Assembly (NCBI RefSeq): GCF_029227915.1
Contig: NC_079885.1
Location: forward strand, 19,665,001 to 19,729,000
DNA from: Hydractinia symbiolongicarpus
Taxonomy: Eukaryota; Cnidaria; Hydrozoa; Anthoathecata; Hydractiniidae
Length of the DNA stretch: 64,000 nucleotides
Reading direction: 5' to 3'
Each line of letters begins with the position of its first letter. The first letter of the stretch is position 1. The notes under the pieces were generated by a model. The model ran no database searches. It was not told where the DNA came from and worked only from the letters and a program-made list of their open reading frames with translations. The translations under genes and the position numbers were made by a program. Of this stretch, positions 1 through 64,000 are shown piece after piece.

Positions 1-1045
1 TGCTTTGTTCATTTTTTTAAACAAAAATTATCTCTATTTTTAGCTAGGAATTCGCTGAAAGATGTGACATGTGACGGTATTGTGCATAATACTGAAGACT
101 TGATTGTAATATCATAGTATTTAGCAGAATTAGAGGAAATAAGTCCCCCCCCCCCCAAATTTTTTTTTTAGTAATTTTTAATGTGATCTGAATTTCATTA
201 TAAATTTTAACATGCTTCGCCAAGCGCATAGTTTATTCTGCGATATAACTAACTTCTTAAACTGCAAATTTTCTTCTTCGGTAAGTTTCTGACAACCTAT
301 TTTTAACGAGATTTTATCTCATACCAAATATTTTTTCTCTATTACAACTTTATATATACATTGTTTTGTAAAATTGGCTGGATTTGGGATATTTTATATA
401 GGATTTCTCAGTGTAGAATTCTAATCTGTCAATAAAATTATATGAAATGGCTATCACCATCTTTGATTTCCCATATGGAATTTTGGTATTACGTAAATCT
501 AACTTCTCTTTTCTTTAAAAACATTATCAGAAGGTATAGACAATCCGTTCCGAATGCTTTTTTCCGACAATAAATTTGCTAAAATACCAATTCCAGGTAA
601 AATGTAATTTTATTAACTTGCGAAAAATTGATCCATTAAGTGCAGACAAACGTTTCTCCCTTAACACATGTGCAACAGGCGCACAAAGAAGATATGAATG
701 TTTCCCACTTGGGTTACAGTTACAGCTTTCATAAAAATCTTACACGTTGAACAGTGTCTGCCTGCATCTAAGGCTAGGTCTCTGATTTATCCTGTATATA
801 TATATCTTAAATTTTTGTCCATTTCTCTTGATTTTCTTTATGTTATTGCATTCAACTAAACTCTTTAAAGGGTTGGGGCGTCCACCATGTTGACAGTAAT
901 GTTAAAGAAAAAATTGCATTGTGTGTACATGATTCCTTACACTATCCTCCACATCTGCTTAAATTATAATCTAACAAAACAGAAAAAAGTTTAATTACAT
1001 AAAAATCTAAATGTTCACTACGTGTTTCTGTCACAAACGACTCGT
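1..1045. other. 3' flank of PARP2-type gene, no gene seen
   Basis: AT-rich sequence with no exon-like coding block. Contains a 10-nt C run near 147 followed by a T run, and short AT microsatellites. Confidence 0.5.
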
Positions 1046-1051
1046 TTTATT
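1046..1051 (-). promoter_or_regulatory. polyadenylation signal for PARP2-type gene
   Basis: AATAAA on the minus strand, about 77 nt past the stop codon at 1128. It is the nearest canonical hexamer downstream of the terminal exon. Confidence 0.5.
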
Positions 1052-1127
1052 CTTCGACTCGCAAACCCGTGTTTCATAAATGGTGATGCGTCCGTCAGCC
1101 AGACATGTATGGCGGTCTACTGTTCTG

Positions 1128-4100
1128 CTAGAAGTGAAATTTTATTTGCACCAGGTATTTCGATCGCACCTTTAAAATAAAGACAAAAAGAAATAAGCAA
1201 GATTTAAATAATACACATACTTAAAGCAAAAATATATTTCTCGATTCTTTGCTTATTTCTTATCCGTTCAATATCTTAAAAATTTTCTTCCGGAATAACT
1301 TTTGTTTTTGCATACACAAATAAAACTAAAAACAACCTTAGAAAATTTAGATGTTCTCATATGTCTTATATCAAAACACCACACCGAAACTAACACACAT
1401 ATGAAAAGAATTACCTTAACGAGATTAAATTTATATTCGCGAATGACTACAAAGTGGATGTTAATAAATAAGGAATAATAATAAATTAGGGAAATATAAC
1501 TAGTAAAAATATATATATGCCACGAAATGTTTCACAAGAACATGTGCGAATAGTGACACTTTTCATAACTTTTGCGAAGATTTGTTGGTGCAAAAGCACG
1601 AAAAATCGCACAAGCAGCGAAACTAATATCGTAATACCTGTTTTGTATCGTACACAACGTATTCTAAATAAAAAAAAACATACGAAGAGTTTATAAAGGC
1701 AAAGAATCCGGGCTAATACAGAATTATCAGCTGTTACCATTGTAGTTTAATGTATATCCATTGGGATTTATAACACCCGTATCGGATTGTTTGCCAAGTG
1801 GTACAACAACCCCATTAGGTCTAAAATAATATGAGGATACAAAACTATTAGGAATGCTACAGTAAGACCTTGAGGTTGGACCTCGAGACATGCAATGGAA
1901 GGGCCATCTTTATAAGAAAAAACAATAAAACTGATATCCTAATACATAATATTTTGCAAGTGCTATTTCCACTATTAAAACAAAAGTTACCTGTTAAAAA
2001 AAATGTTGGCATTAAAATTTATGCAGAGTTGTAAATATTTAATGAGCAAAAACGCCTTCTTTTAGAGATACATCATAACCAGTTATGAAAAAGACGAACT
2101 TACAAAGTTATATTTTCTTTCTCATCAGGCGCAATCTTTCCTAACCCTTTCGTACTATGACATCCAGGGGGAAGGTTGTCTGCGTTGAAATCAGCTGACA
2201 ACAAATCGTTTGTTTTACCAAGTGATACCTATAGAGTGGCGCAATATGAAACTGTTGTTATTTAACGAGCGGTGGTGATTTCTCGTATTTTACGAAATAA
2301 TTGACAAAAAAAATAATAAAAACTTTAAGTTAACTTAAAAAAACTTAAAAAACCGTTACCTCGCACAGCAAAACAAATCCTGTATTTTTTGTTCGCGTGG
2401 GATAGCAATAATTTGCACTTTTCGACGACATATCCGCAAAGTATATTCCTTTACCAAACTAAAAATTAAAAAATTAGTAGCATTAAACAGCATCATATAT
2501 TCAAGGAAAACAAGGCTGTTTGAAATGTAGTTTAGCTGTTATTTAATTGGTCAGTTAGATTTCAGGTAAGAAATAAAAGTATAATCAGTTGCTACAGAAT
2601 ACCGAATTGTAAATGCGTTTTGGTTGCTTTATTTATTCAAATAAGTCATTGCAACGCCAGATTATTTTGTATTCCAATATACAATTTTAATTGAATTGCA
2701 GGCTGAAGAAAATAAGCAGCATATTTCAAACGAGTTGAATAATTTGGTCAACTCAATAAATAAATGGGGTGGGAAAGGTTTTGGAAAAAAAATTTAAAAA
2801 TTAACAATCGGGGGTGGGCGAGTGAGAGAGAATAAGGGAGGGGTAGGCCAGGCAAAAAGAGAGAGAGGCAGAAAGAGGGGGGCGGGCGAGGGAAAATGAG
2901 AGGGTGCAGGAAGATTATAAAAAAGTAGAATGTGGCTCATAAACAAAGAAAGGAAGAAGTTAAGAAAGTAGTGTACTCACCATATATCCTGTCACAGGAG
3001 CTTCTGGAGGAGCAATGCGCAAACCTTGACTGAGGATGCCCACCCAATTTGTTAGACGCGATCCATGCCATAATAGCATACTGCAATGTAAAATTTCTAA
3101 TTTTTAAAACAACATACTGTCGTGCCATCTATTGATCACAATTCGTGATCAATCTATTTGACGATATTAAATAGAAAACTGCATAAAAGAAATCCGGTTA
3201 ACAATGGCAGATCATTGGCGAAAACTCAGAATTTAAAGGGTTAACTTTTCTCGAAATGGCAAACAATTTATAAAATCATAAAAACACAAGTATTTAATCA
3301 CAAATCGGACAAAAAAAACAGAAGGTAATATTATAAACCATAGAAATATTATAAAACATACGTGTTGCCAACATCTTTGAAATTTTCATTGTGCGGACTC
3401 TCGATAACTTCAAACACATCCACTACCTCCATTGTATACTGGCTATGCGTTTTCGCATGTGTGTTTTGCGTGTACCTCTTCACTACATCAAATTCCGTAG
3501 TGTCGTGACTTAAAGCTTCTAACTTGCAGCGTAAAGCTAGGTAGTGTTGGTCTATGGGATTCAACATCTTATTAGACTCATCATTGATAACTTTCATTGC
3601 AATCTCTATATCACCCAACGTTTCTAGCAGTTCAATCTTTAATTTGAGATCCTTTCTTGTACGTATAATTGGCGGCCGCTGCATGCCAAAGCAATGCGGG
3701 ACACGCGTGTAAAAGGCGTCACAAGCTTTTATTAATTCGTCACCAGTCTTCTGGTTTGTTATACAACGATCAATCAATTGTAGAGCCTTGTAACCAGCTT
3801 TAATTTGCGCTTTCGTAAGTTTACCTAAAAGGTTTTTAAATAGGAAAGTCTTAAAATAGAGGTCCAAAGTAAGAATACCAAAACCAATGGAGTTTTCTTT
3901 TCTCCATTTTTAAGAATTTTCTTGCGACTAAAGAACGTTATGTGAAAAATGAATGAGAAATAAAGGTGAAAAATAAAAAGAGAAATGATTTTTGTTGCAA
4001 AATGATTTAAAATCTTTCTCAAGCTATATAATTGCAAGAAAGAATTGCAGAATATAAACATAAATTAGGCTTAGATTGTTAGTTTGTCAACTTTGAACAT

Positions 4101-7100
4101 AAATATTTTCAATAACTAAAAGAATTCATTTCAGCCAATTAGAAGGCAGATAAAAAGCATCTAAGAGGCTGTTTACACGAAACAATAAGTAACCACTCAA
4201 ACCTTTTTCAGTAACTTAGGTTCAGTGTATTTTTTAGGACTATCTACATGAGTTTTTATTATACTATTATTTATTATACTTCGGGAGGATATTATCGCAG
4301 TAAATTTAAACAAAGTGTATTTCAACTGGTGCAAGATTTCCATGTAAACACTTCAGCCTGCAGTGAAATGTGGTTATCCATCAGTGGACATATATGGGTT
4401 TGGTGATATGCCATAATTTTTTCTACTTGCTCTATCTTTTTATATCATACATTTTATATTGAAAGCAAGTGTATTCATGTTAATAAGTCAAAAATATACA
4501 TCTAATAAATAATAGTAATAATACAAAAGATTTGTCCCCTAACGCATCACCCCATGAAATTAAATTTAACATGACGTGAAACAACATATAAACAGTCACT
4601 TTCGCTGCAGTTTTGAATTTCACCTTGCCTTAATTTCACTTTCATCTCATGTAAACGAACTCTTAACATATCAGTACCCTTTCAAAATTTTAGAAAAAGT
4701 TCCTGTAACACCATATACATGAACGAAAAATGTCAAGGATCTACAGACAACAAGAAGTTCGCACCTAGTGGGGCTTTCTTTGAATCATACTTCATTTCAA
4801 GGACGGCTTCTTCCATTTCCTTAACATCGCATAATAACTCCACCAAAGCCTATTAAAAAAATGGAAATAAAACCATTAAAACAACTATACTACATAAATT
4901 TGAAGTAACCATTTCTGTTGTGTTTTTCGGGAATGTCAGGACCTTACCCATGTATAACAGAATGAGATCCTATTGAATTAAAAGCGTATTTTAGTCGTCA
5001 TTATATATAAAAGAGTGTAGTGTTTCTTTTAACATTGAGTTAGGACAAATGTTGTAATTGGAATAGTTATGAGCACTTTGATTGGCTGTAAGAAATATCC
5101 GCCATTCCAAAGAGGAATAAAATTTCTACTTTAAATCAGAAGAAAATTTCCACCAGTCAATCAAAATCTTTAGCGCATCTGCTCTGCAGGGGATATTAAG
5201 GATACTGGAGATGTGAGGTTTTACATCCTTAAATCTACGCAAATATTAATTGGTGACGGCATGGAAGTTCTGGTGGCTGACATTTATTATGCAAACAACT
5301 GTCGTCTCACCTGCAGTTTCTTCTCAAGTTTTGATTCTGGAACTTTCTTTTCTTTTTTTGGTTTACCAGCACCATCCACTGTATCCTATGACCAAAATGG
5401 AGTTGTTACTAATAGAAGTTCTTATGTTTTTAAACTGATTTAAAGTGCTAAACAGTAACATTAAATCGAATTTTCGAGGTTTGGGTGGGCTGACTGAAAG
5501 TAGAGGTGAAATGTGAATGTAATCTAAGTTGCATATTTAAAACGAAAACATTAACTCACAACATTAACGAAAAAGGAACAACTAAATAGTATTTTAAGGG
5601 AATAAATTTTTGCAGACTACATAGTTACTGCAGAAATTATTGGTGTCAACGTGTCAAATTATTTCCTGTAAATTTGATTTTTTTTAATTTTTCTCTGTGA
5701 TCTAATGAAGATATAAAATTTATCACTATGTCACCTACAGAATAGCTCCAAAACATAAATTAAGAAAAAAATTGCCATGAAATTCTTTCATCGCAAAATT
5801 TAATTATCGTAAAATATATTGTTAATTTGACGAAAGTTAATTTTTATTTTCAAAAATTCCCTAAGTTAGTTTATTAGCTCATTTTAAGCTAAAACCTATT
5901 TTAATAATTTAAAAATTTATAATTCATATATGGCAAACACATTGTGAATGCAAGAATTTATAAATGTGCTTTCTGTACGACAACAAAAACAGACAAAAAT
6001 GGCATTTGATGTGAACAATTTTTGCACTTTCAATGAAATACTATCCTCTTTTCTTTTCCTAACGAGTTTTCCGGATGATAAATGTTTTATGAATAAATTC
6101 ATGTTTCTTTTACATTTCTTAAAGAAAACATATCACACACATACCGTTTTTGTGTTTCCATAATCCATGGCAAGAAGATCATATTTGCCTTGAACTTTCT
6201 TAAATTTCTTTCTGTCAGCAAATTCATTTTTCGTTTTGTCGTAGAACCTAAATATGGTCAACTAATTTGATAACCAGTGAAATAGTGCGAAGACATTCTT
6301 ATAGACAAGGTGTGAAATGATATAGGTAGAGAAATTAAGTATTAATGAAGTAAGTATTAATCGTATGCAAGGCAGCAAAAAAAGTTATTAAAATTAAGTA
6401 GCAGAATCAGCTCTTCCCCAGACTGAAAAGGTTTTTTGATTTGATTTGATTTTACTTCTGTTGTTTTTTCACAAATTTGCAATTGGCTTCATATTTTATT
6501 GTTTCTGCATAATATATAAGTTTAAAGCTAATCTTAAAACTGCCAAAGTTTAGGTAACAGAAATAAAAAATAGTAATTCCATTATAACAGTGCAGTCATG
6601 CCTGCACTGTTTGCCCCATTATTTGGGTTCAATAAAAATTCATTTTAGGGCTACTACTAGCAAATATAGTGTTTATGTACACAATTAATTTCATACTTTT
6701 TAAAAAATATTTCCTTTGCTTCTTCACAGTCATTGCCACAGGTTATCAAATTTGTCTGTCCCCGCATGCCAACACGACCCCAACGAAGCCAAACAGCATA
6801 CCCATTATTTTTATTGTTTTGCAAAACTTGCAACAAAAAGAATTTGTTGTTATTGTTTTTTAAGTTAGTTTGATTCAACATAGCATCATATATGTTAAAA
6901 CCTTCAAAATAAACGTGATATTTTTCTCTGACGGGGCACTCAGTGTCAACAGGAACTTTTCCTGTAAATGAAAATGATTTAACAGTTGGCTTTTCATCCT
7001 CGTCTTTAGCCGTCTTTTTCCCAGTCACAGTTTTTTTAATTTTTTTTGCTGGTTGTTCTTCCTCCTCGTCAGACGTAGCCTCTACTTTAACTTTGCCAGT

Positions 7101-9539
7101 AGCTCCGTTTTCTTTTTGTGATTCTGCATTTATATTATTACTGTTATTCAGATCATTTTTATCAACATCTGTTACATCTTCTTTTAAAAGCTGTTTCTTT
7201 TTTGTTTTATTGTCAGTCTGAGTCATGCTATTTAAATCTACATTGTATTTCTTGCCTCCAAAGGCATATGTTACTTCAGTTAAGCCAAATAATTTAGTTG
7301 CAAAGAGTAATCTTTGAACAGAATGATGCAGTAACGTCCATGTATTTCCATTATGATAATGGTAGGTCCCTGAAAAATAGAGTAAAAGTTGATTAATACT
7401 GTGTTGAGAAATCAATTATATATATACTTTATCGACATAACGTTTGCTAACACCATTCCATTTATTTACCAGTTTGTTGCACACATCAGGTAATCCACAA
7501 AATGGAAGAAATACGCTAGCTTCTTAAAAAGGCAAACCTGAAAGACCACCATCACCACTATCAACATTAGCTCTGATTCTTCTCTCCCAAAAGGTTTTTA
7601 AATTTCGCTGCACCATTCGTTCAAAGACAATGTCAAATTTTGCCTCATTTATCATGATTTTGATGTTTTTTAAGCCAGACTTAAATGCTAAGGTGAGCTC
7701 ATCGTTAAGGGTGGAAGAAAATTTGGACCATATATGTCCATCGTTTTCCCATTCCCAGCAGATGTCTTCTTCTGAAACTTTCATCTTCTTTACAGCTGTT
7801 GAATCTATAAAAATGAATATGAAATGTGATGAATATATATAGTACATCATATTCTGATTCTATTAATTTTATAATAGTTGAATTTTGTATGCTCAAAATA
7901 GCTATGTGCAATTTTTATCAGGATACACACAGAACCTAAGCCTTGTGTTTTTACAGTTCATGACAAGACACCATTTTTTCTAAAAGCTGTGGTGTTGAGT
8001 GTGATAGGGCTTTTTGTCTTCTTTCTATTTTCTTACACTATCTTTTTACATGTTAACATCGTCATGTTTTTAGCCACATATAAAGGTTAAACAAACACAT
8101 TTTATGGTTTTATTTACAAAGATATTTTGAGATTAAGACACTAAAAACTAAACTTTTTATTCTTTCTGTTTGACTGACCTAAAAGGACTCCTCCAAACTG
8201 TTTTGTATGTTATAGAGAATAAAAAGTTGTTTATCAAGTTTTTTAGTTTTTATAATAAAGCTATAAATTGCTGCTTATTGCTCAGGTATATACAACCATA
8301 ATTACCAGGATAATCAACTGATTTGATAACAAATAATTTTGTATCAAGTTGGGAACACTTTTACTGGTAAATTATGTTTCTTTAGTCTAGGAGAACAACA
8401 TGTCAACAGCATATTTTGTTTATAATTGATTTATTTTGAATTGAAAACACAGTTTTAAACTAGCAGGTCACAACCTGTAATTTACACATCTAGATGTCAT
8501 TTCTGTAAATCACTTGAGAAAGACAATATTAGAGTTATGAATTAAATATTTTCATTTGATTCTTTCCCTATCTTTCTTTATATTTATTAGTAAATGTCTA
8601 TTTTATTTGTTGTATTTTTGTTTAATTCTTAATATATACATAATATATTCTTCTTGATTATATATTTTATGTCGGTGGTGAAAGTATTTATATAACGACC
8701 TTTTTATTAGCATATTTGAGTTATGAGCCATTGTGAATATATTTGTAAACATTGACAACTGATCCACCTACCTTCCTAGCTGTAGGTAGGATTTCCCGAG
8801 ATATATCACCAATATTTTTTTGCAAAACCAAACTCCCTGAAAGCCCTCCTACTCCATAGTTTTTTGCTGTTTTCTGTTCTGTCAGCACAGTATGTTTGAT
8901 TGGGGTAAATCACCTGGTCAATTAATTAGGCAATCCCCAGATCAGGTGAAACTTTTACCAGAATCTGGTAAGTATATATATAATTTATCTGCTTAAACTT
9001 TGTTAAAGCACAAGCAACTAGATCACACATGTTCAGACTGTTCTAGAGACATGCAGCTTGAGTTCGTTTAGTAGGGAAAAAGTAGCTTGCTAGCTACACA
9101 GGTACCAAACAAAGGAAAAAGTGTGCATGTTTTTATCATATCTGACTAAAAGTATATTCATAGCATAGCCAGCTAGCTAAGCTATTTTTAGCTGGCTAGC
9201 TAGGCAAGTCTTGTCTGTTGTTTTAACATAGTAGAACATTTTAAACTCAATTGATCAGGTGATTTTTTCCAAACCGGGGAAAGATCCTTTATTGTGCAAT
9301 GCTCCCTTGTCTGGAAATTTTTATAAATGAAAGTGTGTAATCACTTAAAGGCGAAGCAGTCTAGCTAGCTAGCTACATGTATTTTTAATCTAAGAATATA
9401 CTAAACCATGTAAAAATGACAAGATTTTTTGCTTTTTACTTTCACGTTTAGGAACTATAGGTTTTAGCTAGCTAGCCTAGTTAGTTAAAAAAAACTGTAT
9501 CTACATACTTTCCAGAGGCATGGCTCTTTTAGTAGCCAT
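1128..9539 (-). CDS. PARP2: PARP2-type poly(ADP-ribose) polymerase, 13 exons, with two N-terminal WWE-like domains
   Basis: Exons, reading down the minus strand: 9539-9509, 7804-7538, 7369-6697, 6247-6145, 5385-5311, 4849-4765, 3824-3362, 3080-2981, 2458-2360, 2228-2104, 1820-1738, 1663-1638, 1169-1128. Every intron is GT-AG and every phase agrees, giving 2,172 nt or 723 residues. Domains in order: basic N-terminus (MATKRAMP), WWE 1 (CWEWENDG...RRIRA), a weaker WWE 2 (YHYHNGNTW...YNVDLNSM), acidic/basic linker, WGR (VWLRWGRVG), helical regulatory domain ([18 protein letters not shown]), then ADP-ribosyltransferase. The catalytic H-Y-E triad is intact: His in LLWHGSR, Tyr in [16 protein letters not shown], Glu in LNYNEYVVYD. 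From WGR on it tracks human PARP2 closely. PARP2 is a nuclear enzyme that binds DNA breaks and uses NAD+ to build ADP-ribose chains. Human PARP1-3 have no WWE domain, so the double WWE is the odd feature. Exon 1 is only 31 nt and rests on splice phase and a good ATG. Confidence 0.93.
2762..2935 (+). repeat. purine-rich low-complexity tract in a PARP2 intron
   Basis: About 170 bases almost entirely G and A (GAGAGAG, GGGGGCGGGCGAGGG), in the intron between exons 8 and 9. Read on the gene's own strand it is polypyrimidine. It ends about 45 nt before the exon 8 donor. Confidence 0.7.
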
Positions 9540-9580
9540 ATTTGTTTTGATGAAGTGCGATGCGCGCAATTGTTTGACAT

Positions 9581-9599
9581 GCGGGAAAAACTTTCCCGC
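9581..9599. promoter_or_regulatory. inverted pair of E2F-like sites upstream of PARP2 start
   Basis: The perfect palindrome GCGGGAAA-AAC-TTTCCCGC lies 42-60 nt upstream of the proposed PARP2 ATG at 9539 (minus). TTTCCCGC matches the E2F/DP consensus TTTSSCGC on both strands. The setting, a replication/repair gene promoter, fits; binding is inferred. Confidence 0.45.
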
Positions 9600-10111
9600 G
9601 AAAAAGTCTCGAAGAAAGCCGTGCGGCTATCACAACTGCAAAGCACTTACTGTTCCCCTAGGGTTTTTGGGGACCTGGGCTTTTAAGTGGTCTATCAAAT
9701 TGTTTATTAAAAAGAGTCGTAACATACCCTGAATACGGTTGCATGAGGTTTCTTTACATTGTCTGTCGATAAGAATGTTGGTGAAAAAACAACAAAAATT
9801 TTCCTCAGGCACTACTTTTTACCGTCTTTTTTAATAAACATTTAAAGGTTTTATGCTAATATAACTTTGTTACAACTTTACTATAACTCTTTATAAAAAT
9901 CTTTTAACGTTGTTTGCTTGGCGATGGGCAAGTCCTCCAAATTCCTTATAAACTTCATTTTATTGGAAATGCTAATTTAATTAATAAATTGAAAGAAATT
10001 TTGCCACCATTGATGCAATAGAAATGAATAAAAATGAAAACGATTTTTTTATTTTCCCATATGATTTTATTTATCGATACACAAAATTTCGAATTAATGA
10101 GCATAATGCAG
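9600..10111. other. intergenic, nothing recognised
   Basis: Upstream flank of the PARP2-type gene. Short open frames here lack splice context or protein resemblance. Confidence 0.4.
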
Positions 10112-10284
10112 TCTTGGGACTGTAAAATTGTTCGAATTAGCGAATTGTTCGAATTAGCGGAGTTCGAATTAAGCAGCTCAAAATATAAGACTTTATTAAA
10201 CCAAACTCAAGGGACTTGGCAATTTGTTCAAAATAACGGAAAGTTCGAATTAAGCGGGATTCGAATTACCGGACGTCTACTGTA
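10112..10284 (-). mobile_element. pogo/Tigger-like DNA transposon end (solo fragment)
   Basis: On the minus strand the segment begins TA-CAGTAGACGTCCGGTAATTC, followed by several spaced repeats of AATTCGAA. The CAGTAGA-type terminus, TA flank and reiterated TTCGAA motifs are typical of pogo/Tigger-type ends. No matching inverted terminus or transposase was found, so this looks like a remnant. Confidence 0.5.
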
Positions 10285-13040
10285 CGTAAAAAATGAGGAT
10301 ACAAACGTTGCATATCTATTCAGGCTATCAATTATTTATAAAAAGAGGAATTTGTAGCTGGCGAATGAGTTAAATGCAATTAATCGTGAATGTAACCGCG
10401 CTAATCGAACCACTAACAAAACAACCGAGGAAATAAAGCGCAGTAGTAAAGAATTTCCCAGTAAGCCCATGTTTGATGTATTTGATAATTTCGAGCGCAT
10501 TATTTTCATGCATTATCTGCAACACATCACACAGTCTGATTCACGTAAGACATCTATTTTTTATTAAAAAAAATCTCCCCAGACAGTTCAAAACTATTGT
10601 ATTTCTGAGCCCTTTAAAGCCTTTTACGCCTCTAACATCAGGTTCATGACATTAAACGTATGACGTCTGAGACGTCGTACTTCCTCGTGGAACTTCTGTC
10701 GGACTGCTAACGAAACAATGCAAAGTAAAAAGATGGATTTGCTAAAAATAAAACGAATAATAAAAAGCACCTGTTGTTAAAACTTTAATAATAATTTAAT
10801 GAAATGTTCTTTTTCTTTCATCTTTCAAACTGTGACTGAAAAAATTAAAGAGAAGAGGAAATGGAATGAAAGAGTAAAATAAGAAAGATAAAAACGAGAA
10901 GAAGAAGGAAAAGAAGATTTTTATGCAGTATGTGGCATTGAGTTATTATTTTGTTTTTCAGCTGTTCCAAACTTCCTTAACAGTTTCTTATTGTTAAAAA
11001 ACTCTCTTTCTTATTTTTCGCATATTATATTATGAATATAGAAAAGAACTTAGAGTTTTTTGTACATAAAGGAAGATAGCTACAAAACTAACAGTCTTAA
11101 GATTTTACGACTGTAAAAAGGTTATCATACTAAGACGAAGAAAATTATTTCTTTAGAAGGTTTTTTATTTTGCACAATGAACAGTGAGGAGACGAGAGCT
11201 GAAAGACTGGCAACAAAAAATAAAATTTTTAAGATGATACGAAGACTAGGTGAGTTTGTATAAATGATTTTCCGTGCGACGTAATCTTTTGATTTTGCGT
11301 TAAGAACAATATGGATATGTGCACTCATTCCAGTAGGTAGAAATCCTAAAGGACAGACAACAGAAGTCAAATGAAAAATGGAATATTCGCTTGACATTGA
11401 TAAAATAATTTGTAAAAAAAAGAATATAGTTTATAAAAATTAATATCGTGCCTTTTGGATCTTGCTTCCAAAAAATCTGTATAAATTTCAGTAATCCATT
11501 TTACCATTTTACCATATAAGCAGGACTGCTTATTTACCTACAAGGATGCGCATGTACAAGACCCATAAACTTTCGAAGACTTTGGCAAGTTATATACGCT
11601 TGCGTAAATATAAGTAACGGCTTCAGCCTGATCTGTAATACAAACAGTCGTAACATAAGTGCAAGTTTCGCAAAACTGTGAACATCGTTTCTGTGACATT
11701 TAGCTTTGGTTTTGGTAGAAAAACAATTGGGCATGTATTTGAATACTTGAAAATTGCATCCAAACATATATTACTGTCGCTTTTTCTTGGACAGTTATAC
11801 GTGTTTTACAAAAACCTACAACCTTTAACAAAATATACTGAGACAGGTCGGACAATTTCGAAGTTCGCCCTAACAAGTAGTCATCTTTGTACTAGATTCA
11901 CGCAATTTGAACTTGTTTACAGCGGACTTACGACTTAGGATATTTCGTTAGATATCTATCCAAATGTGCTAATTGTTGACGTCAGCATGGTCATTTTTCT
12001 TATATTTCGGGTTCTTTTTTGGTCAGAACGGGCGCAATTTAAACGCTGCTTACCAACCTACGTATCTGTAAAAAAAAGTACATACGCAGCCGGCAGGATT
12101 TGCAAATTGATGATTTTTGACAACTTTGTGAAATGAACAAAAAGTTCCATTGTCTCAATATTTCAAGCGAGGGATTGTAATTTATAAAAACGTAGAGGCT
12201 AAGATTTTGCAAAAAAAAATTAAGAACGTACTCAGCTTGAATTCCCTTATAGATTATTATAAAAACAAAACAAGAAGCCCAGGGGCTTGAAGATTTCCGC
12301 CATTATCCTAAAACATTTGAAATTTAAAGTAGACCTTGAATGAAAACGAAGAATTATGGGGTACACAAAAATCATTGAGTATTCTCAATTATTATTGTAA
12401 CTAACCTGCAATGTTAAAATACAACACAATAAGTAACTAAAATTTTCTTACATAGCTATATGAAGTATTCGAAAATAACATTTTAATTGTCTATTTTTAA
12501 AACTGATAAGAAAAATTCTGGAAATTCCAGAAAACAAATGTTGTAGTGCATAAACTTGACAATTCCAATTTAGACCTTTAGAATTTACTTTCTTATTAAA
12601 AATTTTTTGGAAATGCTGATGGTGCATGGTTTAATAACAGCTGATCTGAAAAAGAAAATACTTTTTAAAAATGAGAAACAAGAATACAATTTTACCATAA
12701 ACTGCATTGAAACCAGATTGTTATGATTTTGAAACCTGGGGACAAAAGAAGATTTATTTTTTTAAAATCGATTTATTGAACTCAACAAATTTGATTTTTT
12801 TTTTTGATTTGAATTCTCAAATTTGAATTTCTTTCAAGGAGTTGGATTAGTTGCGATTTTTATTTTGAGGAAACTGATTGGTCATTGTTTTGTTAGAAAA
12901 ACTGGCAAATTGAATTCAACAAGTTGAAACAAAAAGGGTAAACACACAATTAATAAATTTGCAGATTTAATAATGATGAACAAATTAGGCACTCAGGGAG
13001 AACTGATAATTAGCCAGTAACAGAATAGTTAGCCGTTTTC
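10285..13040. other. intergenic, no convincing gene
   Basis: AT-rich, with several overlapping opposite-strand open frames (around 11.1-11.4 and 11.5-11.9 kb) that show no domain, splice consistency or codon pattern. I see no exon I can support. Confidence 0.4.
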
Positions 13041-13043
13041 AAT

Positions 13044-13290
13044 GGCATGGTAGCTTAGTGGTTATAACTCTGGCATTTTTCTCCGGGAGCACGAGATTCA
13101 ATTCCCCCTGACGCAATTTTTCTCGCATGGTTTGGGTCAATCAAAGCCATGTGAGAAAAATTGGGGAAAAGCCACACAGTGTGGGCTGTTGGATGTTGCA
13201 GGAAATTGTCTGTTAGAGCCCGAACCCTACGTGGGTCTGCTTAGCTCTATGCAAAATAATTATAGATATATATATATATATACAGTGTGT
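13044..13290 (+). mobile_element. tRNA-derived SINE
   Basis: Starts with a tRNA-like head holding a Pol III A-box-like (TAGCTTAGTGG) and B-box-like (GATTCAATTCC) motif about 45 nt apart. A unique body follows, then a tail of TA dinucleotides (13265-13282). This head-body-simple-tail order is the classic SINE layout. No target-site duplication was established. Confidence 0.6.
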
Positions 13291-13576
13291 ACAGCATAAG
13301 TAGCTGCTCATGCAACTACTTATACAATAGATATATCTTTTTTCTTCGTTCTCGATCTTTCTATAGCCATCTATATTTATATAGATGGCCATAACGTAGC
13401 GCCTAATTATCTTTCATCGGCTAACTATATATTTTGTTGCAGGCTAATCAACAGTTCCCCCTGACAGCTAGGTGCAAGCAAAAATAAAATTTTGCCACGT
13501 TTCGACAACTTTTCTGTAAAAAATATAAAAAAATCCTGTGCGAATGCATATCTTTTTATGTGATAGAATTACAAGG

Positions 13577-13637
13577 GCGGCGCCACTAGGGGGTGGGGGG
13601 GCTGGGAAGATTCAGCCCCCTCCCCCCACACACTTTT
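13577..13637. repeat. G-run/C-run inverted low-complexity patch
   Basis: GGGGGTGGGGGGG is followed within about 30 nt by CCCCCTCCCCCC, so the two runs can pair as a hairpin. Confidence 0.5.
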
Positions 13638-13639
13638 TT

Positions 13640-14749
13640 GCTAAGTGATAATTTTTTTTTTCTGCCAATAAATATCTTTATCACTGCATGAAAATTGATT
13701 TTATCTAACTAGGGAATCTGATGGTTATCTTGCTTTTAAGACACTAAATATTCGTTGGCTTCCAAGGCCTTCGTCCCTGGATCCCACCAGGAGGCTTACA
13801 GCGCCCCTTGGAACTCAGCTGTTTCGGCAACCCGCTTCGTTCTAAGTAACTTCACGACTATAAAAATTGAGATAGCTAGCTAGTTAGCCAGCACACTTTT
13901 TTCACTTAGCTATATATAAAATGATTCCTACCTGATAAAATACACGAATTTTAAAGAATAGTGTTTAGCATCCCAGCTACATCAATTCAGCTATAACATA
14001 CGACCAACCATACCAGCAAGAGACGTCCTGCATCAGCTGTAATCTTAGACGCTGTTATAAAAAAATATACAACACCCAGTAAGTCAAACCTCCCAAGCGA
14101 TTAATAAAATTGTGCGACTCAACGGCGGGTTTCTTATAAACAACATTGATCAAACCGACCGATATCGATTGAAGCAAACGTAGGCTAGGCTTTTGCTTAG
14201 TCCTTACGCAGTGGGAAAGTCATGAATTTTTGAAAAAAAGAAAGGTGCTGAAACGGCTTGATCTTATAGGAAATGCAATCAGAAAAACTGATCTACAATC
14301 ATGGACGAAATTAGTGAAACAAAGGCAGTTTTTTTGTCATTTTTTTAAACACCGACAAAAGGATGAAGAGGATTGTCAGTACCCCTTATTTTTGCGCACA
14401 CGTAGGTCCGGGTCAGTGGTCTATTTTTTCCTCAGATCTTAGCGGGTTTCTTGCCCCCACTCCTCCCTTCAGCTCGAATAGGGTTTAAATATTACAATTA
14501 AACAAAAGAAGCTTACACTGGCGTGGTAAAACTCATTTTCCAAAAGAGAAAAGAATAGGAAATTCAATGCCATGTGGATTTTGCATTCTTGAATTTTTCT
14601 TCCACCTCTGGTTCATAAGTTTTAAATGTTTCTATATTTTTTTTAGCTTTTACGACATTAAGGGTTGAAAGTTAATTTTATGCAAAAAAATCAAAGCAAA
14701 CAGAGTTTCTTTTTCCTTTTAAGAAAAGATTTCTTTTTTTATATACAAG
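13640..14749. other. 5' side of MS4A-like gene, nothing firmly assigned
   Basis: Probably intron or upstream region of the MS4A-like gene. A first coding exon must lie in or before this stretch if splicing into 14750 is right, but I could not identify it. Confidence 0.35.
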
Positions 14750-16662
14750 AAGACATTATTTGGTCTCTTTCCGTCTTAGGCATTGTCCAAGTTTGGATTG
14801 GTTTGTTCGTTTTATGTTTGTGTATCGCAATAAGAGAATCGATTTCAGAACCCCACTGGTTGCATTGGAGCAGAGCTGATTTCAGTGTTTGCATACTAAT
14901 AATAATAACAGGTTCAATTGGAATCGCATCTGGAATACATCAAATAAGTCCAATGCTCAATGGAACTTTTATGGCATTAAGCATACTTTGTGCGTTACTG
15001 TCTCTGTTATTTGCCATAAAAAGTGGATTTAGTTTAAGGTAAGGTTTTTATTTCTGTTGTTGATAATTCGCACGTATGATCTCTTCTTTTAACTCAAGTA
15101 CTTATGTTGCTAAAAGATTCCCTCTAAATTTATAGTAAAAAAAGTCGCACAATTTTGAAGATTACGATAAAGCTTTTCTAAAAATATTTGTATCAAGAAG
15201 CAAGTGTTTGATTTTATATTAAATTCTAACCTAAAATCGGTTTAAAATCAAGATAATCATTTTCTTCTGTTAGTTGTGGCTAAATATATCTTAAACTGTG
15301 TTGAACAGTATGAAATTATATGTGAATTGATGAATCATTAAAAAAAAGTAACAAGAAAATAGAAGGTAAATAAAGAATGCATAAACTGTGGGACCAGCTT
15401 GAATATAACATGCTTAGGATTTATACAAAGCATCCTTACTTATATAGCAGCTGAAGTGCCTCGAGGCAAAAAACCGTCCACATTAGCAAATTTGATAAAT
15501 CATGCTATAGAGTTGAAGCATACATTAAATGTATAAGTGTGCACACTGCGTGCATTATAATTCATTGAGGTATTTGAAGATTGGGATTACTTTGCTACTG
15601 GAGAAACCGTAACATGCTGTCCGGTAATAGTCTTCGCATCAGGCGTAGGAAAATCTGGGAGACAAGGACGAAAATGTCTGCAAGAAAATCTATAAGTTTT
15701 CTCTCAAGGCAAGAAAATGTTACGTATTGTTTATTTAGGTACGTATCAGACAATTGGTTCTTTGATGTTTCAAGTGGAATGCTGGTACATACCTCGTTAT
15801 TTGTCACTCTTATCTTTGAAGTTATTCTTTCAAGTATTGCTGCTTCCTATTGCTTTAATGCAGCGAATGGGTGTTTTCGACGCACCGCACAAGGTAAGAA
15901 TATATAAACAGCCACCAGAGTGCTTTTGAAGAGTACTAATCGTCAGCCCGTTTATAAATTTCATTAGACTTTCGCCCGGTATACATATCCGAGCATTGCT
16001 ATCTCGTAAATCCTCAGCACAAGCTATCTGACCAGATACCACTTTAAAGACACAGGCGACGGCTATTGCTACAAAGAATATTACGAAAGTGATACACAGT
16101 AACAAAACTTGTTATATTTGAATAAGTAATCCTGCACATTATCTTCCCAAGTGCTGCAAAGATGATGGACCGAGTGGGACTTGAACCCACGACCTTTCGC
16201 TTGCCGGGCAATTGCTCTACCGACTGTGCTGTCGATCTCCTTTCCTATAAAACTTGTTGTGTTTATTTGTTTGTAACATTGAAAAAGTTGTTATTACTTT
16301 CTACTTGATGAAAACACACAGTCAGTCATTGCTTCTTTACTGTTTTGAACCAAGCGGTAAGAAGGTAGAAATGGTAGGTCTAAATTGTTTGGCCCTAAAA
16401 TATTAGCAGATTTTTATGACCAATAATTTTCCTATTGAAAATCTGCTTGTAATCACTCAGATTTAAAAAGAAGGTAAAACGTTGTTATTTTTGTTATTTT
16501 TAAGGTACAGAATCAAGACCTACACCCCAATTTCCACTTTTTACCACACCGAATGGACAAATGATGATAATACCGCCTATATTGTACAGCAACAATAACA
16601 TACGAGCAACGCAACAACAGACTCCACCTGCTTCTAACGATGAAAACTGGACGTGGATGTAA
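14750..16662 (+). CDS. MS4A-like four-transmembrane protein, last three exons
   Basis: Exons 14750-15038, 15739-15893 and 16505-16662 join in phase across GT-AG introns and end at TAA. Exon 1 of the set carries three hydrophobic helices, the first containing LGIVQVWIGLFVL, which resembles the MS4A/CD20 signature LGxxQIxxGL. Exon 2 has a short extracellular stretch (SDNWFFDVSSGML) and the fourth helix. Exon 3 is a polar Pro/Gln/Asn-rich tail ending ENWTWM. Family members are plasma-membrane or endosomal proteins that modulate receptors or calcium entry; no specific role can be read here. The 5' coding exon is missing: either it lies upstream, or translation begins at the in-frame ATG at 14680. 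The last acceptor is ambiguous (16504/16510), and both choices keep frame. AATAAA follows at 16963. Confidence 0.6.
16164..16240 (-). pseudogene. tRNA-derived sequence in MS4A-like intron
   Basis: On the minus strand the T arm (GTGGG-TTCAAGT-CCCAC) is perfect and the loop CCGGCAA would give anticodon GGC. The acceptor and anticodon stems are poorly paired. It is probably a tRNA pseudogene or SINE head rather than a working tRNA. It is antisense to the host gene. Confidence 0.6.
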
Positions 16663-16962
16663 TTAAGCTAGTAAAAAAGGGGTTTCATCTCATCCTTTAA
16701 TCGTTATTAATACAAGCAGGTTTAAATCAATTCGATAAACTGCCACTGCATTAATAGAATTGAGATAAATGCAGAAGAAACCTATGGATGAATCTCATGC
16801 TTGATATGCTCTAAAAGTTTAAATAGATGCACAAACTTTGGGAAACAGAGAATGTTATCTCGTTTTGCCAAACACCAAAAAGCAACATACTGCACCAAAA
16901 AATTGAAAAAATGAGACGTGTGAAAGAAATATAGTGGAATCAACGCCTATTATTTTTGACTT

Positions 16963-16968
16963 AATAAA
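16963..16968 (+). promoter_or_regulatory. polyadenylation signal, MS4A-like gene
   Basis: AATAAA about 300 nt after the stop codon at 16662; the first canonical hexamer downstream. Confidence 0.45.
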
Positions 16969-18553
16969 CCAGCAAGTATATCTGTGGCACAAATAACCCT
17001 TCTGGTTCATTTAAGAAGCTGTTAATAGATTGGAATTATTTCAACAATCTTTACTACTATGGGGTAGCAACGTCAGCAGTAGCGAGATAAAGATCTTTTT
17101 AAGTACGTTACCACCCCAATGTACTCATAGATGAAATGATCAGAAAACATAATTTGACAATATTGTGACGATAGCTAACAAAATTTTGTTCGTTGGGATC
17201 TGTTGCAAACTAGTTTGATATTTTGTTGAAATATAAACCTGAATAAAGGGAATTACAAGAACACAAGCGTGCCATATTCATTCAATTTGGATTTATTCCA
17301 ATGTTGATGATAGAAAAAAAATGGTAATTTCGAATTTACTATATTTGCAGTTTTTATGTGACAAATTCTACTACTGTAAATGATGACTTTGATAATGTGC
17401 ATATATTATTTCGTCTTTACCGGCAAGCGACACTTAGCATACCTTTACTTACTAATGTCAGAAAAATCTTAGGAATTTTCCCATCACTACTTTTAAATCA
17501 AAGAGGGAAAGCGACCATTATATTATAAACTAGCTATTATTACTAACGAAGTGAAGTCAGGGCAATCTAACATGGCATGCGGTGCAACAAAATGGAAGTT
17601 TTTAATTTTATCTAAGAAGGAAAAAAAATTATACTATACTATGCTGGTCCTATACAAAGATGGTGAAACATGTCATGGTGTTCATGTAATAACACTGGAT
17701 TTCAGTTTGTACATTAACTGTGAGGTTTTTTTAAAAAAGCATACATAAAAGGTATTTTTTAAAAAAAATTTTCTTTAAATACAGTTAGTCTTCTGTTATG
17801 CTGCATTGTTATAATACCTACTGAGTTTCAAGATATATCTATTAGACATATGCATGCAAAATTTATATGTTCCACACCACTCAGAGTCTTGGACATTGGC
17901 TATTGCTCAGAAACCTTAAATAGAATGTTAATACATACAGATATTATTTTATTATATCTCTATGGTTAATATTCGCTCTAGAACTAAAATAATTGAAATT
18001 TAAGCAGATAGTGTTATTTTCGAAATTTGAGCTTCCCATGACGTCACAGATGTTGATAAAGCAAATATTTATTGCTGTCATTTCGTTTCTTTCTTAAGGT
18101 AAGTGTGCCAAGTTTGATTAAATTTGGTCAAGTCTAAGGTTATTGATCAGTCATAGTATGTTGAAAAAGCTCCGGGCCGAATGGATTTAAAATTTACGTA
18201 AAAGGGCGCACAGCAAGAGTGTAAGCCATTGGATTCTGCACCCCTCCTTAGAGGGAAAAGTTTACATTGGCAAGATAAATTGTGCCACGGAGTTTCTGTA
18301 TCTGCCAGCAAGATTTGAAACAAAACATTACAAATGTGTGAGTTTGACAGTAACTTTACTTGATTTTGTGAATTTTAACCATTTAAGCAAATTGCATCAT
18401 TTGTAAGACAAGGCAATTAAAAATATTACATGTGGCAGGAAGGAAATGAAGTAAATATTTTCAGAACAAGAAATATATTGGAACTGAGGGAACTCCTATT
18501 TGTACTAAAAAAGAGCACTGGCTGTAGAGGTTAAATTTTGTGTCCAAATGTAA
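16969..18553. other. intergenic, nothing recognised
   Basis: AT-rich sequence with no exon-like block on either strand. Confidence 0.4.
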
Positions 18554-18905
18554 TTACGAGCAGCGAGACAAGACTCGCATTACTACTACCAGAACTGGAA
18601 AAAAAGATTTATAAACAACTAAGCTAACAAAATAAACAACGAAGCGAAGGTGATATCGATCACTCAAATCTACTGGAATAGGATTCATGTAATAATCTTC
18701 TTTAACATTTTGGCCATGAAAGTGGTGAGCAGTGGTGGTCATGGTGACTTTTCCATTCTGAGAGATTCGGGTGATTGAATTCACTGTGTTTTTGTTGAGC
18801 AGGCCTGTTTCGCCAGTGGAAGCCCTCTTTGTCATTTTCCCCCAGTCGTCGCAACAGCAAGTATGAGGATCTTGACTTGGGTATAGGATTTTTTCGCTGA
18901 TAAAG
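18554..18905 (-). CDS. possible terminal exon of a single-pass membrane protein
   Basis: An acceptor (ACTAG) at 18906-18907 opens a frame running 116 codons to a TAA at 18554. It holds a Cys cluster (TCCCDDW), a polar stretch rich in Thr/His and one strong hydrophobic segment (LRFVVYFVSLVVY...FFPVLVVVM) near the end. No upstream exon was found and no family recognised. The hydrophobic segment and the length of the open frame are the only support; chance is possible. Confidence 0.3.
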
Positions 18906-20454
18906 CTAGTAAAAAATGAACAAAAGCTGCAACAGAAAAAAGTGTAATAAAAAAATTATCTCTACATTTCTTAAAATAAAAGTAAAAAGAAGTTGTTGAT
19001 GACGTAGCAGTGTTGATGTAGCCAGAGTTGAACCTGAAGGGCAGTTTGTGATGTTGGATTCGACAAATTTTAATAACCTAAAAAAATGTTTTCATTTTAG
19101 CAACATTAGAATCGCATCCTATTTCATTGATATACAGATTGATAATTAAAATTGTTACCCGTCTGGATTTTGCGAGCGGGCAAAACGGGTTTTCAGGCAT
19201 TCTGATTAGCATCATTATCATCATTTTAAAAGTATAAATTTTTTGCACTTCTGATCCATGCGTTGTTTCAAATTGCACAAAAGTTGATTTACTAATTTAT
19301 CTTTCGCGAATGCGTAGTAGAAGCTACGCGCATAAGCAGACTGTACCGAAATAGCGCCTTTGGACCAAATTTTGCGGTACACACAATTTTTTATAAACAA
19401 AAGGGTAAATAATTTTTGGCAGTAGTAACTTAAAGTAGCAATCGCAATAAAGGCTTTATATTTGGTCCGACTGAATAATTACGAATATATTCTGTCTCAA
19501 TATTCTGTCAGACGCTCCCGCCTGAGGTGCATGATAAGAGCTTGTATCCAGCATTTCTTGTTTGTGTATAGTTTTTTATGACGTAACCAAACTTGATGTT
19601 TCCATACGAAACGTATATCATACGCGTACCAGGGCCTCGTACGCGTTTCATCCTCATATCAAAAACGCTACAGGCCCTGGGATCGAGGTTGTCATACGAC
19701 TACATGTTTTACGTAAAAGCTTCCAATTTAATTTGCTTATAATTTAGTTGTTCTTTTCTGTTTCTGTCATAAATTTCTTATGGGTCCTTATAATTTCTAA
19801 TCTAAGTATGTTATTTATACTGTAGATTTCCCTCATAAAGCAAATGTACCTCTGCTTTTTACAATCCGTATGAGATTTGTTTTAATTGCTCTGCAAAAGT
19901 TTCCGTTAGCGATTTATCAACAAGCTAATTTTTGGAAAGGAAGCTGCAGTTGTACACAAAAACTGTACTAAAGATGTTGATGCAACCGAGAAAAGACAAA
20001 AAAGTTGAAGAAGAAGGAAAATTAAAACGTGCCAGCACAATGATAAAATCGACCAGTTAAGTCCTAGATATAAAGTCTAGAGGTTTTGCTCCTCTAAAGA
20101 GTGTAAAAGGGACAAAATTCTTCCTTTTTTTAAAGGAGTTAATGGTCACATACGAATAAAACTTTGACAAATAAAAAAAAAAGTAGGGCAGGGCTTCCGT
20201 AAAAGGTGCAAGGGTTTTGATCCATATTCATGAACCAAAGTACTCAAAATGTCTAGCTGGGTCACCTCTAAAGTGTTCTGTGAATAGTATTCAGCAGGAA
20301 CTAGACATTTTTTATCCGTAAAAGTTTTTATCTGCCCTGCTCAGTGCAATCTTGTGTTATTGGGGTAACAAGTGGAGTCGTTACTCCCCAAAGATAAAAC
20401 CAGTGCAGTCAAATCCCCTTGCTAGCATAATTTTGCTCAAAATACCTAAATTTA
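18906..20454. other. intergenic, nothing firmly recognised
   Basis: No supported gene. Around 19635-19695 two copies of a GGGCCT/AGGCCC motif face each other about 40 nt apart, possibly a decayed repeat end. Confidence 0.35.
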
Positions 20455-20880
20455 ATGGACATCGTTAAAACAAACTTTAACATATTTAAATGGTCATTTG
20501 TTCCCGAAGATAAACTACTCACTGTAAATGATTTAGAATATTCTGAATTTTTGACTGAGAGAATAAATACGTTATCGTGGTGTAAAATTATGGTCGATAA
20601 TATGAGTTATAGGCACTTGGAAATGCTAATGAAATATGCAACATCATATAATCATGTTCCTAAATTTCACGCACTGAAAATTCATGTTACCTTCGTGGAG
20701 GAAAATAAAGGTGTATATCCAAAGTCGTCGACATGCACTGAAACAATTCGTTTGCCTAATTACAGTGCATAATTCCAAAGAGGAATTTAAAGTTCCACAT
20801 GACTTCAGCTGTACATTATGAATGTAACGCTTTTCTGAACATTGGGATATATAATGCGGGATATTATTTCTTTGCACCAC
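20455..20880 (+). pseudogene. broken HECT-type E3 ubiquitin ligase C-lobe
   Basis: A 105-codon open frame resembles the end of a HECT domain: HLEMLMKYATSYNHVPKF, then a strand, then STCTETIRLPNYS, which fits the HECT active-site block with its Cys. The frame stops just after NYSA at 20770. Expected downstream residues (NSKEEFKV) reappear in another frame at once, and further similarity (NAFLNIG) in yet another. The HECT C-lobe transfers ubiquitin from E2 through that Cys. With no N-lobe upstream and two frame changes this is a remnant, perhaps carried by a transposon. Confidence 0.45.
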
Positions 20881-22534
20881 TGTTATGTTATAATATTTCT
20901 GCTTCGATTCTATTGGTATCATATTGTCAAATATTAAAATAGTAATCCTGCATCAAGTAAAGCGCACAAGAAATTATAGCGTTTTGAGTGTAATATATTT
21001 TTCAAAATAACATTTATTTAACTGAAACTCAACATTTATTTAACTGAAATAAAAACACAACTTACAACATGTTGTAACCCTGTCATATCAAAAACAATCA
21101 GTCAATAACATTTTTTCAGATCAAATGCTAAGTATAAGTAAACTGTGTTGCGCACCCGTATAGGCATAATAACCTTTTCAAAAAAACATTTATCGCAGCT
21201 CCAGCTCTAATGGAAATAAAGGAAAAGGCCCATTGTTAAAATTGAGCTGAGCGTTAGTACAGGTACACGGTGTCGCACATGTGTATAGGTGCAATACCCT
21301 GTTCTCAAAATAACTCTATCGCAACTTTGGTTTAAATAAAAACATAGGCAATAGCCCGTCGTTACCCGTCCAACTAAAAAATCGCTGAGTAACTTTATTT
21401 TGCGGATAGTTTTCGTTAAATTTGGAAAATTGACAGTGTAAATAAGAACACCTCCTACGGACTGTGGTTACTAAATTACTTGTAGTTACAAAAAAAACCA
21501 CCCATGCCAGGTTTCTTATAAAAAAAAATTGTGTATGCAAACTCAACTTTCGACTAAAATAAGACGACAATGATTTTGTTTGAAAGCATATGAATTTAAA
21601 TGAGTCATTAGTTCCGAATATTTCCTGCTCATTACGTCGTATAATAACAGACATAATTTTGGTGTTAATAAAAAGATATAAAAATAAGCTTGGTTTCCCT
21701 GCATGAGTTTTTTAATCCCCTAGTTTCCCACGTGAAAATGTTAAGAAATATAATAACAAAAATTCACATTAAACTATCGGTTATCGAAGCCTAGGATATT
21801 AAAAGAAAAAATTCAAGATCACGTCCATCCATAAGTTAAAATATGGATTAGCGGATACCTACAATTTACTAGTTATGACTTATTGAAATTCGGAGAAAGA
21901 TAAATTTGCCGAAATTTTGACGATAAAGCTACGAATAGGAAAAATATGTAATTTCTGGAAAAGTGGCGAATTTTTACTTTTTTATTTGTAGTTAAATTAA
22001 ATTTGGTTTAAACCATTTTCGCGGAGTTTCTTTCGCTTAGCCACTTGAGCACTGTGTATTTGCTTTGAAAGCACTTCTGGAGAATACGATCCGCTTTCGC
22101 AAGCAACGGAGATTTTAAGTTTGAGCTGTTCCGCTTTACTCGACGTTACTGTGGTTGGTTTTAAGCACATGAAGAGGCAGTCAACTCGATTATTCGGCTG
22201 AACTCTCTGTTCACACCGAAGAAAACGTCAAAAAAAAACTTTAAAATGGTTACCGCTACACCTATCATTTTTTAAACTTTTGCAAAGAAGTAAAACTTCA
22301 TGTTGTACTCATTAAATAAATGGGCCAGCTCAAAGGAGTTATTGTTAACAGACAATGAGTATTTTTAATATAGAATCTGAAAGCAAAATTTATCTTAGTA
22401 ATCAAAATTAGACGTTTTGAACTTAATTAAATTAAAAAACTTCAACTTTAAAGATAATAAAAAGGATTTAATTATACACAGCTTGTACTTTTGTACACAT
22501 ACTTTCTTCCAGTTTTGTCAAAACTTGAGTCACA
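20881..22534. other. intergenic upstream of Fz-kringle gene
   Basis: No supported coding sequence. The short repeat CATTTATTTAACTGAAA occurs twice at 21010-21045. The promoter of the gene starting at 22535 should lie at the right end, but no clear TATA box is seen. Confidence 0.35.
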
Positions 22535-25500
22535 ATGTTTCGCAGAGCGGTTTGCTATTGCTTTCTTTTTTTGATTTCGAATTGTAAGGGTGATGATTCT
22601 TCCAAAAACGGTATGTAAATCGATTTCTAAATTATTCACACACAAGAAAGTATTAAGACATTCTCCTTTTTGTCGTCTAGTTTATTTTGTTTTGTTTTGT
22701 TTTGACGTTTAGTTATTTAACAAGAAACACAAAATTCAGATTAAGGCTCAAGTTTGATTAAGTTTCCTAAAATTTAGACACAGGTCTACTAGGTTTAGTC
22801 CATTTTATAAATTCGTTTGCTCACTTTTCTGTTACTGTTTGCTTGTGTATAGTGGGGACTAGATGCACTTGTTTGTGTCGGGGACAGATTTGGCAATCCA
22901 GGTTTTGCAAACTCACTTAGTGTGGTCCCAGGCTGTACCTAGTTACCTGCGCGGAAAAAGCAAACTTACATTACCACCTCGTTTCCACGTTATTTCGCCT
23001 CAACGCTTTACGTGCAGCACAATGACTTCGTTACTTAAACTTAAACTATTGACGTTATTTTTAAAATCGTGACGTTTAAGTTGATGATTAAGATTTGAGA
23101 CATAAGTTTTTCAGCGATTTCAAAGGAGCTCGTGTCGAAATTGCAAACAAACACACTGAACCATCGCATTGTTATAGGAGAGTAGTTGATAAGGCCCGTA
23201 GAAAAATCCATTAGGCAGCATAACAATGGCAAAGAAAATCGTCACTCCAATTTTAATGACGTCGGCAAGGACCTTGTAATTTGTATACCCGTTGCCTTTA
23301 TCGTGTAGATTTTGAATCTACAAAATGTATAGAATCATGTATCTTTGACAAACGGTTGTAGAGATATTGTGGTTTAAAGGCTTTTTTGATGACATTACTA
23401 ACCCGAGAGAATATAAAATGTATGTTCTAGTGCACTCCCTTCCGCATACCGCAGCGACGTCATCAAAAATTATACAAATAGGAGTCCAAAAATTCTAACG
23501 AAATTCCTAAAAGTCTACGCATATCAAGGGTAACTCCCTATCATACGAAAATAAGTAGAAACGGGGAATTCCCTGATATTCATCAAAAATCAACGCATGC
23601 GCAGTAAAAAGGGAAATAACTGCTTTAGTATTTTTAACTGTTATGAAATCTTCCGACAAAGCAGAATAGCATACAATAAAGAAATGACTACATACACCGT
23701 GAAACAATTACGTGATATTGCGAATAGCCGTGGCTTAACCGGGTATTATAAGCTACGCAAGGTTGAATTGATTTCTTTATTGAATGTAGCACAATACGCC
23801 CCGAGACCACCTAAACTACATGACGAGGTGGAAAAAGAGGCTGAGGAAGACTATCTATATGAACAGCCGGGGCAAGATTTTACATCTCAAGAACATAAGC
23901 ATGCCAATAACAGGACATTCCGAAGTTTTCGCATTCCCGGTATAGGAGGGGCCGATGTTGACGGGTTTATAGGAATGGTGCAGCCCAACGTGAAAAAAAT
24001 GGTTGAGGGTCAAGTAGAATATATGGGGTCAGCAAAGGTACGGATATTCCTATGGATCATGTGGAAGAAGAAGACGACGAACCCGGAGGCGGCCAACGAT
24101 GAGGAGTATATCGAGGTGAATAAGGTTTTCACTAGCAACATGACGTCGGTCTTCCAGGGTAACGACGTAGATAACATGCTGGATAGGATGTTTGTACAGG
24201 TTAAAACACATGTTGAAAATCCAGTACTGCCCCATAGTGGCTTTACAATCTCTCAAATCCTATACCTCGGCGTAGACTTTCACAAATTGAGGCTAACGAG
24301 GGGTTCATCGTATATACAATCACCTAAGTGGATGGCCTCAAAGAAGGCCATTATTAACCCGAGAAATGATGATGAGGATATACAAGTTTGAAGAGAATAA
24401 CCCGAGCATTGCGCTAAACGTCCTGTATGAGACTGGAAAGAAGATGAATATCCTGAGGCGATCACATCATACCGGGCGTGGCAAGCAGGTAAGTCTACTG
24501 TACATCACTGATGGCAAAAAGAACCACTACACAGCCATTACATCCCTATCGCAACTCCTGGGCACTGCGACTTTGAAAATACGGCAAAAATGCACACTAC
24601 ACCTGAACTGCCTACAGGTTTTTCCCACAATTGAATCGAGAGATAAGCACCATGGCTACTGCAAGGACCACGAGGCAGTCAAGATCACAATGCCAACAGA
24701 AACTGAAATATGGCTATACTATAGGGATGGACAACAACAATTCAAGGTACCCTTTGCCATCTGTGCAGACTTTGAGAGCCTACTAGTCCCGGTGGAAGAT
24801 GCAAGGGGTAAAAAGACTAAAAAGCTAAGCAAGCATGTACCATCCGGCTGGTGTACCTATAGTACCTTTGCCTATGGGGATATACCAGACCCTCTAAAAG
24901 TCTACAGGGGTGACGAAGTTCGTGAACCATCTGGAGGATAAGGTGAAACGTCTCTACCATACCTACCCGCAGCGGGACATGCTGCCTCTAACAGAGGTCC
25001 TAAAAAGGGAACATGGTGAGGCATCGAAATGCCATATCTGCCTAAAGGCCCTTCGATGACTGCAAGAATAACCGTGAAGTTCGGGACCATTGTCATTACA
25101 CGGGAAAGCATCGATAACAGCTGCAATTTAAAGTATAAGATGCCCAGCCATAAACCTATGATATTCCACAACCTATCAGGGTATGATGCCCATCTCTTTA
25201 TCCGGGAATTAGGTAAAAAATATGACACTCAGGACATTGGTTGCATAGCGGAGAATACCGAAAAGTACATCAGTTTCAACGTGAAAATCAAGGTACCCCT
25301 TGGAGGTATGGGATATGGTGATGGGGAAAAGTACAACACAATAGAGATCAGGTTCATAGATTCCTGTCGATTTATGGCATCCTCGTTAGACAAATTAGCA
25401 AACAACCTCAACAATGAACAGTGTAAAAATCTCCGTTGGTTTTTCAATGAGGATGACACGTTCCAACTCAGCGCAGAAAAGGCTATGCGTCAAGACCTGC

Positions 25501-28500
25501 CTACGGATGGCTTAAAATGGGTGTCGAACGTCGAGGCCTTTACGGAAAAGCGAATCGAGAAGCTCGTCGAGGACAATAGGCCTGTGTATATCCTGGAAGT
25601 AGATATTGTCTACCCGGAGAGACTACACAACAAGCATAACGAATTGTCTTTCCTACCCCAACGAACGATGGTCCATAGGGTAGAGAAACTGGTGCGAAAT
25701 GTAGAGGACAAGCGAAAGTATGTGGTGCATATCAGGGCATTAAATGAGGCTGTAAGGCATGGGCTTAAATTGAAGAGAGTTCGCAGGGTCATCTGGTTAA
25801 ACCAGAAGGCGTGGTTGAAGGGGTACATTGATCACAACACGAGACTGAGAACAAGTGCGAAGAACGAGTTCAAGACGGACTACTACAAACTCATGAATTT
25901 TAGCGTGTTTGGCAAGAACATGGAGAATATTAAAAATCACCGCAACATCCAGCTGGTCACAAACGAGGACAAGTATACGAAACTCGCAATGAAACCAAAT
26001 TTCAAGGGTGAAAGCAGGTTCAGCGAGCATCTGGTATGCGTTGAAATGGGTAAAACCAGGGTAAAGATAAATAAGACTGTATACATTGGCCAGGCTATAT
26101 TGGATATGTCAAAGCTAGTCATGTGCGAGTTTCACTATGATTCCATGCAGCCTAAGCAGGGTAGCAAGTTGCAGCTCTGCTACATGGACACAGATAGCTT
26201 TATGTACCATATACGAACGGAGGACTTTTACAGGGATATCGTGCAGGATGTTGAGACACGCTTTGATACAAGTGCCTATGATGCAGATGATGGAAGGCCT
26301 CTCCCAATAGGCAAGAACAAGAAGGTGGTAGGCTTAATAAAGGACGAATTGGGCGGTAAAATCATGACCTAGTTCATCACACTAAGGGCAAAACTCTATG
26401 CCTATGTGAGCCTTACAAAAGAAGGCAGTAATCGAAAAGTCAAGAGCTTGAAGAGATGTGTCACGAAAAAATCTATTTCCTTTGATGACTATGAGCGGTG
26501 TCTGGAAGAGGGCGTTGACGTCTACAAGAGGCAGGCATTGATACAAAACAAGAGCCATGAGGTATACACCCACGGGGTGAACAAGTCGGTGCTCAATATG
26601 GCAAACGTGTTGTACAACTGGACCACATTACGACGCTTGTCAAAAGGCATTACCGCCTAGCGTCTACAGGGGAATAAAATGGAGGTGTGGTTATGTACCG
26701 CTATACTTCTACCCTATGCCATGATAGCTTTCATACTTTTTCGTTACAGACGACTACTAATAAAGATGTCTGATATTTCACAAGTCTTTGACAATGCCTC
26801 TGCAGAATATGAAAATATTAAAAAGCCTATCGATAAGCATCATGTGGTGAAAGAGGCCATACGGAAAGGCAAGGGTCACTTACTACCAAAAAAATGCACG
26901 GAGGGCTCCGTTGACAAGGCTTCGGAGGAAGCAATCGACAAGGTCCATACCGAGTATGTACAGCGAGAACTCCAAGAGAAATGGGAGAAAACAGCTAAGG
27001 CACTTTCTACCCATGTTGTAAGCCTGTATGCTAGCATGATTGGAAACTCTATAGACAGTGTTGACGAATTGCGCATGGATATCTAAGAAGACCCTATTAT
27101 CCGGGATTCCATGACAGATTTGGGAATCCTTGTGCACTGCACCATAGGGAGGTGTTTAGCCCAACTTCTCGTGGCAGGGCATACTGCGAGGCATATGAGC
27201 AGGAAAAAGAGAACGCGGAGAAGGAGGGGGGAGGCATAGACTGTACTATAAGAATGAATGAGTGAAGAGAAACAAAAGGAGAGAGTCATTACAAAACCAC
27301 CGAAGAACGAAAGTTGTGTTGCAGCTGGCAAGAGACTTTCCGAATGGAACCGGAAAAACAAGGCCAACTGAAAGAAGAACGTGGGCAAAGAATTTTCACA
27401 GGATAATCAAGAACCTGCGACAGGTTCCAGCAAGTCAACGGACGTATGTCTTTATGGAATCGGGACTTTGGTCGTGCTTGCCATAGGTGTCGGGGTTTGG
27501 TACAAATTTGGTATGGGTAAATAGGAATCTAACAAGTCGGCGACTAATCCAGAGCGTCAGCAACAGAACAAAACGCAGCCTCAGATTGACATCCTCAAGA
27601 CGCAATGATTTTACTCAAAAAATGACACTTAATAAACGGCAACAGGCAAACATTTAGATGAAAATATAAGTCCCAAAGAAGCCATGATTATTGATGCCTT
27701 ATGGGGGTTGGTCTTGTACACGATACTGATCGCTATTGGCGGATAAAACGGTCCTAGGAGTTTCGGGTCTGGGCCTAAAGTGGACTTGGAGGACGGTTTG
27801 AAGCTAGCTAGGTATATGATGGCGGTCCAGTTTGACGAATACGCAATAAAACAAGATAACAACACGTTGTACCATGACTTCAAATTTTTGCAATAAGATT
27901 TGCCTTGCCGTGTAGTTGTCTGCACCGGATCCGACTAAGGATGCTTTGGCACCTGCTTGCGATCCTAGCAAAAAGACCAGGTAAGCCCTGATACTTTCGC
28001 TTAGCTTGGTTAGGCCTTGGCTTGTTGATATGATGATTTTTTCCCAATCCCCATCAACCATAGACCACCATGAACCGTTTGTCAATAACGACATGACGTT
28101 ATTGGATTTGCACAAATCGTTAGGATTTGCACGATACTCACGGCATACCTGCGCATATCCTGAGGTGGAGTAGGGGTTTTTATACTGCGAGAACCCATCA
28201 TCATACAGCATGGGTACTTTGTGGTAATAGACGTGAAATTTGAAGAACGAATTGATAAGGGGTACAGAACCCGCCATGTGCTTGATACAGATGCCTAATG
28301 CGGTAGTTGCGCAGTGTGTGGCAAAATTTACCTGAATGTTCCAATAGTCCAAGGCCTGTCCTGCCCATCTCAGTTGAACGGGGTCATCCAGGTAGGTTGT
28401 TGGGACCTTGATAGCATTTGGTAAACTCGAAAAATACCACGGAAATATGCAACTCCGTCGATACGTACAGGTCATGATGCTCCAAGTTCTTGATGCCAAG

Positions 28501-31500
28501 TGGCCATTCCCCTCTGTTACTTTTGTACTTTACCTTAGGGTTGTGTGAGTATATATTCATCCTTTTCTTAACAGAAAGGGATGAAGCAACTCTATATCAC
28601 TGATATGGAGACTCCTACAATTCTCGAGGACTATCTAGGACAGGATACGAGAATTGCCTTGAAATCGATAAGTATTAGACCTGCATGGTTGAGCCTGTAC
28701 AGCAATAACGACTTCACGATCCGAAAGTAGGACCCAAACAAAGACTGACTCGTATCGAGATTATGAATGGTCTGTACAAGATCGAGGATATTGCGACTAT
28801 CGTCAACTCTCAGGCAGAAAACAGGATTAAGCTGTTTGTTATAAAAAATGGACTCTTCAGGCTCCGTGTCAGCGATGGCTATACGGTATTCATAGACCAT
28901 CGCAAGAGCTTTTGGGTCTACCCTACGACCCCACAAAAAAGTACTTCACGAACGGTGACCACGATGCCCATTATAGGACCGACGTGGATCAAAGATTAAG
29001 ACTCGTTTGTCCGCAATTGGATGAAGACGACTGCCTACTGGATTGTAAAAGGTCTAAAACTCTGGCCTTACTTCCCACCAAAAAGCTAAACGCTTGGGGG
29101 GACATGTTCACTTGGAGTTTTGACACTCCTGTTTACCTTCCACTGAAGGGCTCTACGGACCGTCTAAGGTTCATGCTAACGGACGTCTACCATCATGAAA
29201 AGAACGTTTCGTTCACCGCCCTTACGATGCATATTCTTATAGAATAAATGAGCAACATAGCTACGCTGTACGCAAACCTACCAAGTGCGCTTGTGCAAGA
29301 CGTCGATATGCAGGAGGAACGCCAGATCTACAGACTTAAAAAGATTGAGGATATTGAAAAGTACCTGCGGGTTGAAATCGAGGAGCGGAACAGACTTGCG
29401 AAGAGATTCAAAATGCTTAACACGTGGGTACGACTCTGCGATCATGGGCTGCTTGGCATAAGCTTGATTACGTCGGGACTTGGCATAGGAGCTATGACCT
29501 CGGGTATGGGAGTTCCTTTGGCCATTGCCATGAGGGGCTTCCGATTGCAGCCGGTGTAAGCCAAGCTGTTCTCCGGAACGCTTCGAAAAGGCTCCGTGTC
29601 AAATCTAAGGAACATGGATGTATAAGGCTACTCGCAGAAGCGAAATTGAACTCTATTGTTGATCTCATCTCAAAAGCAATGGAGAATGGTGTAATCAGTG
29701 GCTATGAGTGTAACCTGGTCTCTCGAGAGAAGGAAAATTATATGATACTGAAGAAACAGATGCGACAGCGTCTCAATCGTATCGGTGAATGCCATTAATG
29801 AAGACCTTTTGCCCAGCTAGTTGCAAAAGGTCGAGAGGAGGACAGGAAAGAGATGCAGGATGAGATTTTAAAAAACGTTCGACCTGCACAGTGTGTAAGC
29901 AGTACCTAGAGGTCCCAACTGAGTATAGAACCTAATTTGGTATATTTTATAGGTCTTGTATGGCCTATAAAATATATGGTTATTAATCCTCACTCAGCAA
30001 CCATTCCTTTTTAAAGTCTTTGTACCGACATTCCGTAATATGTACCTGGGGTACTAGTTTTTACCTTGTACATACACCGATGAAATAGCCAGGATGGCAC
30101 TAGCTTGGCAGGATTCATCATAGGGTACTGGCATACCATAGAATTTGGTCGTGATTGTGTCTTTGTAGTATTTAGGCTTGGCGTTCACATAACGGTCCTT
30201 TTTTACAGGCTCTGTCAATTGCTCAGATATCAACTCCTCTACTCAGATACCAACTCCTGAGATATCAACTCCTCTATAGACAGTTTTGACAATATTTTGC
30301 AATCCAATCAGGGTACTCTTCAAAATCAAGACTCATCACTGGTACAGCATTGGCGTTGTGCCGGGTCACTCCATGTGGGGACCAGATTTTATGTGTCTTT
30401 CCCCTGAGGGCTACCACAAAGTCCCATGTATAGTACCCTACTATGTACCGTTGATCCTTATCTCCGTTGGCGGGAATGGGGCCTGACACTTTCAGTTATT
30501 CTACATTGATATCGTCGATGTCTGTAAAGGTATCAGCAAATGAGTAGAATAATTTAGGGTTGACAAGCTCATTTTAAAATTGTAGCATCTTGATTATTGT
30601 ATATTTCGAACGACTGCTGAGAATTGCATGTCATTGTACATACGCAACCACCCCCATTGTATGTGATATGGTCCTGATAGCAGTAGCAGCACAACATTTT
30701 ACCCTTCACCACGAATCTCCGACCACATGTGCATCTAACATACTGGTCAAGTACCCTTTCACAGTCGTTGCAATGCTCCATTTTATTTATCACAGTTACA
30801 AGGACGATCATCTTCTAGGTCATTAAGATGTTCCCTCAAAAGCCTCGAATGTCTCATCCATTCATTCACTCTCTCCTCTGATTTTTCTAATGCCAGTGCT
30901 AACGCTATTAGCGCCAGGGAGATACCGATACCGGCTATAAAAAGACCGCACTTCCAAAATATAATAAGTTTTGTTTTACAGCTGACGCACATTTATTATG
31001 GTATCTTGCAACCACGTTTGATGAGATGATGAGAGTCGATAAAGTAAGAAAAAAAACCTTTTCCTCATCTTATGGACTAGTTATTATAATAACTGCTTTT
31101 AAACGAAAGGAAAATCTAAGGTTTATTAATTACTTAGGACATATTGAGGGCACGTAAAGCACTAAGACACATAGCGCAACAAGGTATTTGTATTCTACTT
31201 TGAAGGAAAAGTAAAACAGCAACATTTGATTCTTTTTTTAGGACGACAAGATATTTCAAGATCTGAAAATCTCCGGTACGTTTACTAATGATGCTTCTTT
31301 TTTATTTCCCCCAACTTCTGTTTTTTCGACATTCAAGTTTTTTTAAAACTTAAGGGAGTCATTATCGCTACTCATTTATTGCATTTTATAGACACAAAGA
31401 ATCTTGAAGTACTTTACGTAAGCTCTCTGCTATTAACACGCACACTTTATTTACGTTACTTTTACAATTTCTCACTGTTGGTACTTGATTTTGCTTTTTT

Positions 31501-34500
31501 AGCTTGACAGGTTCTAGGTGCAGTTTATTGCATGCTTTTCTGCATAATTTGTAGTATTGTAGCTGTCGTGCAGGCACTGAAATCCAAAATAAGTCACTTG
31601 TTCTTTTGTTTAGTTGTGTAAAATACAACCACGTCCTGCCATCTGGGCAATGTATTGAATTTTTTAACAACACATATGTTGTGGGGACAAGAGAAGATAT
31701 CATAAAGAAGGAGAGACTTTTCAGTAGGATTATTCGCCAGGTTTTACCTTTCTACAGTTACTTTCTTAAACAGGGACGTCAGAATGACATAACAGGATAT
31801 GGTGAGTAGAAAATATTTAAATGTAATAAAATGTTAAAACCTAAAATGTTATTTTCTTACCGACGGACCGACCGACTGTAAGTATGCATTGATTTTTCCA
31901 TAGATAAAATATTTTCTAATTCCAGGCCAATTGTCAAATCGTTTGAAGGTTGTCTCGTTTGTATTTTGTTACCAAGTTTTCTTTTATATTGAAGAATTAA
32001 GTATATGGTTGGATGTATTTTTTATATTGATAAGGCAAAGATGGTGATATTGTAATGCGTTTATATAGAACCTCGGCCATTCAGACATCTCTATGCTCAG
32101 CTCATGAATTAACATGTTAGATTGTAAGCTCAATTTTTTAATATGTCTTTAGGAAAATGTGGTAAAAATGAAGAAGGAAGAAAAATAATTCAATCAACTT
32201 ATTTCCCATCAACGACAGAACTTTTAGAATGTGGACAGAAAAATGTTATTAAAGAAGTTATGTGCCGACACTGGATTCCAGGTTGTTTGACGAATAATGA
32301 GACACACCATCGGAAGGAATCTCCGATGTGTCGAGAAACATGTGAAAAGCTAGTAAAAAATACACCTTGTGATAAAATATTAAAATCCCTCGCCGAAATT
32401 AGAAAGTTGTTGTCAATTTGCCCAGATTTTCTCTCTACTCTTGCAGTTTCGAAACGCGTTGCAGAATTAGAATCTTGTGAGGATTTACGATGGAAGAATA
32501 CATCAGTTATAGAAAGTTGTCAAGCTGTAACATCAAGTAAGAACAAGAAAAACATAAAAATTGAAAGTTTGAGCAACACTGATAAAAAGCGTAGTTCAAT
32601 TTCATACTGCAATTCAAACAAGCATATGTTCGTTTAGAACTAAATCCAGTTTGGGGGCGCGACAACTGTTTATTCAATCAAAAGAGAAATGTATCTTTCT
32701 AACCAAAACGGCACAGAATAAATAATACACGTTATTAAAAAGCGTATCAAGCTTTTTCGAACTCTTTTTACAATTAGCACCGTAATAAGTTGACGAATTA
32801 TGACTAGCTAGAATGCCTTTTAAAACCTCAAAAAATACGTCATTTCTACGTTTACAAACAAATATAAACAAAAACATATCATAATTACACATCTTCGAAA
32901 ACTTTAATTTTAACAAAAAAGCTGATTTCAGCAAAATTTTGTGCTGATTGTTATAATTTGAGGCATAAATTTTAATGCAACGGAAGCCATTGATTCCAGT
33001 TTTTGGGTCTGAAATCTCTCACAAAGGAAGTTATGATCATAGGGGAATTTTCACCCCTTTATGCCCTCAATTGAATTTGGTTAATGTACCACGCGGAACT
33101 AAAATATTCGCTATCATCCGTATTTACGCTAACTTAAGACATTTCCACTTCTTCCTAGCAAATACATACATCTAATTCTATTATATTTCTCCAACAATTT
33201 CTATTTTACCGATGCTATTTTAATCTTAATAGTATTTTTAATGCTTTAATAGCGTTTTTAACACACAACTTTTTTTTCATAGAAGATGCATCTGTTAAGA
33301 AATGTTCAACACACTGTTATCATGGTAACGGTTTATTTTATAATGGAAACGAAAATATTACCGTAACCAGTAAAAGATGTTTGCCTTGGAATATCAATCC
33401 TTATTTGAACAAAGAATTATATCCAACTTTAAAAGAAAACCATTGCAGAAATCCTCAAGGCTATAGACTTAAACCATGATGTTATACAGATACTGTCGGT
33501 TTCGCTTGGGAATACTGTAACGTTAAGAAATGCAAAACAACAAGTATGTTTCGTTTACACATTTTTTTTTGTATTTTATATCATGTTCACTAAAAAATAT
33601 GGTATGATGGTATGATGATCGTAAATGCTCGATTGCTTGTGCATATGATCACTGTAGAAATTGAAAAATACACATTTTAAAAAAGTATTTATTCCAAACT
33701 TAAATTGTCAGCTAGTTTTCAGCTGCTGGATAAATCACTGAAATCAAAAAGGTATAGTACCTTTGCTAATTCGACCGAATTCACCAGCTGTCCGGCTGGT
33801 TACTGACAAAAACATATTTCATGATTTTAAAAGACAGTTATAAATCACGATTAAGCGTTTCCCAGGTCCAGTCTGTGAGAATCAAAACTCTAATAACTGA
33901 ATTGTCCGTTATAGTTAAAACATTGGTGATATCAGCATACATCACGGGATACTTAATATTTTTCAAGTAGAGTTTTATTTACATTTGACTAAAAACAATG
34001 ACAAGCTCACTTGCTCTAAATCTTTTTGCCATGTGTAAAGCCATGTGTATTTTTTACGAAAGTTTCATCTTCCCCTGTCATAATTTATAAATTCTGAAGC
34101 TCAGCCTAAATAGCTATTGCCTGATATATTTGACAAATTTCATTCCATTAATCTAATACCACTCAATAATAAAATTTCAGTCGAAAATATTTTCTGCAAT
34201 CATGTTACTGTGCTGCCAAGGTCCTATATATTTCCCTGATTAGCGTTTTTAGGTGCCTGTTAATCGCGTAATCAAATGTTAAGAATGTACATGGGCGGCT
34301 TTTTGCCGAGTTTATTATTTCTTAAATATTTTTTACTTTTCCATACACCGGTAATGTTGTCATTTTTTTTGTTTGTAATGTACTGATACTTTTAAATTTA
34401 CTATTCCTTTTCGCTTTTTTTTTAGCTACGAAACAAAATTTTATGCAGAAGAACAAGTGGTATTTAATGACCTCTTTAGCACTGCTTGTTTTGGTTCTTT

Positions 34501-36613
34501 TCGCTGTGCTGGTTGTTCGACGTCGTATTTGCTTTAGAAATGAAAAAGGTATGTGAAGGTGGTTCGTGGTTCGGAAGAACCGCGAAAATTTTGCATTTCG
34601 CGGGAAAAAACTTTCGCGGACCGATAATGAAGTATTAAAAACAATATAAAACAAAGGATGTGAATGTCGTATTTATTTTATCACAAAAAAATACTATATA
34701 ATATTCTTAGTCTATGACTATAATGTCTTCGCAATCTTCTCGTTGAGAAAAATGACAAAAATTATAGTTTTGCTTCTGTATCACTTTTGTTATAGTTTCT
34801 AAGCCTTTCCTCTCAACGCCATTTCTATAAACTCAGCTACTGAGTAGTTAAATACAATTAACATAAAAAGCATTCACTGGGAACTAAATTTACAAAAAAA
34901 TTTGCGGGAAAAAACTTTCGCAGACACACATTTTAGAAAATTTCGCGGAAGAAACTTTCGCGGAAAGGCCCCCAAAACCGCGAAACTTTCTTCCAGCGAA
35001 AGTTTATTCCTTTGAAGTATAAACTTTGCATATAAATTTTTTTTTGAAAAAACTTCTTATTATGGACGTTCATTGATAATGTCACAATATCTGCTATTAA
35101 CTTCCCTAATTTTCCACAGCCATTCAACTCATTATAAGAATAAGCTAACCGCATTTTTTAGACGTTTTAGTAAAATGCCAAATTGTAGATTGATGGCTAC
35201 CTAAAAAAACATTAAATTTCATATTTATATTATCTTACAGACAATTTAATTTGTTTTTATATCCTTTTTTAAAAAAACAGAAATTGCAAAAATTTTTCTT
35301 GCTGATTGTAGATAGGTTACTATGCATAGCCCTTCAGGAAATAGCCTTAGATATTGCACTTGGTCAATCAAGCTTAAAGAATGCCTCTAAGTGACTAAGC
35401 CGGAAATCAAATCAGCATTAAACGATAAGGACTAAGCTGCTGACTAAGAATGGGCAAGAAAAGGTAGGTATAAGGTATTAAAAAACCAATCTCTTGCAAT
35501 CTATCACCTTCCCAGTCTCTATATCGATCAATAGATTCCTGGAATGGACTGCATCTTCTTCATACTGTACTGCCTCGAGTTTCCAGATGGTTCAATTTCC
35601 TAGCAGTGTTCACAATATGGAACTCTTGTCTGCATCAAGGCATAATTTTTCTACACATCTTTTTGTACACACGTTCTTGATATCCATTGATATTCAAATA
35701 TGCCACTTTTATTAAAATTCTCCAAGGTAATACAGTTAACTATATCACTCTTTTTAATTGCAAAGCAAAAGTCACTTAGAACCAGCTGCTTATTCGTTTT
35801 ATATGGTTGGTTGCAAACAACTTAAAGACAGCTCCTGTTACCATCGCCAAAGTCACTATGACAACTAATGCTATGTTTTCGACCCCTCCTTCCTCCTATT
35901 TACATTCGTAATACGTTTGCGGGTGCGTTCTTTTTTCATGGATGTACTCAATCACAAGCCTTCTGGGATAGTCTCTTCTTTTAAAAGTTGGTACTTACAT
36001 TTTCTTCCCCTTGTTTAATTTTGCTGAAGATGTATGAATTCTTCTTAACAACCTCGGAAGAGAGTGCGTAGAAGGTTTGTTCCCCAACCTTTTACCGGCT
36101 TTGTTGCACACGTTTTGTTTTGACATTTGGATCAACTTCAAGTTTTCAGGTGTTGTTGTCCTCATCGTCTTCTAAAATACACATTCCTTGCATATCGTAT
36201 TTGTTATCAATTTTGTTTTGATGTGTTTTGAAATCCAGGTATTCGTGGATTTGCTGCAACTATAACTCTTCTGTATCTCTGGGAATACTTATAAATTCAT
36301 ACCGGATGGTGTTGATAGGAATTCGTTAGCAACAAAGGAAAAGAAAATTTCGGAAACCATAATTGTTATTTTTATTTTTATTGGCCAATTTGAAGATTTC
36401 CACTAACAACAGTTACTCTCGTCCCACTTAAGATTTTGTGCAGGAAGAGCCTACATACATCCTATGTTCAGTCTGCTACGTTTCTACAAACAACACAGCT
36501 AGCCTATTTTTTATTGTCTTTTAGAAAAACCGTTAGAACCCTACGCTAGCTGCTATGCTACGAACCCGTATGACATTCAGAAAGCAGAACTGTTTGCTCT
36601 ACCACCTCGTTAA
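22535..36613 (+). CDS. Frizzled-CRD + kringle + transmembrane protein (ROR-like ectodomain, no kinase), in-frame TGA
   Basis: Exons 22535-22610, 31242-31275, 31614-31801, 32153-32536, 33283-33543, 34426-34548, 36525-36613. All introns are GT-AG and all phases agree, giving 1,155 nt. Exon 1 encodes a signal peptide (MFRRAVCYCFLFLIS). Exons 3-4 encode a cysteine-rich domain with the Frizzled/ROR pattern (CVKYN...MCRHWIPGC...MCRETCEKL). Exon 5 encodes a kringle (CYHGNGLFYNG...HCRNP...CYTD...WEYC). Exon 6 holds one helix (YLMTSLALLVLVLFAVLVV) followed by RRR. The last exon adds 29 residues and stops, with AATAAA at 36764. Wnt-binding ROR receptors have Ig-Fz-kringle-TM-kinase; here Ig and kinase are absent. 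At 33478-33480 the codon is TGA where kringles have the conserved Trp of PWCYT, so this allele would encode a truncated soluble CRD unless the stop is an error or is read through. Confidence 0.82.
23519..23645 (+). repeat. terminal repeat, copy 1 left end
   Basis: Shares GCATATCAAGG, a TCCCTA block and the 15-mer CAACGCATGCGCAGT, in the same order, with 42611-42726. In copy 1 it precedes the polymerase; in copy 2 it precedes genes from the other end. That is what terminal inverted repeats of one element would give. Confidence 0.6.
23684..26660 (+). pseudogene. protein-primed family B DNA polymerase, broken (element copy 1)
   Basis: Family B polymerases of this type replicate the element from its ends using a terminal protein primer. 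The N-terminus from 23684 has a SAP/Rho-N-like helix pair (YTVKQLRDIANSRGLTGYYK). Recognisable parts: the GSSYIQSPKWM block, a zinc-binding segment, an HNH-like remnant with DHCHYTGK, the exonuclease-side FHNLSGYDAHLFIREL, the fingers motif KLMNFSVFGK and the palm motif YMDTDSF. Damage: a frame change plus missing segment near 24366-24391, frame changes near 24910, 25055 and 25110, a large internal loss near 25440-25500 that removes the later exonuclease and first palm motifs, and an in-frame TAG at 26370. The C-terminal part continues in frame to about 26570. Confidence 0.85.
26679..27086 (+). CDS. small element protein, N-terminal hydrophobic segment
   Basis: 135 codons from an ATG just after the polymerase remnant. 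The first ~25 residues are hydrophobic (CTAILLPYAMIAFILF); the rest is charged and helical (DKASEEAIDKVHTEYVQRELQEKWEK). Not recognised. The second ATG, at about 26766, would give a soluble version. It is one of the few unbroken frames in the element. Confidence 0.45.
   Translation: MEVWLCTAILLPYAMIAFILFRYRRLLIKMSDISQVFDNASAEYENIKKPIDKHHVVKEAIRKGKGHLLPKKCTEGSVDKASEEAIDKVHTEYVQRELQEKWEKTAKALSTHVVSLYASMIGNSIDSVDELRMDI
27258..27524 (+). pseudogene. small Lys-rich membrane protein of the element, one in-frame stop
   Basis: The frame reads a basic N-terminus with GKRLSEWNRKNKAN, a TGA at about 27369, then a Ser/Thr linker and one membrane helix (LYGIGTLVVLAIGVGVWYKF) before TAG. A basic SEWNR-type motif followed by a tail helix recurs in cnidarian Polinton-like elements as far as I recall; the function is unknown. 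Confidence 0.5.
27804..28560 (-). pseudogene. conserved element protein (LDYWN motif), frameshifted
   Basis: Starts at ATG 28560 (MNIYSHNPKVKYKSNRGEWP), changes frame near 28400, then runs LDDPVQLRWAGQALDYWN and a long region to 27804, with an overlapping frame possibly carrying the true C-terminus and a hydrophobic tail to about 27630. I recognise it as a protein that recurs in cnidarian elements of this type but know no function. It faces the genes on either side. Confidence 0.5.
28581..29247 (+). pseudogene. virion-like element protein, frameshifted
   Basis: Frame 1 from ATG 28581 (MKQLYITDMETP) ends at a TAG near 28728. Similarity then hops frames: NGLYKIEDIATIVNSQ from about 28763 and LPYDPTKKYFTNGD from about 28918, reaching the stop at 29247 after NVSFTALTMHILIE. 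The pattern of a short N-terminal strand, IALKSI, and a late RLRFMLTD segment resembles minor structural proteins of Polinton-like viruses; that role is inference. Its last ~30 codons also occur in copy 2 at 44850-44945 (minus). Confidence 0.5.
29248..29909 (+). pseudogene. coiled-coil/hydrophobic-core element protein, frameshifted
   Basis: Begins at ATG 29248, one base after the preceding stop. An amphipathic helical N-terminus (YRLKKIEDIEKYLRVEIEER) leads to a Gly-rich hydrophobic hairpin (GLLGISLITSGLGIGAMTSG). A frame change near 29530 follows, then a helical C-terminal half (RLLAEAKLNSIVDLISKAM). The last segment needs another frame change near 29800. The same protein is encoded in copy 2 at 44848-44201. 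Looks membrane-active or structural; function unknown. Confidence 0.6.
29942..29975. terminator. AT-rich palindrome between convergent element genes, copy 1
   Basis: ATATTTTATAGG and CCTATAAAATAT form a perfect 12-bp stem around a 10-nt loop. It sits between the plus-strand gene ending at 29909 and the minus-strand gene ending near 30060. The equivalent palindrome is kept in copy 2 (44136-44167). A bidirectional 3'-end signal is inferred. Confidence 0.45.
30060..30572 (-). pseudogene. element protein of unknown function (PKIWSPHGV family), broken
   Basis: Homologous to copy 2 at 43595-44089. Pieces in order: ELVNPKLFYSFADTF, a TAA near 30502, then SGPIPANGDKDQRYIVGYY...IWSPHGV, loss of frame near 30275 beside a small GAGGAGTTGATATCT duplication, then DRYVNAKPKYY...YGMPVPYDE to about 30060. 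I recall proteins of this shape in cnidarian viral-like elements but can assign no role. Confidence 0.5.
30569..30781 (-). CDS. small zinc-ribbon-like protein (element copy 1)
   Basis: 70 residues from ATG 30781. Four paired cysteine motifs, CNDCERVLDQYVRCTCG and MLCCYCYQDH...CVC, suggest two zinc knuckles. It is intact here; in copy 2 (43389-43574) the ATG has become GTG. A nucleic-acid-binding or regulatory role is inferred from the zinc pattern. Confidence 0.55.
   Translation of the reverse strand: MEHCNDCERVLDQYVRCTCGRRFVVKGKMLCCYCYQDHITYNGGGCVCTMTCNSQQSFEIYNNQDATILK
30783..30992 (-). CDS. small Cys-motif membrane protein (element copy 1)
   Basis: 69 residues: MCVSCKTK, one hydrophobic helix (FIAGIGISLALIALALAL), then a helical charged tail (RVNEWMRHSRLLREHLNDLE). 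The stop abuts the next gene's ATG. In copy 2 (43241-43369) the two ends are conserved but the helix is missing. Confidence 0.5.
   Translation of the reverse strand: MCVSCKTKLIIFWKCGLFIAGIGISLALIALALALEKSEERVNEWMRHSRLLREHLNDLEDDRPCNCDK
31011..31241. other. remaining part of intron 1, right of the element
   Basis: AT-rich intron sequence; no copy of the element's terminal repeat is visible, so the exact right boundary is uncertain. Confidence 0.35.
34590..35005. repeat. cluster of TTTCGCGG(G)AA-type motifs in an intron
   Basis: CGCGGGAAAAAACTTTCGCGGA at 34600-34621 is nearly repeated at 34901-34923, and related short motifs (CGCGGAAGAAACTTTCGCGG, CCGCGAAACTTTC) follow in both orientations to 35005. 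The facing GCGGGAAA/TTTCGCGG arms look like ends of a decayed MITE of about 400 bp. Confidence 0.4.
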
Positions 36614-36763
36614 TTTAATGGAACGAACGACACTGCTGCAGATGCGTTTCATTTATACCGACAATACAAAATCTATTCATACTTCATTAAGTCACTGGTT
36701 GTTGATTGGTTAAAATTATCACGAGCGTGCGACTTATAACAAGGGTGGGTTATTGGGCTGGGG

Positions 36764-36769
36764 ACTAAA
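36764..36769 (+). promoter_or_regulatory. polyadenylation signal, Fz-kringle gene
   Basis: An AATAAA within CTAAATAAATC about 150 nt past the TAA at 36613 supports 36525-36613 as the terminal exon. Confidence 0.5.
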
Positions 36770-37470
36770 TAAATCAATTTGAAAGACAATTAAATATTTT
36801 TACTCTGAAAAGTAATAACTTACTAAAAATGTATATTATATTAAAAGAAAAATTCAAACCACAATTAGATCCAAAGGGTTAACTCTTTGAAACGGGTAAT
36901 TTTTTAATTAGATGTAATGTTTTCGCTTGGTAGCTGTTTTTTAATTATTATTATATTATTATTATTATATTATTAGGTTTAGTTTAAGGTAATCCACAAT
37001 GTACATCAATGGATCGATTCTGTAGATGTAAATAACCGTGTAAGAAGCTAAAAATATATACATAAGTGTACCATAAAAAAGTTTTTCTGCCTAGCTATAA
37101 ACCATTAATATTTATTATTTGCGTGTAATTTTGGATAATCTTTTGGTCACCTTTACTTGTCGCCATGTTGTCATGCTTACACTGTGGCTACATGTGACAT
37201 GTAGCACTGTGTTGGTCCAATTAAACATCATAAAAGTCATCCGGCATAGATAGATCGCATAACATTTGTAATTCCCCTTGTTGTTACCTACCACATCCCA
37301 ATGTATTGTAAAAACAATTAAATCAAAATTTTTGGAAAAAAATACTCAATACTCTGAGATAAAATAAGGTACTTGCAATATAAAGCTCTGGTTAAAATCT
37401 TTCAAGGAAATGTAGTTCGCAAACATCCAGATTGTTAAAGAGAAAAATAAAGGAGCGTTTTCATTTGACT
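36770..37470. other. intergenic, nothing recognised
   Basis: 3' flank of the Fz-kringle gene; includes an ATT/TATT microsatellite at 36945-36976. Confidence 0.4.
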
Positions 37471-38095
37471 GCTTCAAATTTTTTTTTGGGCCTTGTTAGC
37501 ATGATATCGCCGCCAAAGTTCAGACCCCCTTCCCCCTCCTAGTTAACGGATTCTCGTAAAAACGTAAGCCTAATGATATTTCATTAGGGGTCACACTAAA
37601 ACTCAATTTGCTATACAAAAATTGTCCAATGGATGTTGTTCGGTTAGTGGGTAAAAATAATGACCAATTTCGCATGGCAATGTGTCACAATCATCTGAGA
37701 AAAATCGCAAATACTAACGATAATTATCAAAACAAAGTTCGTTCTAGCCCACCACTACTAAGCCACCATCTTTCTAAATTTTTTGCTGATTTCGCAATTT
37801 CGCAGTCAAACATTGAGAAAAAAAGACTGCAGTCCTCACCACTTCCAAGCTGTCCCCTACTACAATGTAAAGTAAAAGCGCAGGGCCCTGAATTGGGTTT
37901 TCGGGTCTGTGTTTTTTGTACAAAAAAGTTAATCAAAATAATAACGAAAGGGAGCAAGAGGCGTACTTTGCGACGACGAAGAATTTTCAAGCTACAAACA
38001 AAATTTCTCACTCCTTACGGGATCTTTTTTTTTAATTTTTGCCCTCCCTTGGCGGCTATATCCCACTAAGCCCAAAAAATTTTTTTGAAGCCCCT
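37471..38095. mobile_element. MITE 1 with ~60-bp inverted ends
   Basis: The left end (TTGGGCC...GATATCGCCGCC) is matched inverted at the right end (GGCGGCTATATCCCACTAAG...GAAGCCCCT). The interior shares AAAATCGCAAATA, GATAATTATCA and AAAGCGCAGGGCC with the element at 38388-38823, so both belong to one family. An open frame running through it is incidental. Confidence 0.6.
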
Positions 38096-38387
38096 TTAGT
38101 ATAAAAATGTGTGGTCCCATATAATATTACACGCATATTGCGGGCCTGGAATTTTAGCGGAAACAATGGTTCCGTTACCATGATGTTTCCGCGAACCAAT
38201 AATGACGGGTAACGATAAATCGTTTCCATTAACAAATGTGTAAAACGCAAAATGTCAACAATATTTTAGACCTTTTTCATGTTTACATTTTTACGTAAAA
38301 TGCCACAGGGGTCCCAAAACATGGGAAGTCAAAATATGTTGGAAACTCACACGGTAAAGTTATGCTGTCACATCAATATACATATTA

Positions 38388-38823
38388 AGGGGCTTTCAAA
38401 AATTTATTTCGGGCTCCGTTAGTGGGATATCGCCGCTAAGATTCTGACCCCATCTCTCCTATTAGTTAGCGGATTCTTAAAAAAACTCTAAAAATCGCAA
38501 ATATTACGATAATTATCACAATAAAGTTCCGTTCGAAATTTCGCAGTAAAAATATCTTAAAAACAGGTTGGCCCCTGCTACAACGGATGGTAAAAGCGCA
38601 GGGCCATCAATCATAGTTTCGGGTCTGTGTTTTGTGGATAAAAGTTATCGGAGTTGTGATGACAAAAGGGAACATGCTCGCGACGAAGAAGAATTTTCAA
38701 CGAACGAACAAATTTTTGAAATTTCCCAATCCTTAGCGGATTTCTTTTTCACACTTCAGACCCCCTTCCCCCTTAGCGGCGATATCCCGCTAACGGGCCT
38801 GAAATAAATTTTCAAAAGCCCCT
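38388..38823. mobile_element. MITE 2, same family, ~65-bp inverted ends
   Basis: AGGGGCTTTCAAAAATTTAT at the left and its near reverse complement at the right are followed inward by GATATCGCCGCTAAG and its complement. 436 bp, no transposase. No clear target duplication. Confidence 0.7.
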
Positions 38824-39052
38824 AAAAACCTTCTATAAATCCAAATTTTTAACTGTTTAAAGAAGTTTCAAGCTCCAAACAACATGCTTCCTGTCTGGTC
38901 AAGAACTAAACACCGAAACAGACCATCAGTCTCCAGCTACTGCGTGCATCTTTTGGTCTGCCATCGGCGCGCCCCTTAAAATAAAAATCGAGCTGTTTGT
39001 AAACAAAAGGCGTCGCCGTGAAAAAGGTCTGTAGTATTAGTAGACAAATTTC
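38824..39052. other. intergenic, 5' of small ORF
   Basis: Nothing recognised. Confidence 0.3.
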
Positions 39053-39102
39053 CAGGCCTGCTAGGCAAGAGTATTTACAGGCCTGCTAGGCAGGAGTATT
39101 TA
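39053..39102 (+). repeat. 25-bp direct repeat (x2) in a likely promoter
   Basis: CAGGCCTGCTAGGCA-[A/G]-GAGTATTTA occurs twice head to tail. The second copy runs into TATTTATA (39097-39104), a plausible TATA box 48 nt before the ATG at 39152. Confidence 0.55.
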
Positions 39103-39151
39103 TACAAACTTTCAAAATAAAGTCCTTGGCAAATATTTGTTTGCATTCACC

Positions 39152-39544
39152 ATGGACATACCACAAACAAAGTTGGAAGTAAGTATGGCGGAAAGATTTG
39201 TCCTGTATTTCTACTTGCTCTGGCTGGTTTTGCTGTTGTCAGGTTGTGTTGCTGTCACTGTACTCCACAACTGTCACACACAAGATAATTCTTACCCGTC
39301 AATATTTGCGATAACAGATTCGTTATTTCCGCAAATCGAAAAAAATGTAACTTCCGATGGATCTAGATATGTACTGTGGTCTAAACAACGATTACGATGC
39401 AATGCAGCAGGCTTGCAAAAAGCTTTTAAAACTGAACCAAGCCAAAAGGAATTGCCACGTCATAAAGCCTTTTCTACAGTTAACAAAATACTGATCAGCA
39501 TCTCATTGAATGAAACTTGTATATATTTCCAAAATCCTACATAA
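39152..39544 (+). CDS. small secreted or type II membrane protein, unrecognised
   Basis: 130 codons from an ATG in strong Kozak context (CACCATGG). A hydrophobic segment at residues ~20-40 (FVLYFYLLWLVLLLSGCVAV) would serve as signal peptide or anchor; four Cys follow and the remainder is polar. A TATA-like box and a duplicated 25-bp motif lie just upstream. No family recognised, no introns seen; a first exon with downstream splicing cannot be excluded. Confidence 0.4.
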   Translation: MDIPQTKLEVSMAERFVLYFYLLWLVLLLSGCVAVTVLHNCHTQDNSYPSIFAITDSLFPQIEKNVTSDGSRYVLWSKQRLRCNAAGLQKAFKTEPSQKELPRHKAFSTVNKILISISLNETCIYFQNPT

Positions 39545-40300
39545 ATTGAAAAACGCACATTTATACCTATTAAAATGTTGATTTGTACTGCAAAAAGTAA
39601 GAAAAAAACTATACTTGTATTTTCATAACACAACCTTCAATAGTTTCAACTAGTCCTCGTTTTGTTTACATATCCACGAATCCGGAACCCCGCTCGGGTT
39701 TCTGAAAGTCTCGAAAAACTGTGACATTTTGCTACGCACACAGATGTGAAGCTCCTTTAAAACAATTTCCTACGCTATCGCTGCGGAAATTGAACAATTC
39801 ATCAACATGGAGAAAAAATAACCTAGGCACAGCATACACTACGTTCTCTACATGTAAAAAAAGAAAGAAATTGGTGTCTAATTGAACCTCTTACCCAAGA
39901 GAGATTATTATACGTTAATACACATCCTCGTAGAAGGGCAGGCAAGAAAAAGAAAAACGACTGATAAAGTATGATATAGCAATTTAAAAGTATATCGATT
40001 TTTAAAAGGATCTAGATCTTTGTGATGATCACATTAAAGATGTAATTTGTTCAAACGCAGTTTCAGGTTGTAATTTTGTTTTATGCACACAGGTGAATTC
40101 CTTATAATTAGATACATTTTTATTAGAAACATAACTTTCTTTTAACACAGCCTGACAAAAGTCTAATACAGTAATTACAAAGAAATTTGACAGTCAGTTG
40201 CGTCTATATCTATGTCATATGCCACACCCTACCGATCATCACAATCAATTACCATACCGTTGCAACTCTTCGCAATTCTCAGTGTGTGAAGTACATGCAG
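39545..40300. other. intergenic, nothing recognised
   Basis: No supported gene. ACCATACCG-type repeat motifs begin near 40230. Confidence 0.35.
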
Positions 40301-40504
40301 GGCCAAATGCAACCTGAACAAGGTGCAAGGCTAAATTCAACGCGAACAAGTTCTATTACTTTTGCAGCATTATGCTGATTATTAATGGTGCAGTTGTAGG
40401 TGAAAGGTGAAGGGTTATATAACACAGCCTATTAAGGTCTGTGATTGTTACATTAACCATGGATATGTTTGATATCCAGTTGCATATCTATTTCATCCGT
40501 ACCA

Positions 40505-40712
40505 TACTGATTATCATACCACAATTACCATACCGTTTTGACTTATCGCAATCAACATATCGTCTGAACCCTACCTATCATCATACGACAATTACCATAC
40601 CGTTTTGACTTACTGCAACCAACATATCGTCTGTATCCTACCGATCATCATACCACATTTACCACACCGTTTTGACTATCACAATGAACATATCGGTTGT
40701 GCACTACCGATC
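40505..40712. repeat. ~67-bp tandem repeat, three diverged copies
   Basis: Each copy reads ATCATCATAC-ACAATTACCATACCG-TTTTGACTT-CAACATATCG and ends CCTACC or CACTACC; the middle copy is 67 bp. Confidence 0.65.
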
Positions 40713-40815
40713 AAATGCAACCTGAACAAGGTGCACATGCAACCTGAACAAGGTGCATTAACACTACAGCATTGTGCTGAATAATAATAGCGTTGTAGGC
40801 CAAATACAAACTTAA

Positions 40816-41744
40816 CCCTATTTGGTATGGGGGGGGGGCATAAAGTGCCCGCAGCACTTTCAAAGTCTAATAACTTTTTAAATACTGAATGTAATTACCT
40901 GAAATTTTGTGACTTTTCCAACTTTTAATGGACTTTCTGAAAATACAAAAAAACATTTCCAAAAATTGTTCTGTCAATGTCACTTTGTTTTTTTTGACAG
41001 GTGGTCATATCAACTTCTTTAATGTAGTGCTAAAAATAAATGCTTTATAAACTAACCAGTTGTATGAATATGTGATTATGTCTGTGATAGTGACAAAAAG
41101 TCATCATACTATATTGACATGCATACTGTGTAATTTACAGACCAGAATATTGGTAATGTACAGACCAGAATGTTTGTAATTACCTATTTCTCTACTTCTA
41201 TTGTCACATGATAACGTCATAGGTCATTTTGTTCCATGTCAATCCAAATTGTCCTTATTGAGTAGCTACTGACGTATGTGCTAATAGATATACTAAGTTT
41301 TATTCCATGACAGCTACTAACACTAAGTCTTTCACATATAGATTTTTGAAAAAAGTTCTTGAAGATTTGGTTTGTAATCGATTTCCATTTTCTCGTTAGA
41401 GAAGTCCTTTGTCTTTATACCACCTGTTAATGTTCCTAATAATATCAGACATTCTTATATTACTTTTTAATGACTAGTACTGTTAATAGTTTTAAAAAAG
41501 ATAAAGAAACGAGAATTTCCAAGAAAGACACATTTTCTTCAACCATTGTCTCATTATGACGTCATCACATCCTGTGATGACATGTCAATTTAAATATTTT
41601 GTCACTAATTAAGTCACAACATATTGATGCTTCTTTGTGCCAAGTTTCATCACTTAAAACCAAACTGAACAAAAGTTACAGCCCGCGGGCACTTTATGCC
41701 CCCCCCATACTTACTTGGGTCAAAAAAGCCCATACCAAATAGGG
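40816..41744. mobile_element. piggyBac-type MITE flanked by TTAA
   Basis: 929 bp, bounded on both sides by TTAA (40812-40815 and 41745-41748). Its ends are inverted: CCCTATTTGGTATGG at the left, complement at the right. Further inward the pair GGGGGGGCATAAAGTGCCCGC is also inverted, but the right arm has about 26 extra bases between the two blocks. TTAA duplication and CCC-start ends are the piggyBac hallmark. There is no transposase frame, so it is non-autonomous. Confidence 0.75.
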
Positions 41745-41860
41745 TTAACGAAGTTACTTAAGATTACAGCATTGAGCTGATAATTAAGGGCGTTGTATAC
41801 CAATTGCAACCTGAACAAGGTGCATTACAGTATTAAGCTGATTGCACAATGTTTTCTTCG

Positions 41861-42610
41861 AAGCAACTTAGGATTTTGGTCAAATCTCGAATTATTATTT
41901 AGCTAACATCTGGGTCTAATGTTTCTTAATGGTTTCTTAATTTTATTCAACTAATTTTTGTAAATATATATATAAACAGAAAAAAAAAAAAAGAAACGAA
42001 GTCATTTTTTTGTTAAGGTCTGTTCTTTAGTTAAATTTTTTATTTGTTAATGATACATATCGTATTAACCGGAAGCGCGTCTCCCCTTGAATTAGTGATC
42101 CCTTTTTACCGTGATATGTATTTAAAAATCGCATGCCTCGAATGAGAGCTCCTCTATTTTCTCAAAAGAGGCGAGACACAACTATTTTTCAAAATATAGT
42201 GGTATATTTCGGAATAAGGACCAATAGGAACGAAAACTCCTGCCATAGATGTAGTACTTTTTAATCTGTCCTACGTTTAGTTCTATTTTAGATCACTATG
42301 GCAAGCATTCATGTATGTATCTTGTTTTTGTCACTATCACGTCTCATTTTAAGTAGTTCTACTCACGCACGTCATACTTTCAAAGTCTTCTTTTGTTAAT
42401 TAACTTGTATTTTTTAATCCAAGAGGACATAACCTCTTTAGCTAGAGTAGGAAGGGAATATAACTACATTTTTTAAAAAAACACGGTCAAACTCTCATAA
42501 AAAATAAAATACACAAAAACGTTTGTGACGTCACAACTTTTTGTCACGCCTCATTGCACAAAAATCTATTGTTATGCATGACAAATCCCCATCATGCGGT
42601 GCTTAGTCAT
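41861..42610. other. intergenic, nothing recognised
   Basis: Left flank of Polinton copy 2; contains an A run at 41981-41993 only. Confidence 0.35.
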
Positions 42611-42726
42611 GCATATCAAGGTAAAGTCCCTAACATACAACAAATGAGCCCCCAACGCATGCGCAGTAAAGACGCGAACAACTGCGTTAGTTTTTTTGAC
42701 CTTCTGACAAAATAAAAAAAGAGAAG
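42611..42726 (+). repeat. terminal repeat, copy 2
   Basis: Matches the start of copy 1: GCATATCAAGG at the tip and CAACGCATGCGCAGT about 45 nt in. Confidence 0.6.
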
Positions 42727-43215
42727 ATGAGTTGTTTCAAGACCCAAGGCATGTGCAATAAGGCTGTTTTCATGTACGTGCCAGATCGGTTCAAGACTCG
42801 GGAAATGTGTAGCAGGGCCGTTGAATTTTGTCCCACGTTCTTTGTGTATGTCCCGGATCATATAAAGACGCAGGACATGTGTGACATGGTTATTGAGGAA
42901 GTGTCCTTCTCTTTAGATCTAATCCCGGATCATTTCAAGACGCAGGACGTGTGCAACGAAGCTGGGGAAGAGTATCCCGACATGTTGGAGTACGTGCCAG
43001 ATCAATTCAAGACGAAGGACATGTGTAATGGGGCTGTTGAGGAGGATCCCCACATGTTAGAGTACATGCCAGATCAGTTCATGACGCAAGACATGTGCAA
43101 CAAGGCCGTTGAAAAGAACCCCTATATACTCGAGTATGTCAGGACAGGTTCAACAGGTTCAAGACGCAGGATATGTGTGGCAACATGTGAAATTCATAAG
43201 TCCTTTGGGTTATAA
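42727..43215 (+). CDS. repeat protein resembling DUF4116, C-terminus frameshifted
   Basis: From ATG 42727, about five tandem ~23-residue repeats of the form MCNKAVEKNPYxLEYVPDQF-KTQD. DUF4116-type repeats share this AV..N...L..VP...KT.E.C pattern. From about 43140 the reading moves out of register (the repeat KTQDMC reappears in another frame), so the natural end is probably the TGA near 43190. Such proteins recur in cnidarian Polinton-like elements as I recall; the role is unknown. Adjacent to the terminal repeat. Confidence 0.6.
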   Translation: MSCFKTQGMCNKAVFMYVPDRFKTREMCSRAVEFCPTFFVYVPDHIKTQDMCDMVIEEVSFSLDLIPDHFKTQDVCNEAGEEYPDMLEYVPDQFKTKDMCNGAVEEDPHMLEYMPDQFMTQDMCNKAVEKNPYILEYVRTGSTGSRRRICVATCEIHKSFGL

Positions 43216-43240
43216 GATGAAATCAAAATACTACTAATAA

Positions 43241-43369
43241 ATGTGTATCGGCTGTCAATCAAAATACAGTGTATTTGGAAGTGCAGCAGTCATGAATGAA
43301 CGAATGAGAAATTTGAGGCTTTTGAGGATTCAGTACCTAGAGGATCGTCTTAATGCCTTAGAATCATGA
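43241..43369 (+). CDS. small Cys-motif protein, helix deleted (copy 2)
   Basis: 42 residues, MCIGCQSKYSVFG...MNERMRNLRLLRIQYLEDRL. It aligns with both ends of the 69-residue protein at 30992-30783 but lacks the hydrophobic helix between them. Confidence 0.45.
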   Translation: MCIGCQSKYSVFGSAAVMNERMRNLRLLRIQYLEDRLNALES

Positions 43370-43388
43370 ATATAATTTATTATAAGTG

Positions 43389-43574
43389 GTGAGCCAATGC
43401 AAGGACTGCGAACGTATATTGGATGTGTACGACAGATGCGCCTGCGGACGTAGGTTTGTGGTAAAGGGTAAACTTTTATGCTGGTACTGCTACCAGGATT
43501 ATATCACATATAACGGGGGTAGCTGTGTATGTACAGTAACAAGCAATCCTCTGAAGTCGTTTGAATTACAATAA
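43389..43574 (+). pseudogene. zinc-ribbon-like protein, start codon lost (copy 2)
   Basis: Same cysteine pattern as 30781-30569 (CKDCERILDVYDRCACG, LLCWYCYQDY, CVC). The position of the ATG in copy 1 is GTG here and an in-frame TAA lies just upstream, so no normal start is available. Confidence 0.55.
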
Positions 43575-43594
43575 AGAAGATGCTATGATTTTAG

Positions 43595-44089
43595 GAAGAG
43601 CTTGTCAACCCCAAATTATTCTACTCATTTGCTGCTACTTTTACAGACATCAACGATATCAACGTGGATTATCTGACAGTGTCAGATCCCATACCTGCCA
43701 ATGGAGGTAAGGATAATCGGTGTATTATAGGATACCATACACGAGACCTCGTAGTAGCCCTCAAGGTAAAAACACCAAAAATCTGGTCCCCATATGGGGT
43801 CAGCTGGTGCAACGCCAATGTAGTACCAGCGATGAGTCTTGATTTTGAAGACTACCCTGATTGGTTTGCAAAGTATCGTCAAATCTGGAACAAAATCGAA
43901 GAGTTGATTTCTGAGCAATTTACGACAGAGCCTGTGAGAAAGGACCGTTATGTGAACGCCAAGCTTAAATACTACAAAAATGCAATCACAACCAAATTCC
44001 ATGGTATGCCAGTACCCTACAATGAACCCTCCCAAGCCAGTGCCATCCTGGCTATTTCATCGGTGTATATGCAAGGAATGTCGGTATAA
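43595..44089 (+). pseudogene. PKIWSPYGV-family element protein, start lost (copy 2)
   Basis: Open from the TAG at about 43592 to 44089: ELVNPKLFYSFAATF, VSDPIPANGGKDNR, PKIWSPYGVSWCNANVVPAM, KYRQIWNKIEELISEQF, DRYVNAKLKYYKNAITTKFH, MPVPYNEPSQASAILAISSV. More complete than copy 1, but no ATG precedes the conserved start; the first in-frame Met is at 43664. Function not known to me. Confidence 0.55.
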
Positions 44090-44135
44090 GGATTTCAAAA
44101 AAGAATGGTTGCTAAGTGAGGATTAAAAAACCATG

Positions 44136-44167
44136 TATTTTATAGGCCATACAGGCCCTATAAAATA
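44136..44167. terminator. AT-rich palindrome between convergent genes, copy 2
   Basis: TATTTTATAGG (44136-44146) and CCTATAAAATA (44157-44167) pair perfectly over 11 bp. Same position between converging genes as at 29942-29975, although the loop has changed. Confidence 0.45.
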
Positions 44168-44200
44168 TACAAAATTAAGGCTTACACTCAGGTGGAGACT

Positions 44201-44848
44201 CTAGGTAGCGCTTACATACAGCGCAGGTCGAACGTTTTTTAAAATCTCATTATGTGCCTCTTTCCTCCCTTGCGCAATTACTTGAGCACGCTCCTGTTCA
44301 TTGATGCTGTCTACAATACGGTTAAACCGTTGCCTCATCTGTTCCTTCAATAGCATATACTTTTCCTTCTCTCGAGAGATCACACGATACTCATATTCTT
44401 CAATCACTCCATTTTCTGCGCCTTTGAGATGAGATCGACAATAGAGTTCAATATCGATTCGGCCAATAGTCTTATATCTTCATGTTTCTTAGATTTTACA
44501 CCGAGCATCTTTGAGGCCTTCCGGAGACCGCTTGCCCGATTCCCACTGCGATCGTAATACCGCCCATGGCAATACAGAGAGGAGCCCCCAAACCTGTGGC
44601 TAACGCCCCGATCCCAACGCCCGAGGTAATGATGCTAATAGTAAACAGACCGTGGTCACAGAAGCGTACCCACGTGCCATGCATTTAAATTTTTTGGCAA
44701 GCCTGTCTCGCTCCTTAATCTCATTCCGCAGGTACTTTTCAATATCATCAATCTTTTTGAGTCTGTAGATTTGGCTTTCCTCCTGCATATCGGCGCCTTG
44801 CGCAGGTCCACTCGGTAAATTTGGGTACAGCTTGGCTATATCGCTCAT
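44201..44848 (-). pseudogene. coiled-coil/hydrophobic-core element protein, broken (copy 2)
   Basis: ATG 44848 (MSDIAKLYPNLPSG), the helix YRLKKIDDIEKYLRNEIKER, a frame change near 44690, the hydrophobic hairpin (ISIITSGVGIGALATGLGAP), another change near 44520, then a C-terminal helix EQERAQVIAQGRKEAHNEIL to 44201. The C-terminal third is better kept here than in copy 1. Confidence 0.6.
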
Positions 44849-45150
44849 CTTTACTCTATCAGCAAATGCAACGTTATGCCGGTGAACGAAACGTTCTTCT
44901 CGTGGTGAAATTCATCCGTTAACATAAACTCTAGACGGTCCGTCCAGCTTTAGAATTATCGTGACATTAGGAATCATAAGCAGTGGTAGCACTATCGCTC
45001 ATCTTTACTCTATCAGCAATTGCAACGTTATGCCGGTGAACGAAACGTTCTTCTCGTGGTGAAATTCATCCGTTAACATAAACTCTAGACGGTCCGTCCA
45101 GCTTTAGAATTATCGTGACATTAGGAATCATAAGCAGTGGTAGCACTATC
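44841..45150. repeat. 154-bp direct duplication of the Polinton/satellite junction
   Basis: 44841-44994 and 44995-45150 are nearly identical (one clear difference, AGCAAATGC versus AGCAATTGC). Each copy contains the start of the element gene, the virion-gene tail and the first ~45 bases of satellite sequence. Confidence 0.85.
44850..44948 (-). pseudogene. C-terminal tail of virion-like protein, truncated by the satellite
   Basis: About 30 codons ending in a TAA just before the next ATG: TDRLEFMLTDEFHHEKNVSF, matching the last part of the gene at 28581-29247. Upstream coding sequence is replaced by tRNA-satellite DNA. Confidence 0.65.
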
Positions 45151-45181
45151 TGTTTCATCTGATCGAAGTATTTGTTCATTG

Positions 45182-45228
<47 letters not shown>

Positions 45229-45255
45229 GGCGCTAACCAATTGCGCCACGGAGAC
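45182..45255 (-). tRNA. tRNA-Asn(GTT), A copy
   Basis: Leftmost copy, next to the duplicated junction. G26 is C. Confidence 0.8.
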
Positions 45256-45450
45256 ATGAAACTTACTGAAGTTTCCCTATTTACAAGTTGGCTCATTTAC
45301 TTTCATTTATTTTTAATAGCACATCTGATGATGCCAGTAAACATGGCTACAAGAGTAACACTACCGTTGCACTTACAGTTAACGTGACATTAGGAATAAG
45401 AGGCAGTGATAGCACTCTCTCATTCTTCTGATGGACATATTTGTTCATCG

Positions 45451-45524
45451 CTTCCCCGGGTGGGCTTGAACAACCAACCTTTCCGTTAACAGCCAAACGC
45501 GCTAACCAATTGCGGCTCAGGGAC
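45451..45524 (-). pseudogene. tRNA-Asn-like, B copy
   Basis: 5' end GTCCCTGAG breaks the acceptor stem; TTTGG in anticodon stem; T stem GGTTG. Confidence 0.75.
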
Positions 45525-45718
45525 ACGAAACATACTGAAGTATCCCTATTTACTAGTTAGCTAATTCAATTTCAATGTTTTTAACACCACATCTGACTAT
45601 GCAGGTAAACGTAGTTTCAAGACTAAAACTACCGTTGCTTTCACAATTATCGTGACATTAGGAATTATAAGCAGTGGTAGCACTATCTGTTTCAACTGAT
45701 CGAAGTATTTGTTCATTG

Positions 45719-45727
45719 CGTCCCCGC

Positions 45728-45775
<48 letters not shown>

Positions 45776-45792
45776 AATTGCGCCACGGAGAC
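45719..45792 (-). tRNA. tRNA-Asn(GTT), A copy
   Basis: Near consensus; acceptor junction CCACG-CGGGGAC instead of CCACC. Confidence 0.8.
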
Positions 45793-45986
45793 ATGAAACT
45801 TACTGAAGTTTCCCTATCTACAAGTTGGCTCATTTACTTTCGTTTATTTTAATAGCACATCTGATGATGCCAGTAGACATGGTTACAACAGTAACACTAC
45901 CGTTGCTCTTACAGTTAACGTGACATTAGGAATAAGAGGCAGTGATAGCACTCTCTGATTTTTCTAATGGACATACTTGTTCATCG

Positions 45987-45988
45987 CT

Positions 45989-46019
<31 letters not shown>

Positions 46020-46060
46020 CGTTAACAGCCGAAAGCGCTAACCAATTTCGGCACGGAGAC
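45987..46060 (-). pseudogene. tRNA-Asn-like, B copy
   Basis: Subtype with GCCGAAATTGG and GCGCTTTCGG, shared with copies at 47039, 48186, 48723 (nearly), 49795 and 50332. Confidence 0.75.
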
Positions 46061-46254
46061 ACGAAACATACTGAAGTATCCCTATTTACTAGTTAGCTAA
46101 TTCAATTTCAATGTTTCTAACACCACATCTGACTATGCAGGTAAACGTAGTTTCAAGACTAAAACTACCGTTGCTTTTACAATTATCGTGACATTAGGAA
46201 TCATAAGCAGTGGTAGCACTATCTGCGTTATCTGATCGAAGTATTTGTTCATTG

Positions 46255-46328
46255 CGTCACCGGGTGGGCTTGAACCACCAAGCTTTCGGTTAACAGCCGA
46301 ACGCGCTAACCAATTGCGCCACGGAGAC
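46255..46328 (-). tRNA. tRNA-Asn(GTT), A copy
   Basis: GGTGACG 3' end and AAGCTTGG; about 20 nt of the usual 5' flank are deleted, so CCTATTTAC abuts the gene start. Confidence 0.75.
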
Positions 46329-46502
46329 CCTATTTACAAGTTGGCTCATTTACTTTCGTTTATTTTAATAGCACATCTGATGATGCCAGTAGACATGGTT
46401 ACAACAGTAACACTACCGTTGCTCTTACAGTTAACGTGACATTAGGAATAAGAGGCAGTGATAGCACTCTCTGATTCTTCGGATGGACATATTTGTTCAT
46501 CA

Positions 46503-46576
46503 CTTCCCCGGGTGGGCTTGAACCACCAACCTTCCCGTTAACAGCCAAACGCGCTAACCAATTACGGAACGGAGAC
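46503..46576 (-). pseudogene. tRNA-Asn-like, B copy
   Basis: D arm TTCCGTAATTGG and TTTGG anticodon stem. Confidence 0.75.
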
Positions 46577-46770
46577 ACAAAACATACTGAAGTATCCCTA
46601 TTTACTAGTTAGCTAATTCAATATCAATGTTTTTAACACCACATCTGACTATGCAGGTAAACGTAGTTTCAAGACTAAAACTACCGTTGCTTTTACAATT
46701 ATCGTGACATTAGGAATCATAAGCAGTGGTAGCACTATCTCTTTCATCTGATCGAAGTATTTGTTCATTG

Positions 46771-46827
<57 letters not shown>

Positions 46828-46844
46828 AATTGCGCCACGGAGAC
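46771..46844 (-). tRNA. tRNA-Asn(GTT), A copy
   Basis: Matches the consensus: all four stems pair, anticodon GTT, T loop TTCAAGC. Confidence 0.88.
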
Positions 46845-47038
46845 ATGAAACTTACTGAAGTTTCCCTATTTGCAAGTTGGCTCATTTACTTTCGTTTATT
46901 TTAATAGCACATCTGATGATGCCAGTAAACATGGTTACAACAGTAACACTACCGTTGCTCTTACAGTTAACGTGACATTAGGAATAAGAGGCAGTGATAG
47001 CACTCTCTGATTTTTCTAATGGACATACTTGTTCATCG

Positions 47039-47040
47039 CT

Positions 47041-47071
<31 letters not shown>

Positions 47072-47112
47072 CGTTAACAGCCGAAAGCGCTAACCAATTT
47101 CGGCACGGAGAC
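47039..47112 (-). pseudogene. tRNA-Asn-like, B copy
   Basis: GCCGAAATTGG/TTTCGG subtype. Confidence 0.75.
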
Positions 47113-47306
47113 ACGAAACATACTGAAGTATCCCTATTTACTAGTTAGCTAATTCAATTTCAATGTTTCTAACACCACATCTGACTATGCAGGTAAACGT
47201 AGTTTCAAGACTAAAACTACCGTTGCTTTTACAATTATCGTGACATTAGGAATCATAAGCAGTGGTAGCACTATCTGCGTTATCTGATCGAAGTATTTGT
47301 TCATTG

Positions 47307-47380
47307 CGTCACCGGGTGGGCTTGAACCACCAAGCTTTCGGTTAACAGCCGAACGCGCTAACCAATTGCGCCACGGAGAC
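47307..47380 (-). tRNA. tRNA-Asn(GTT), A copy
   Basis: Same two changes as the copy at 46255 (AAGCTTGG, GGTGACG), but with full 5' flank. Confidence 0.8.
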
Positions 47381-47574
47381 ATGAAACTTACTGAAGTTTC
47401 CCTATTTACAAGTTGGCTCATTTACTTTCGTTTATTGTAATAGCACATCTGATGATGCCAGTAAACATGGTTACAACAGTAACACTACCGTTGCTCTTAC
47501 AGTTAACGTGACATTAGGAATAAGAGGCAGTGATAGCACTCTCTGATTCTTCTGATGGACATATTTGTTCATCG

Positions 47575-47648
47575 CTTCCCCGGGTGCGCTTGAACCACCA
47601 AACTTTCCGTTAACAGCCGAACGCGACAACAAATTGCGCTACGGAGAC
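47575..47648 (-). pseudogene. tRNA-Asn-like, B copy
   Basis: Unusual B: G10 kept (TAGCGC), but D arm reads AATTTGTTGTCGC and T arm AAAGTTTGG. Confidence 0.7.
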
Positions 47649-47842
47649 GCGAAACTTACTGAAGTATCCCTATTCACTAGTAGGCTAATTCAATTTCAGT
47701 GTTCTTAACATCACATCTGACTATGCAGGTAAACGTAGTTTCAAGACTAAAACTACCGTTGCTGTTACAATTATCGTGACATTAGGAATCAGAAGCAGTG
47801 GTAGCACTATCTGTTTCATCTGATCGAAGTATTTGTTCATTG

Positions 47843-47874
<32 letters not shown>

Positions 47875-47916
47875 TGGTTAACAGCCGAACGTGCTAACCA
47901 ATTGCGCCACGGAGAC
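47843..47916 (-). tRNA. tRNA-Asn(GTT), A copy
   Basis: Changes GCACG in D stem and AACCAAAAGG in anticodon arm weaken pairing. Confidence 0.75.
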
Positions 47917-48059
47917 ATGAAACTTACTGAAGTTTCCCTATTTACAAGTTGGCTCATTTACTTTCGTTTATTTTTAATAGCACATCTGATGATGCCAGTA
48001 AACATGGTTACAACAGTAACACTCCCGTTGCTCTTACAGTTAACGTGACATTAGGAATA

Positions 48060-48075
48060 AGAGGCAGTGATAGCA
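48060..48075. other. inversion breakpoint of the satellite
   Basis: Minus-strand monomer B sequence (..CACTCTCTGATT, read on plus) passes directly into plus-strand monomer A tail (AGTCTTGAAACTACG). The minus B copy is cut before its tRNA part. Arrays on the two sides therefore diverge. Confidence 0.85.
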
Positions 48076-48185
48076 CTCTCTGATTAGTCTTGAAACTACG
48101 TTTACCTGCATAGTCAGATGTGGTGTTAGAAACATTGAAATTGAATTAGCTAACTAGTAAATAGGGATACTTCAGTATGTTTCGT

Positions 48186-48226
48186 GTCTCCGTGCCGAAA
48201 TTGGTTAGCGCTTTCGGCTGTTAACG

Positions 48227-48257
<31 letters not shown>

Positions 48258-48259
48258 AG
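48186..48259 (+). pseudogene. tRNA-Asn-like, B copy
   Basis: First plus-strand copy after the inversion; GCCGAAATTGG/TTTCGG subtype. Confidence 0.75.
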
Positions 48260-48454
48260 CGATGAACAAGTATGTCCATCAGAAAAATCAGAGAGTGCTA
48301 TCACTGCCTCTTATTCCTAATGTCACGTTAACTGTAATAGCAACGGGAGTGTTACTGTTGAAACCATGTTTACTGGCATCATCAGATGTGCTATTAAAAA
48401 TAAACGAAAGTAAATGAGCCAACTTGTAAATAGGGAAACTTCAGTAAGTTTCAT

Positions 48455-48471
48455 GTCTCCGTGGCGCAATT

Positions 48472-48523
<52 letters not shown>

Positions 48524-48528
48524 TGACG
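48455..48528 (+). tRNA. tRNA-Asn(GTT), A copy
   Basis: Consensus except CCCGGTGACG in the 3' acceptor strand. Confidence 0.83.
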
Positions 48529-48722
48529 CAATGAACAAATACTTCGATCAGATAAAGCAGATAGTGCTACCACTGCTTATGATTCCTAATGTCACGATAA
48601 TTGTAAAAGCAACGGTAGTTTTAGTCTTAAAACTACGTTTACCTGCTTAGTCAGATGTGGTGTTAGAAACATTGAAATTGAATTAGCTAACTAGTAAATA
48701 GGGATACTTCAGTATGTTTCGT

Positions 48723-48796
48723 GTCTCCGTGCCGAAATTGGTTAGCGCTTACGGCTGTTAACGGAAATGTTGGTGGTTCAAGCCCACCCGGGGAAG
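48723..48796 (+). pseudogene. tRNA-Asn-like, B copy
   Basis: GCCGAAATTGG, GCTTACGG, and GGAAATG before the T arm. Confidence 0.75.
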
Positions 48797-48990
48797 CGAT
48801 GAACAAGTATGTCCATTAGAAAAATCAGAGAGTGCTATCACTGCTTCTTATTCCTAATGTCACGTTAACTGTAAGAGCAACGGTAGTGTTACTGTTGTAA
48901 CCATGTTTACTGGCATCATCAGATGTGCTATTAAAATAAACGAAAGTAAATGAGCCAACTTGCAAATAGGAAAACTTCAGTAAGTTTCAT

Positions 48991-49007
48991 GTCTCCGTGG
49001 CGCAATT

Positions 49008-49064
<57 letters not shown>
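48991..49064 (+). tRNA. tRNA-Asn(GTT), A copy
   Basis: Matches consensus; 3' flank GCCATGAAC. Confidence 0.88.
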
Positions 49065-49258
49065 CCATGAACAAACACTTCGATCAGATGAAACAGATAG
49101 TGCTACCACTGCTTATGATTCCTAATGTCACGATAATTGTAAAAGCAACGGTAGTTTTAGTCTTGAGAAAACGTTTACCTGCATAGTCAGATGTGGTGTT
49201 AGAAACATTGAAATTAAATTAGCTAACTAGTAAATAGGGATACTTCAGTATGTTTCGT

Positions 49259-49332
49259 GTCTCCGTGCCGCAATTGGTTAGCGCGTTCGGCTGTTAAAGG
49301 AAAGGTTGTTGGTTCAAGCCCACCCGGGGAGG
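49259..49332 (+). pseudogene. tRNA-Asn-like, B copy
   Basis: CTGTTAAAGGAA anticodon arm; GGTTGTTGG T arm. Confidence 0.75.
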
Positions 49333-49526
49333 CGATGAACAAATATGTCCATCAGAAGAATCAGAGAGTGCTATCACTGCCTCTTATTCCTAATGTCACG
49401 TTAACTGTAAGAGCAACGGTAGTGTTACTCTTGTAGCCATATTTACTGGCATCATCAGATGTGCTATTAAAATAAATGAAAGTAATTGAGCCAACTTGTA
49501 AATAGGGAAACTTCAGTAATTTTCAT

Positions 49527-49543
49527 GACTCCGTGGCGCAATT

Positions 49544-49600
<57 letters not shown>
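49527..49600 (+). tRNA. tRNA-Asn(GTT), A copy
   Basis: Position 2 is A (GACTCCG), one acceptor mismatch. Confidence 0.82.
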
Positions 49601-49794
49601 CAATGAACCAATACTTCGATCAGATAAAGCAGATAGTGCTACCACTGCTTATGATTCCTAATGTCACGATAATTGTAAAAGCAACGGTAGTTTTAGTCTT
49701 GAAACAACGTTTACCTGCATAGTCAGATGTGGTGTTAGAAACATTGAAATTGAATTAGCTAAGTAGTAAATAGGGATACTTCAGTATGTTTCGT

Positions 49795-49868
49795 GTCTCC
49801 GTGCCGAAATTGGTTAGCGCTTTCGGCTGTTAACGGAAAGGTTGGTGGTTCAAGTCCACCCGGGGAAG
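49795..49868 (+). pseudogene. tRNA-Asn-like, B copy
   Basis: GCCGAAATTGG/TTTCGG subtype; TTCAAGTCC T loop. Confidence 0.75.
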
Positions 49869-50063
49869 CGATGAACAAGTATGTCCATCAGAAAAATCAG
49901 AGAGTGCTATCATTGCCTCTTATTCCTAATGTCACGTTAACTGTAAGAGCAACGGGAGTGTTACTGTTGTAACCATGTTTACTGGCATCATCAGATGTGC
50001 TATTAAAAATAAACGAAAGTAAATGAGCCAACTTGTAAATAGGGAAACTTCAGTAAGTTTCAT

Positions 50064-50080
50064 GTCTCCGTGGCGCAATT

Positions 50081-50129
<49 letters not shown>

Positions 50130-50137
50130 GAGTGACG
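50064..50137 (+). tRNA. tRNA-Asn(GTT), A copy
   Basis: 3' acceptor strand reads CCACCGAGTGACG, breaking two pairs. Confidence 0.72.
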
Positions 50138-50331
50138 CAATGAACAAATACTTCGATCAGATAAAGCAGATAGTGCTACCACTGCTTATGATTCCTAATG
50201 TCACGATAATTGTAAAAGCAACGGTAGTTTTAGTCTTGAAACTACGTTTACCTGCATAGTCAGATGTGGTGTTAGAAACATTGAAATTGAATTAGCTAAC
50301 TAGTAAATAGGGATACTTCAGTATGTTTCGT

Positions 50332-50405
50332 GTCTCCGTGCCGAAATTGGTTAGCGCTTTCGGCTGTTAACGAAAAGGTTGGTGGTTCAAGCCCACCCGG
50401 GGAAG
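50332..50405 (+). pseudogene. tRNA-Asn-like, B copy
   Basis: GCCGAAATTGG/TTTCGG subtype with AACGAAAAGG. Confidence 0.75.
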
Positions 50406-50599
50406 CGATGAACAAGTATGTCCATTAGAAAAATCAGAGAGTGCTATCACTGCCTCTTATTCCTAATGTCACGTTAACTGTAAGAGCAACGGTAGTGTTA
50501 CTGTTATAACTATGTTTACTGGCATCATCAGATGTGCTATTAAAATAAACGAAAGTAAATGAGCCAACTTGCAAATAGGGAAACATCAGTAAATTTCAT

Positions 50600-50616
50600 G
50601 TCTCCGTGGCGCAATT

Positions 50617-50673
<57 letters not shown>
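50600..50673 (+). tRNA. tRNA-Asn(GTT), A copy
   Basis: Matches consensus. Confidence 0.88.
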
Positions 50674-50867
50674 CAATGAACAAACACTTCGATCAGATGA
50701 AACAGATAGTGCTACCACTGCTTATGATTCCCAATGTCACGATAATTGTAAAAGCAACGGTAGTTTTAGTCTTGAAACTACGTTTACCTGCATAGTCAGA
50801 TGTGGTGTTAAAAACATTGAAATTGAATTAGCTAACTAGTAAATAGGGATACATCAGTATGTTTCGT

Positions 50868-50908
50868 GTCTTAGTGCCGCAATTGGTTAGCGATTTCGGT
50901 TGTTAACG

Positions 50909-50939
<31 letters not shown>

Positions 50940-50941
50940 GG
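50868..50941 (+). pseudogene. tRNA-Asn-like, B copy
   Basis: GTCTTAG 5' end; GCGATTTCGGTTG anticodon arm. Confidence 0.75.
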
Positions 50942-51136
50942 CGATGAACAAATATGTCCATCAGAAGAATCAGAGAGTGCTATCACTGCCTCTTATTCCT
51001 AATGTCACGTTAACTGTAAGAGCAACGCTAGTGTTACTCTTGTAGCCATGTTTACTGGCATCATCAGATGTGCTATTAAAAATAAACGAAAGTAAATGAG
51101 CCAACTTGTAAATAGGGAAACTTCAGTAAGTTTCAT

Positions 51137-51177
51137 GTCTCCGTGGCGCAATTGGTTAGCGCGTTCGGCTGTTAACT

Positions 51178-51210
<33 letters not shown>
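51137..51210 (+). tRNA. tRNA-Asn(GTT), A copy
   Basis: C40 is T (CTGTTAACTGAA), a G-T wobble in the anticodon stem. Confidence 0.83.
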
Positions 51211-51404
51211 CAATAAACAAATACTTCGATCAGATGAAACAGTTAGTGCTACCACTGCTTATGATTCCCAATGTCACGATAATTGTAAAAGCAACGGTAG
51301 TTTTAGTCTTGAAACCACGTTTACCTGCATAGTCAGATGTGGTGTTAAAAACATTGAAATTGAATTAGCTAACTAGTAAATAGGGATACATCAGTATGTT
51401 TCGT

Positions 51405-51445
51405 GTCTTAGTGCCGCCATTGGTTAGCGCGTTCGGCTGTTAACG

Positions 51446-51476
<31 letters not shown>

Positions 51477-51478
51477 GG
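51405..51478 (+). pseudogene. tRNA-Asn-like, B copy
   Basis: GTCTTAG 5' end; GCCGCCATTGG D arm. Confidence 0.75.
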
Positions 51479-51673
51479 CGATGGACAAATATGTCCATCA
51501 GAAGAATCAGAGAGTGCTATCACTGCCTCTTATTCCTAATGTTACGTTAACTGTAAGAGCAAGGGTAGTGTTACCCTTGTAGCCATGTTTACTGGCATCA
51601 TCAGATGTGCTATTAAAAATAAATGAAAGTAAATAAGCCAACTTTTAAATAGGGAAACTTCAGTAAGTTTCAT

Positions 51674-51690
51674 GTCTCCGTGGCGCAATT

Positions 51691-51734
<44 letters not shown>

Positions 51735-51747
51735 GCACCCGGGGACG
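51674..51747 (+). tRNA. tRNA-Asn(GTT), A copy
   Basis: T stem changed to TTCAAGCGCACC, one mismatch. Confidence 0.8.
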
Positions 51748-51941
51748 CAATGAACAAATACTTCGATCAGATGAAACAGATAGTGCTACCACTGCTTATG
51801 ATTCCTAATGTCACGATAATTGTAAAAGCAACGGTAGTTTTAGTCTTGAAACTACGTTTACCTGCATAGTCAGATGTGGTGTTAAAAACATTGAAATTGA
51901 ATTAGCTAAGTAATAAATAGGGATACTTCAGTATGTTTCGT

Positions 51942-52015
51942 GTCTCCGTGCCGCAATTGGTTAGTGCGTTCGCCTGTTAACTGAAAAGTTGGTGGTTCAA
52001 GCCCACCCTTGGAAG
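51942..52015 (+). pseudogene. tRNA-Asn-like, B copy
   Basis: TTCGCCTGTTAACTGAA anticodon arm; CCACCCTTGG 3' end. Confidence 0.75.
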
Positions 52016-52210
52016 CGATGAACAAATATGTCCATCAGAAGAATCAGAGAGTGCTATCACTGCCTCTTATTCCTAATGTCACGTTAACTGTAAAAGCAAC
52101 GGTAGTGTTACTCTTATAGCCATGTTTACTGGCATCATCAGATGTACTATTAAAAATAAATGAAAGTAAATGAGCCAACTTGTAAATAGAGAAACTTCAG
52201 TAAGTTTCAT

Positions 52211-52227
52211 GTCTCCGTGGCGCAATT

Positions 52228-52284
<57 letters not shown>
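52211..52284 (+). tRNA. tRNA-Asn(GTT), A copy
   Basis: Matches consensus. Confidence 0.88.
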
Positions 52285-52478
52285 CAATGAACAAATACTT
52301 CGATCAGATGAAACAGATAGTGCTACCACTGCTTATGATTCCTAATGTCACGATAATTGTAAAAGCAACGGTAGTTTTAGTCTTGAAACTACGTTTACCT
52401 GCATAGTCAGATATGGTGTTAAAAACATTGAAATTAAATTAGCTAACTAGTAAATAGGGATACTTCAGTATGTTTCGT

Positions 52479-52552
52479 GCCTTCGTGTCTCAATTTGTTG
52501 GCGCGTTCGGCTGTTAACGGAAAGATTGGTGGTTCAAGCCCACCCGGGGAAG
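52479..52552 (+). pseudogene. tRNA-Asn-like, B copy, GCCTTCG class
   Basis: GCCTTCGTGTCTCAATTTG destroys acceptor and D stems and box A; see also 54624, 56235, 57847, 63216. Confidence 0.75.
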
Positions 52553-52747
52553 CGATGAACAAGTATGTCCATCAGAAAAATCAGAGAGTGCTATCACTGC
52601 CTCTTATTCCTAATGTCACGTTAACTGTAAGAGCAACGGTAGTGTTACTGTTGTAGCCATGTTTACTGGCATCATCAGATGTGCTATTAGAAATAAATGA
52701 AAGTAAATGTTTCAACTTGTAAATAGGGAAACTTCAGTAAGTTTCAT

Positions 52748-52764
52748 GTCTCCGTGGCGCAATT

Positions 52765-52821
<57 letters not shown>
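52748..52821 (+). tRNA. tRNA-Asn(GTT), A copy
   Basis: Matches consensus; 3' flank GCAATAAAC. Confidence 0.88.
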
Positions 52822-53015
52822 CAATAAACAAATACTTCGATGAGATGAAACAGTTAGTGCTACCACTGCTTATGATTCCCAATGTCACGATAATTGTAAA
52901 AGCAACGGTAGTTTTAGTCTTGAAACTACGTTTACCTGCATAGTCAGATGTGGTGTTAAAAACATTGAAATTGAATTAGCTAACTAGTAAATAGGAATAC
53001 ATCAGTATGTTTCGT

Positions 53016-53056
53016 GTCTTAGTGCCGCAATTGGTTGGCGCGTTCGGCTGTTAACG

Positions 53057-53087
<31 letters not shown>

Positions 53088-53089
53088 GG
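53016..53089 (+). pseudogene. tRNA-Asn-like, B copy
   Basis: GTCTTAG 5' end; GGTTGGCGCG. Confidence 0.75.
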
Positions 53090-53284
53090 CGATGAACAAA
53101 TATGTCCATCAGAAGAATCAGAGAGTGCTATCACTGCCTCTTATTCCTAATGTCACGTTAACTGTAAGAGCAGCGGTAGTGTTACTCTTGTAGCCATGTT
53201 TACTGGTATCATCAGATGTGCTATTAAAAATAAATGAAAGTAAATGAGCCAAATTGTAAATAGGGAAACTTCAGTAAGTTTCAT

Positions 53285-53301
53285 TACTCCGTGGCGCAAT
53301 T

Positions 53302-53345
<44 letters not shown>

Positions 53346-53358
53346 GCACCCGGGGACG
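53285..53358 (+). tRNA. tRNA-Asn(GTT), A copy, impaired
   Basis: 5' end TACTCCG loses two acceptor pairs; AAGCGCACC T stem as at 51674. Confidence 0.65.
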
Positions 53359-53552
53359 CAATGAACAAATACTTCGATCAGATGAAACAGATAGTGCTAC
53401 CACTGCTTATGATTCCTAATGTGATGATAATTGTAAAAGCAACGGCAGTTTTTGTCTTGAAACTACGTTTACCTGCATAGTCAGATGTGGTGTTAAAAAC
53501 ATTGAAATTGAATTAGCTAGCTAGTAAATAGGGATATTTCAGTATGCTTCGT

Positions 53553-53626
53553 GTCTTAGTGCCGCATTTAGTTAGCGCGTTTGGCTGTTAACGGAAAGGT
53601 TGTTGGTTCAAGCCCACCCGGGGAGG
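53553..53626 (+). pseudogene. tRNA-Asn-like, B copy
   Basis: GTCTTAG 5' end; CATTTAGTTAG D loop; TTTGG anticodon stem. Confidence 0.75.
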
Positions 53627-53820
53627 CGATAAACAAATATGTCCATCAGAAGAATCAGAGAGTGCTATCACTGCCTCTTATTCCTAATGTCACGTTAACT
53701 GTAAGAGCAACGGTAGTGTTACTCTTGTAGCCATGTTTACTGGCATCATCAGATGTGCTATTAAAATAAATGAAAGTAATTGAGTCAACTTGTAAATAGG
53801 GAAACTTCAGTAATTTTCAT

Positions 53821-53894
53821 GTGTCCGTGGAGCAATTGGTTAGCGCCTTCGGCTGTTGACCGAAAGGTTGGTGGCTCAAGCCCATCCGGGGACG
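53821..53894 (+). tRNA. tRNA-Asn(GTT), A copy, impaired
   Basis: GTGTCCG, GGAGC D stem, A37 to G (CTGTTGA), GGTGGCTCAAGCCCATC T arm: the most diverged A copy. Confidence 0.6.
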
Positions 53895-54088
53895 CAATGA
53901 ACAAATACTTCGATCAGATGAAACAGATAGTGCTACCACTGCTTATGATTCCTAATGTCACGATAATTGTAAAAGCAACGGTAGTTTTAGTCTTGAAACT
54001 ACGTTTACCTGCATAGTCAGATGTGGTGTTAAAAACATTGAAATTGAATTAGCTAACTAGTAAATAGGGATACTTCAGTATGTTTCGT

Positions 54089-54129
54089 GTCTCCGTGCCG
54101 CAATTGGTTAGCGCTTTCGGCTTTGAACG

Positions 54130-54160
<31 letters not shown>

Positions 54161-54162
54161 AG
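54089..54162 (+). pseudogene. tRNA-Asn-like, B copy
   Basis: GGCTTTGAACGG: anticodon sequence itself altered. Confidence 0.72.
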
Positions 54163-54355
54163 CGATGAACAAGTATGTCCATCAGAAAAATCAGAGACTG
54201 CTATCACTGCCTCTTATTCCTAATGTCACGTTAACTGTAAGAGCAACGGTAGTGTTACACTTGTAGCCATGTCTACTGGGATCATCAGATGTGCTATTAA
54301 AAATAAATGAAAGTAAATGAACAACTTGTAAATAGGGAAACTTCAGTAAATTCAT

Positions 54356-54372
54356 GTCTCCGTGGCGTAATT

Positions 54373-54405
<33 letters not shown>

Positions 54406-54429
54406 ATGGTTCAAGCCCACCCGGGGACG
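54356..54429 (+). tRNA. tRNA-Asn(GTT), A copy
   Basis: GGCGTAATTGG and GGTTGATGG; shortened 5' flank (AGTAAATTCAT). Confidence 0.75.
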
Positions 54430-54623
54430 CAATAAACAAATACTTCCATCAGATGAAAGAGATAGCGCTACCACTGCTTATGATTCCTAATGACACGATA
54501 ATTGTAAAAGCAACGGTAGTTTTAGTCTTAAAACTACGTTTACCTGCATAGTCAGATATGGTGTTAAAAACATTGAAATTGAATTAGCTAACTAGTAAAT
54601 AGGGATACATCAGTATGTTTTGT

Positions 54624-54664
54624 GCCTTCGTGTCTCAATTTGTTGGCGCGTTCGGCTGTTAACG

Positions 54665-54695
<31 letters not shown>

Positions 54696-54697
54696 AG
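54624..54697 (+). pseudogene. tRNA-Asn-like, B copy, GCCTTCG class
   Basis: 2,145 bp (four units) after the first member of the class. Confidence 0.75.
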
Positions 54698-54892
54698 CGA
54701 TGAACAAGTATGTCCATCAGAAAAATCAGAGAGTGCTATCTCTGCCTCTTATTCCTAGTGTCACGTTAACTGTAAGAGCAAGGGTAGTGTTACTGTTGCA
54801 GCCATGTTTACTGGCATCATCAGATGTGCTATTAGAAATAAATGAAAGTAAATGTGTCAACTTGTAAATAGGGAAACTTCAGTAAGTTTCAT

Positions 54893-54931
54893 GTCTCCGT
54901 GGCGCAATTGGTTAGCGCGTTCGGCTGTTAT

Positions 54932-54966
<35 letters not shown>
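54893..54966 (+). tRNA. tRNA-Asn(GTT), A copy, TTATCCG variant
   Basis: A38 is T (CTGTTATCCG); stems intact. Confidence 0.83.
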
Positions 54967-55160
54967 CAATGAAGAAATTCTTTGATCAGATGAAACAGAT
55001 AGTGCTACCACTGCTTATGATTCCTAATGTCACGATAATTGTAAAAGCAACGGTAGTTTTAGTCTTGAAACAACGTTTACCTGCATAGTCAGATGTGGTG
55101 TTAAAAACATTGAAATTGAATTAGCTAACTAGTAAATAGGGATACTTCAGTATGTTTCGT

Positions 55161-55201
55161 GTCTCCGTGCCGCAATTGGTTAGCACGTTCGGCTGTTAAC
55201 T

Positions 55202-55232
<31 letters not shown>

Positions 55233-55234
55233 AG
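55161..55234 (+). pseudogene. tRNA-Asn-like, B copy
   Basis: GCACGTTCGG and TTAACTGAA. Confidence 0.75.
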
Positions 55235-55429
55235 CGATGAACAAATATGTCCATCAGAAGAATCAGAGAGTGCTATCACTGCCTCTTATTCCTAATGTCA
55301 CGTTAACTGTAAAAGCAACGGTAGTGTTACTCTTGTAGCCATGTTTACTGGCATCATCAGATGTTCTATTAAAAATAAATGAAAGTAAATGAGCCAACTT
55401 GTAAATAGGGAAACTTCAGTAAGTTTCAT

Positions 55430-55470
55430 GTCTCCGTGGCGCAATTCGTTAGCGCGTTCGGCTGTTAACT

Positions 55471-55503
<33 letters not shown>
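55430..55503 (+). tRNA. tRNA-Asn(GTT), A copy
   Basis: AATTCGTTAGC D loop (one conserved G of the GG pair lost); TTAACTGAA. Confidence 0.75.
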
Positions 55504-55697
55504 CAATGAACAAATACTTCCATCAGATGAAACAGATAGCGCTACCACTGCTTATGATTCCTAATGACACGATAATTGTAAAAGCAACGGTAGTTTTAGT
55601 CTTGAAACAACGTTTACCTGCATAGTCAGATATGGTGTTAAAAACATTGAAATTGAATTAGCTAACTAGTAAATAGGGATACTTCAGTATGTTTCGT

Positions 55698-55738
55698 GTC
55701 TCCGTGCCGCAATTGGTTAGCGCGTTCGGCTGTTAACT

Positions 55739-55769
<31 letters not shown>

Positions 55770-55771
55770 AG
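55698..55771 (+). pseudogene. tRNA-Asn-like, B copy
   Basis: TTAACTGAA variant gives a wobble instead of the usual G-G clash; C10 remains. Confidence 0.72.
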
Positions 55772-55966
55772 CGATGAACAAATATGTCCATCAGAAGAAT
55801 CAGAGAGTGCTATCACTGCCTCTTATTCCTAATGTCACGTTAACTGTAAAAGCAACGGTAGTGTTACTCTTGTAGCCATGTTTACTGGCATCATCAGATG
55901 TTCTATTAAAAATAAATGAAAGTAAATGAGCCAACTTGTAAATAGGGAAACTTCAGTAAGTTTCAT

Positions 55967-55984
55967 GTCTCCGTGGCGCAATTC

Positions 55985-56040
<56 letters not shown>
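55967..56040 (+). tRNA. tRNA-Asn(GTT), A copy
   Basis: AATTCGTTAGC D loop as at 55430, otherwise consensus. Confidence 0.8.
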
Positions 56041-56234
56041 CAATGAACAAATACTTCGATCAGATGAAACAGATAGTGCTGCCACTGCTTATGATTCCTA
56101 ATGACACGATAATTGTAAAAGCAACGGTAGTTTCAGTCTTGAAACAACGTTTACCTGCATAGTCAGATATGGTGTTAAAAACATTGAAATTAAATTAGCT
56201 AACTAGTAAAAAGGGATACTTCAGTATGTTTTGC

Positions 56235-56275
56235 GCCTTCGTGTCTCAATTTGTTGGCGCGTTCGGCTGTTAACG

Positions 56276-56306
<31 letters not shown>

Positions 56307-56308
56307 AG
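56235..56308 (+). pseudogene. tRNA-Asn-like, B copy, GCCTTCG class
   Basis: 1,611 bp (three units) after the previous member. Confidence 0.75.
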
Positions 56309-56503
56309 CGATGAACAAGTATGTCCATCAGAAAAATCAGAGAGTGCTATCACTGCCTCTTATTCCTAATGTCACGTTAACTGTAAGAGCAACGGTAGTG
56401 TTACTGTTGTAGCCATGTTTACTGGCATCATCAGATGTGCTATTAGAAATAAATGAAAGTAAATGTGTCAACTTGTAAATAGGGAAACTTCAGTAAGTTT
56501 CAT

Positions 56504-56577
56504 GTCTCCGTGGCGCAATTGGTTAGCGCGTTCGGCTGTTATCCGAAAGGTTGGTGGTTCAAGCCAACCCGGGGACG
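56504..56577 (+). tRNA. tRNA-Asn(GTT), A copy, TTATCCG variant
   Basis: Also AAGCCAACCCGG in the T stem. Confidence 0.78.
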
Positions 56578-56771
56578 CAATGAAGAAATTCTTTGATCAG
56601 ATGAAACAGATAGTGCTACCACTGCTTATGATTCCTAATGTCACGATAATTGTAAAAGCAACGGTAGTTTTAGTCTTGAAACTACGTTTACCTGCATAGT
56701 CAGATGTGGTGGTAAAAACATTGAAATTGAATTAGGTAACTAGTAAATAGGGATACTTTAGTATGTTTCGT

Positions 56772-56845
56772 TTCTCCGTGCCGCAATTGGTTAGCGCGTT
56801 CGGTTGTTAACGGAAAGGTTGGTGGTTCAAACCCACCCGGGGAAG
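56772..56845 (+). pseudogene. tRNA-Asn-like, B copy
   Basis: G1 is T (TTCTCCG); TTCGGTTG; TTCAAACCC T loop. Confidence 0.75.
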
Positions 56846-57040
56846 CGATGAACAAATATGTCCATCAGAAGAATCAGAGAGTGCTATCACTGCCTCTTAT
56901 TCCTAAAGTCACGTTAACTGTAAGAGCAACGGTAGTGTTACACTTGTAGCCATGTCTATTGGCATCATCAGATGTGCTATTAAAAATAAATGAAAGTAAA
57001 TGAGCCAACTTGTAAATAGGGAAACTTCAGTAAGTTTCAT

Positions 57041-57114
57041 GTCTCCGTGGCGCAATTGGTTAGCGCCTTCGGCTGTTATCCGAAATGTTGGTGGTTCAAG
57101 CCCACCCGGGGACG
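57041..57114 (+). tRNA. tRNA-Asn(GTT), A copy, TTATCCG variant
   Basis: GCGCCTTCGG and GAAATGTTGG in addition. Confidence 0.76.
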
Positions 57115-57308
57115 CAATGAACAAATTCTTTGATCAGATGAAACAGATAGTGCTACCACTGCTTATGATTCCTAATGTCACGATAATTGTAAAAGTAACG
57201 GTAGTTTTAGTCTTGAAACTACGTTTACCTGCATAGTCAGATATGGTGTTAAAAACATTGAAATTGAATTAGCTAACTAGTAAATAGGGATACTTCAGTA
57301 TGTTTCGT

Positions 57309-57382
57309 GTCTCCGTGCCGCTGTTGGTTAGCGCGTTCGCCTGTTAACTGAAAGGTTGGTGGTTCAAGCCCAACCGGGGAAG
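57309..57382 (+). pseudogene. tRNA-Asn-like, B copy
   Basis: GCCGCTGTTGG D arm; TTCGCCTGTTAACTG; CCCAACCGG. Confidence 0.75.
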
Positions 57383-57578
57383 CGATGAACAAATATGTCC
57401 ATCAGAAGAATCAGAGAGTGCTATCACTGCCTCTTATTCCTAATGTCACGTTAACTGTAAAAGCAACGGTAGTGTTACTCTTGTAGCCATGTTTACTGGC
57501 ATCATCAGATGTTCTATTAAAAATAAATGAAAGTAAATGAGCCAACTTGTAAATAGGGAAACTTCAGTAGGGTTTCAT

Positions 57579-57595
57579 GTCTCCGTGGCGCAATT

Positions 57596-57640
<45 letters not shown>

Positions 57641-57652
57641 TACCCGGGGACG
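57579..57652 (+). tRNA. tRNA-Asn(GTT), A copy
   Basis: AAGCCTACCC T stem; the downstream T4 run is lost here (GGTACTGTTAGTC). Confidence 0.8.
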
Positions 57653-57846
57653 CAATGAACAAATACTTCGATCAGATGAAACAGATAGTGCTACCACTGC
57701 TTATGATTCCTAATGTCACGATAATTGTAAAAGCAACGGTACTGTTAGTCTTGAAACTACGTTTACCTGCATAGTCAGATATGGTGTTAAAAACATTGAA
57801 ATTGAATTAGCTAACTAGTAAATAGAGATACTTCAGTATGTTTCGT

Positions 57847-57887
57847 GCCTTCGTGTCTCAATTTGTTGGCGGGTTGGGCTGTTAACG

Positions 57888-57918
<31 letters not shown>

Positions 57919-57920
57919 AG
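57847..57920 (+). pseudogene. tRNA-Asn-like, B copy, GCCTTCG class
   Basis: 1,612 bp (three units) after the previous member; GGCGGGTTGGGC. Confidence 0.75.
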
Positions 57921-58115
57921 CGATGAACAAGTATGTCCATCAGAAAAATCAGAGAGTGCTATCACTGCCTCTTATTTTTAATGTCACGTTAACTGTAAGA
58001 GCAACGGTAGTGTTACTGTTGTAGCCATGTTTACTGGCATCATCAGATGTGCTATTAGAAATAAATGAAAGTAAATGTGTCAACTTGTAAATAGGGAAAC
58101 TTCAGTAAGTTTCAT

Positions 58116-58132
58116 GTCTCCGTGGCGCAATT

Positions 58133-58181
<49 letters not shown>

Positions 58182-58189
58182 TGGGGACG
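58116..58189 (+). tRNA. tRNA-Asn(GTT), A copy
   Basis: CCACCTGGGGAC: C66 is T. Confidence 0.83.
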
Positions 58190-58383
58190 CAATGAACAAA
58201 TAGCTCGATCAGATGAAACAGATAGTGCTACCACTGCTTATGATTCCTAATGTCACGATAATTGTAAAAGCAACGGTACTTTTAGTCTTGAAACTACGTT
58301 TACCTGCATAGTCAGATGTGGTGTTAAAAACATTGAAATTGAATTAGGTAACTAGTAAATAGGGATACTTTAGTATGTTTCGT

Positions 58384-58457
58384 GTCTCCGTGCCGCAATT
58401 GGTTAGCGCGTTCGGTTGTTAACGGAAAGGTTGGTGGTTCAAACCCACCCGGGGAAG
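58384..58457 (+). pseudogene. tRNA-Asn-like, B copy
   Basis: TTCGGTTG and TTCAAACCC subtype. Confidence 0.75.
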
Positions 58458-58652
58458 CGATGAACAAATATGTCCATCAGAAGAATCAGAGAGTGCTATC
58501 ACTGCCTCTTATTCCCAAAGTCACGTTAACTGTAAGAGCAACGGTAGTGTTACTTTTGTAGCCATGTCTACTGGCATCATCAGATGTGCTATTAAAAATA
58601 AATGAAAGTAAATGAGCCAACTTGTAAATAGGGAAACTTCAGTAAGTTTCAT

Positions 58653-58669
58653 GTCTCCGTGGCGCAATT

Positions 58670-58717
<48 letters not shown>

Positions 58718-58726
58718 GCGGGGACG
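58653..58726 (+). tRNA. tRNA-Asn(GTT), A copy
   Basis: CCCACGCGGGGAC subtype, shared with 59726 and 61873. Confidence 0.82.
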
Positions 58727-58920
58727 CAATGAACAAATACTTCGATCAGATGAAACAGATAGTGCTACAACTGCTTATGATTCCTAATGTCACGATAATT
58801 GTAAAAGCAACGGTAGTTTTAGTCTTGAAACTACGTTTACCTGCATAGTCAGATGTGGTGTTAAAAACATTGAAATTGAATTAGGTAACTAGTAAATAGG
58901 GATACTTTAGTATGTTTCGT

Positions 58921-58994
58921 TTCTCCGTGCCGCAATTGGTTAGCGCATTCGGTTGTTAACGGAAAGGTTGGTGGTTCAAACCCACCCGGGGAAG
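58921..58994 (+). pseudogene. tRNA-Asn-like, B copy
   Basis: G1 is T; GCGCATTCGGTTG. Confidence 0.75.
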
Positions 58995-59188
58995 CGATGA
59001 ACAAATATGTCCATCAGAAGAATCAGAGAGTGCTATCACTGCCTCTTATTCCTAAAGTCACGTTAACTGTAATAGCAACGGTAGTGTTACACTTGTAGCC
59101 ATGTCTACTGGCATCATCAGATGTGCTATTAAAAATAAATGAAAGTAAATGAGCCAACTTGTAAATAGGGAAACTTCAGTAAAATCAT

Positions 59189-59227
59189 GTCTCCGTGGCG
59201 CAATTGGTTAGCGCGTTCGGCTGTTAT

Positions 59228-59262
<35 letters not shown>
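59189..59262 (+). tRNA. tRNA-Asn(GTT), A copy, TTATCCG variant
   Basis: 5' flank AGTAAAATCAT, shared only with 60799. Confidence 0.83.
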
Positions 59263-59456
59263 CAATGAACAAATTCTTTGATCAGATGAAACAGATAGTG
59301 CCACAACTGCTTATGATTCCTAATGTCACGATAATTGTAAAAGCAACGGTAGTTTTAGTCTTGAAACTACGTTTACCTGCATAGTCAGATGTGGTGTTAA
59401 AAACATTGAAATTGAATTAGCTAACTAGTAAATAGGGATATTTCAGTATGTTTCGT

Positions 59457-59530
59457 GTCTCCGTGCTGCAATTGGTAAGCCCGTTCGGCTGTTAACGGAA
59501 AGGTTGGTGGTTCAAGCCCAAACGGGGAAG
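59457..59530 (+). pseudogene. tRNA-Asn-like, B copy
   Basis: GTGCTGCAATTGGTAAGCCCG. Confidence 0.72.
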
Positions 59531-59725
59531 CGATAAACAGATATGTCCATCAGAAGAATCAGAGAGTGCTATCACTGCCTCTTATTCCTAATGTCACGTT
59601 AACTGTAAGAGCAACGGTAGTGTTACACTTGTAGCCATGTCTACTGGCATCATCAGATGTTCTATTAAAAATAAATGAAAGTAAATGAGCCAACTTGTAA
59701 ATAGGGAAACTTCAGTAAGATTCAT

Positions 59726-59742
59726 GTCTCCGTGGCGCAATT

Positions 59743-59783
<41 letters not shown>

Positions 59784-59799
59784 GGCCCACGCGGGGACG
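59726..59799 (+). tRNA. tRNA-Asn(GTT), A copy
   Basis: TTCAGGCCCACGCGGGG. Confidence 0.8.
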
Positions 59800-59993
59800 C
59801 AATGAACAAATACTTCGATCAGATGAAACAGATAGTGCTACAACTGCTTATGATTCCTAATGTCACGATAATTGTAAAAGCAACGGTAGTTTTAGTCTTG
59901 AAACTACGTTTACCTGCATAGTCAGATGTGGTGTTAAAAACATTGAAATTGAATTAGCTAACTAGTAAATAGGGATATTTCAGTATGTTTCGT

Positions 59994-60067
59994 GTCTCCG
60001 TGCCCCAATTGGTAAGCGCGTTCCGTTGTTAACGGAAAGGTTGGTGGTTCAAGCCCAAACGGGGAAG
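59994..60067 (+). pseudogene. tRNA-Asn-like, B copy
   Basis: GCCCCAATTGGTAAGC; TTCCGTTG. Confidence 0.75.
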
Positions 60068-60262
60068 CGATGAACAGATATGTCCATCAGAAGAATCAGA
60101 GAGTGCTATCACTGCCTCTTATTCCTAATGTCACGTTATTTGTAGGAGCAACGGTAGTGTTACTCTTGTAGCCATGTTTACTGGCATCATCAGATGTGCT
60201 ATTAAAAATAAATGAAAGTAAATAAGCGAACTTTTAAATAGGGAAACTTCAGTAAGTTTCAT

Positions 60263-60279
60263 GTCTCCGTGGCGCAATT

Positions 60280-60336
<57 letters not shown>
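60263..60336 (+). tRNA. tRNA-Asn(GTT), A copy
   Basis: Matches consensus; 5' flank AACTTTTAAATAGG, shared with 51674 and 61336. Confidence 0.88.
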
Positions 60337-60530
60337 CAATGAACAAATACTTCGATCAGATGAAACAGATAGTGCTACCACTGCTTATGATTCCTAATGT
60401 CACGATAATTGTAAAAGCAACGGTACTTTTAGTCTTGAAACTACGTTTACCTGCATAGTCAGATGTGGTGTTAAAAACATTGAAATTGAATTAGGTAACT
60501 AGTAAATAGGGATACTTTAGTATGTTTCGT

Positions 60531-60604
60531 GTCTCCGTGCCGCAATTGGTTAGCGCGTTCGGTTGTTAACGGAAAGGTTGGTGGTTCAAACTCATCCGGG
60601 GAAG
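60531..60604 (+). pseudogene. tRNA-Asn-like, B copy
   Basis: TTCGGTTG; TTCAAACTCATCC T arm. Confidence 0.75.
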
Positions 60605-60798
60605 CGATGAACAAATATGTCCATCAGAAGAATCAGAGAGTGCTATCACTGCCTGTTATTCCTAAAGTCACGTTAACTGTAAGAGCAACGGTAGTGTTAC
60701 ACTTGTAGCCATGTCTACCGGCATCATCAGATGTGCTATTAAAAATAAATGAAAGTAAATGAGCCAACTTGTAAATAGGGAAACTTCAGTAAAATCAT

Positions 60799-60837
60799 GT
60801 CTCCGTGGCGCAATTGGTTAGCGCGTTCGGCTGTTAT

Positions 60838-60872
<35 letters not shown>
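60799..60872 (+). tRNA. tRNA-Asn(GTT), A copy, TTATCCG variant
   Basis: Three units after 59189, with the same 5' flank. Confidence 0.83.
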
Positions 60873-61066
60873 CAATGAACAAATTCTTTGATCAGATGAA
60901 ACAGATAGTGCTACAACTGCTTATGATTCCTAATGTCACGATAATTGTAAAAGCAACGGTAGTTTTAGTCTTAAAACTACGTTTACCTGCATAGTCAGAT
61001 GTGGTGTTAAAAACATTGAAATTGAATTAGCTAACTAGTAAATAGGGATATTTCAGTATGTTTCGT

Positions 61067-61140
61067 GTCTCCGTGCCGCAATTGGTAAGCGCGTTCGGCT
61101 GTTAACGGAAAGGTTGGTGGTTCAAGCCCAAACGGGGAAG
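61067..61140 (+). pseudogene. tRNA-Asn-like, B copy
   Basis: GGTAAGCGCG; CCCAAACGGGG, shared with 59457 and 59994. Confidence 0.75.
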
Positions 61141-61335
61141 CGATGAACAGATATGTCCATCAGAAGAATCAGAGAGTGCTATCACTGCCTCTTATTCCTA
61201 ATGTCACGTTATTTGTAAGAGCAACGGTAGTGTTACTCTTGTAGCCATGTTTACTGGCATCATCCGATGTGCTATTAAAAATAAAGGAAAGTAAATAAGC
61301 CAACTTTTAAATAGGGAAACTTCAGTAAGTTTCAT

Positions 61336-61352
61336 GTCTCCGTGGCGCAATT

Positions 61353-61397
<45 letters not shown>

Positions 61398-61409
61398 AAC
61401 CCGGGGACG
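61336..61409 (+). tRNA. tRNA-Asn(GTT), A copy
   Basis: AAGCCAACCCGG T stem. Confidence 0.82.
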
Positions 61410-61603
61410 CAATGAACAAATACTTCGATCAGATGAAACAGATAGTGCTACCACTGCTTATGATTCCTAATGTCACGATAATTGTAAAAGCAACGGTACT
61501 TTTAGTCTTAAAACTACGTTTACCTGCATAGTCAGATGTGGTGTTAAAAACATTGAAATTGAATTAGGTAACTAGTAAATAGGGATACTTTAGTATGTTT
61601 GGT

Positions 61604-61677
61604 GTCTCCGTGCCGCAATTGGTTAGCGCGTTCGGTTGTTAACGGAAAGGTTGGTGGTTCAAACCCACCCGGGGAAG
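61604..61677 (+). pseudogene. tRNA-Asn-like, B copy
   Basis: TTCGGTTG, TTCAAACCC subtype. Confidence 0.75.
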
Positions 61678-61872
61678 CGATGAACAAATATGTCCATCAG
61701 AAGAATCAGAGAGTGCTATCACTGCCTCTTATTCCTAAAGTCACGATAACTGTAAGAGCAACGGTAGTGTTACACTTGTAGCCATGTCTATTGGCATCAT
61801 CAGATGTGCTATTAAAAATAAATGAAAGTAAATGAGCCAACTTGTAAATAGGGAAACTTCAGTAGGTTTCAT

Positions 61873-61946
61873 GTCTCCGTGGTGCATTTGGTTAGTGCGT
61901 TCGGCTGTTAACCAAAAGGTTGGTGTTTCAAGCCCACGCGGAGACG
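61873..61946 (+). tRNA. tRNA-Asn(GTT), A copy, impaired
   Basis: GGTGCATTTGGTTAGTGCG, AACCAAAAGG, GGTGTTTCAAG and CACGCGGAGACG. Confidence 0.62.
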
Positions 61947-62140
61947 CAATGAACAAATACTTCGATCAGATGAAACAGATAGTGCTACAACTGCTTATGA
62001 TTCCTAATGTCACGATAATTGTAAAAGCAACGGTAGTTTTAGTCTTGAAACTACGTTTACCTGCATAGTCAGATGTGGTGTTAAAAACATTGAAATTGAA
62101 TTAGCTAACTAGTAAATAGGGATACTTCAGTATGTTTCGT

Positions 62141-62214
62141 GTCTCCGTGCCGCAATTGGTTAGCGCGTTCGCCTGTTAACTGAAAGGTTGGTGGTTCAAG
62201 CCCACGCGGGGAAG
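62141..62214 (+). pseudogene. tRNA-Asn-like, B copy
   Basis: TTCGCCTGTTAACTGAA; CCCACGCGGGG. Confidence 0.75.
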
Positions 62215-62409
62215 CGATGAACAAATATGTCCATCAGAAGAATCAGAGAGTGCTATCACCGCCTCTTATTCCTAATGTCACGTTAACTGTAAAAGCAACG
62301 GTAGCGTTACTCTTGTAGCCATGTTTACTAGCATCATCAGATGTTCTATTAAAAATAAATGAAAGTAAATGAGCCAACTTGTAAATAGGGAAACTTCAGT
62401 AAGTTTCAT

Positions 62410-62483
62410 GTCTCCGTGGCGCAACTGGTTAGCGCGTTCGGCTGTTAACCGAAGGGTTGGTGGTTCAAGCCCACTCGGGGACG
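62410..62483 (+). tRNA. tRNA-Asn(GTT), A copy
   Basis: GGCGCAACTGG, CGAAGGG and CCACTCGGGG; all still pair reasonably. Confidence 0.8.
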
Positions 62484-62678
62484 CAATGAACAAATTCTTT
62501 GATCAGATGAAACAGATAGTGCTACCACTGCTTATGATTCCTAATGTCACGATAATTGTAAAAGCAACGGTAGTTTTAGTCTTTAAACTACGTTTACTTG
62601 CATAGTCAGATGTGGTGTTAAAAACATTGAAATTGAATTAGCTAACTAATAAAAAATGGATACTTCAGTATGTTTCGT

Positions 62679-62752
62679 GTCTCCGTGCCGCAATTGGTTA
62701 ACGCGTTCGCCTGTTAACTGAAAGGTTGGTGGATCAAGCCCACCCGGGGAAG
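62679..62752 (+). pseudogene. tRNA-Asn-like, B copy
   Basis: GGTTAACGCGTTCGCC; box B changed to GGATCAAGCCC. Confidence 0.75.
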
Positions 62753-62947
62753 CGATGAACAAATATGTCCATCAGAAGAATCAGAGAGTGCTATCATTGC
62801 TTCTTATCCCTAATGTCACGTTAACTCTAAAAGCAACGGTAGTGTTACTCTTGTAGCCATGTTTACTGGCATCATCAGATGTTCTATTAAAAATAAATGA
62901 AAGTAAATGAGCCAACTTGTAAATAGGGAAACTTCAGTAACTTTCAT

Positions 62948-62969
62948 GTCTCCGTGGCGCAATTGGTTG

Positions 62970-63016
<47 letters not shown>

Positions 63017-63021
63017 CGACG
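62948..63021 (+). tRNA. tRNA-Asn(GTT), A copy
   Basis: GGTTGGCGCG D arm; CCCGGCGACG. Confidence 0.78.
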
Positions 63022-63215
63022 CAATGAACAAATACTTCCATCAGATGAAACAGATAGCGCTACCACTGCTTATGATTCCTAATGTCACGATAATTGTAAA
63101 AGCAACGGTAGTTTTAGTCTTGAAACTACGTTTACCTGCATAGTCAGATGTGGTGTTAAAAACATTGAAATTGAATTAGCTAACTAGTAAATAGGGATAC
63201 TTCAGTATGTTTCGT

Positions 63216-63256
63216 GCCTTCGTGTCTCAATTTGTTGGCGCGTTCGGCTGTTAACG

Positions 63257-63287
<31 letters not shown>

Positions 63288-63289
63288 AG
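63216..63289 (+). pseudogene. tRNA-Asn-like, B copy, GCCTTCG class
   Basis: 5,369 bp (ten units) after the previous member. Confidence 0.75.
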
Positions 63290-63484
63290 CGATGAACAAG
63301 TATGTCCATCAGAAAAATCAGAGAGTGCTATCACTGCCTCTTATTCCTAATGTCACGTTAACTGTAAGAGCAACGGTAGTGTTACTGTTGTAGCCATGTT
63401 TACTGGCATCATCAGATGTGCTATTAGAAATAAATGAAAGTAAATGTGTCAACTTGTAAATAGGGAAACTTCAGTATGTTTCAT

Positions 63485-63510
63485 GTCTCCGTGGCGCAAT
63501 TGGTTAGCGT

Positions 63511-63558
<48 letters not shown>
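63485..63558 (+). tRNA. tRNA-Asn(GTT), A copy
   Basis: GCGTGTTCGG, otherwise consensus; last full A copy before the window edge. Confidence 0.83.
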
Positions 63559-63752
63559 CAATGAACAAATACTTCGATCAGATGAAACAGTTAGTGCTAC
63601 CACTGGTTATCATTTCCAATGTGACGATAATTGTAAAAGCAACGGTAGTTTTAGTCTTGAAACTACGTTTACCTGCATAGTCAGATGTGGTGTTAAAAAC
63701 ATTGACATTGGATTAGCTAAGTAGTAAATAGGGATACTTCAGCATGTTTCGT

Positions 63753-63826
63753 GTCTTAGTGCCGCAATTGGTTAGCGCGTTCGGCTGTTAACGGAGAGGT
63801 TGGTGGTTCAAGCCCACCCGGGGAGG
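63753..63826 (+). pseudogene. tRNA-Asn-like, B copy
   Basis: GTCTTAG 5' end; AACGGAGAGG. The array runs on past 64000. Confidence 0.75.
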
Positions 63827-64000
63827 CGATGAAAAAATATGTCCATCAGAAGAATCAGAGAGTGCTATCACTGCCTCTTATTCCTAATTTCACGTTAACT
63901 GTAAGAGCAACGGTAGTGTTTCTCTTGTAGCCATGTTTACTGGCATCATCAGATGTGCTATTAAAAATAAATGAAAGTAAATGAGCCAACTTGTAAATAG

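What the first reader, a model, noticed from the sequence alone, without database searches (positions are those of the whole stretch)
44949..64000. A satellite DNA made of tRNA-Asn genes with dimeric higher-order structure
At least 19 kb consists of ~537-bp units, each a pair of homologous but clearly diverged ~268-bp monomers (A and B) carrying one tRNA-Asn-like gene apiece. There are 35 of each in the window and the array runs off the edge. Alternating monomers homogenised as dimers is the organisation of centromeric higher-order satellites, here with a tRNA gene inside every monomer. It could serve as a tRNA-Asn gene bank, a Pol III-bound boundary or centromere-like domain, or simply be selfish expansion.
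Basis: partly seen in the sequence, partly recalled or inferred. Interest (0 to 1): 0.88.

Follow-up and report, generated by a model that had tools for sequence, protein, structure and literature searches.

The report
Huge tRNA-Asn gene–pseudogene tandem array
A chromosome, probably of an animal, carries a stretch of more than 318,000 bases made almost only of tRNA-asparagine copies in which a good copy and a broken copy alternate; giant tRNA arrays were already known in a few animals, but the good–broken alternation lets mutation and selection on tRNA genes be compared side by side.

Summary
The window holds 70 tRNA-Asn-like copies, 35 A and 35 B, alternating about every 268 bp; A and B form two clades with 100/100 support. 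(1) The array flips orientation at about 48,084. (2) It continues beyond the window: 1,166 copies (591 A, 575 B) over 318.5 kb, right end not reached. (3) B is not a tRNA gene: its consensus breaks three stem pairs, and 495 of 517 gap-free B copies have three or more broken pairs, while 299 of 575 gap-free A copies have none. (4) The A tRNA body varies less than A spacer, the B body about twice as much as B spacer, in 10 of 10 sub-blocks each. Best reading: a tRNA-Asn(GUU) gene array whose amplification unit is gene plus pseudogene, homogenised by unequal exchange; A supplies tRNA under array-wide purifying selection, B is a passenger. Giant tRNA arrays are published for Hydractinia, Nippostrongylus and Entamoeba; genome size suggests, without proving, Hydractinia symbiolongicarpus. 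I found no support for a centromere or boundary role. New variant of a known kind.

The parts
44949..48084 (-). Array block 1: 11 tRNA-Asn-like copies (6 A, 5 B) on the - strand, tRNAs at 45182-47916, plus monomer-derived bases down to 44949
48085..64000 (+). Array block 2 (runs off the window): 59 copies (29 A, 30 B) in the window, tRNAs 48186-63826; in the fetched continuation the block goes on to a last tRNA start at extended coordinate 120,561
46771..46844 (-). Example A tRNA-Asn(GUU), identical to the A consensus, Rfam 67.7 bits; five other A copies in the window score the same (48991, 50600, 52211, 52748, 60263)
45451..45524 (-). Example B pseudo-tRNA; not listed by ARAGORN or by Rfam at the gathering threshold
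48080..48090 (.). Head-to-head inversion junction (B 3' part | B 5' part)
   Evidence: best inverted match between the two sides 95.1%, so not a fold-back copy
44839..45150 (.). Near-exact tandem duplication (44839-44996 / 44993-45150, 99.4%) spanning the junction of a truncated transposon copy and the array's first 48 monomer-derived bases
43293..44943 (-). Truncated second copy of a Polinton-like element (74.5% to 29155-30868, inverted); its break is the array's left border
48529..48622 (+). Example A-type 3' trailer (copy at 48455-48528) with the T4 (Pol III terminator-like) at 48619-48622, 91 nt after the tRNA; 32 of 35 A copies of the window have it at that distance
   Evidence: (31 with T4 and 1 with T5 at +91; 1 at +189; 2 none within 268 nt)

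Best explanation
A tRNA-Asn(GUU) gene array of the giant, tandem kind known from Hydractinia and some nematodes. Its amplification unit is a dimer: one working-type gene (A, with a T4 terminator 91 nt downstream) and one pseudogene (B, three broken stem pairs in its consensus, mostly no terminator). Shown: dimer alternation, two clades, A/B constraint contrast, local block duplications, orientation flips. Inferred: Pol III transcribes A and feeds the tRNA-Asn pool; the dimer arose by duplication of a gene-plus-spacer unit, both halves stayed constrained for a while (tRNA bodies differ at 3 near-fixed sites of 74 against 34 of 192 in the spacer), then B lost function and its lesions spread through most B copies because unequal exchange copies dimers in register. 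A is kept good as a population of copies, not copy by copy. B is carried along.
For: Alternation and clades. Near-fixed A/B differences in the tRNA: 3 of 74 sites against 34 of 192 in the spacer (Fisher p 0.0028), each breaking a stem pair. Of 591 A copies, 130 carry the exact consensus tRNA and 299 of the 575 gap-free ones have no broken pair; of 575 B copies 2 carry the B consensus exactly, and of the 517 gap-free ones 1 has one broken pair, 21 have two, 495 three or more. Variant cells, tRNA versus own spacer: A 0.0211 vs 0.0347, B 0.0546 vs 0.0284; A ratio below 1 in 10 of 10 sub-blocks, B above 1 in 10 of 10, and the contrast holds at GC and AT sites apart (36 chimera-like monomers left out). 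Distinct variants held by >=30 copies: A 2 over 74 tRNA sites vs 29 over 185 spacer sites, p 0.0026; B 19 over 74 vs 22 over 186, p 0.008. T4 at +88-96: 518 of 591 A, 17 of 575 B. Exact 400-mer direct repeats at offsets such as 4,020 and 17,431 bp, none inverted among those with fewer than six occurrences; a tetramer (~1.05 kb) block with lag-4 identity 0.971 vs 0.929 at lag 2.
Against: No expression data. A variants of the window break stem pairs as often as randomly placed ones (25 vs 24.8 expected), so no sign of selection on single A copies; rare A variants are as frequent in tRNA as in spacer, and segregating sites of the window A copies do not differ (31 of 74 vs 78 of 192). No T4 within 40 nt of any of 591 A tRNAs, unusual for an efficient tRNA gene. 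Copies are related, so p values are nominal. A/B chimeras exist (36 of 1,166 low-margin monomers; 37 of 1,147 adjacent pairs of the same type), and a tree of 98 sampled monomers needs 2 label changes instead of 1. The dimer coupling test is significant for B-A pairs (r 0.23, p 0.012) but not for A-B pairs (r 0.12, p 0.155). Relaxed selection does not by itself explain B tRNA varying more than B spacer. Whether other tRNA-Asn genes exist in the genome could not be tested.
Confidence: 0.72

Rival explanations
1. Selfish or neutral satellite: a tRNA-derived unit that expands by recombination; neither A nor B matters for translation, and the A/B contrast reflects history only.
For: Single window A copies show no bias against pair-breaking; most A copies carry at least one tRNA variant (130 of 591 are exact); recent block duplications and a DNA transposon inside the array.
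Against: A tRNA bodies are less variable than A spacers in 10 of 10 sub-blocks, and common variants are rare in them; A mostly keeps the T4, B mostly does not; low net A-B divergence in the tRNA (0.038 vs 0.177) needs past constraint on both halves or tRNA-confined exchange.
Confidence: 0.15
2. Chromatin role: the array works as a TFIIIC/Pol III-bound boundary, insulator or centromere-like domain, B serving as a TFIIIC-only site.
For: B box sequence intact in 26 of 35 B and 27 of 35 A window copies; the human 1q23.3 tDNA repeat is CTCF-bound (PMC4041453, abstract).
Against: The B box is not the least variable stretch of the B tRNA (12th of 64 eleven-base stretches, box placed one base early); variation at tRNA positions 46-60 of B is about B spacer level in the long array (0.030); no link to a centromere or domain border could be tested.
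Confidence: 0.06
3. Assembly product: collapsed or mis-joined repeats make the size or the inversions.
For: Alternating-orientation blocks are a common place for joining errors (recalled); no reads were available to me.
Against: The two sides of the window's inversion match at 95.1% at best, the level of ordinary A-A identity, so it is no fold-back copy; no exact inverted 400-mers among those with fewer than six occurrences in 318 kb; no N in the 364 kb joined. Inverted blocks of 5S units are seen in single pike reads (PMC5437419, section 19).
Confidence: 0.05
4. B is under selection to be silenced: a defective tRNA-Asn would be harmful, so variants that hit the acceptor stem and A box spread.
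For: B variation peaks at tRNA positions 1-30 and 61-75; common variants are denser in B tRNA than B spacer; 14 of 18 B tRNA variants seen in >=3 window copies lie at positions 1-41.
Against: B variants in the window do not break more pairs than random ones (37 vs 43.9 expected); elevated mutation in a transcribed body could give a similar profile.
Confidence: 0.08

Closest known systems
Hydractinia ncRNA tandem arrays (Schnitzler et al. 2024, PMC11067881; section 14 and found passages read)
   Same: Tens to hundreds of near-identical, roughly evenly spaced tRNA copies with similar spacers, for all 20 amino acids, in a hydrozoan. The present genome (480.9 Mb, 76 contigs) is close in size to H. 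symbiolongicarpus HSymV2.0 (482.9 Mb, 84 sequences; PMC10411563, passages).
   Different: [quoted passage not shown] the text read says nothing of gene/pseudogene dimers, orientation blocks or an array of >1,100 copies. Its supplementary tables were not open to me.
Nippostrongylus brasiliensis tRNA repeats (PMC5765664, passages)
   Same: Close to 150 copies of a ~200-bp repeat with tRNA-Trp; 90 copies of tRNA-Ser with an 80-bp spacer.
   Different: Monomeric in the passages read; no alternating pseudogene mentioned there.
Entamoeba tRNA gene arrays (PMC2652664, abstract and section 29)
   Same: Tandem tRNA units as a large genome share; mostly uniform within an isolate.
   Different: Units hold up to five tRNA genes, in E. 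histolytica and E. dispar with short tandem repeats between; the authors saw no clear evidence of pseudogene copies.
Human 1q23.3 tDNA VNTR (PMC4041453, abstract)
   Same: tRNA genes inside a copy-number-variable tandem repeat.
   Different: 7.3-kb GC-rich CTCF-binding unit, 9-43 units.
5S rDNA arrays: pike (PMC5437419, abstract and section 19); Xenopus oocyte 5S gene+pseudogene unit (recalled, from no call)
   Same: Pol III gene arrays with inverted blocks (pike); a gene plus pseudogene repeat unit (Xenopus).
   Different: 5S rRNA, not tRNA; [quoted passage not shown]
Alpha-satellite higher-order repeats (recalled, from no call)
   Same: Diverged monomers copied as a multimer in register.
   Different: No gene in the monomer; centromeric; no such role shown here.

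Membership tests
Tandem tRNA gene array (Hydractinia/Nippostrongylus kind) | Many evenly spaced near-identical tRNA copies with homologous spacers | tested here: met
   70 in the window, 1,166 in 318.5 kb
Tandem tRNA gene array (Hydractinia/Nippostrongylus kind) | Copies able to give a tRNA fold with the right anticodon | tested here: met
   A: 18 of 35 window copies and 299 of 575 gap-free copies in the long array with no broken pair; B fails
Tandem tRNA gene array (Hydractinia/Nippostrongylus kind) | Expression as tRNA | not testable with these tools
   no RNA data
Higher-order (multimeric) satellite | Diverged monomer types copied in register as a multimer | tested here: met
   A|B split 100/100 and lag profile; dimer coupling B-A pairs r 0.23 p 0.012, but A-B pairs r 0.12 p 0.155
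Higher-order centromeric satellite | Centromere location / CENP-A chromatin | not testable with these tools
   Position 19.71-20.03 Mb of a 31.04-Mb contig is all that is known
tRNA-derived SINE family | Dispersed single copies with a tRNA-related head | tested here: inconclusive
   In the 44.9 kb left of the array only one 17-base match (E 0.032); the genome-wide search had candidates that were not scored
Hydractinia symbiolongicarpus genome | Species identity of the window | tested here: inconclusive
   Genome size and contig number near HSymV2.0; no marker gene compared

The most novel reading that the evidence does not exclude
The A/B dimer is a natural experiment inside one locus: the same tRNA body, in the same chromatin and copied by the same exchanges, under selection in A and without it in B. 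B then shows the raw mutation input of a Pol III-transcribed tRNA body, about twice that of its own spacer, and A shows selection removing roughly two thirds of it (0.64 vs 2.07 relative to spacer), if both bodies mutate alike. A bolder form: the pseudo-tRNA half is kept for a role, as a silent spacer or TFIIIC site that sets the distance between active genes.
Probability: 0.2. Interest if true: 0.65.

Novelty: new variant of a known kind. Interest (0 to 1): 0.45.

Why it matters
How giant multicopy gene arrays stay functional when each copy is dispensable is an old question. Here a working-type copy and a dead copy sit side by side hundreds of times, so the effect of selection can be read against an internal control: when rare, variants are as dense in the A tRNA as in the A spacer, but common ones are scarce in the A tRNA and plentiful in the B tRNA. 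It could also test transcription-associated mutation in tRNA genes. A tRNA array as such would be no surprise in Hydractinia.

Tried and rejected
Array carried by a transposon: not supported; the region of the first Polinton-like copy shows no monomer beyond a 17-base match, and the second copy is broken off at the array border. Fold-back assembly error at 48,084: rejected on identity. A-to-B gene conversion as the source of B diversity: unlikely, since A bases at the three diagnostic sites are uncommon among B copies (idx10 G 33, idx41 C 5, idx73 C 12 of 575); exchange confined between those sites is not excluded. CpG decay as the cause: not enough, non-CpG sites of window B copies show the same excess (46 distinct variants over 60 sites vs 71 over 182). 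A structured RNA tail: no signal for A (z 0.34), weak for B (z -1.36). Long inverted duplication behind the orientation blocks: no exact inverted 400-mer among those with fewer than six occurrences; the tail-to-tail junctions at 120.6 and 293.9 kb (extended) share a 449-bp spacing and look alike where printed, but an ungapped comparison of 2.45 kb gave 78%, which indels make uninformative. Odd-lag values are not usable (A and B rows have different columns); redid the lags with same-type pairs. The B-box counts were one base off; one search repeats them. Array spacer patterns (viral contigs; genome contigs) had no exact match; the element's polymerase in viral contigs gave 9 pattern matches and no confirmed relative. 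Paper searches aimed at tRNA satellites or tRNA higher-order repeats listed no title or abstract start describing a tRNA gene/pseudogene dimer; one search listed 20 of 29 papers, and only the open library is covered. The main paper on tRNA gene mutation rates (Thornlow 2018) was not held; I know it through a passage of PMC8113476.
Full report
What is there. The right third of the window is a tRNA-Asn(GUU) satellite. A direct scan finds 70 copies of a 74-nt tRNA-Asn-like sequence at 45182-63826, 35 of type A and 35 of type B in strict alternation, about 268 bp apart. Monomers of one type are 94-95% alike on average, A against B 80.7%. The - strand holds the first 11 copies and the + strand the other 59, meeting head to head near 48,084. 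The left border is a join with a truncated copy of an element (1.7 kb at 74.5% to another copy at 29155-30868), duplicated across the join. 'Polinton-like' rests on a DNA_pol_B_2 match of a frame at 25029-26372 (PF03175) and on recall.

How large. The window lies in a 480.9-Mb assembly of 76 contigs, at 19.665-19.729 Mb of a 31.04-Mb contig. The next 300 kb, fetched in 30 pieces, are still array: blocks - (11 copies), + (269), - (235), + (397), - (134), an interruption of about 3.1 kb, - (110 and on) (threshold 50 of 74 matches: 1,156 copies, threshold 48: 1,166 copies, 591 A and 575 B, assigned by the better score to either window consensus). Copies with worse tRNAs are missed, so counts are floors. 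The right end was not reached. The interruption is a DNA transposon with a DDE_Tnp_4 frame and a MADF frame, as in PIF/Harbinger elements (the name is recall). Alternation holds in 1,110 of 1,147 adjacent pairs (37 same-type); 36 monomers score nearly alike to both consensus sequences, so A/B exchange happens but is rare. A tree of 98 sampled monomers needs two label changes, not one.

A is a gene in form, B is not. The A consensus pairs in all four stems; the B consensus breaks the first acceptor pair, the first D-stem pair and one anticodon-stem pair. In the window A copies have 0 (18), 1 (12), 2 (2) or 3 (3) broken pairs, B copies 2 to 6. In the long array 299 of 575 gap-free A copies have none; of 517 gap-free B copies 1 has one, 21 have two and 495 three or more. 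The first run of four or more T lies at +88-96 in 518 of 591 A and 17 of 575 B copies; no A copy has one within 40 nt, 39 A and 411 B copies have none within 268 nt. An A primary transcript would therefore carry a trailer of about 90 nt, which is long.

Selection against an internal control. Between A and B the tRNA has 3 near-fixed differences in 74 sites, the spacer 34 in 192 (p 0.0028): both halves were probably constrained after the duplication. Within types, variant cells are 0.0211 (tRNA) and 0.0347 (spacer) in A, 0.0546 and 0.0284 in B. The A ratio is below 1 (0.38-0.82) and the B ratio above 1 (1.64-3.14) in 10 of 10 sub-blocks, 36 chimera-like monomers left out, and the contrast holds at GC and at AT sites. 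Distinct variants are as dense in A tRNA as in A spacer (1.95 vs 1.89 per site, near saturation), but variants held by 30 or more copies are 2 over 74 sites in A tRNA and 29 over 185 in A spacer, against 19 over 74 and 22 over 186 in B. Against this: A variants of the window break pairs no less often than random ones, so the constraint, if real, acts on which variants spread. That B tRNA exceeds B spacer is not explained by lost selection. Transcription-associated mutation at tRNA genes is a published effect, described for their immediate flanks (PMC8113476 citing Thornlow 2018); in B the 20 bases on either side are only mildly above the far spacer (0.035 and 0.037 vs 0.026), in A one side is (0.049) and the other is not (0.023 vs 0.034), so this fits only in part. 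Spacer constraint or selection for silencing are alternatives. Copies share ancestry, so p values are nominal.

How it evolves. Exact 400-mers recur at direct offsets of about 1 to 18 kb among the 15 commonest, and not inverted (400-mers with six or more occurrences left out). One stretch (304-322 kb extended) is a tetramer of ~1.05 kb, lag-4 identity 0.971 against 0.929 at lag 2. For 6 of the 11 - strand copies a + strand copy at 48.2-50.4 kb is among the two closest of the window's copies; for the other 5 the closest lie elsewhere. This points to unequal exchange or block duplication with occasional inversion. In the window, similarity of A partners and B partners is correlated for B-A pairs (p 0.012), not clearly for A-B pairs (p 0.155).

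What is known. Tandem arrays of tRNA genes for all 20 amino acids, tens to hundreds of copies, are described for two Hydractinia species, and tRNA arrays also for Nematostella (PMC11067881, section 14); ~150-copy tRNA-Trp repeats in Nippostrongylus (PMC5765664); Entamoeba arrays without clear pseudogenes (PMC2652664); more than 17,000 tRNA genes and pseudogenes, 89% clustered, in Nematostella (PMC2888827, passages). Genome size points to H. symbiolongicarpus (PMC10411563), in which case the array itself may be listed in the 2024 paper's supplement; this is inference. That the organism is an animal rests on this and on gene fragments beside the array, some weak. I found no description of the gene/pseudogene dimer in the searches named under Tried and rejected. 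Verdict: a real, very large, but not categorically new structure; new variant of a known kind, with an unusually clean internal control.

Noticed in passing
window 23555-30868 (+) and 43293-44943 (-): Frames with Rho_N and DNA_pol_B_2 matches at 23.6-26.4 kb, and a 1.7-kb stretch at 29.2-30.9 kb with an inverted relative (74.5%) that is truncated at the array border; both hold a related small frame without a family match above cut-off. The element's ends were not determined.
   Followed up: partly
L027, extended coordinates ~329.8-332.9 kb: A ~3-kb transposon inside the array with DDE_Tnp_4 (E 2e-30) and MADF (E 1e-30) frames.
   Followed up: partly
array, B copies, tRNA positions 1-30 and 61-75: B pseudo-tRNAs vary about twice as much as their own spacers, most in the acceptor and D-arm parts; cause open.
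   Followed up: partly
window 16166-16238 (-): An isolated tRNA-like sequence (Rfam 44.4 bits, not called by ARAGORN), different from the array's tRNA.
   Followed up: no
window 42727-43215 (+): A frame with DUF4116 matches (E 8e-16, two stretches) next to the array border.
   Followed up: no
window 3349-3867 and 6657-7415 (-); 32143-32637 (+): Pieces of a PARP-like gene (PARP_reg, WGR, WWE; the PARP catalytic match of 24.5 bits is under its 26.7 cut-off) and a weak Fz match (23.7 bits, under its 32.1 cut-off) in the left flank.
   Followed up: no
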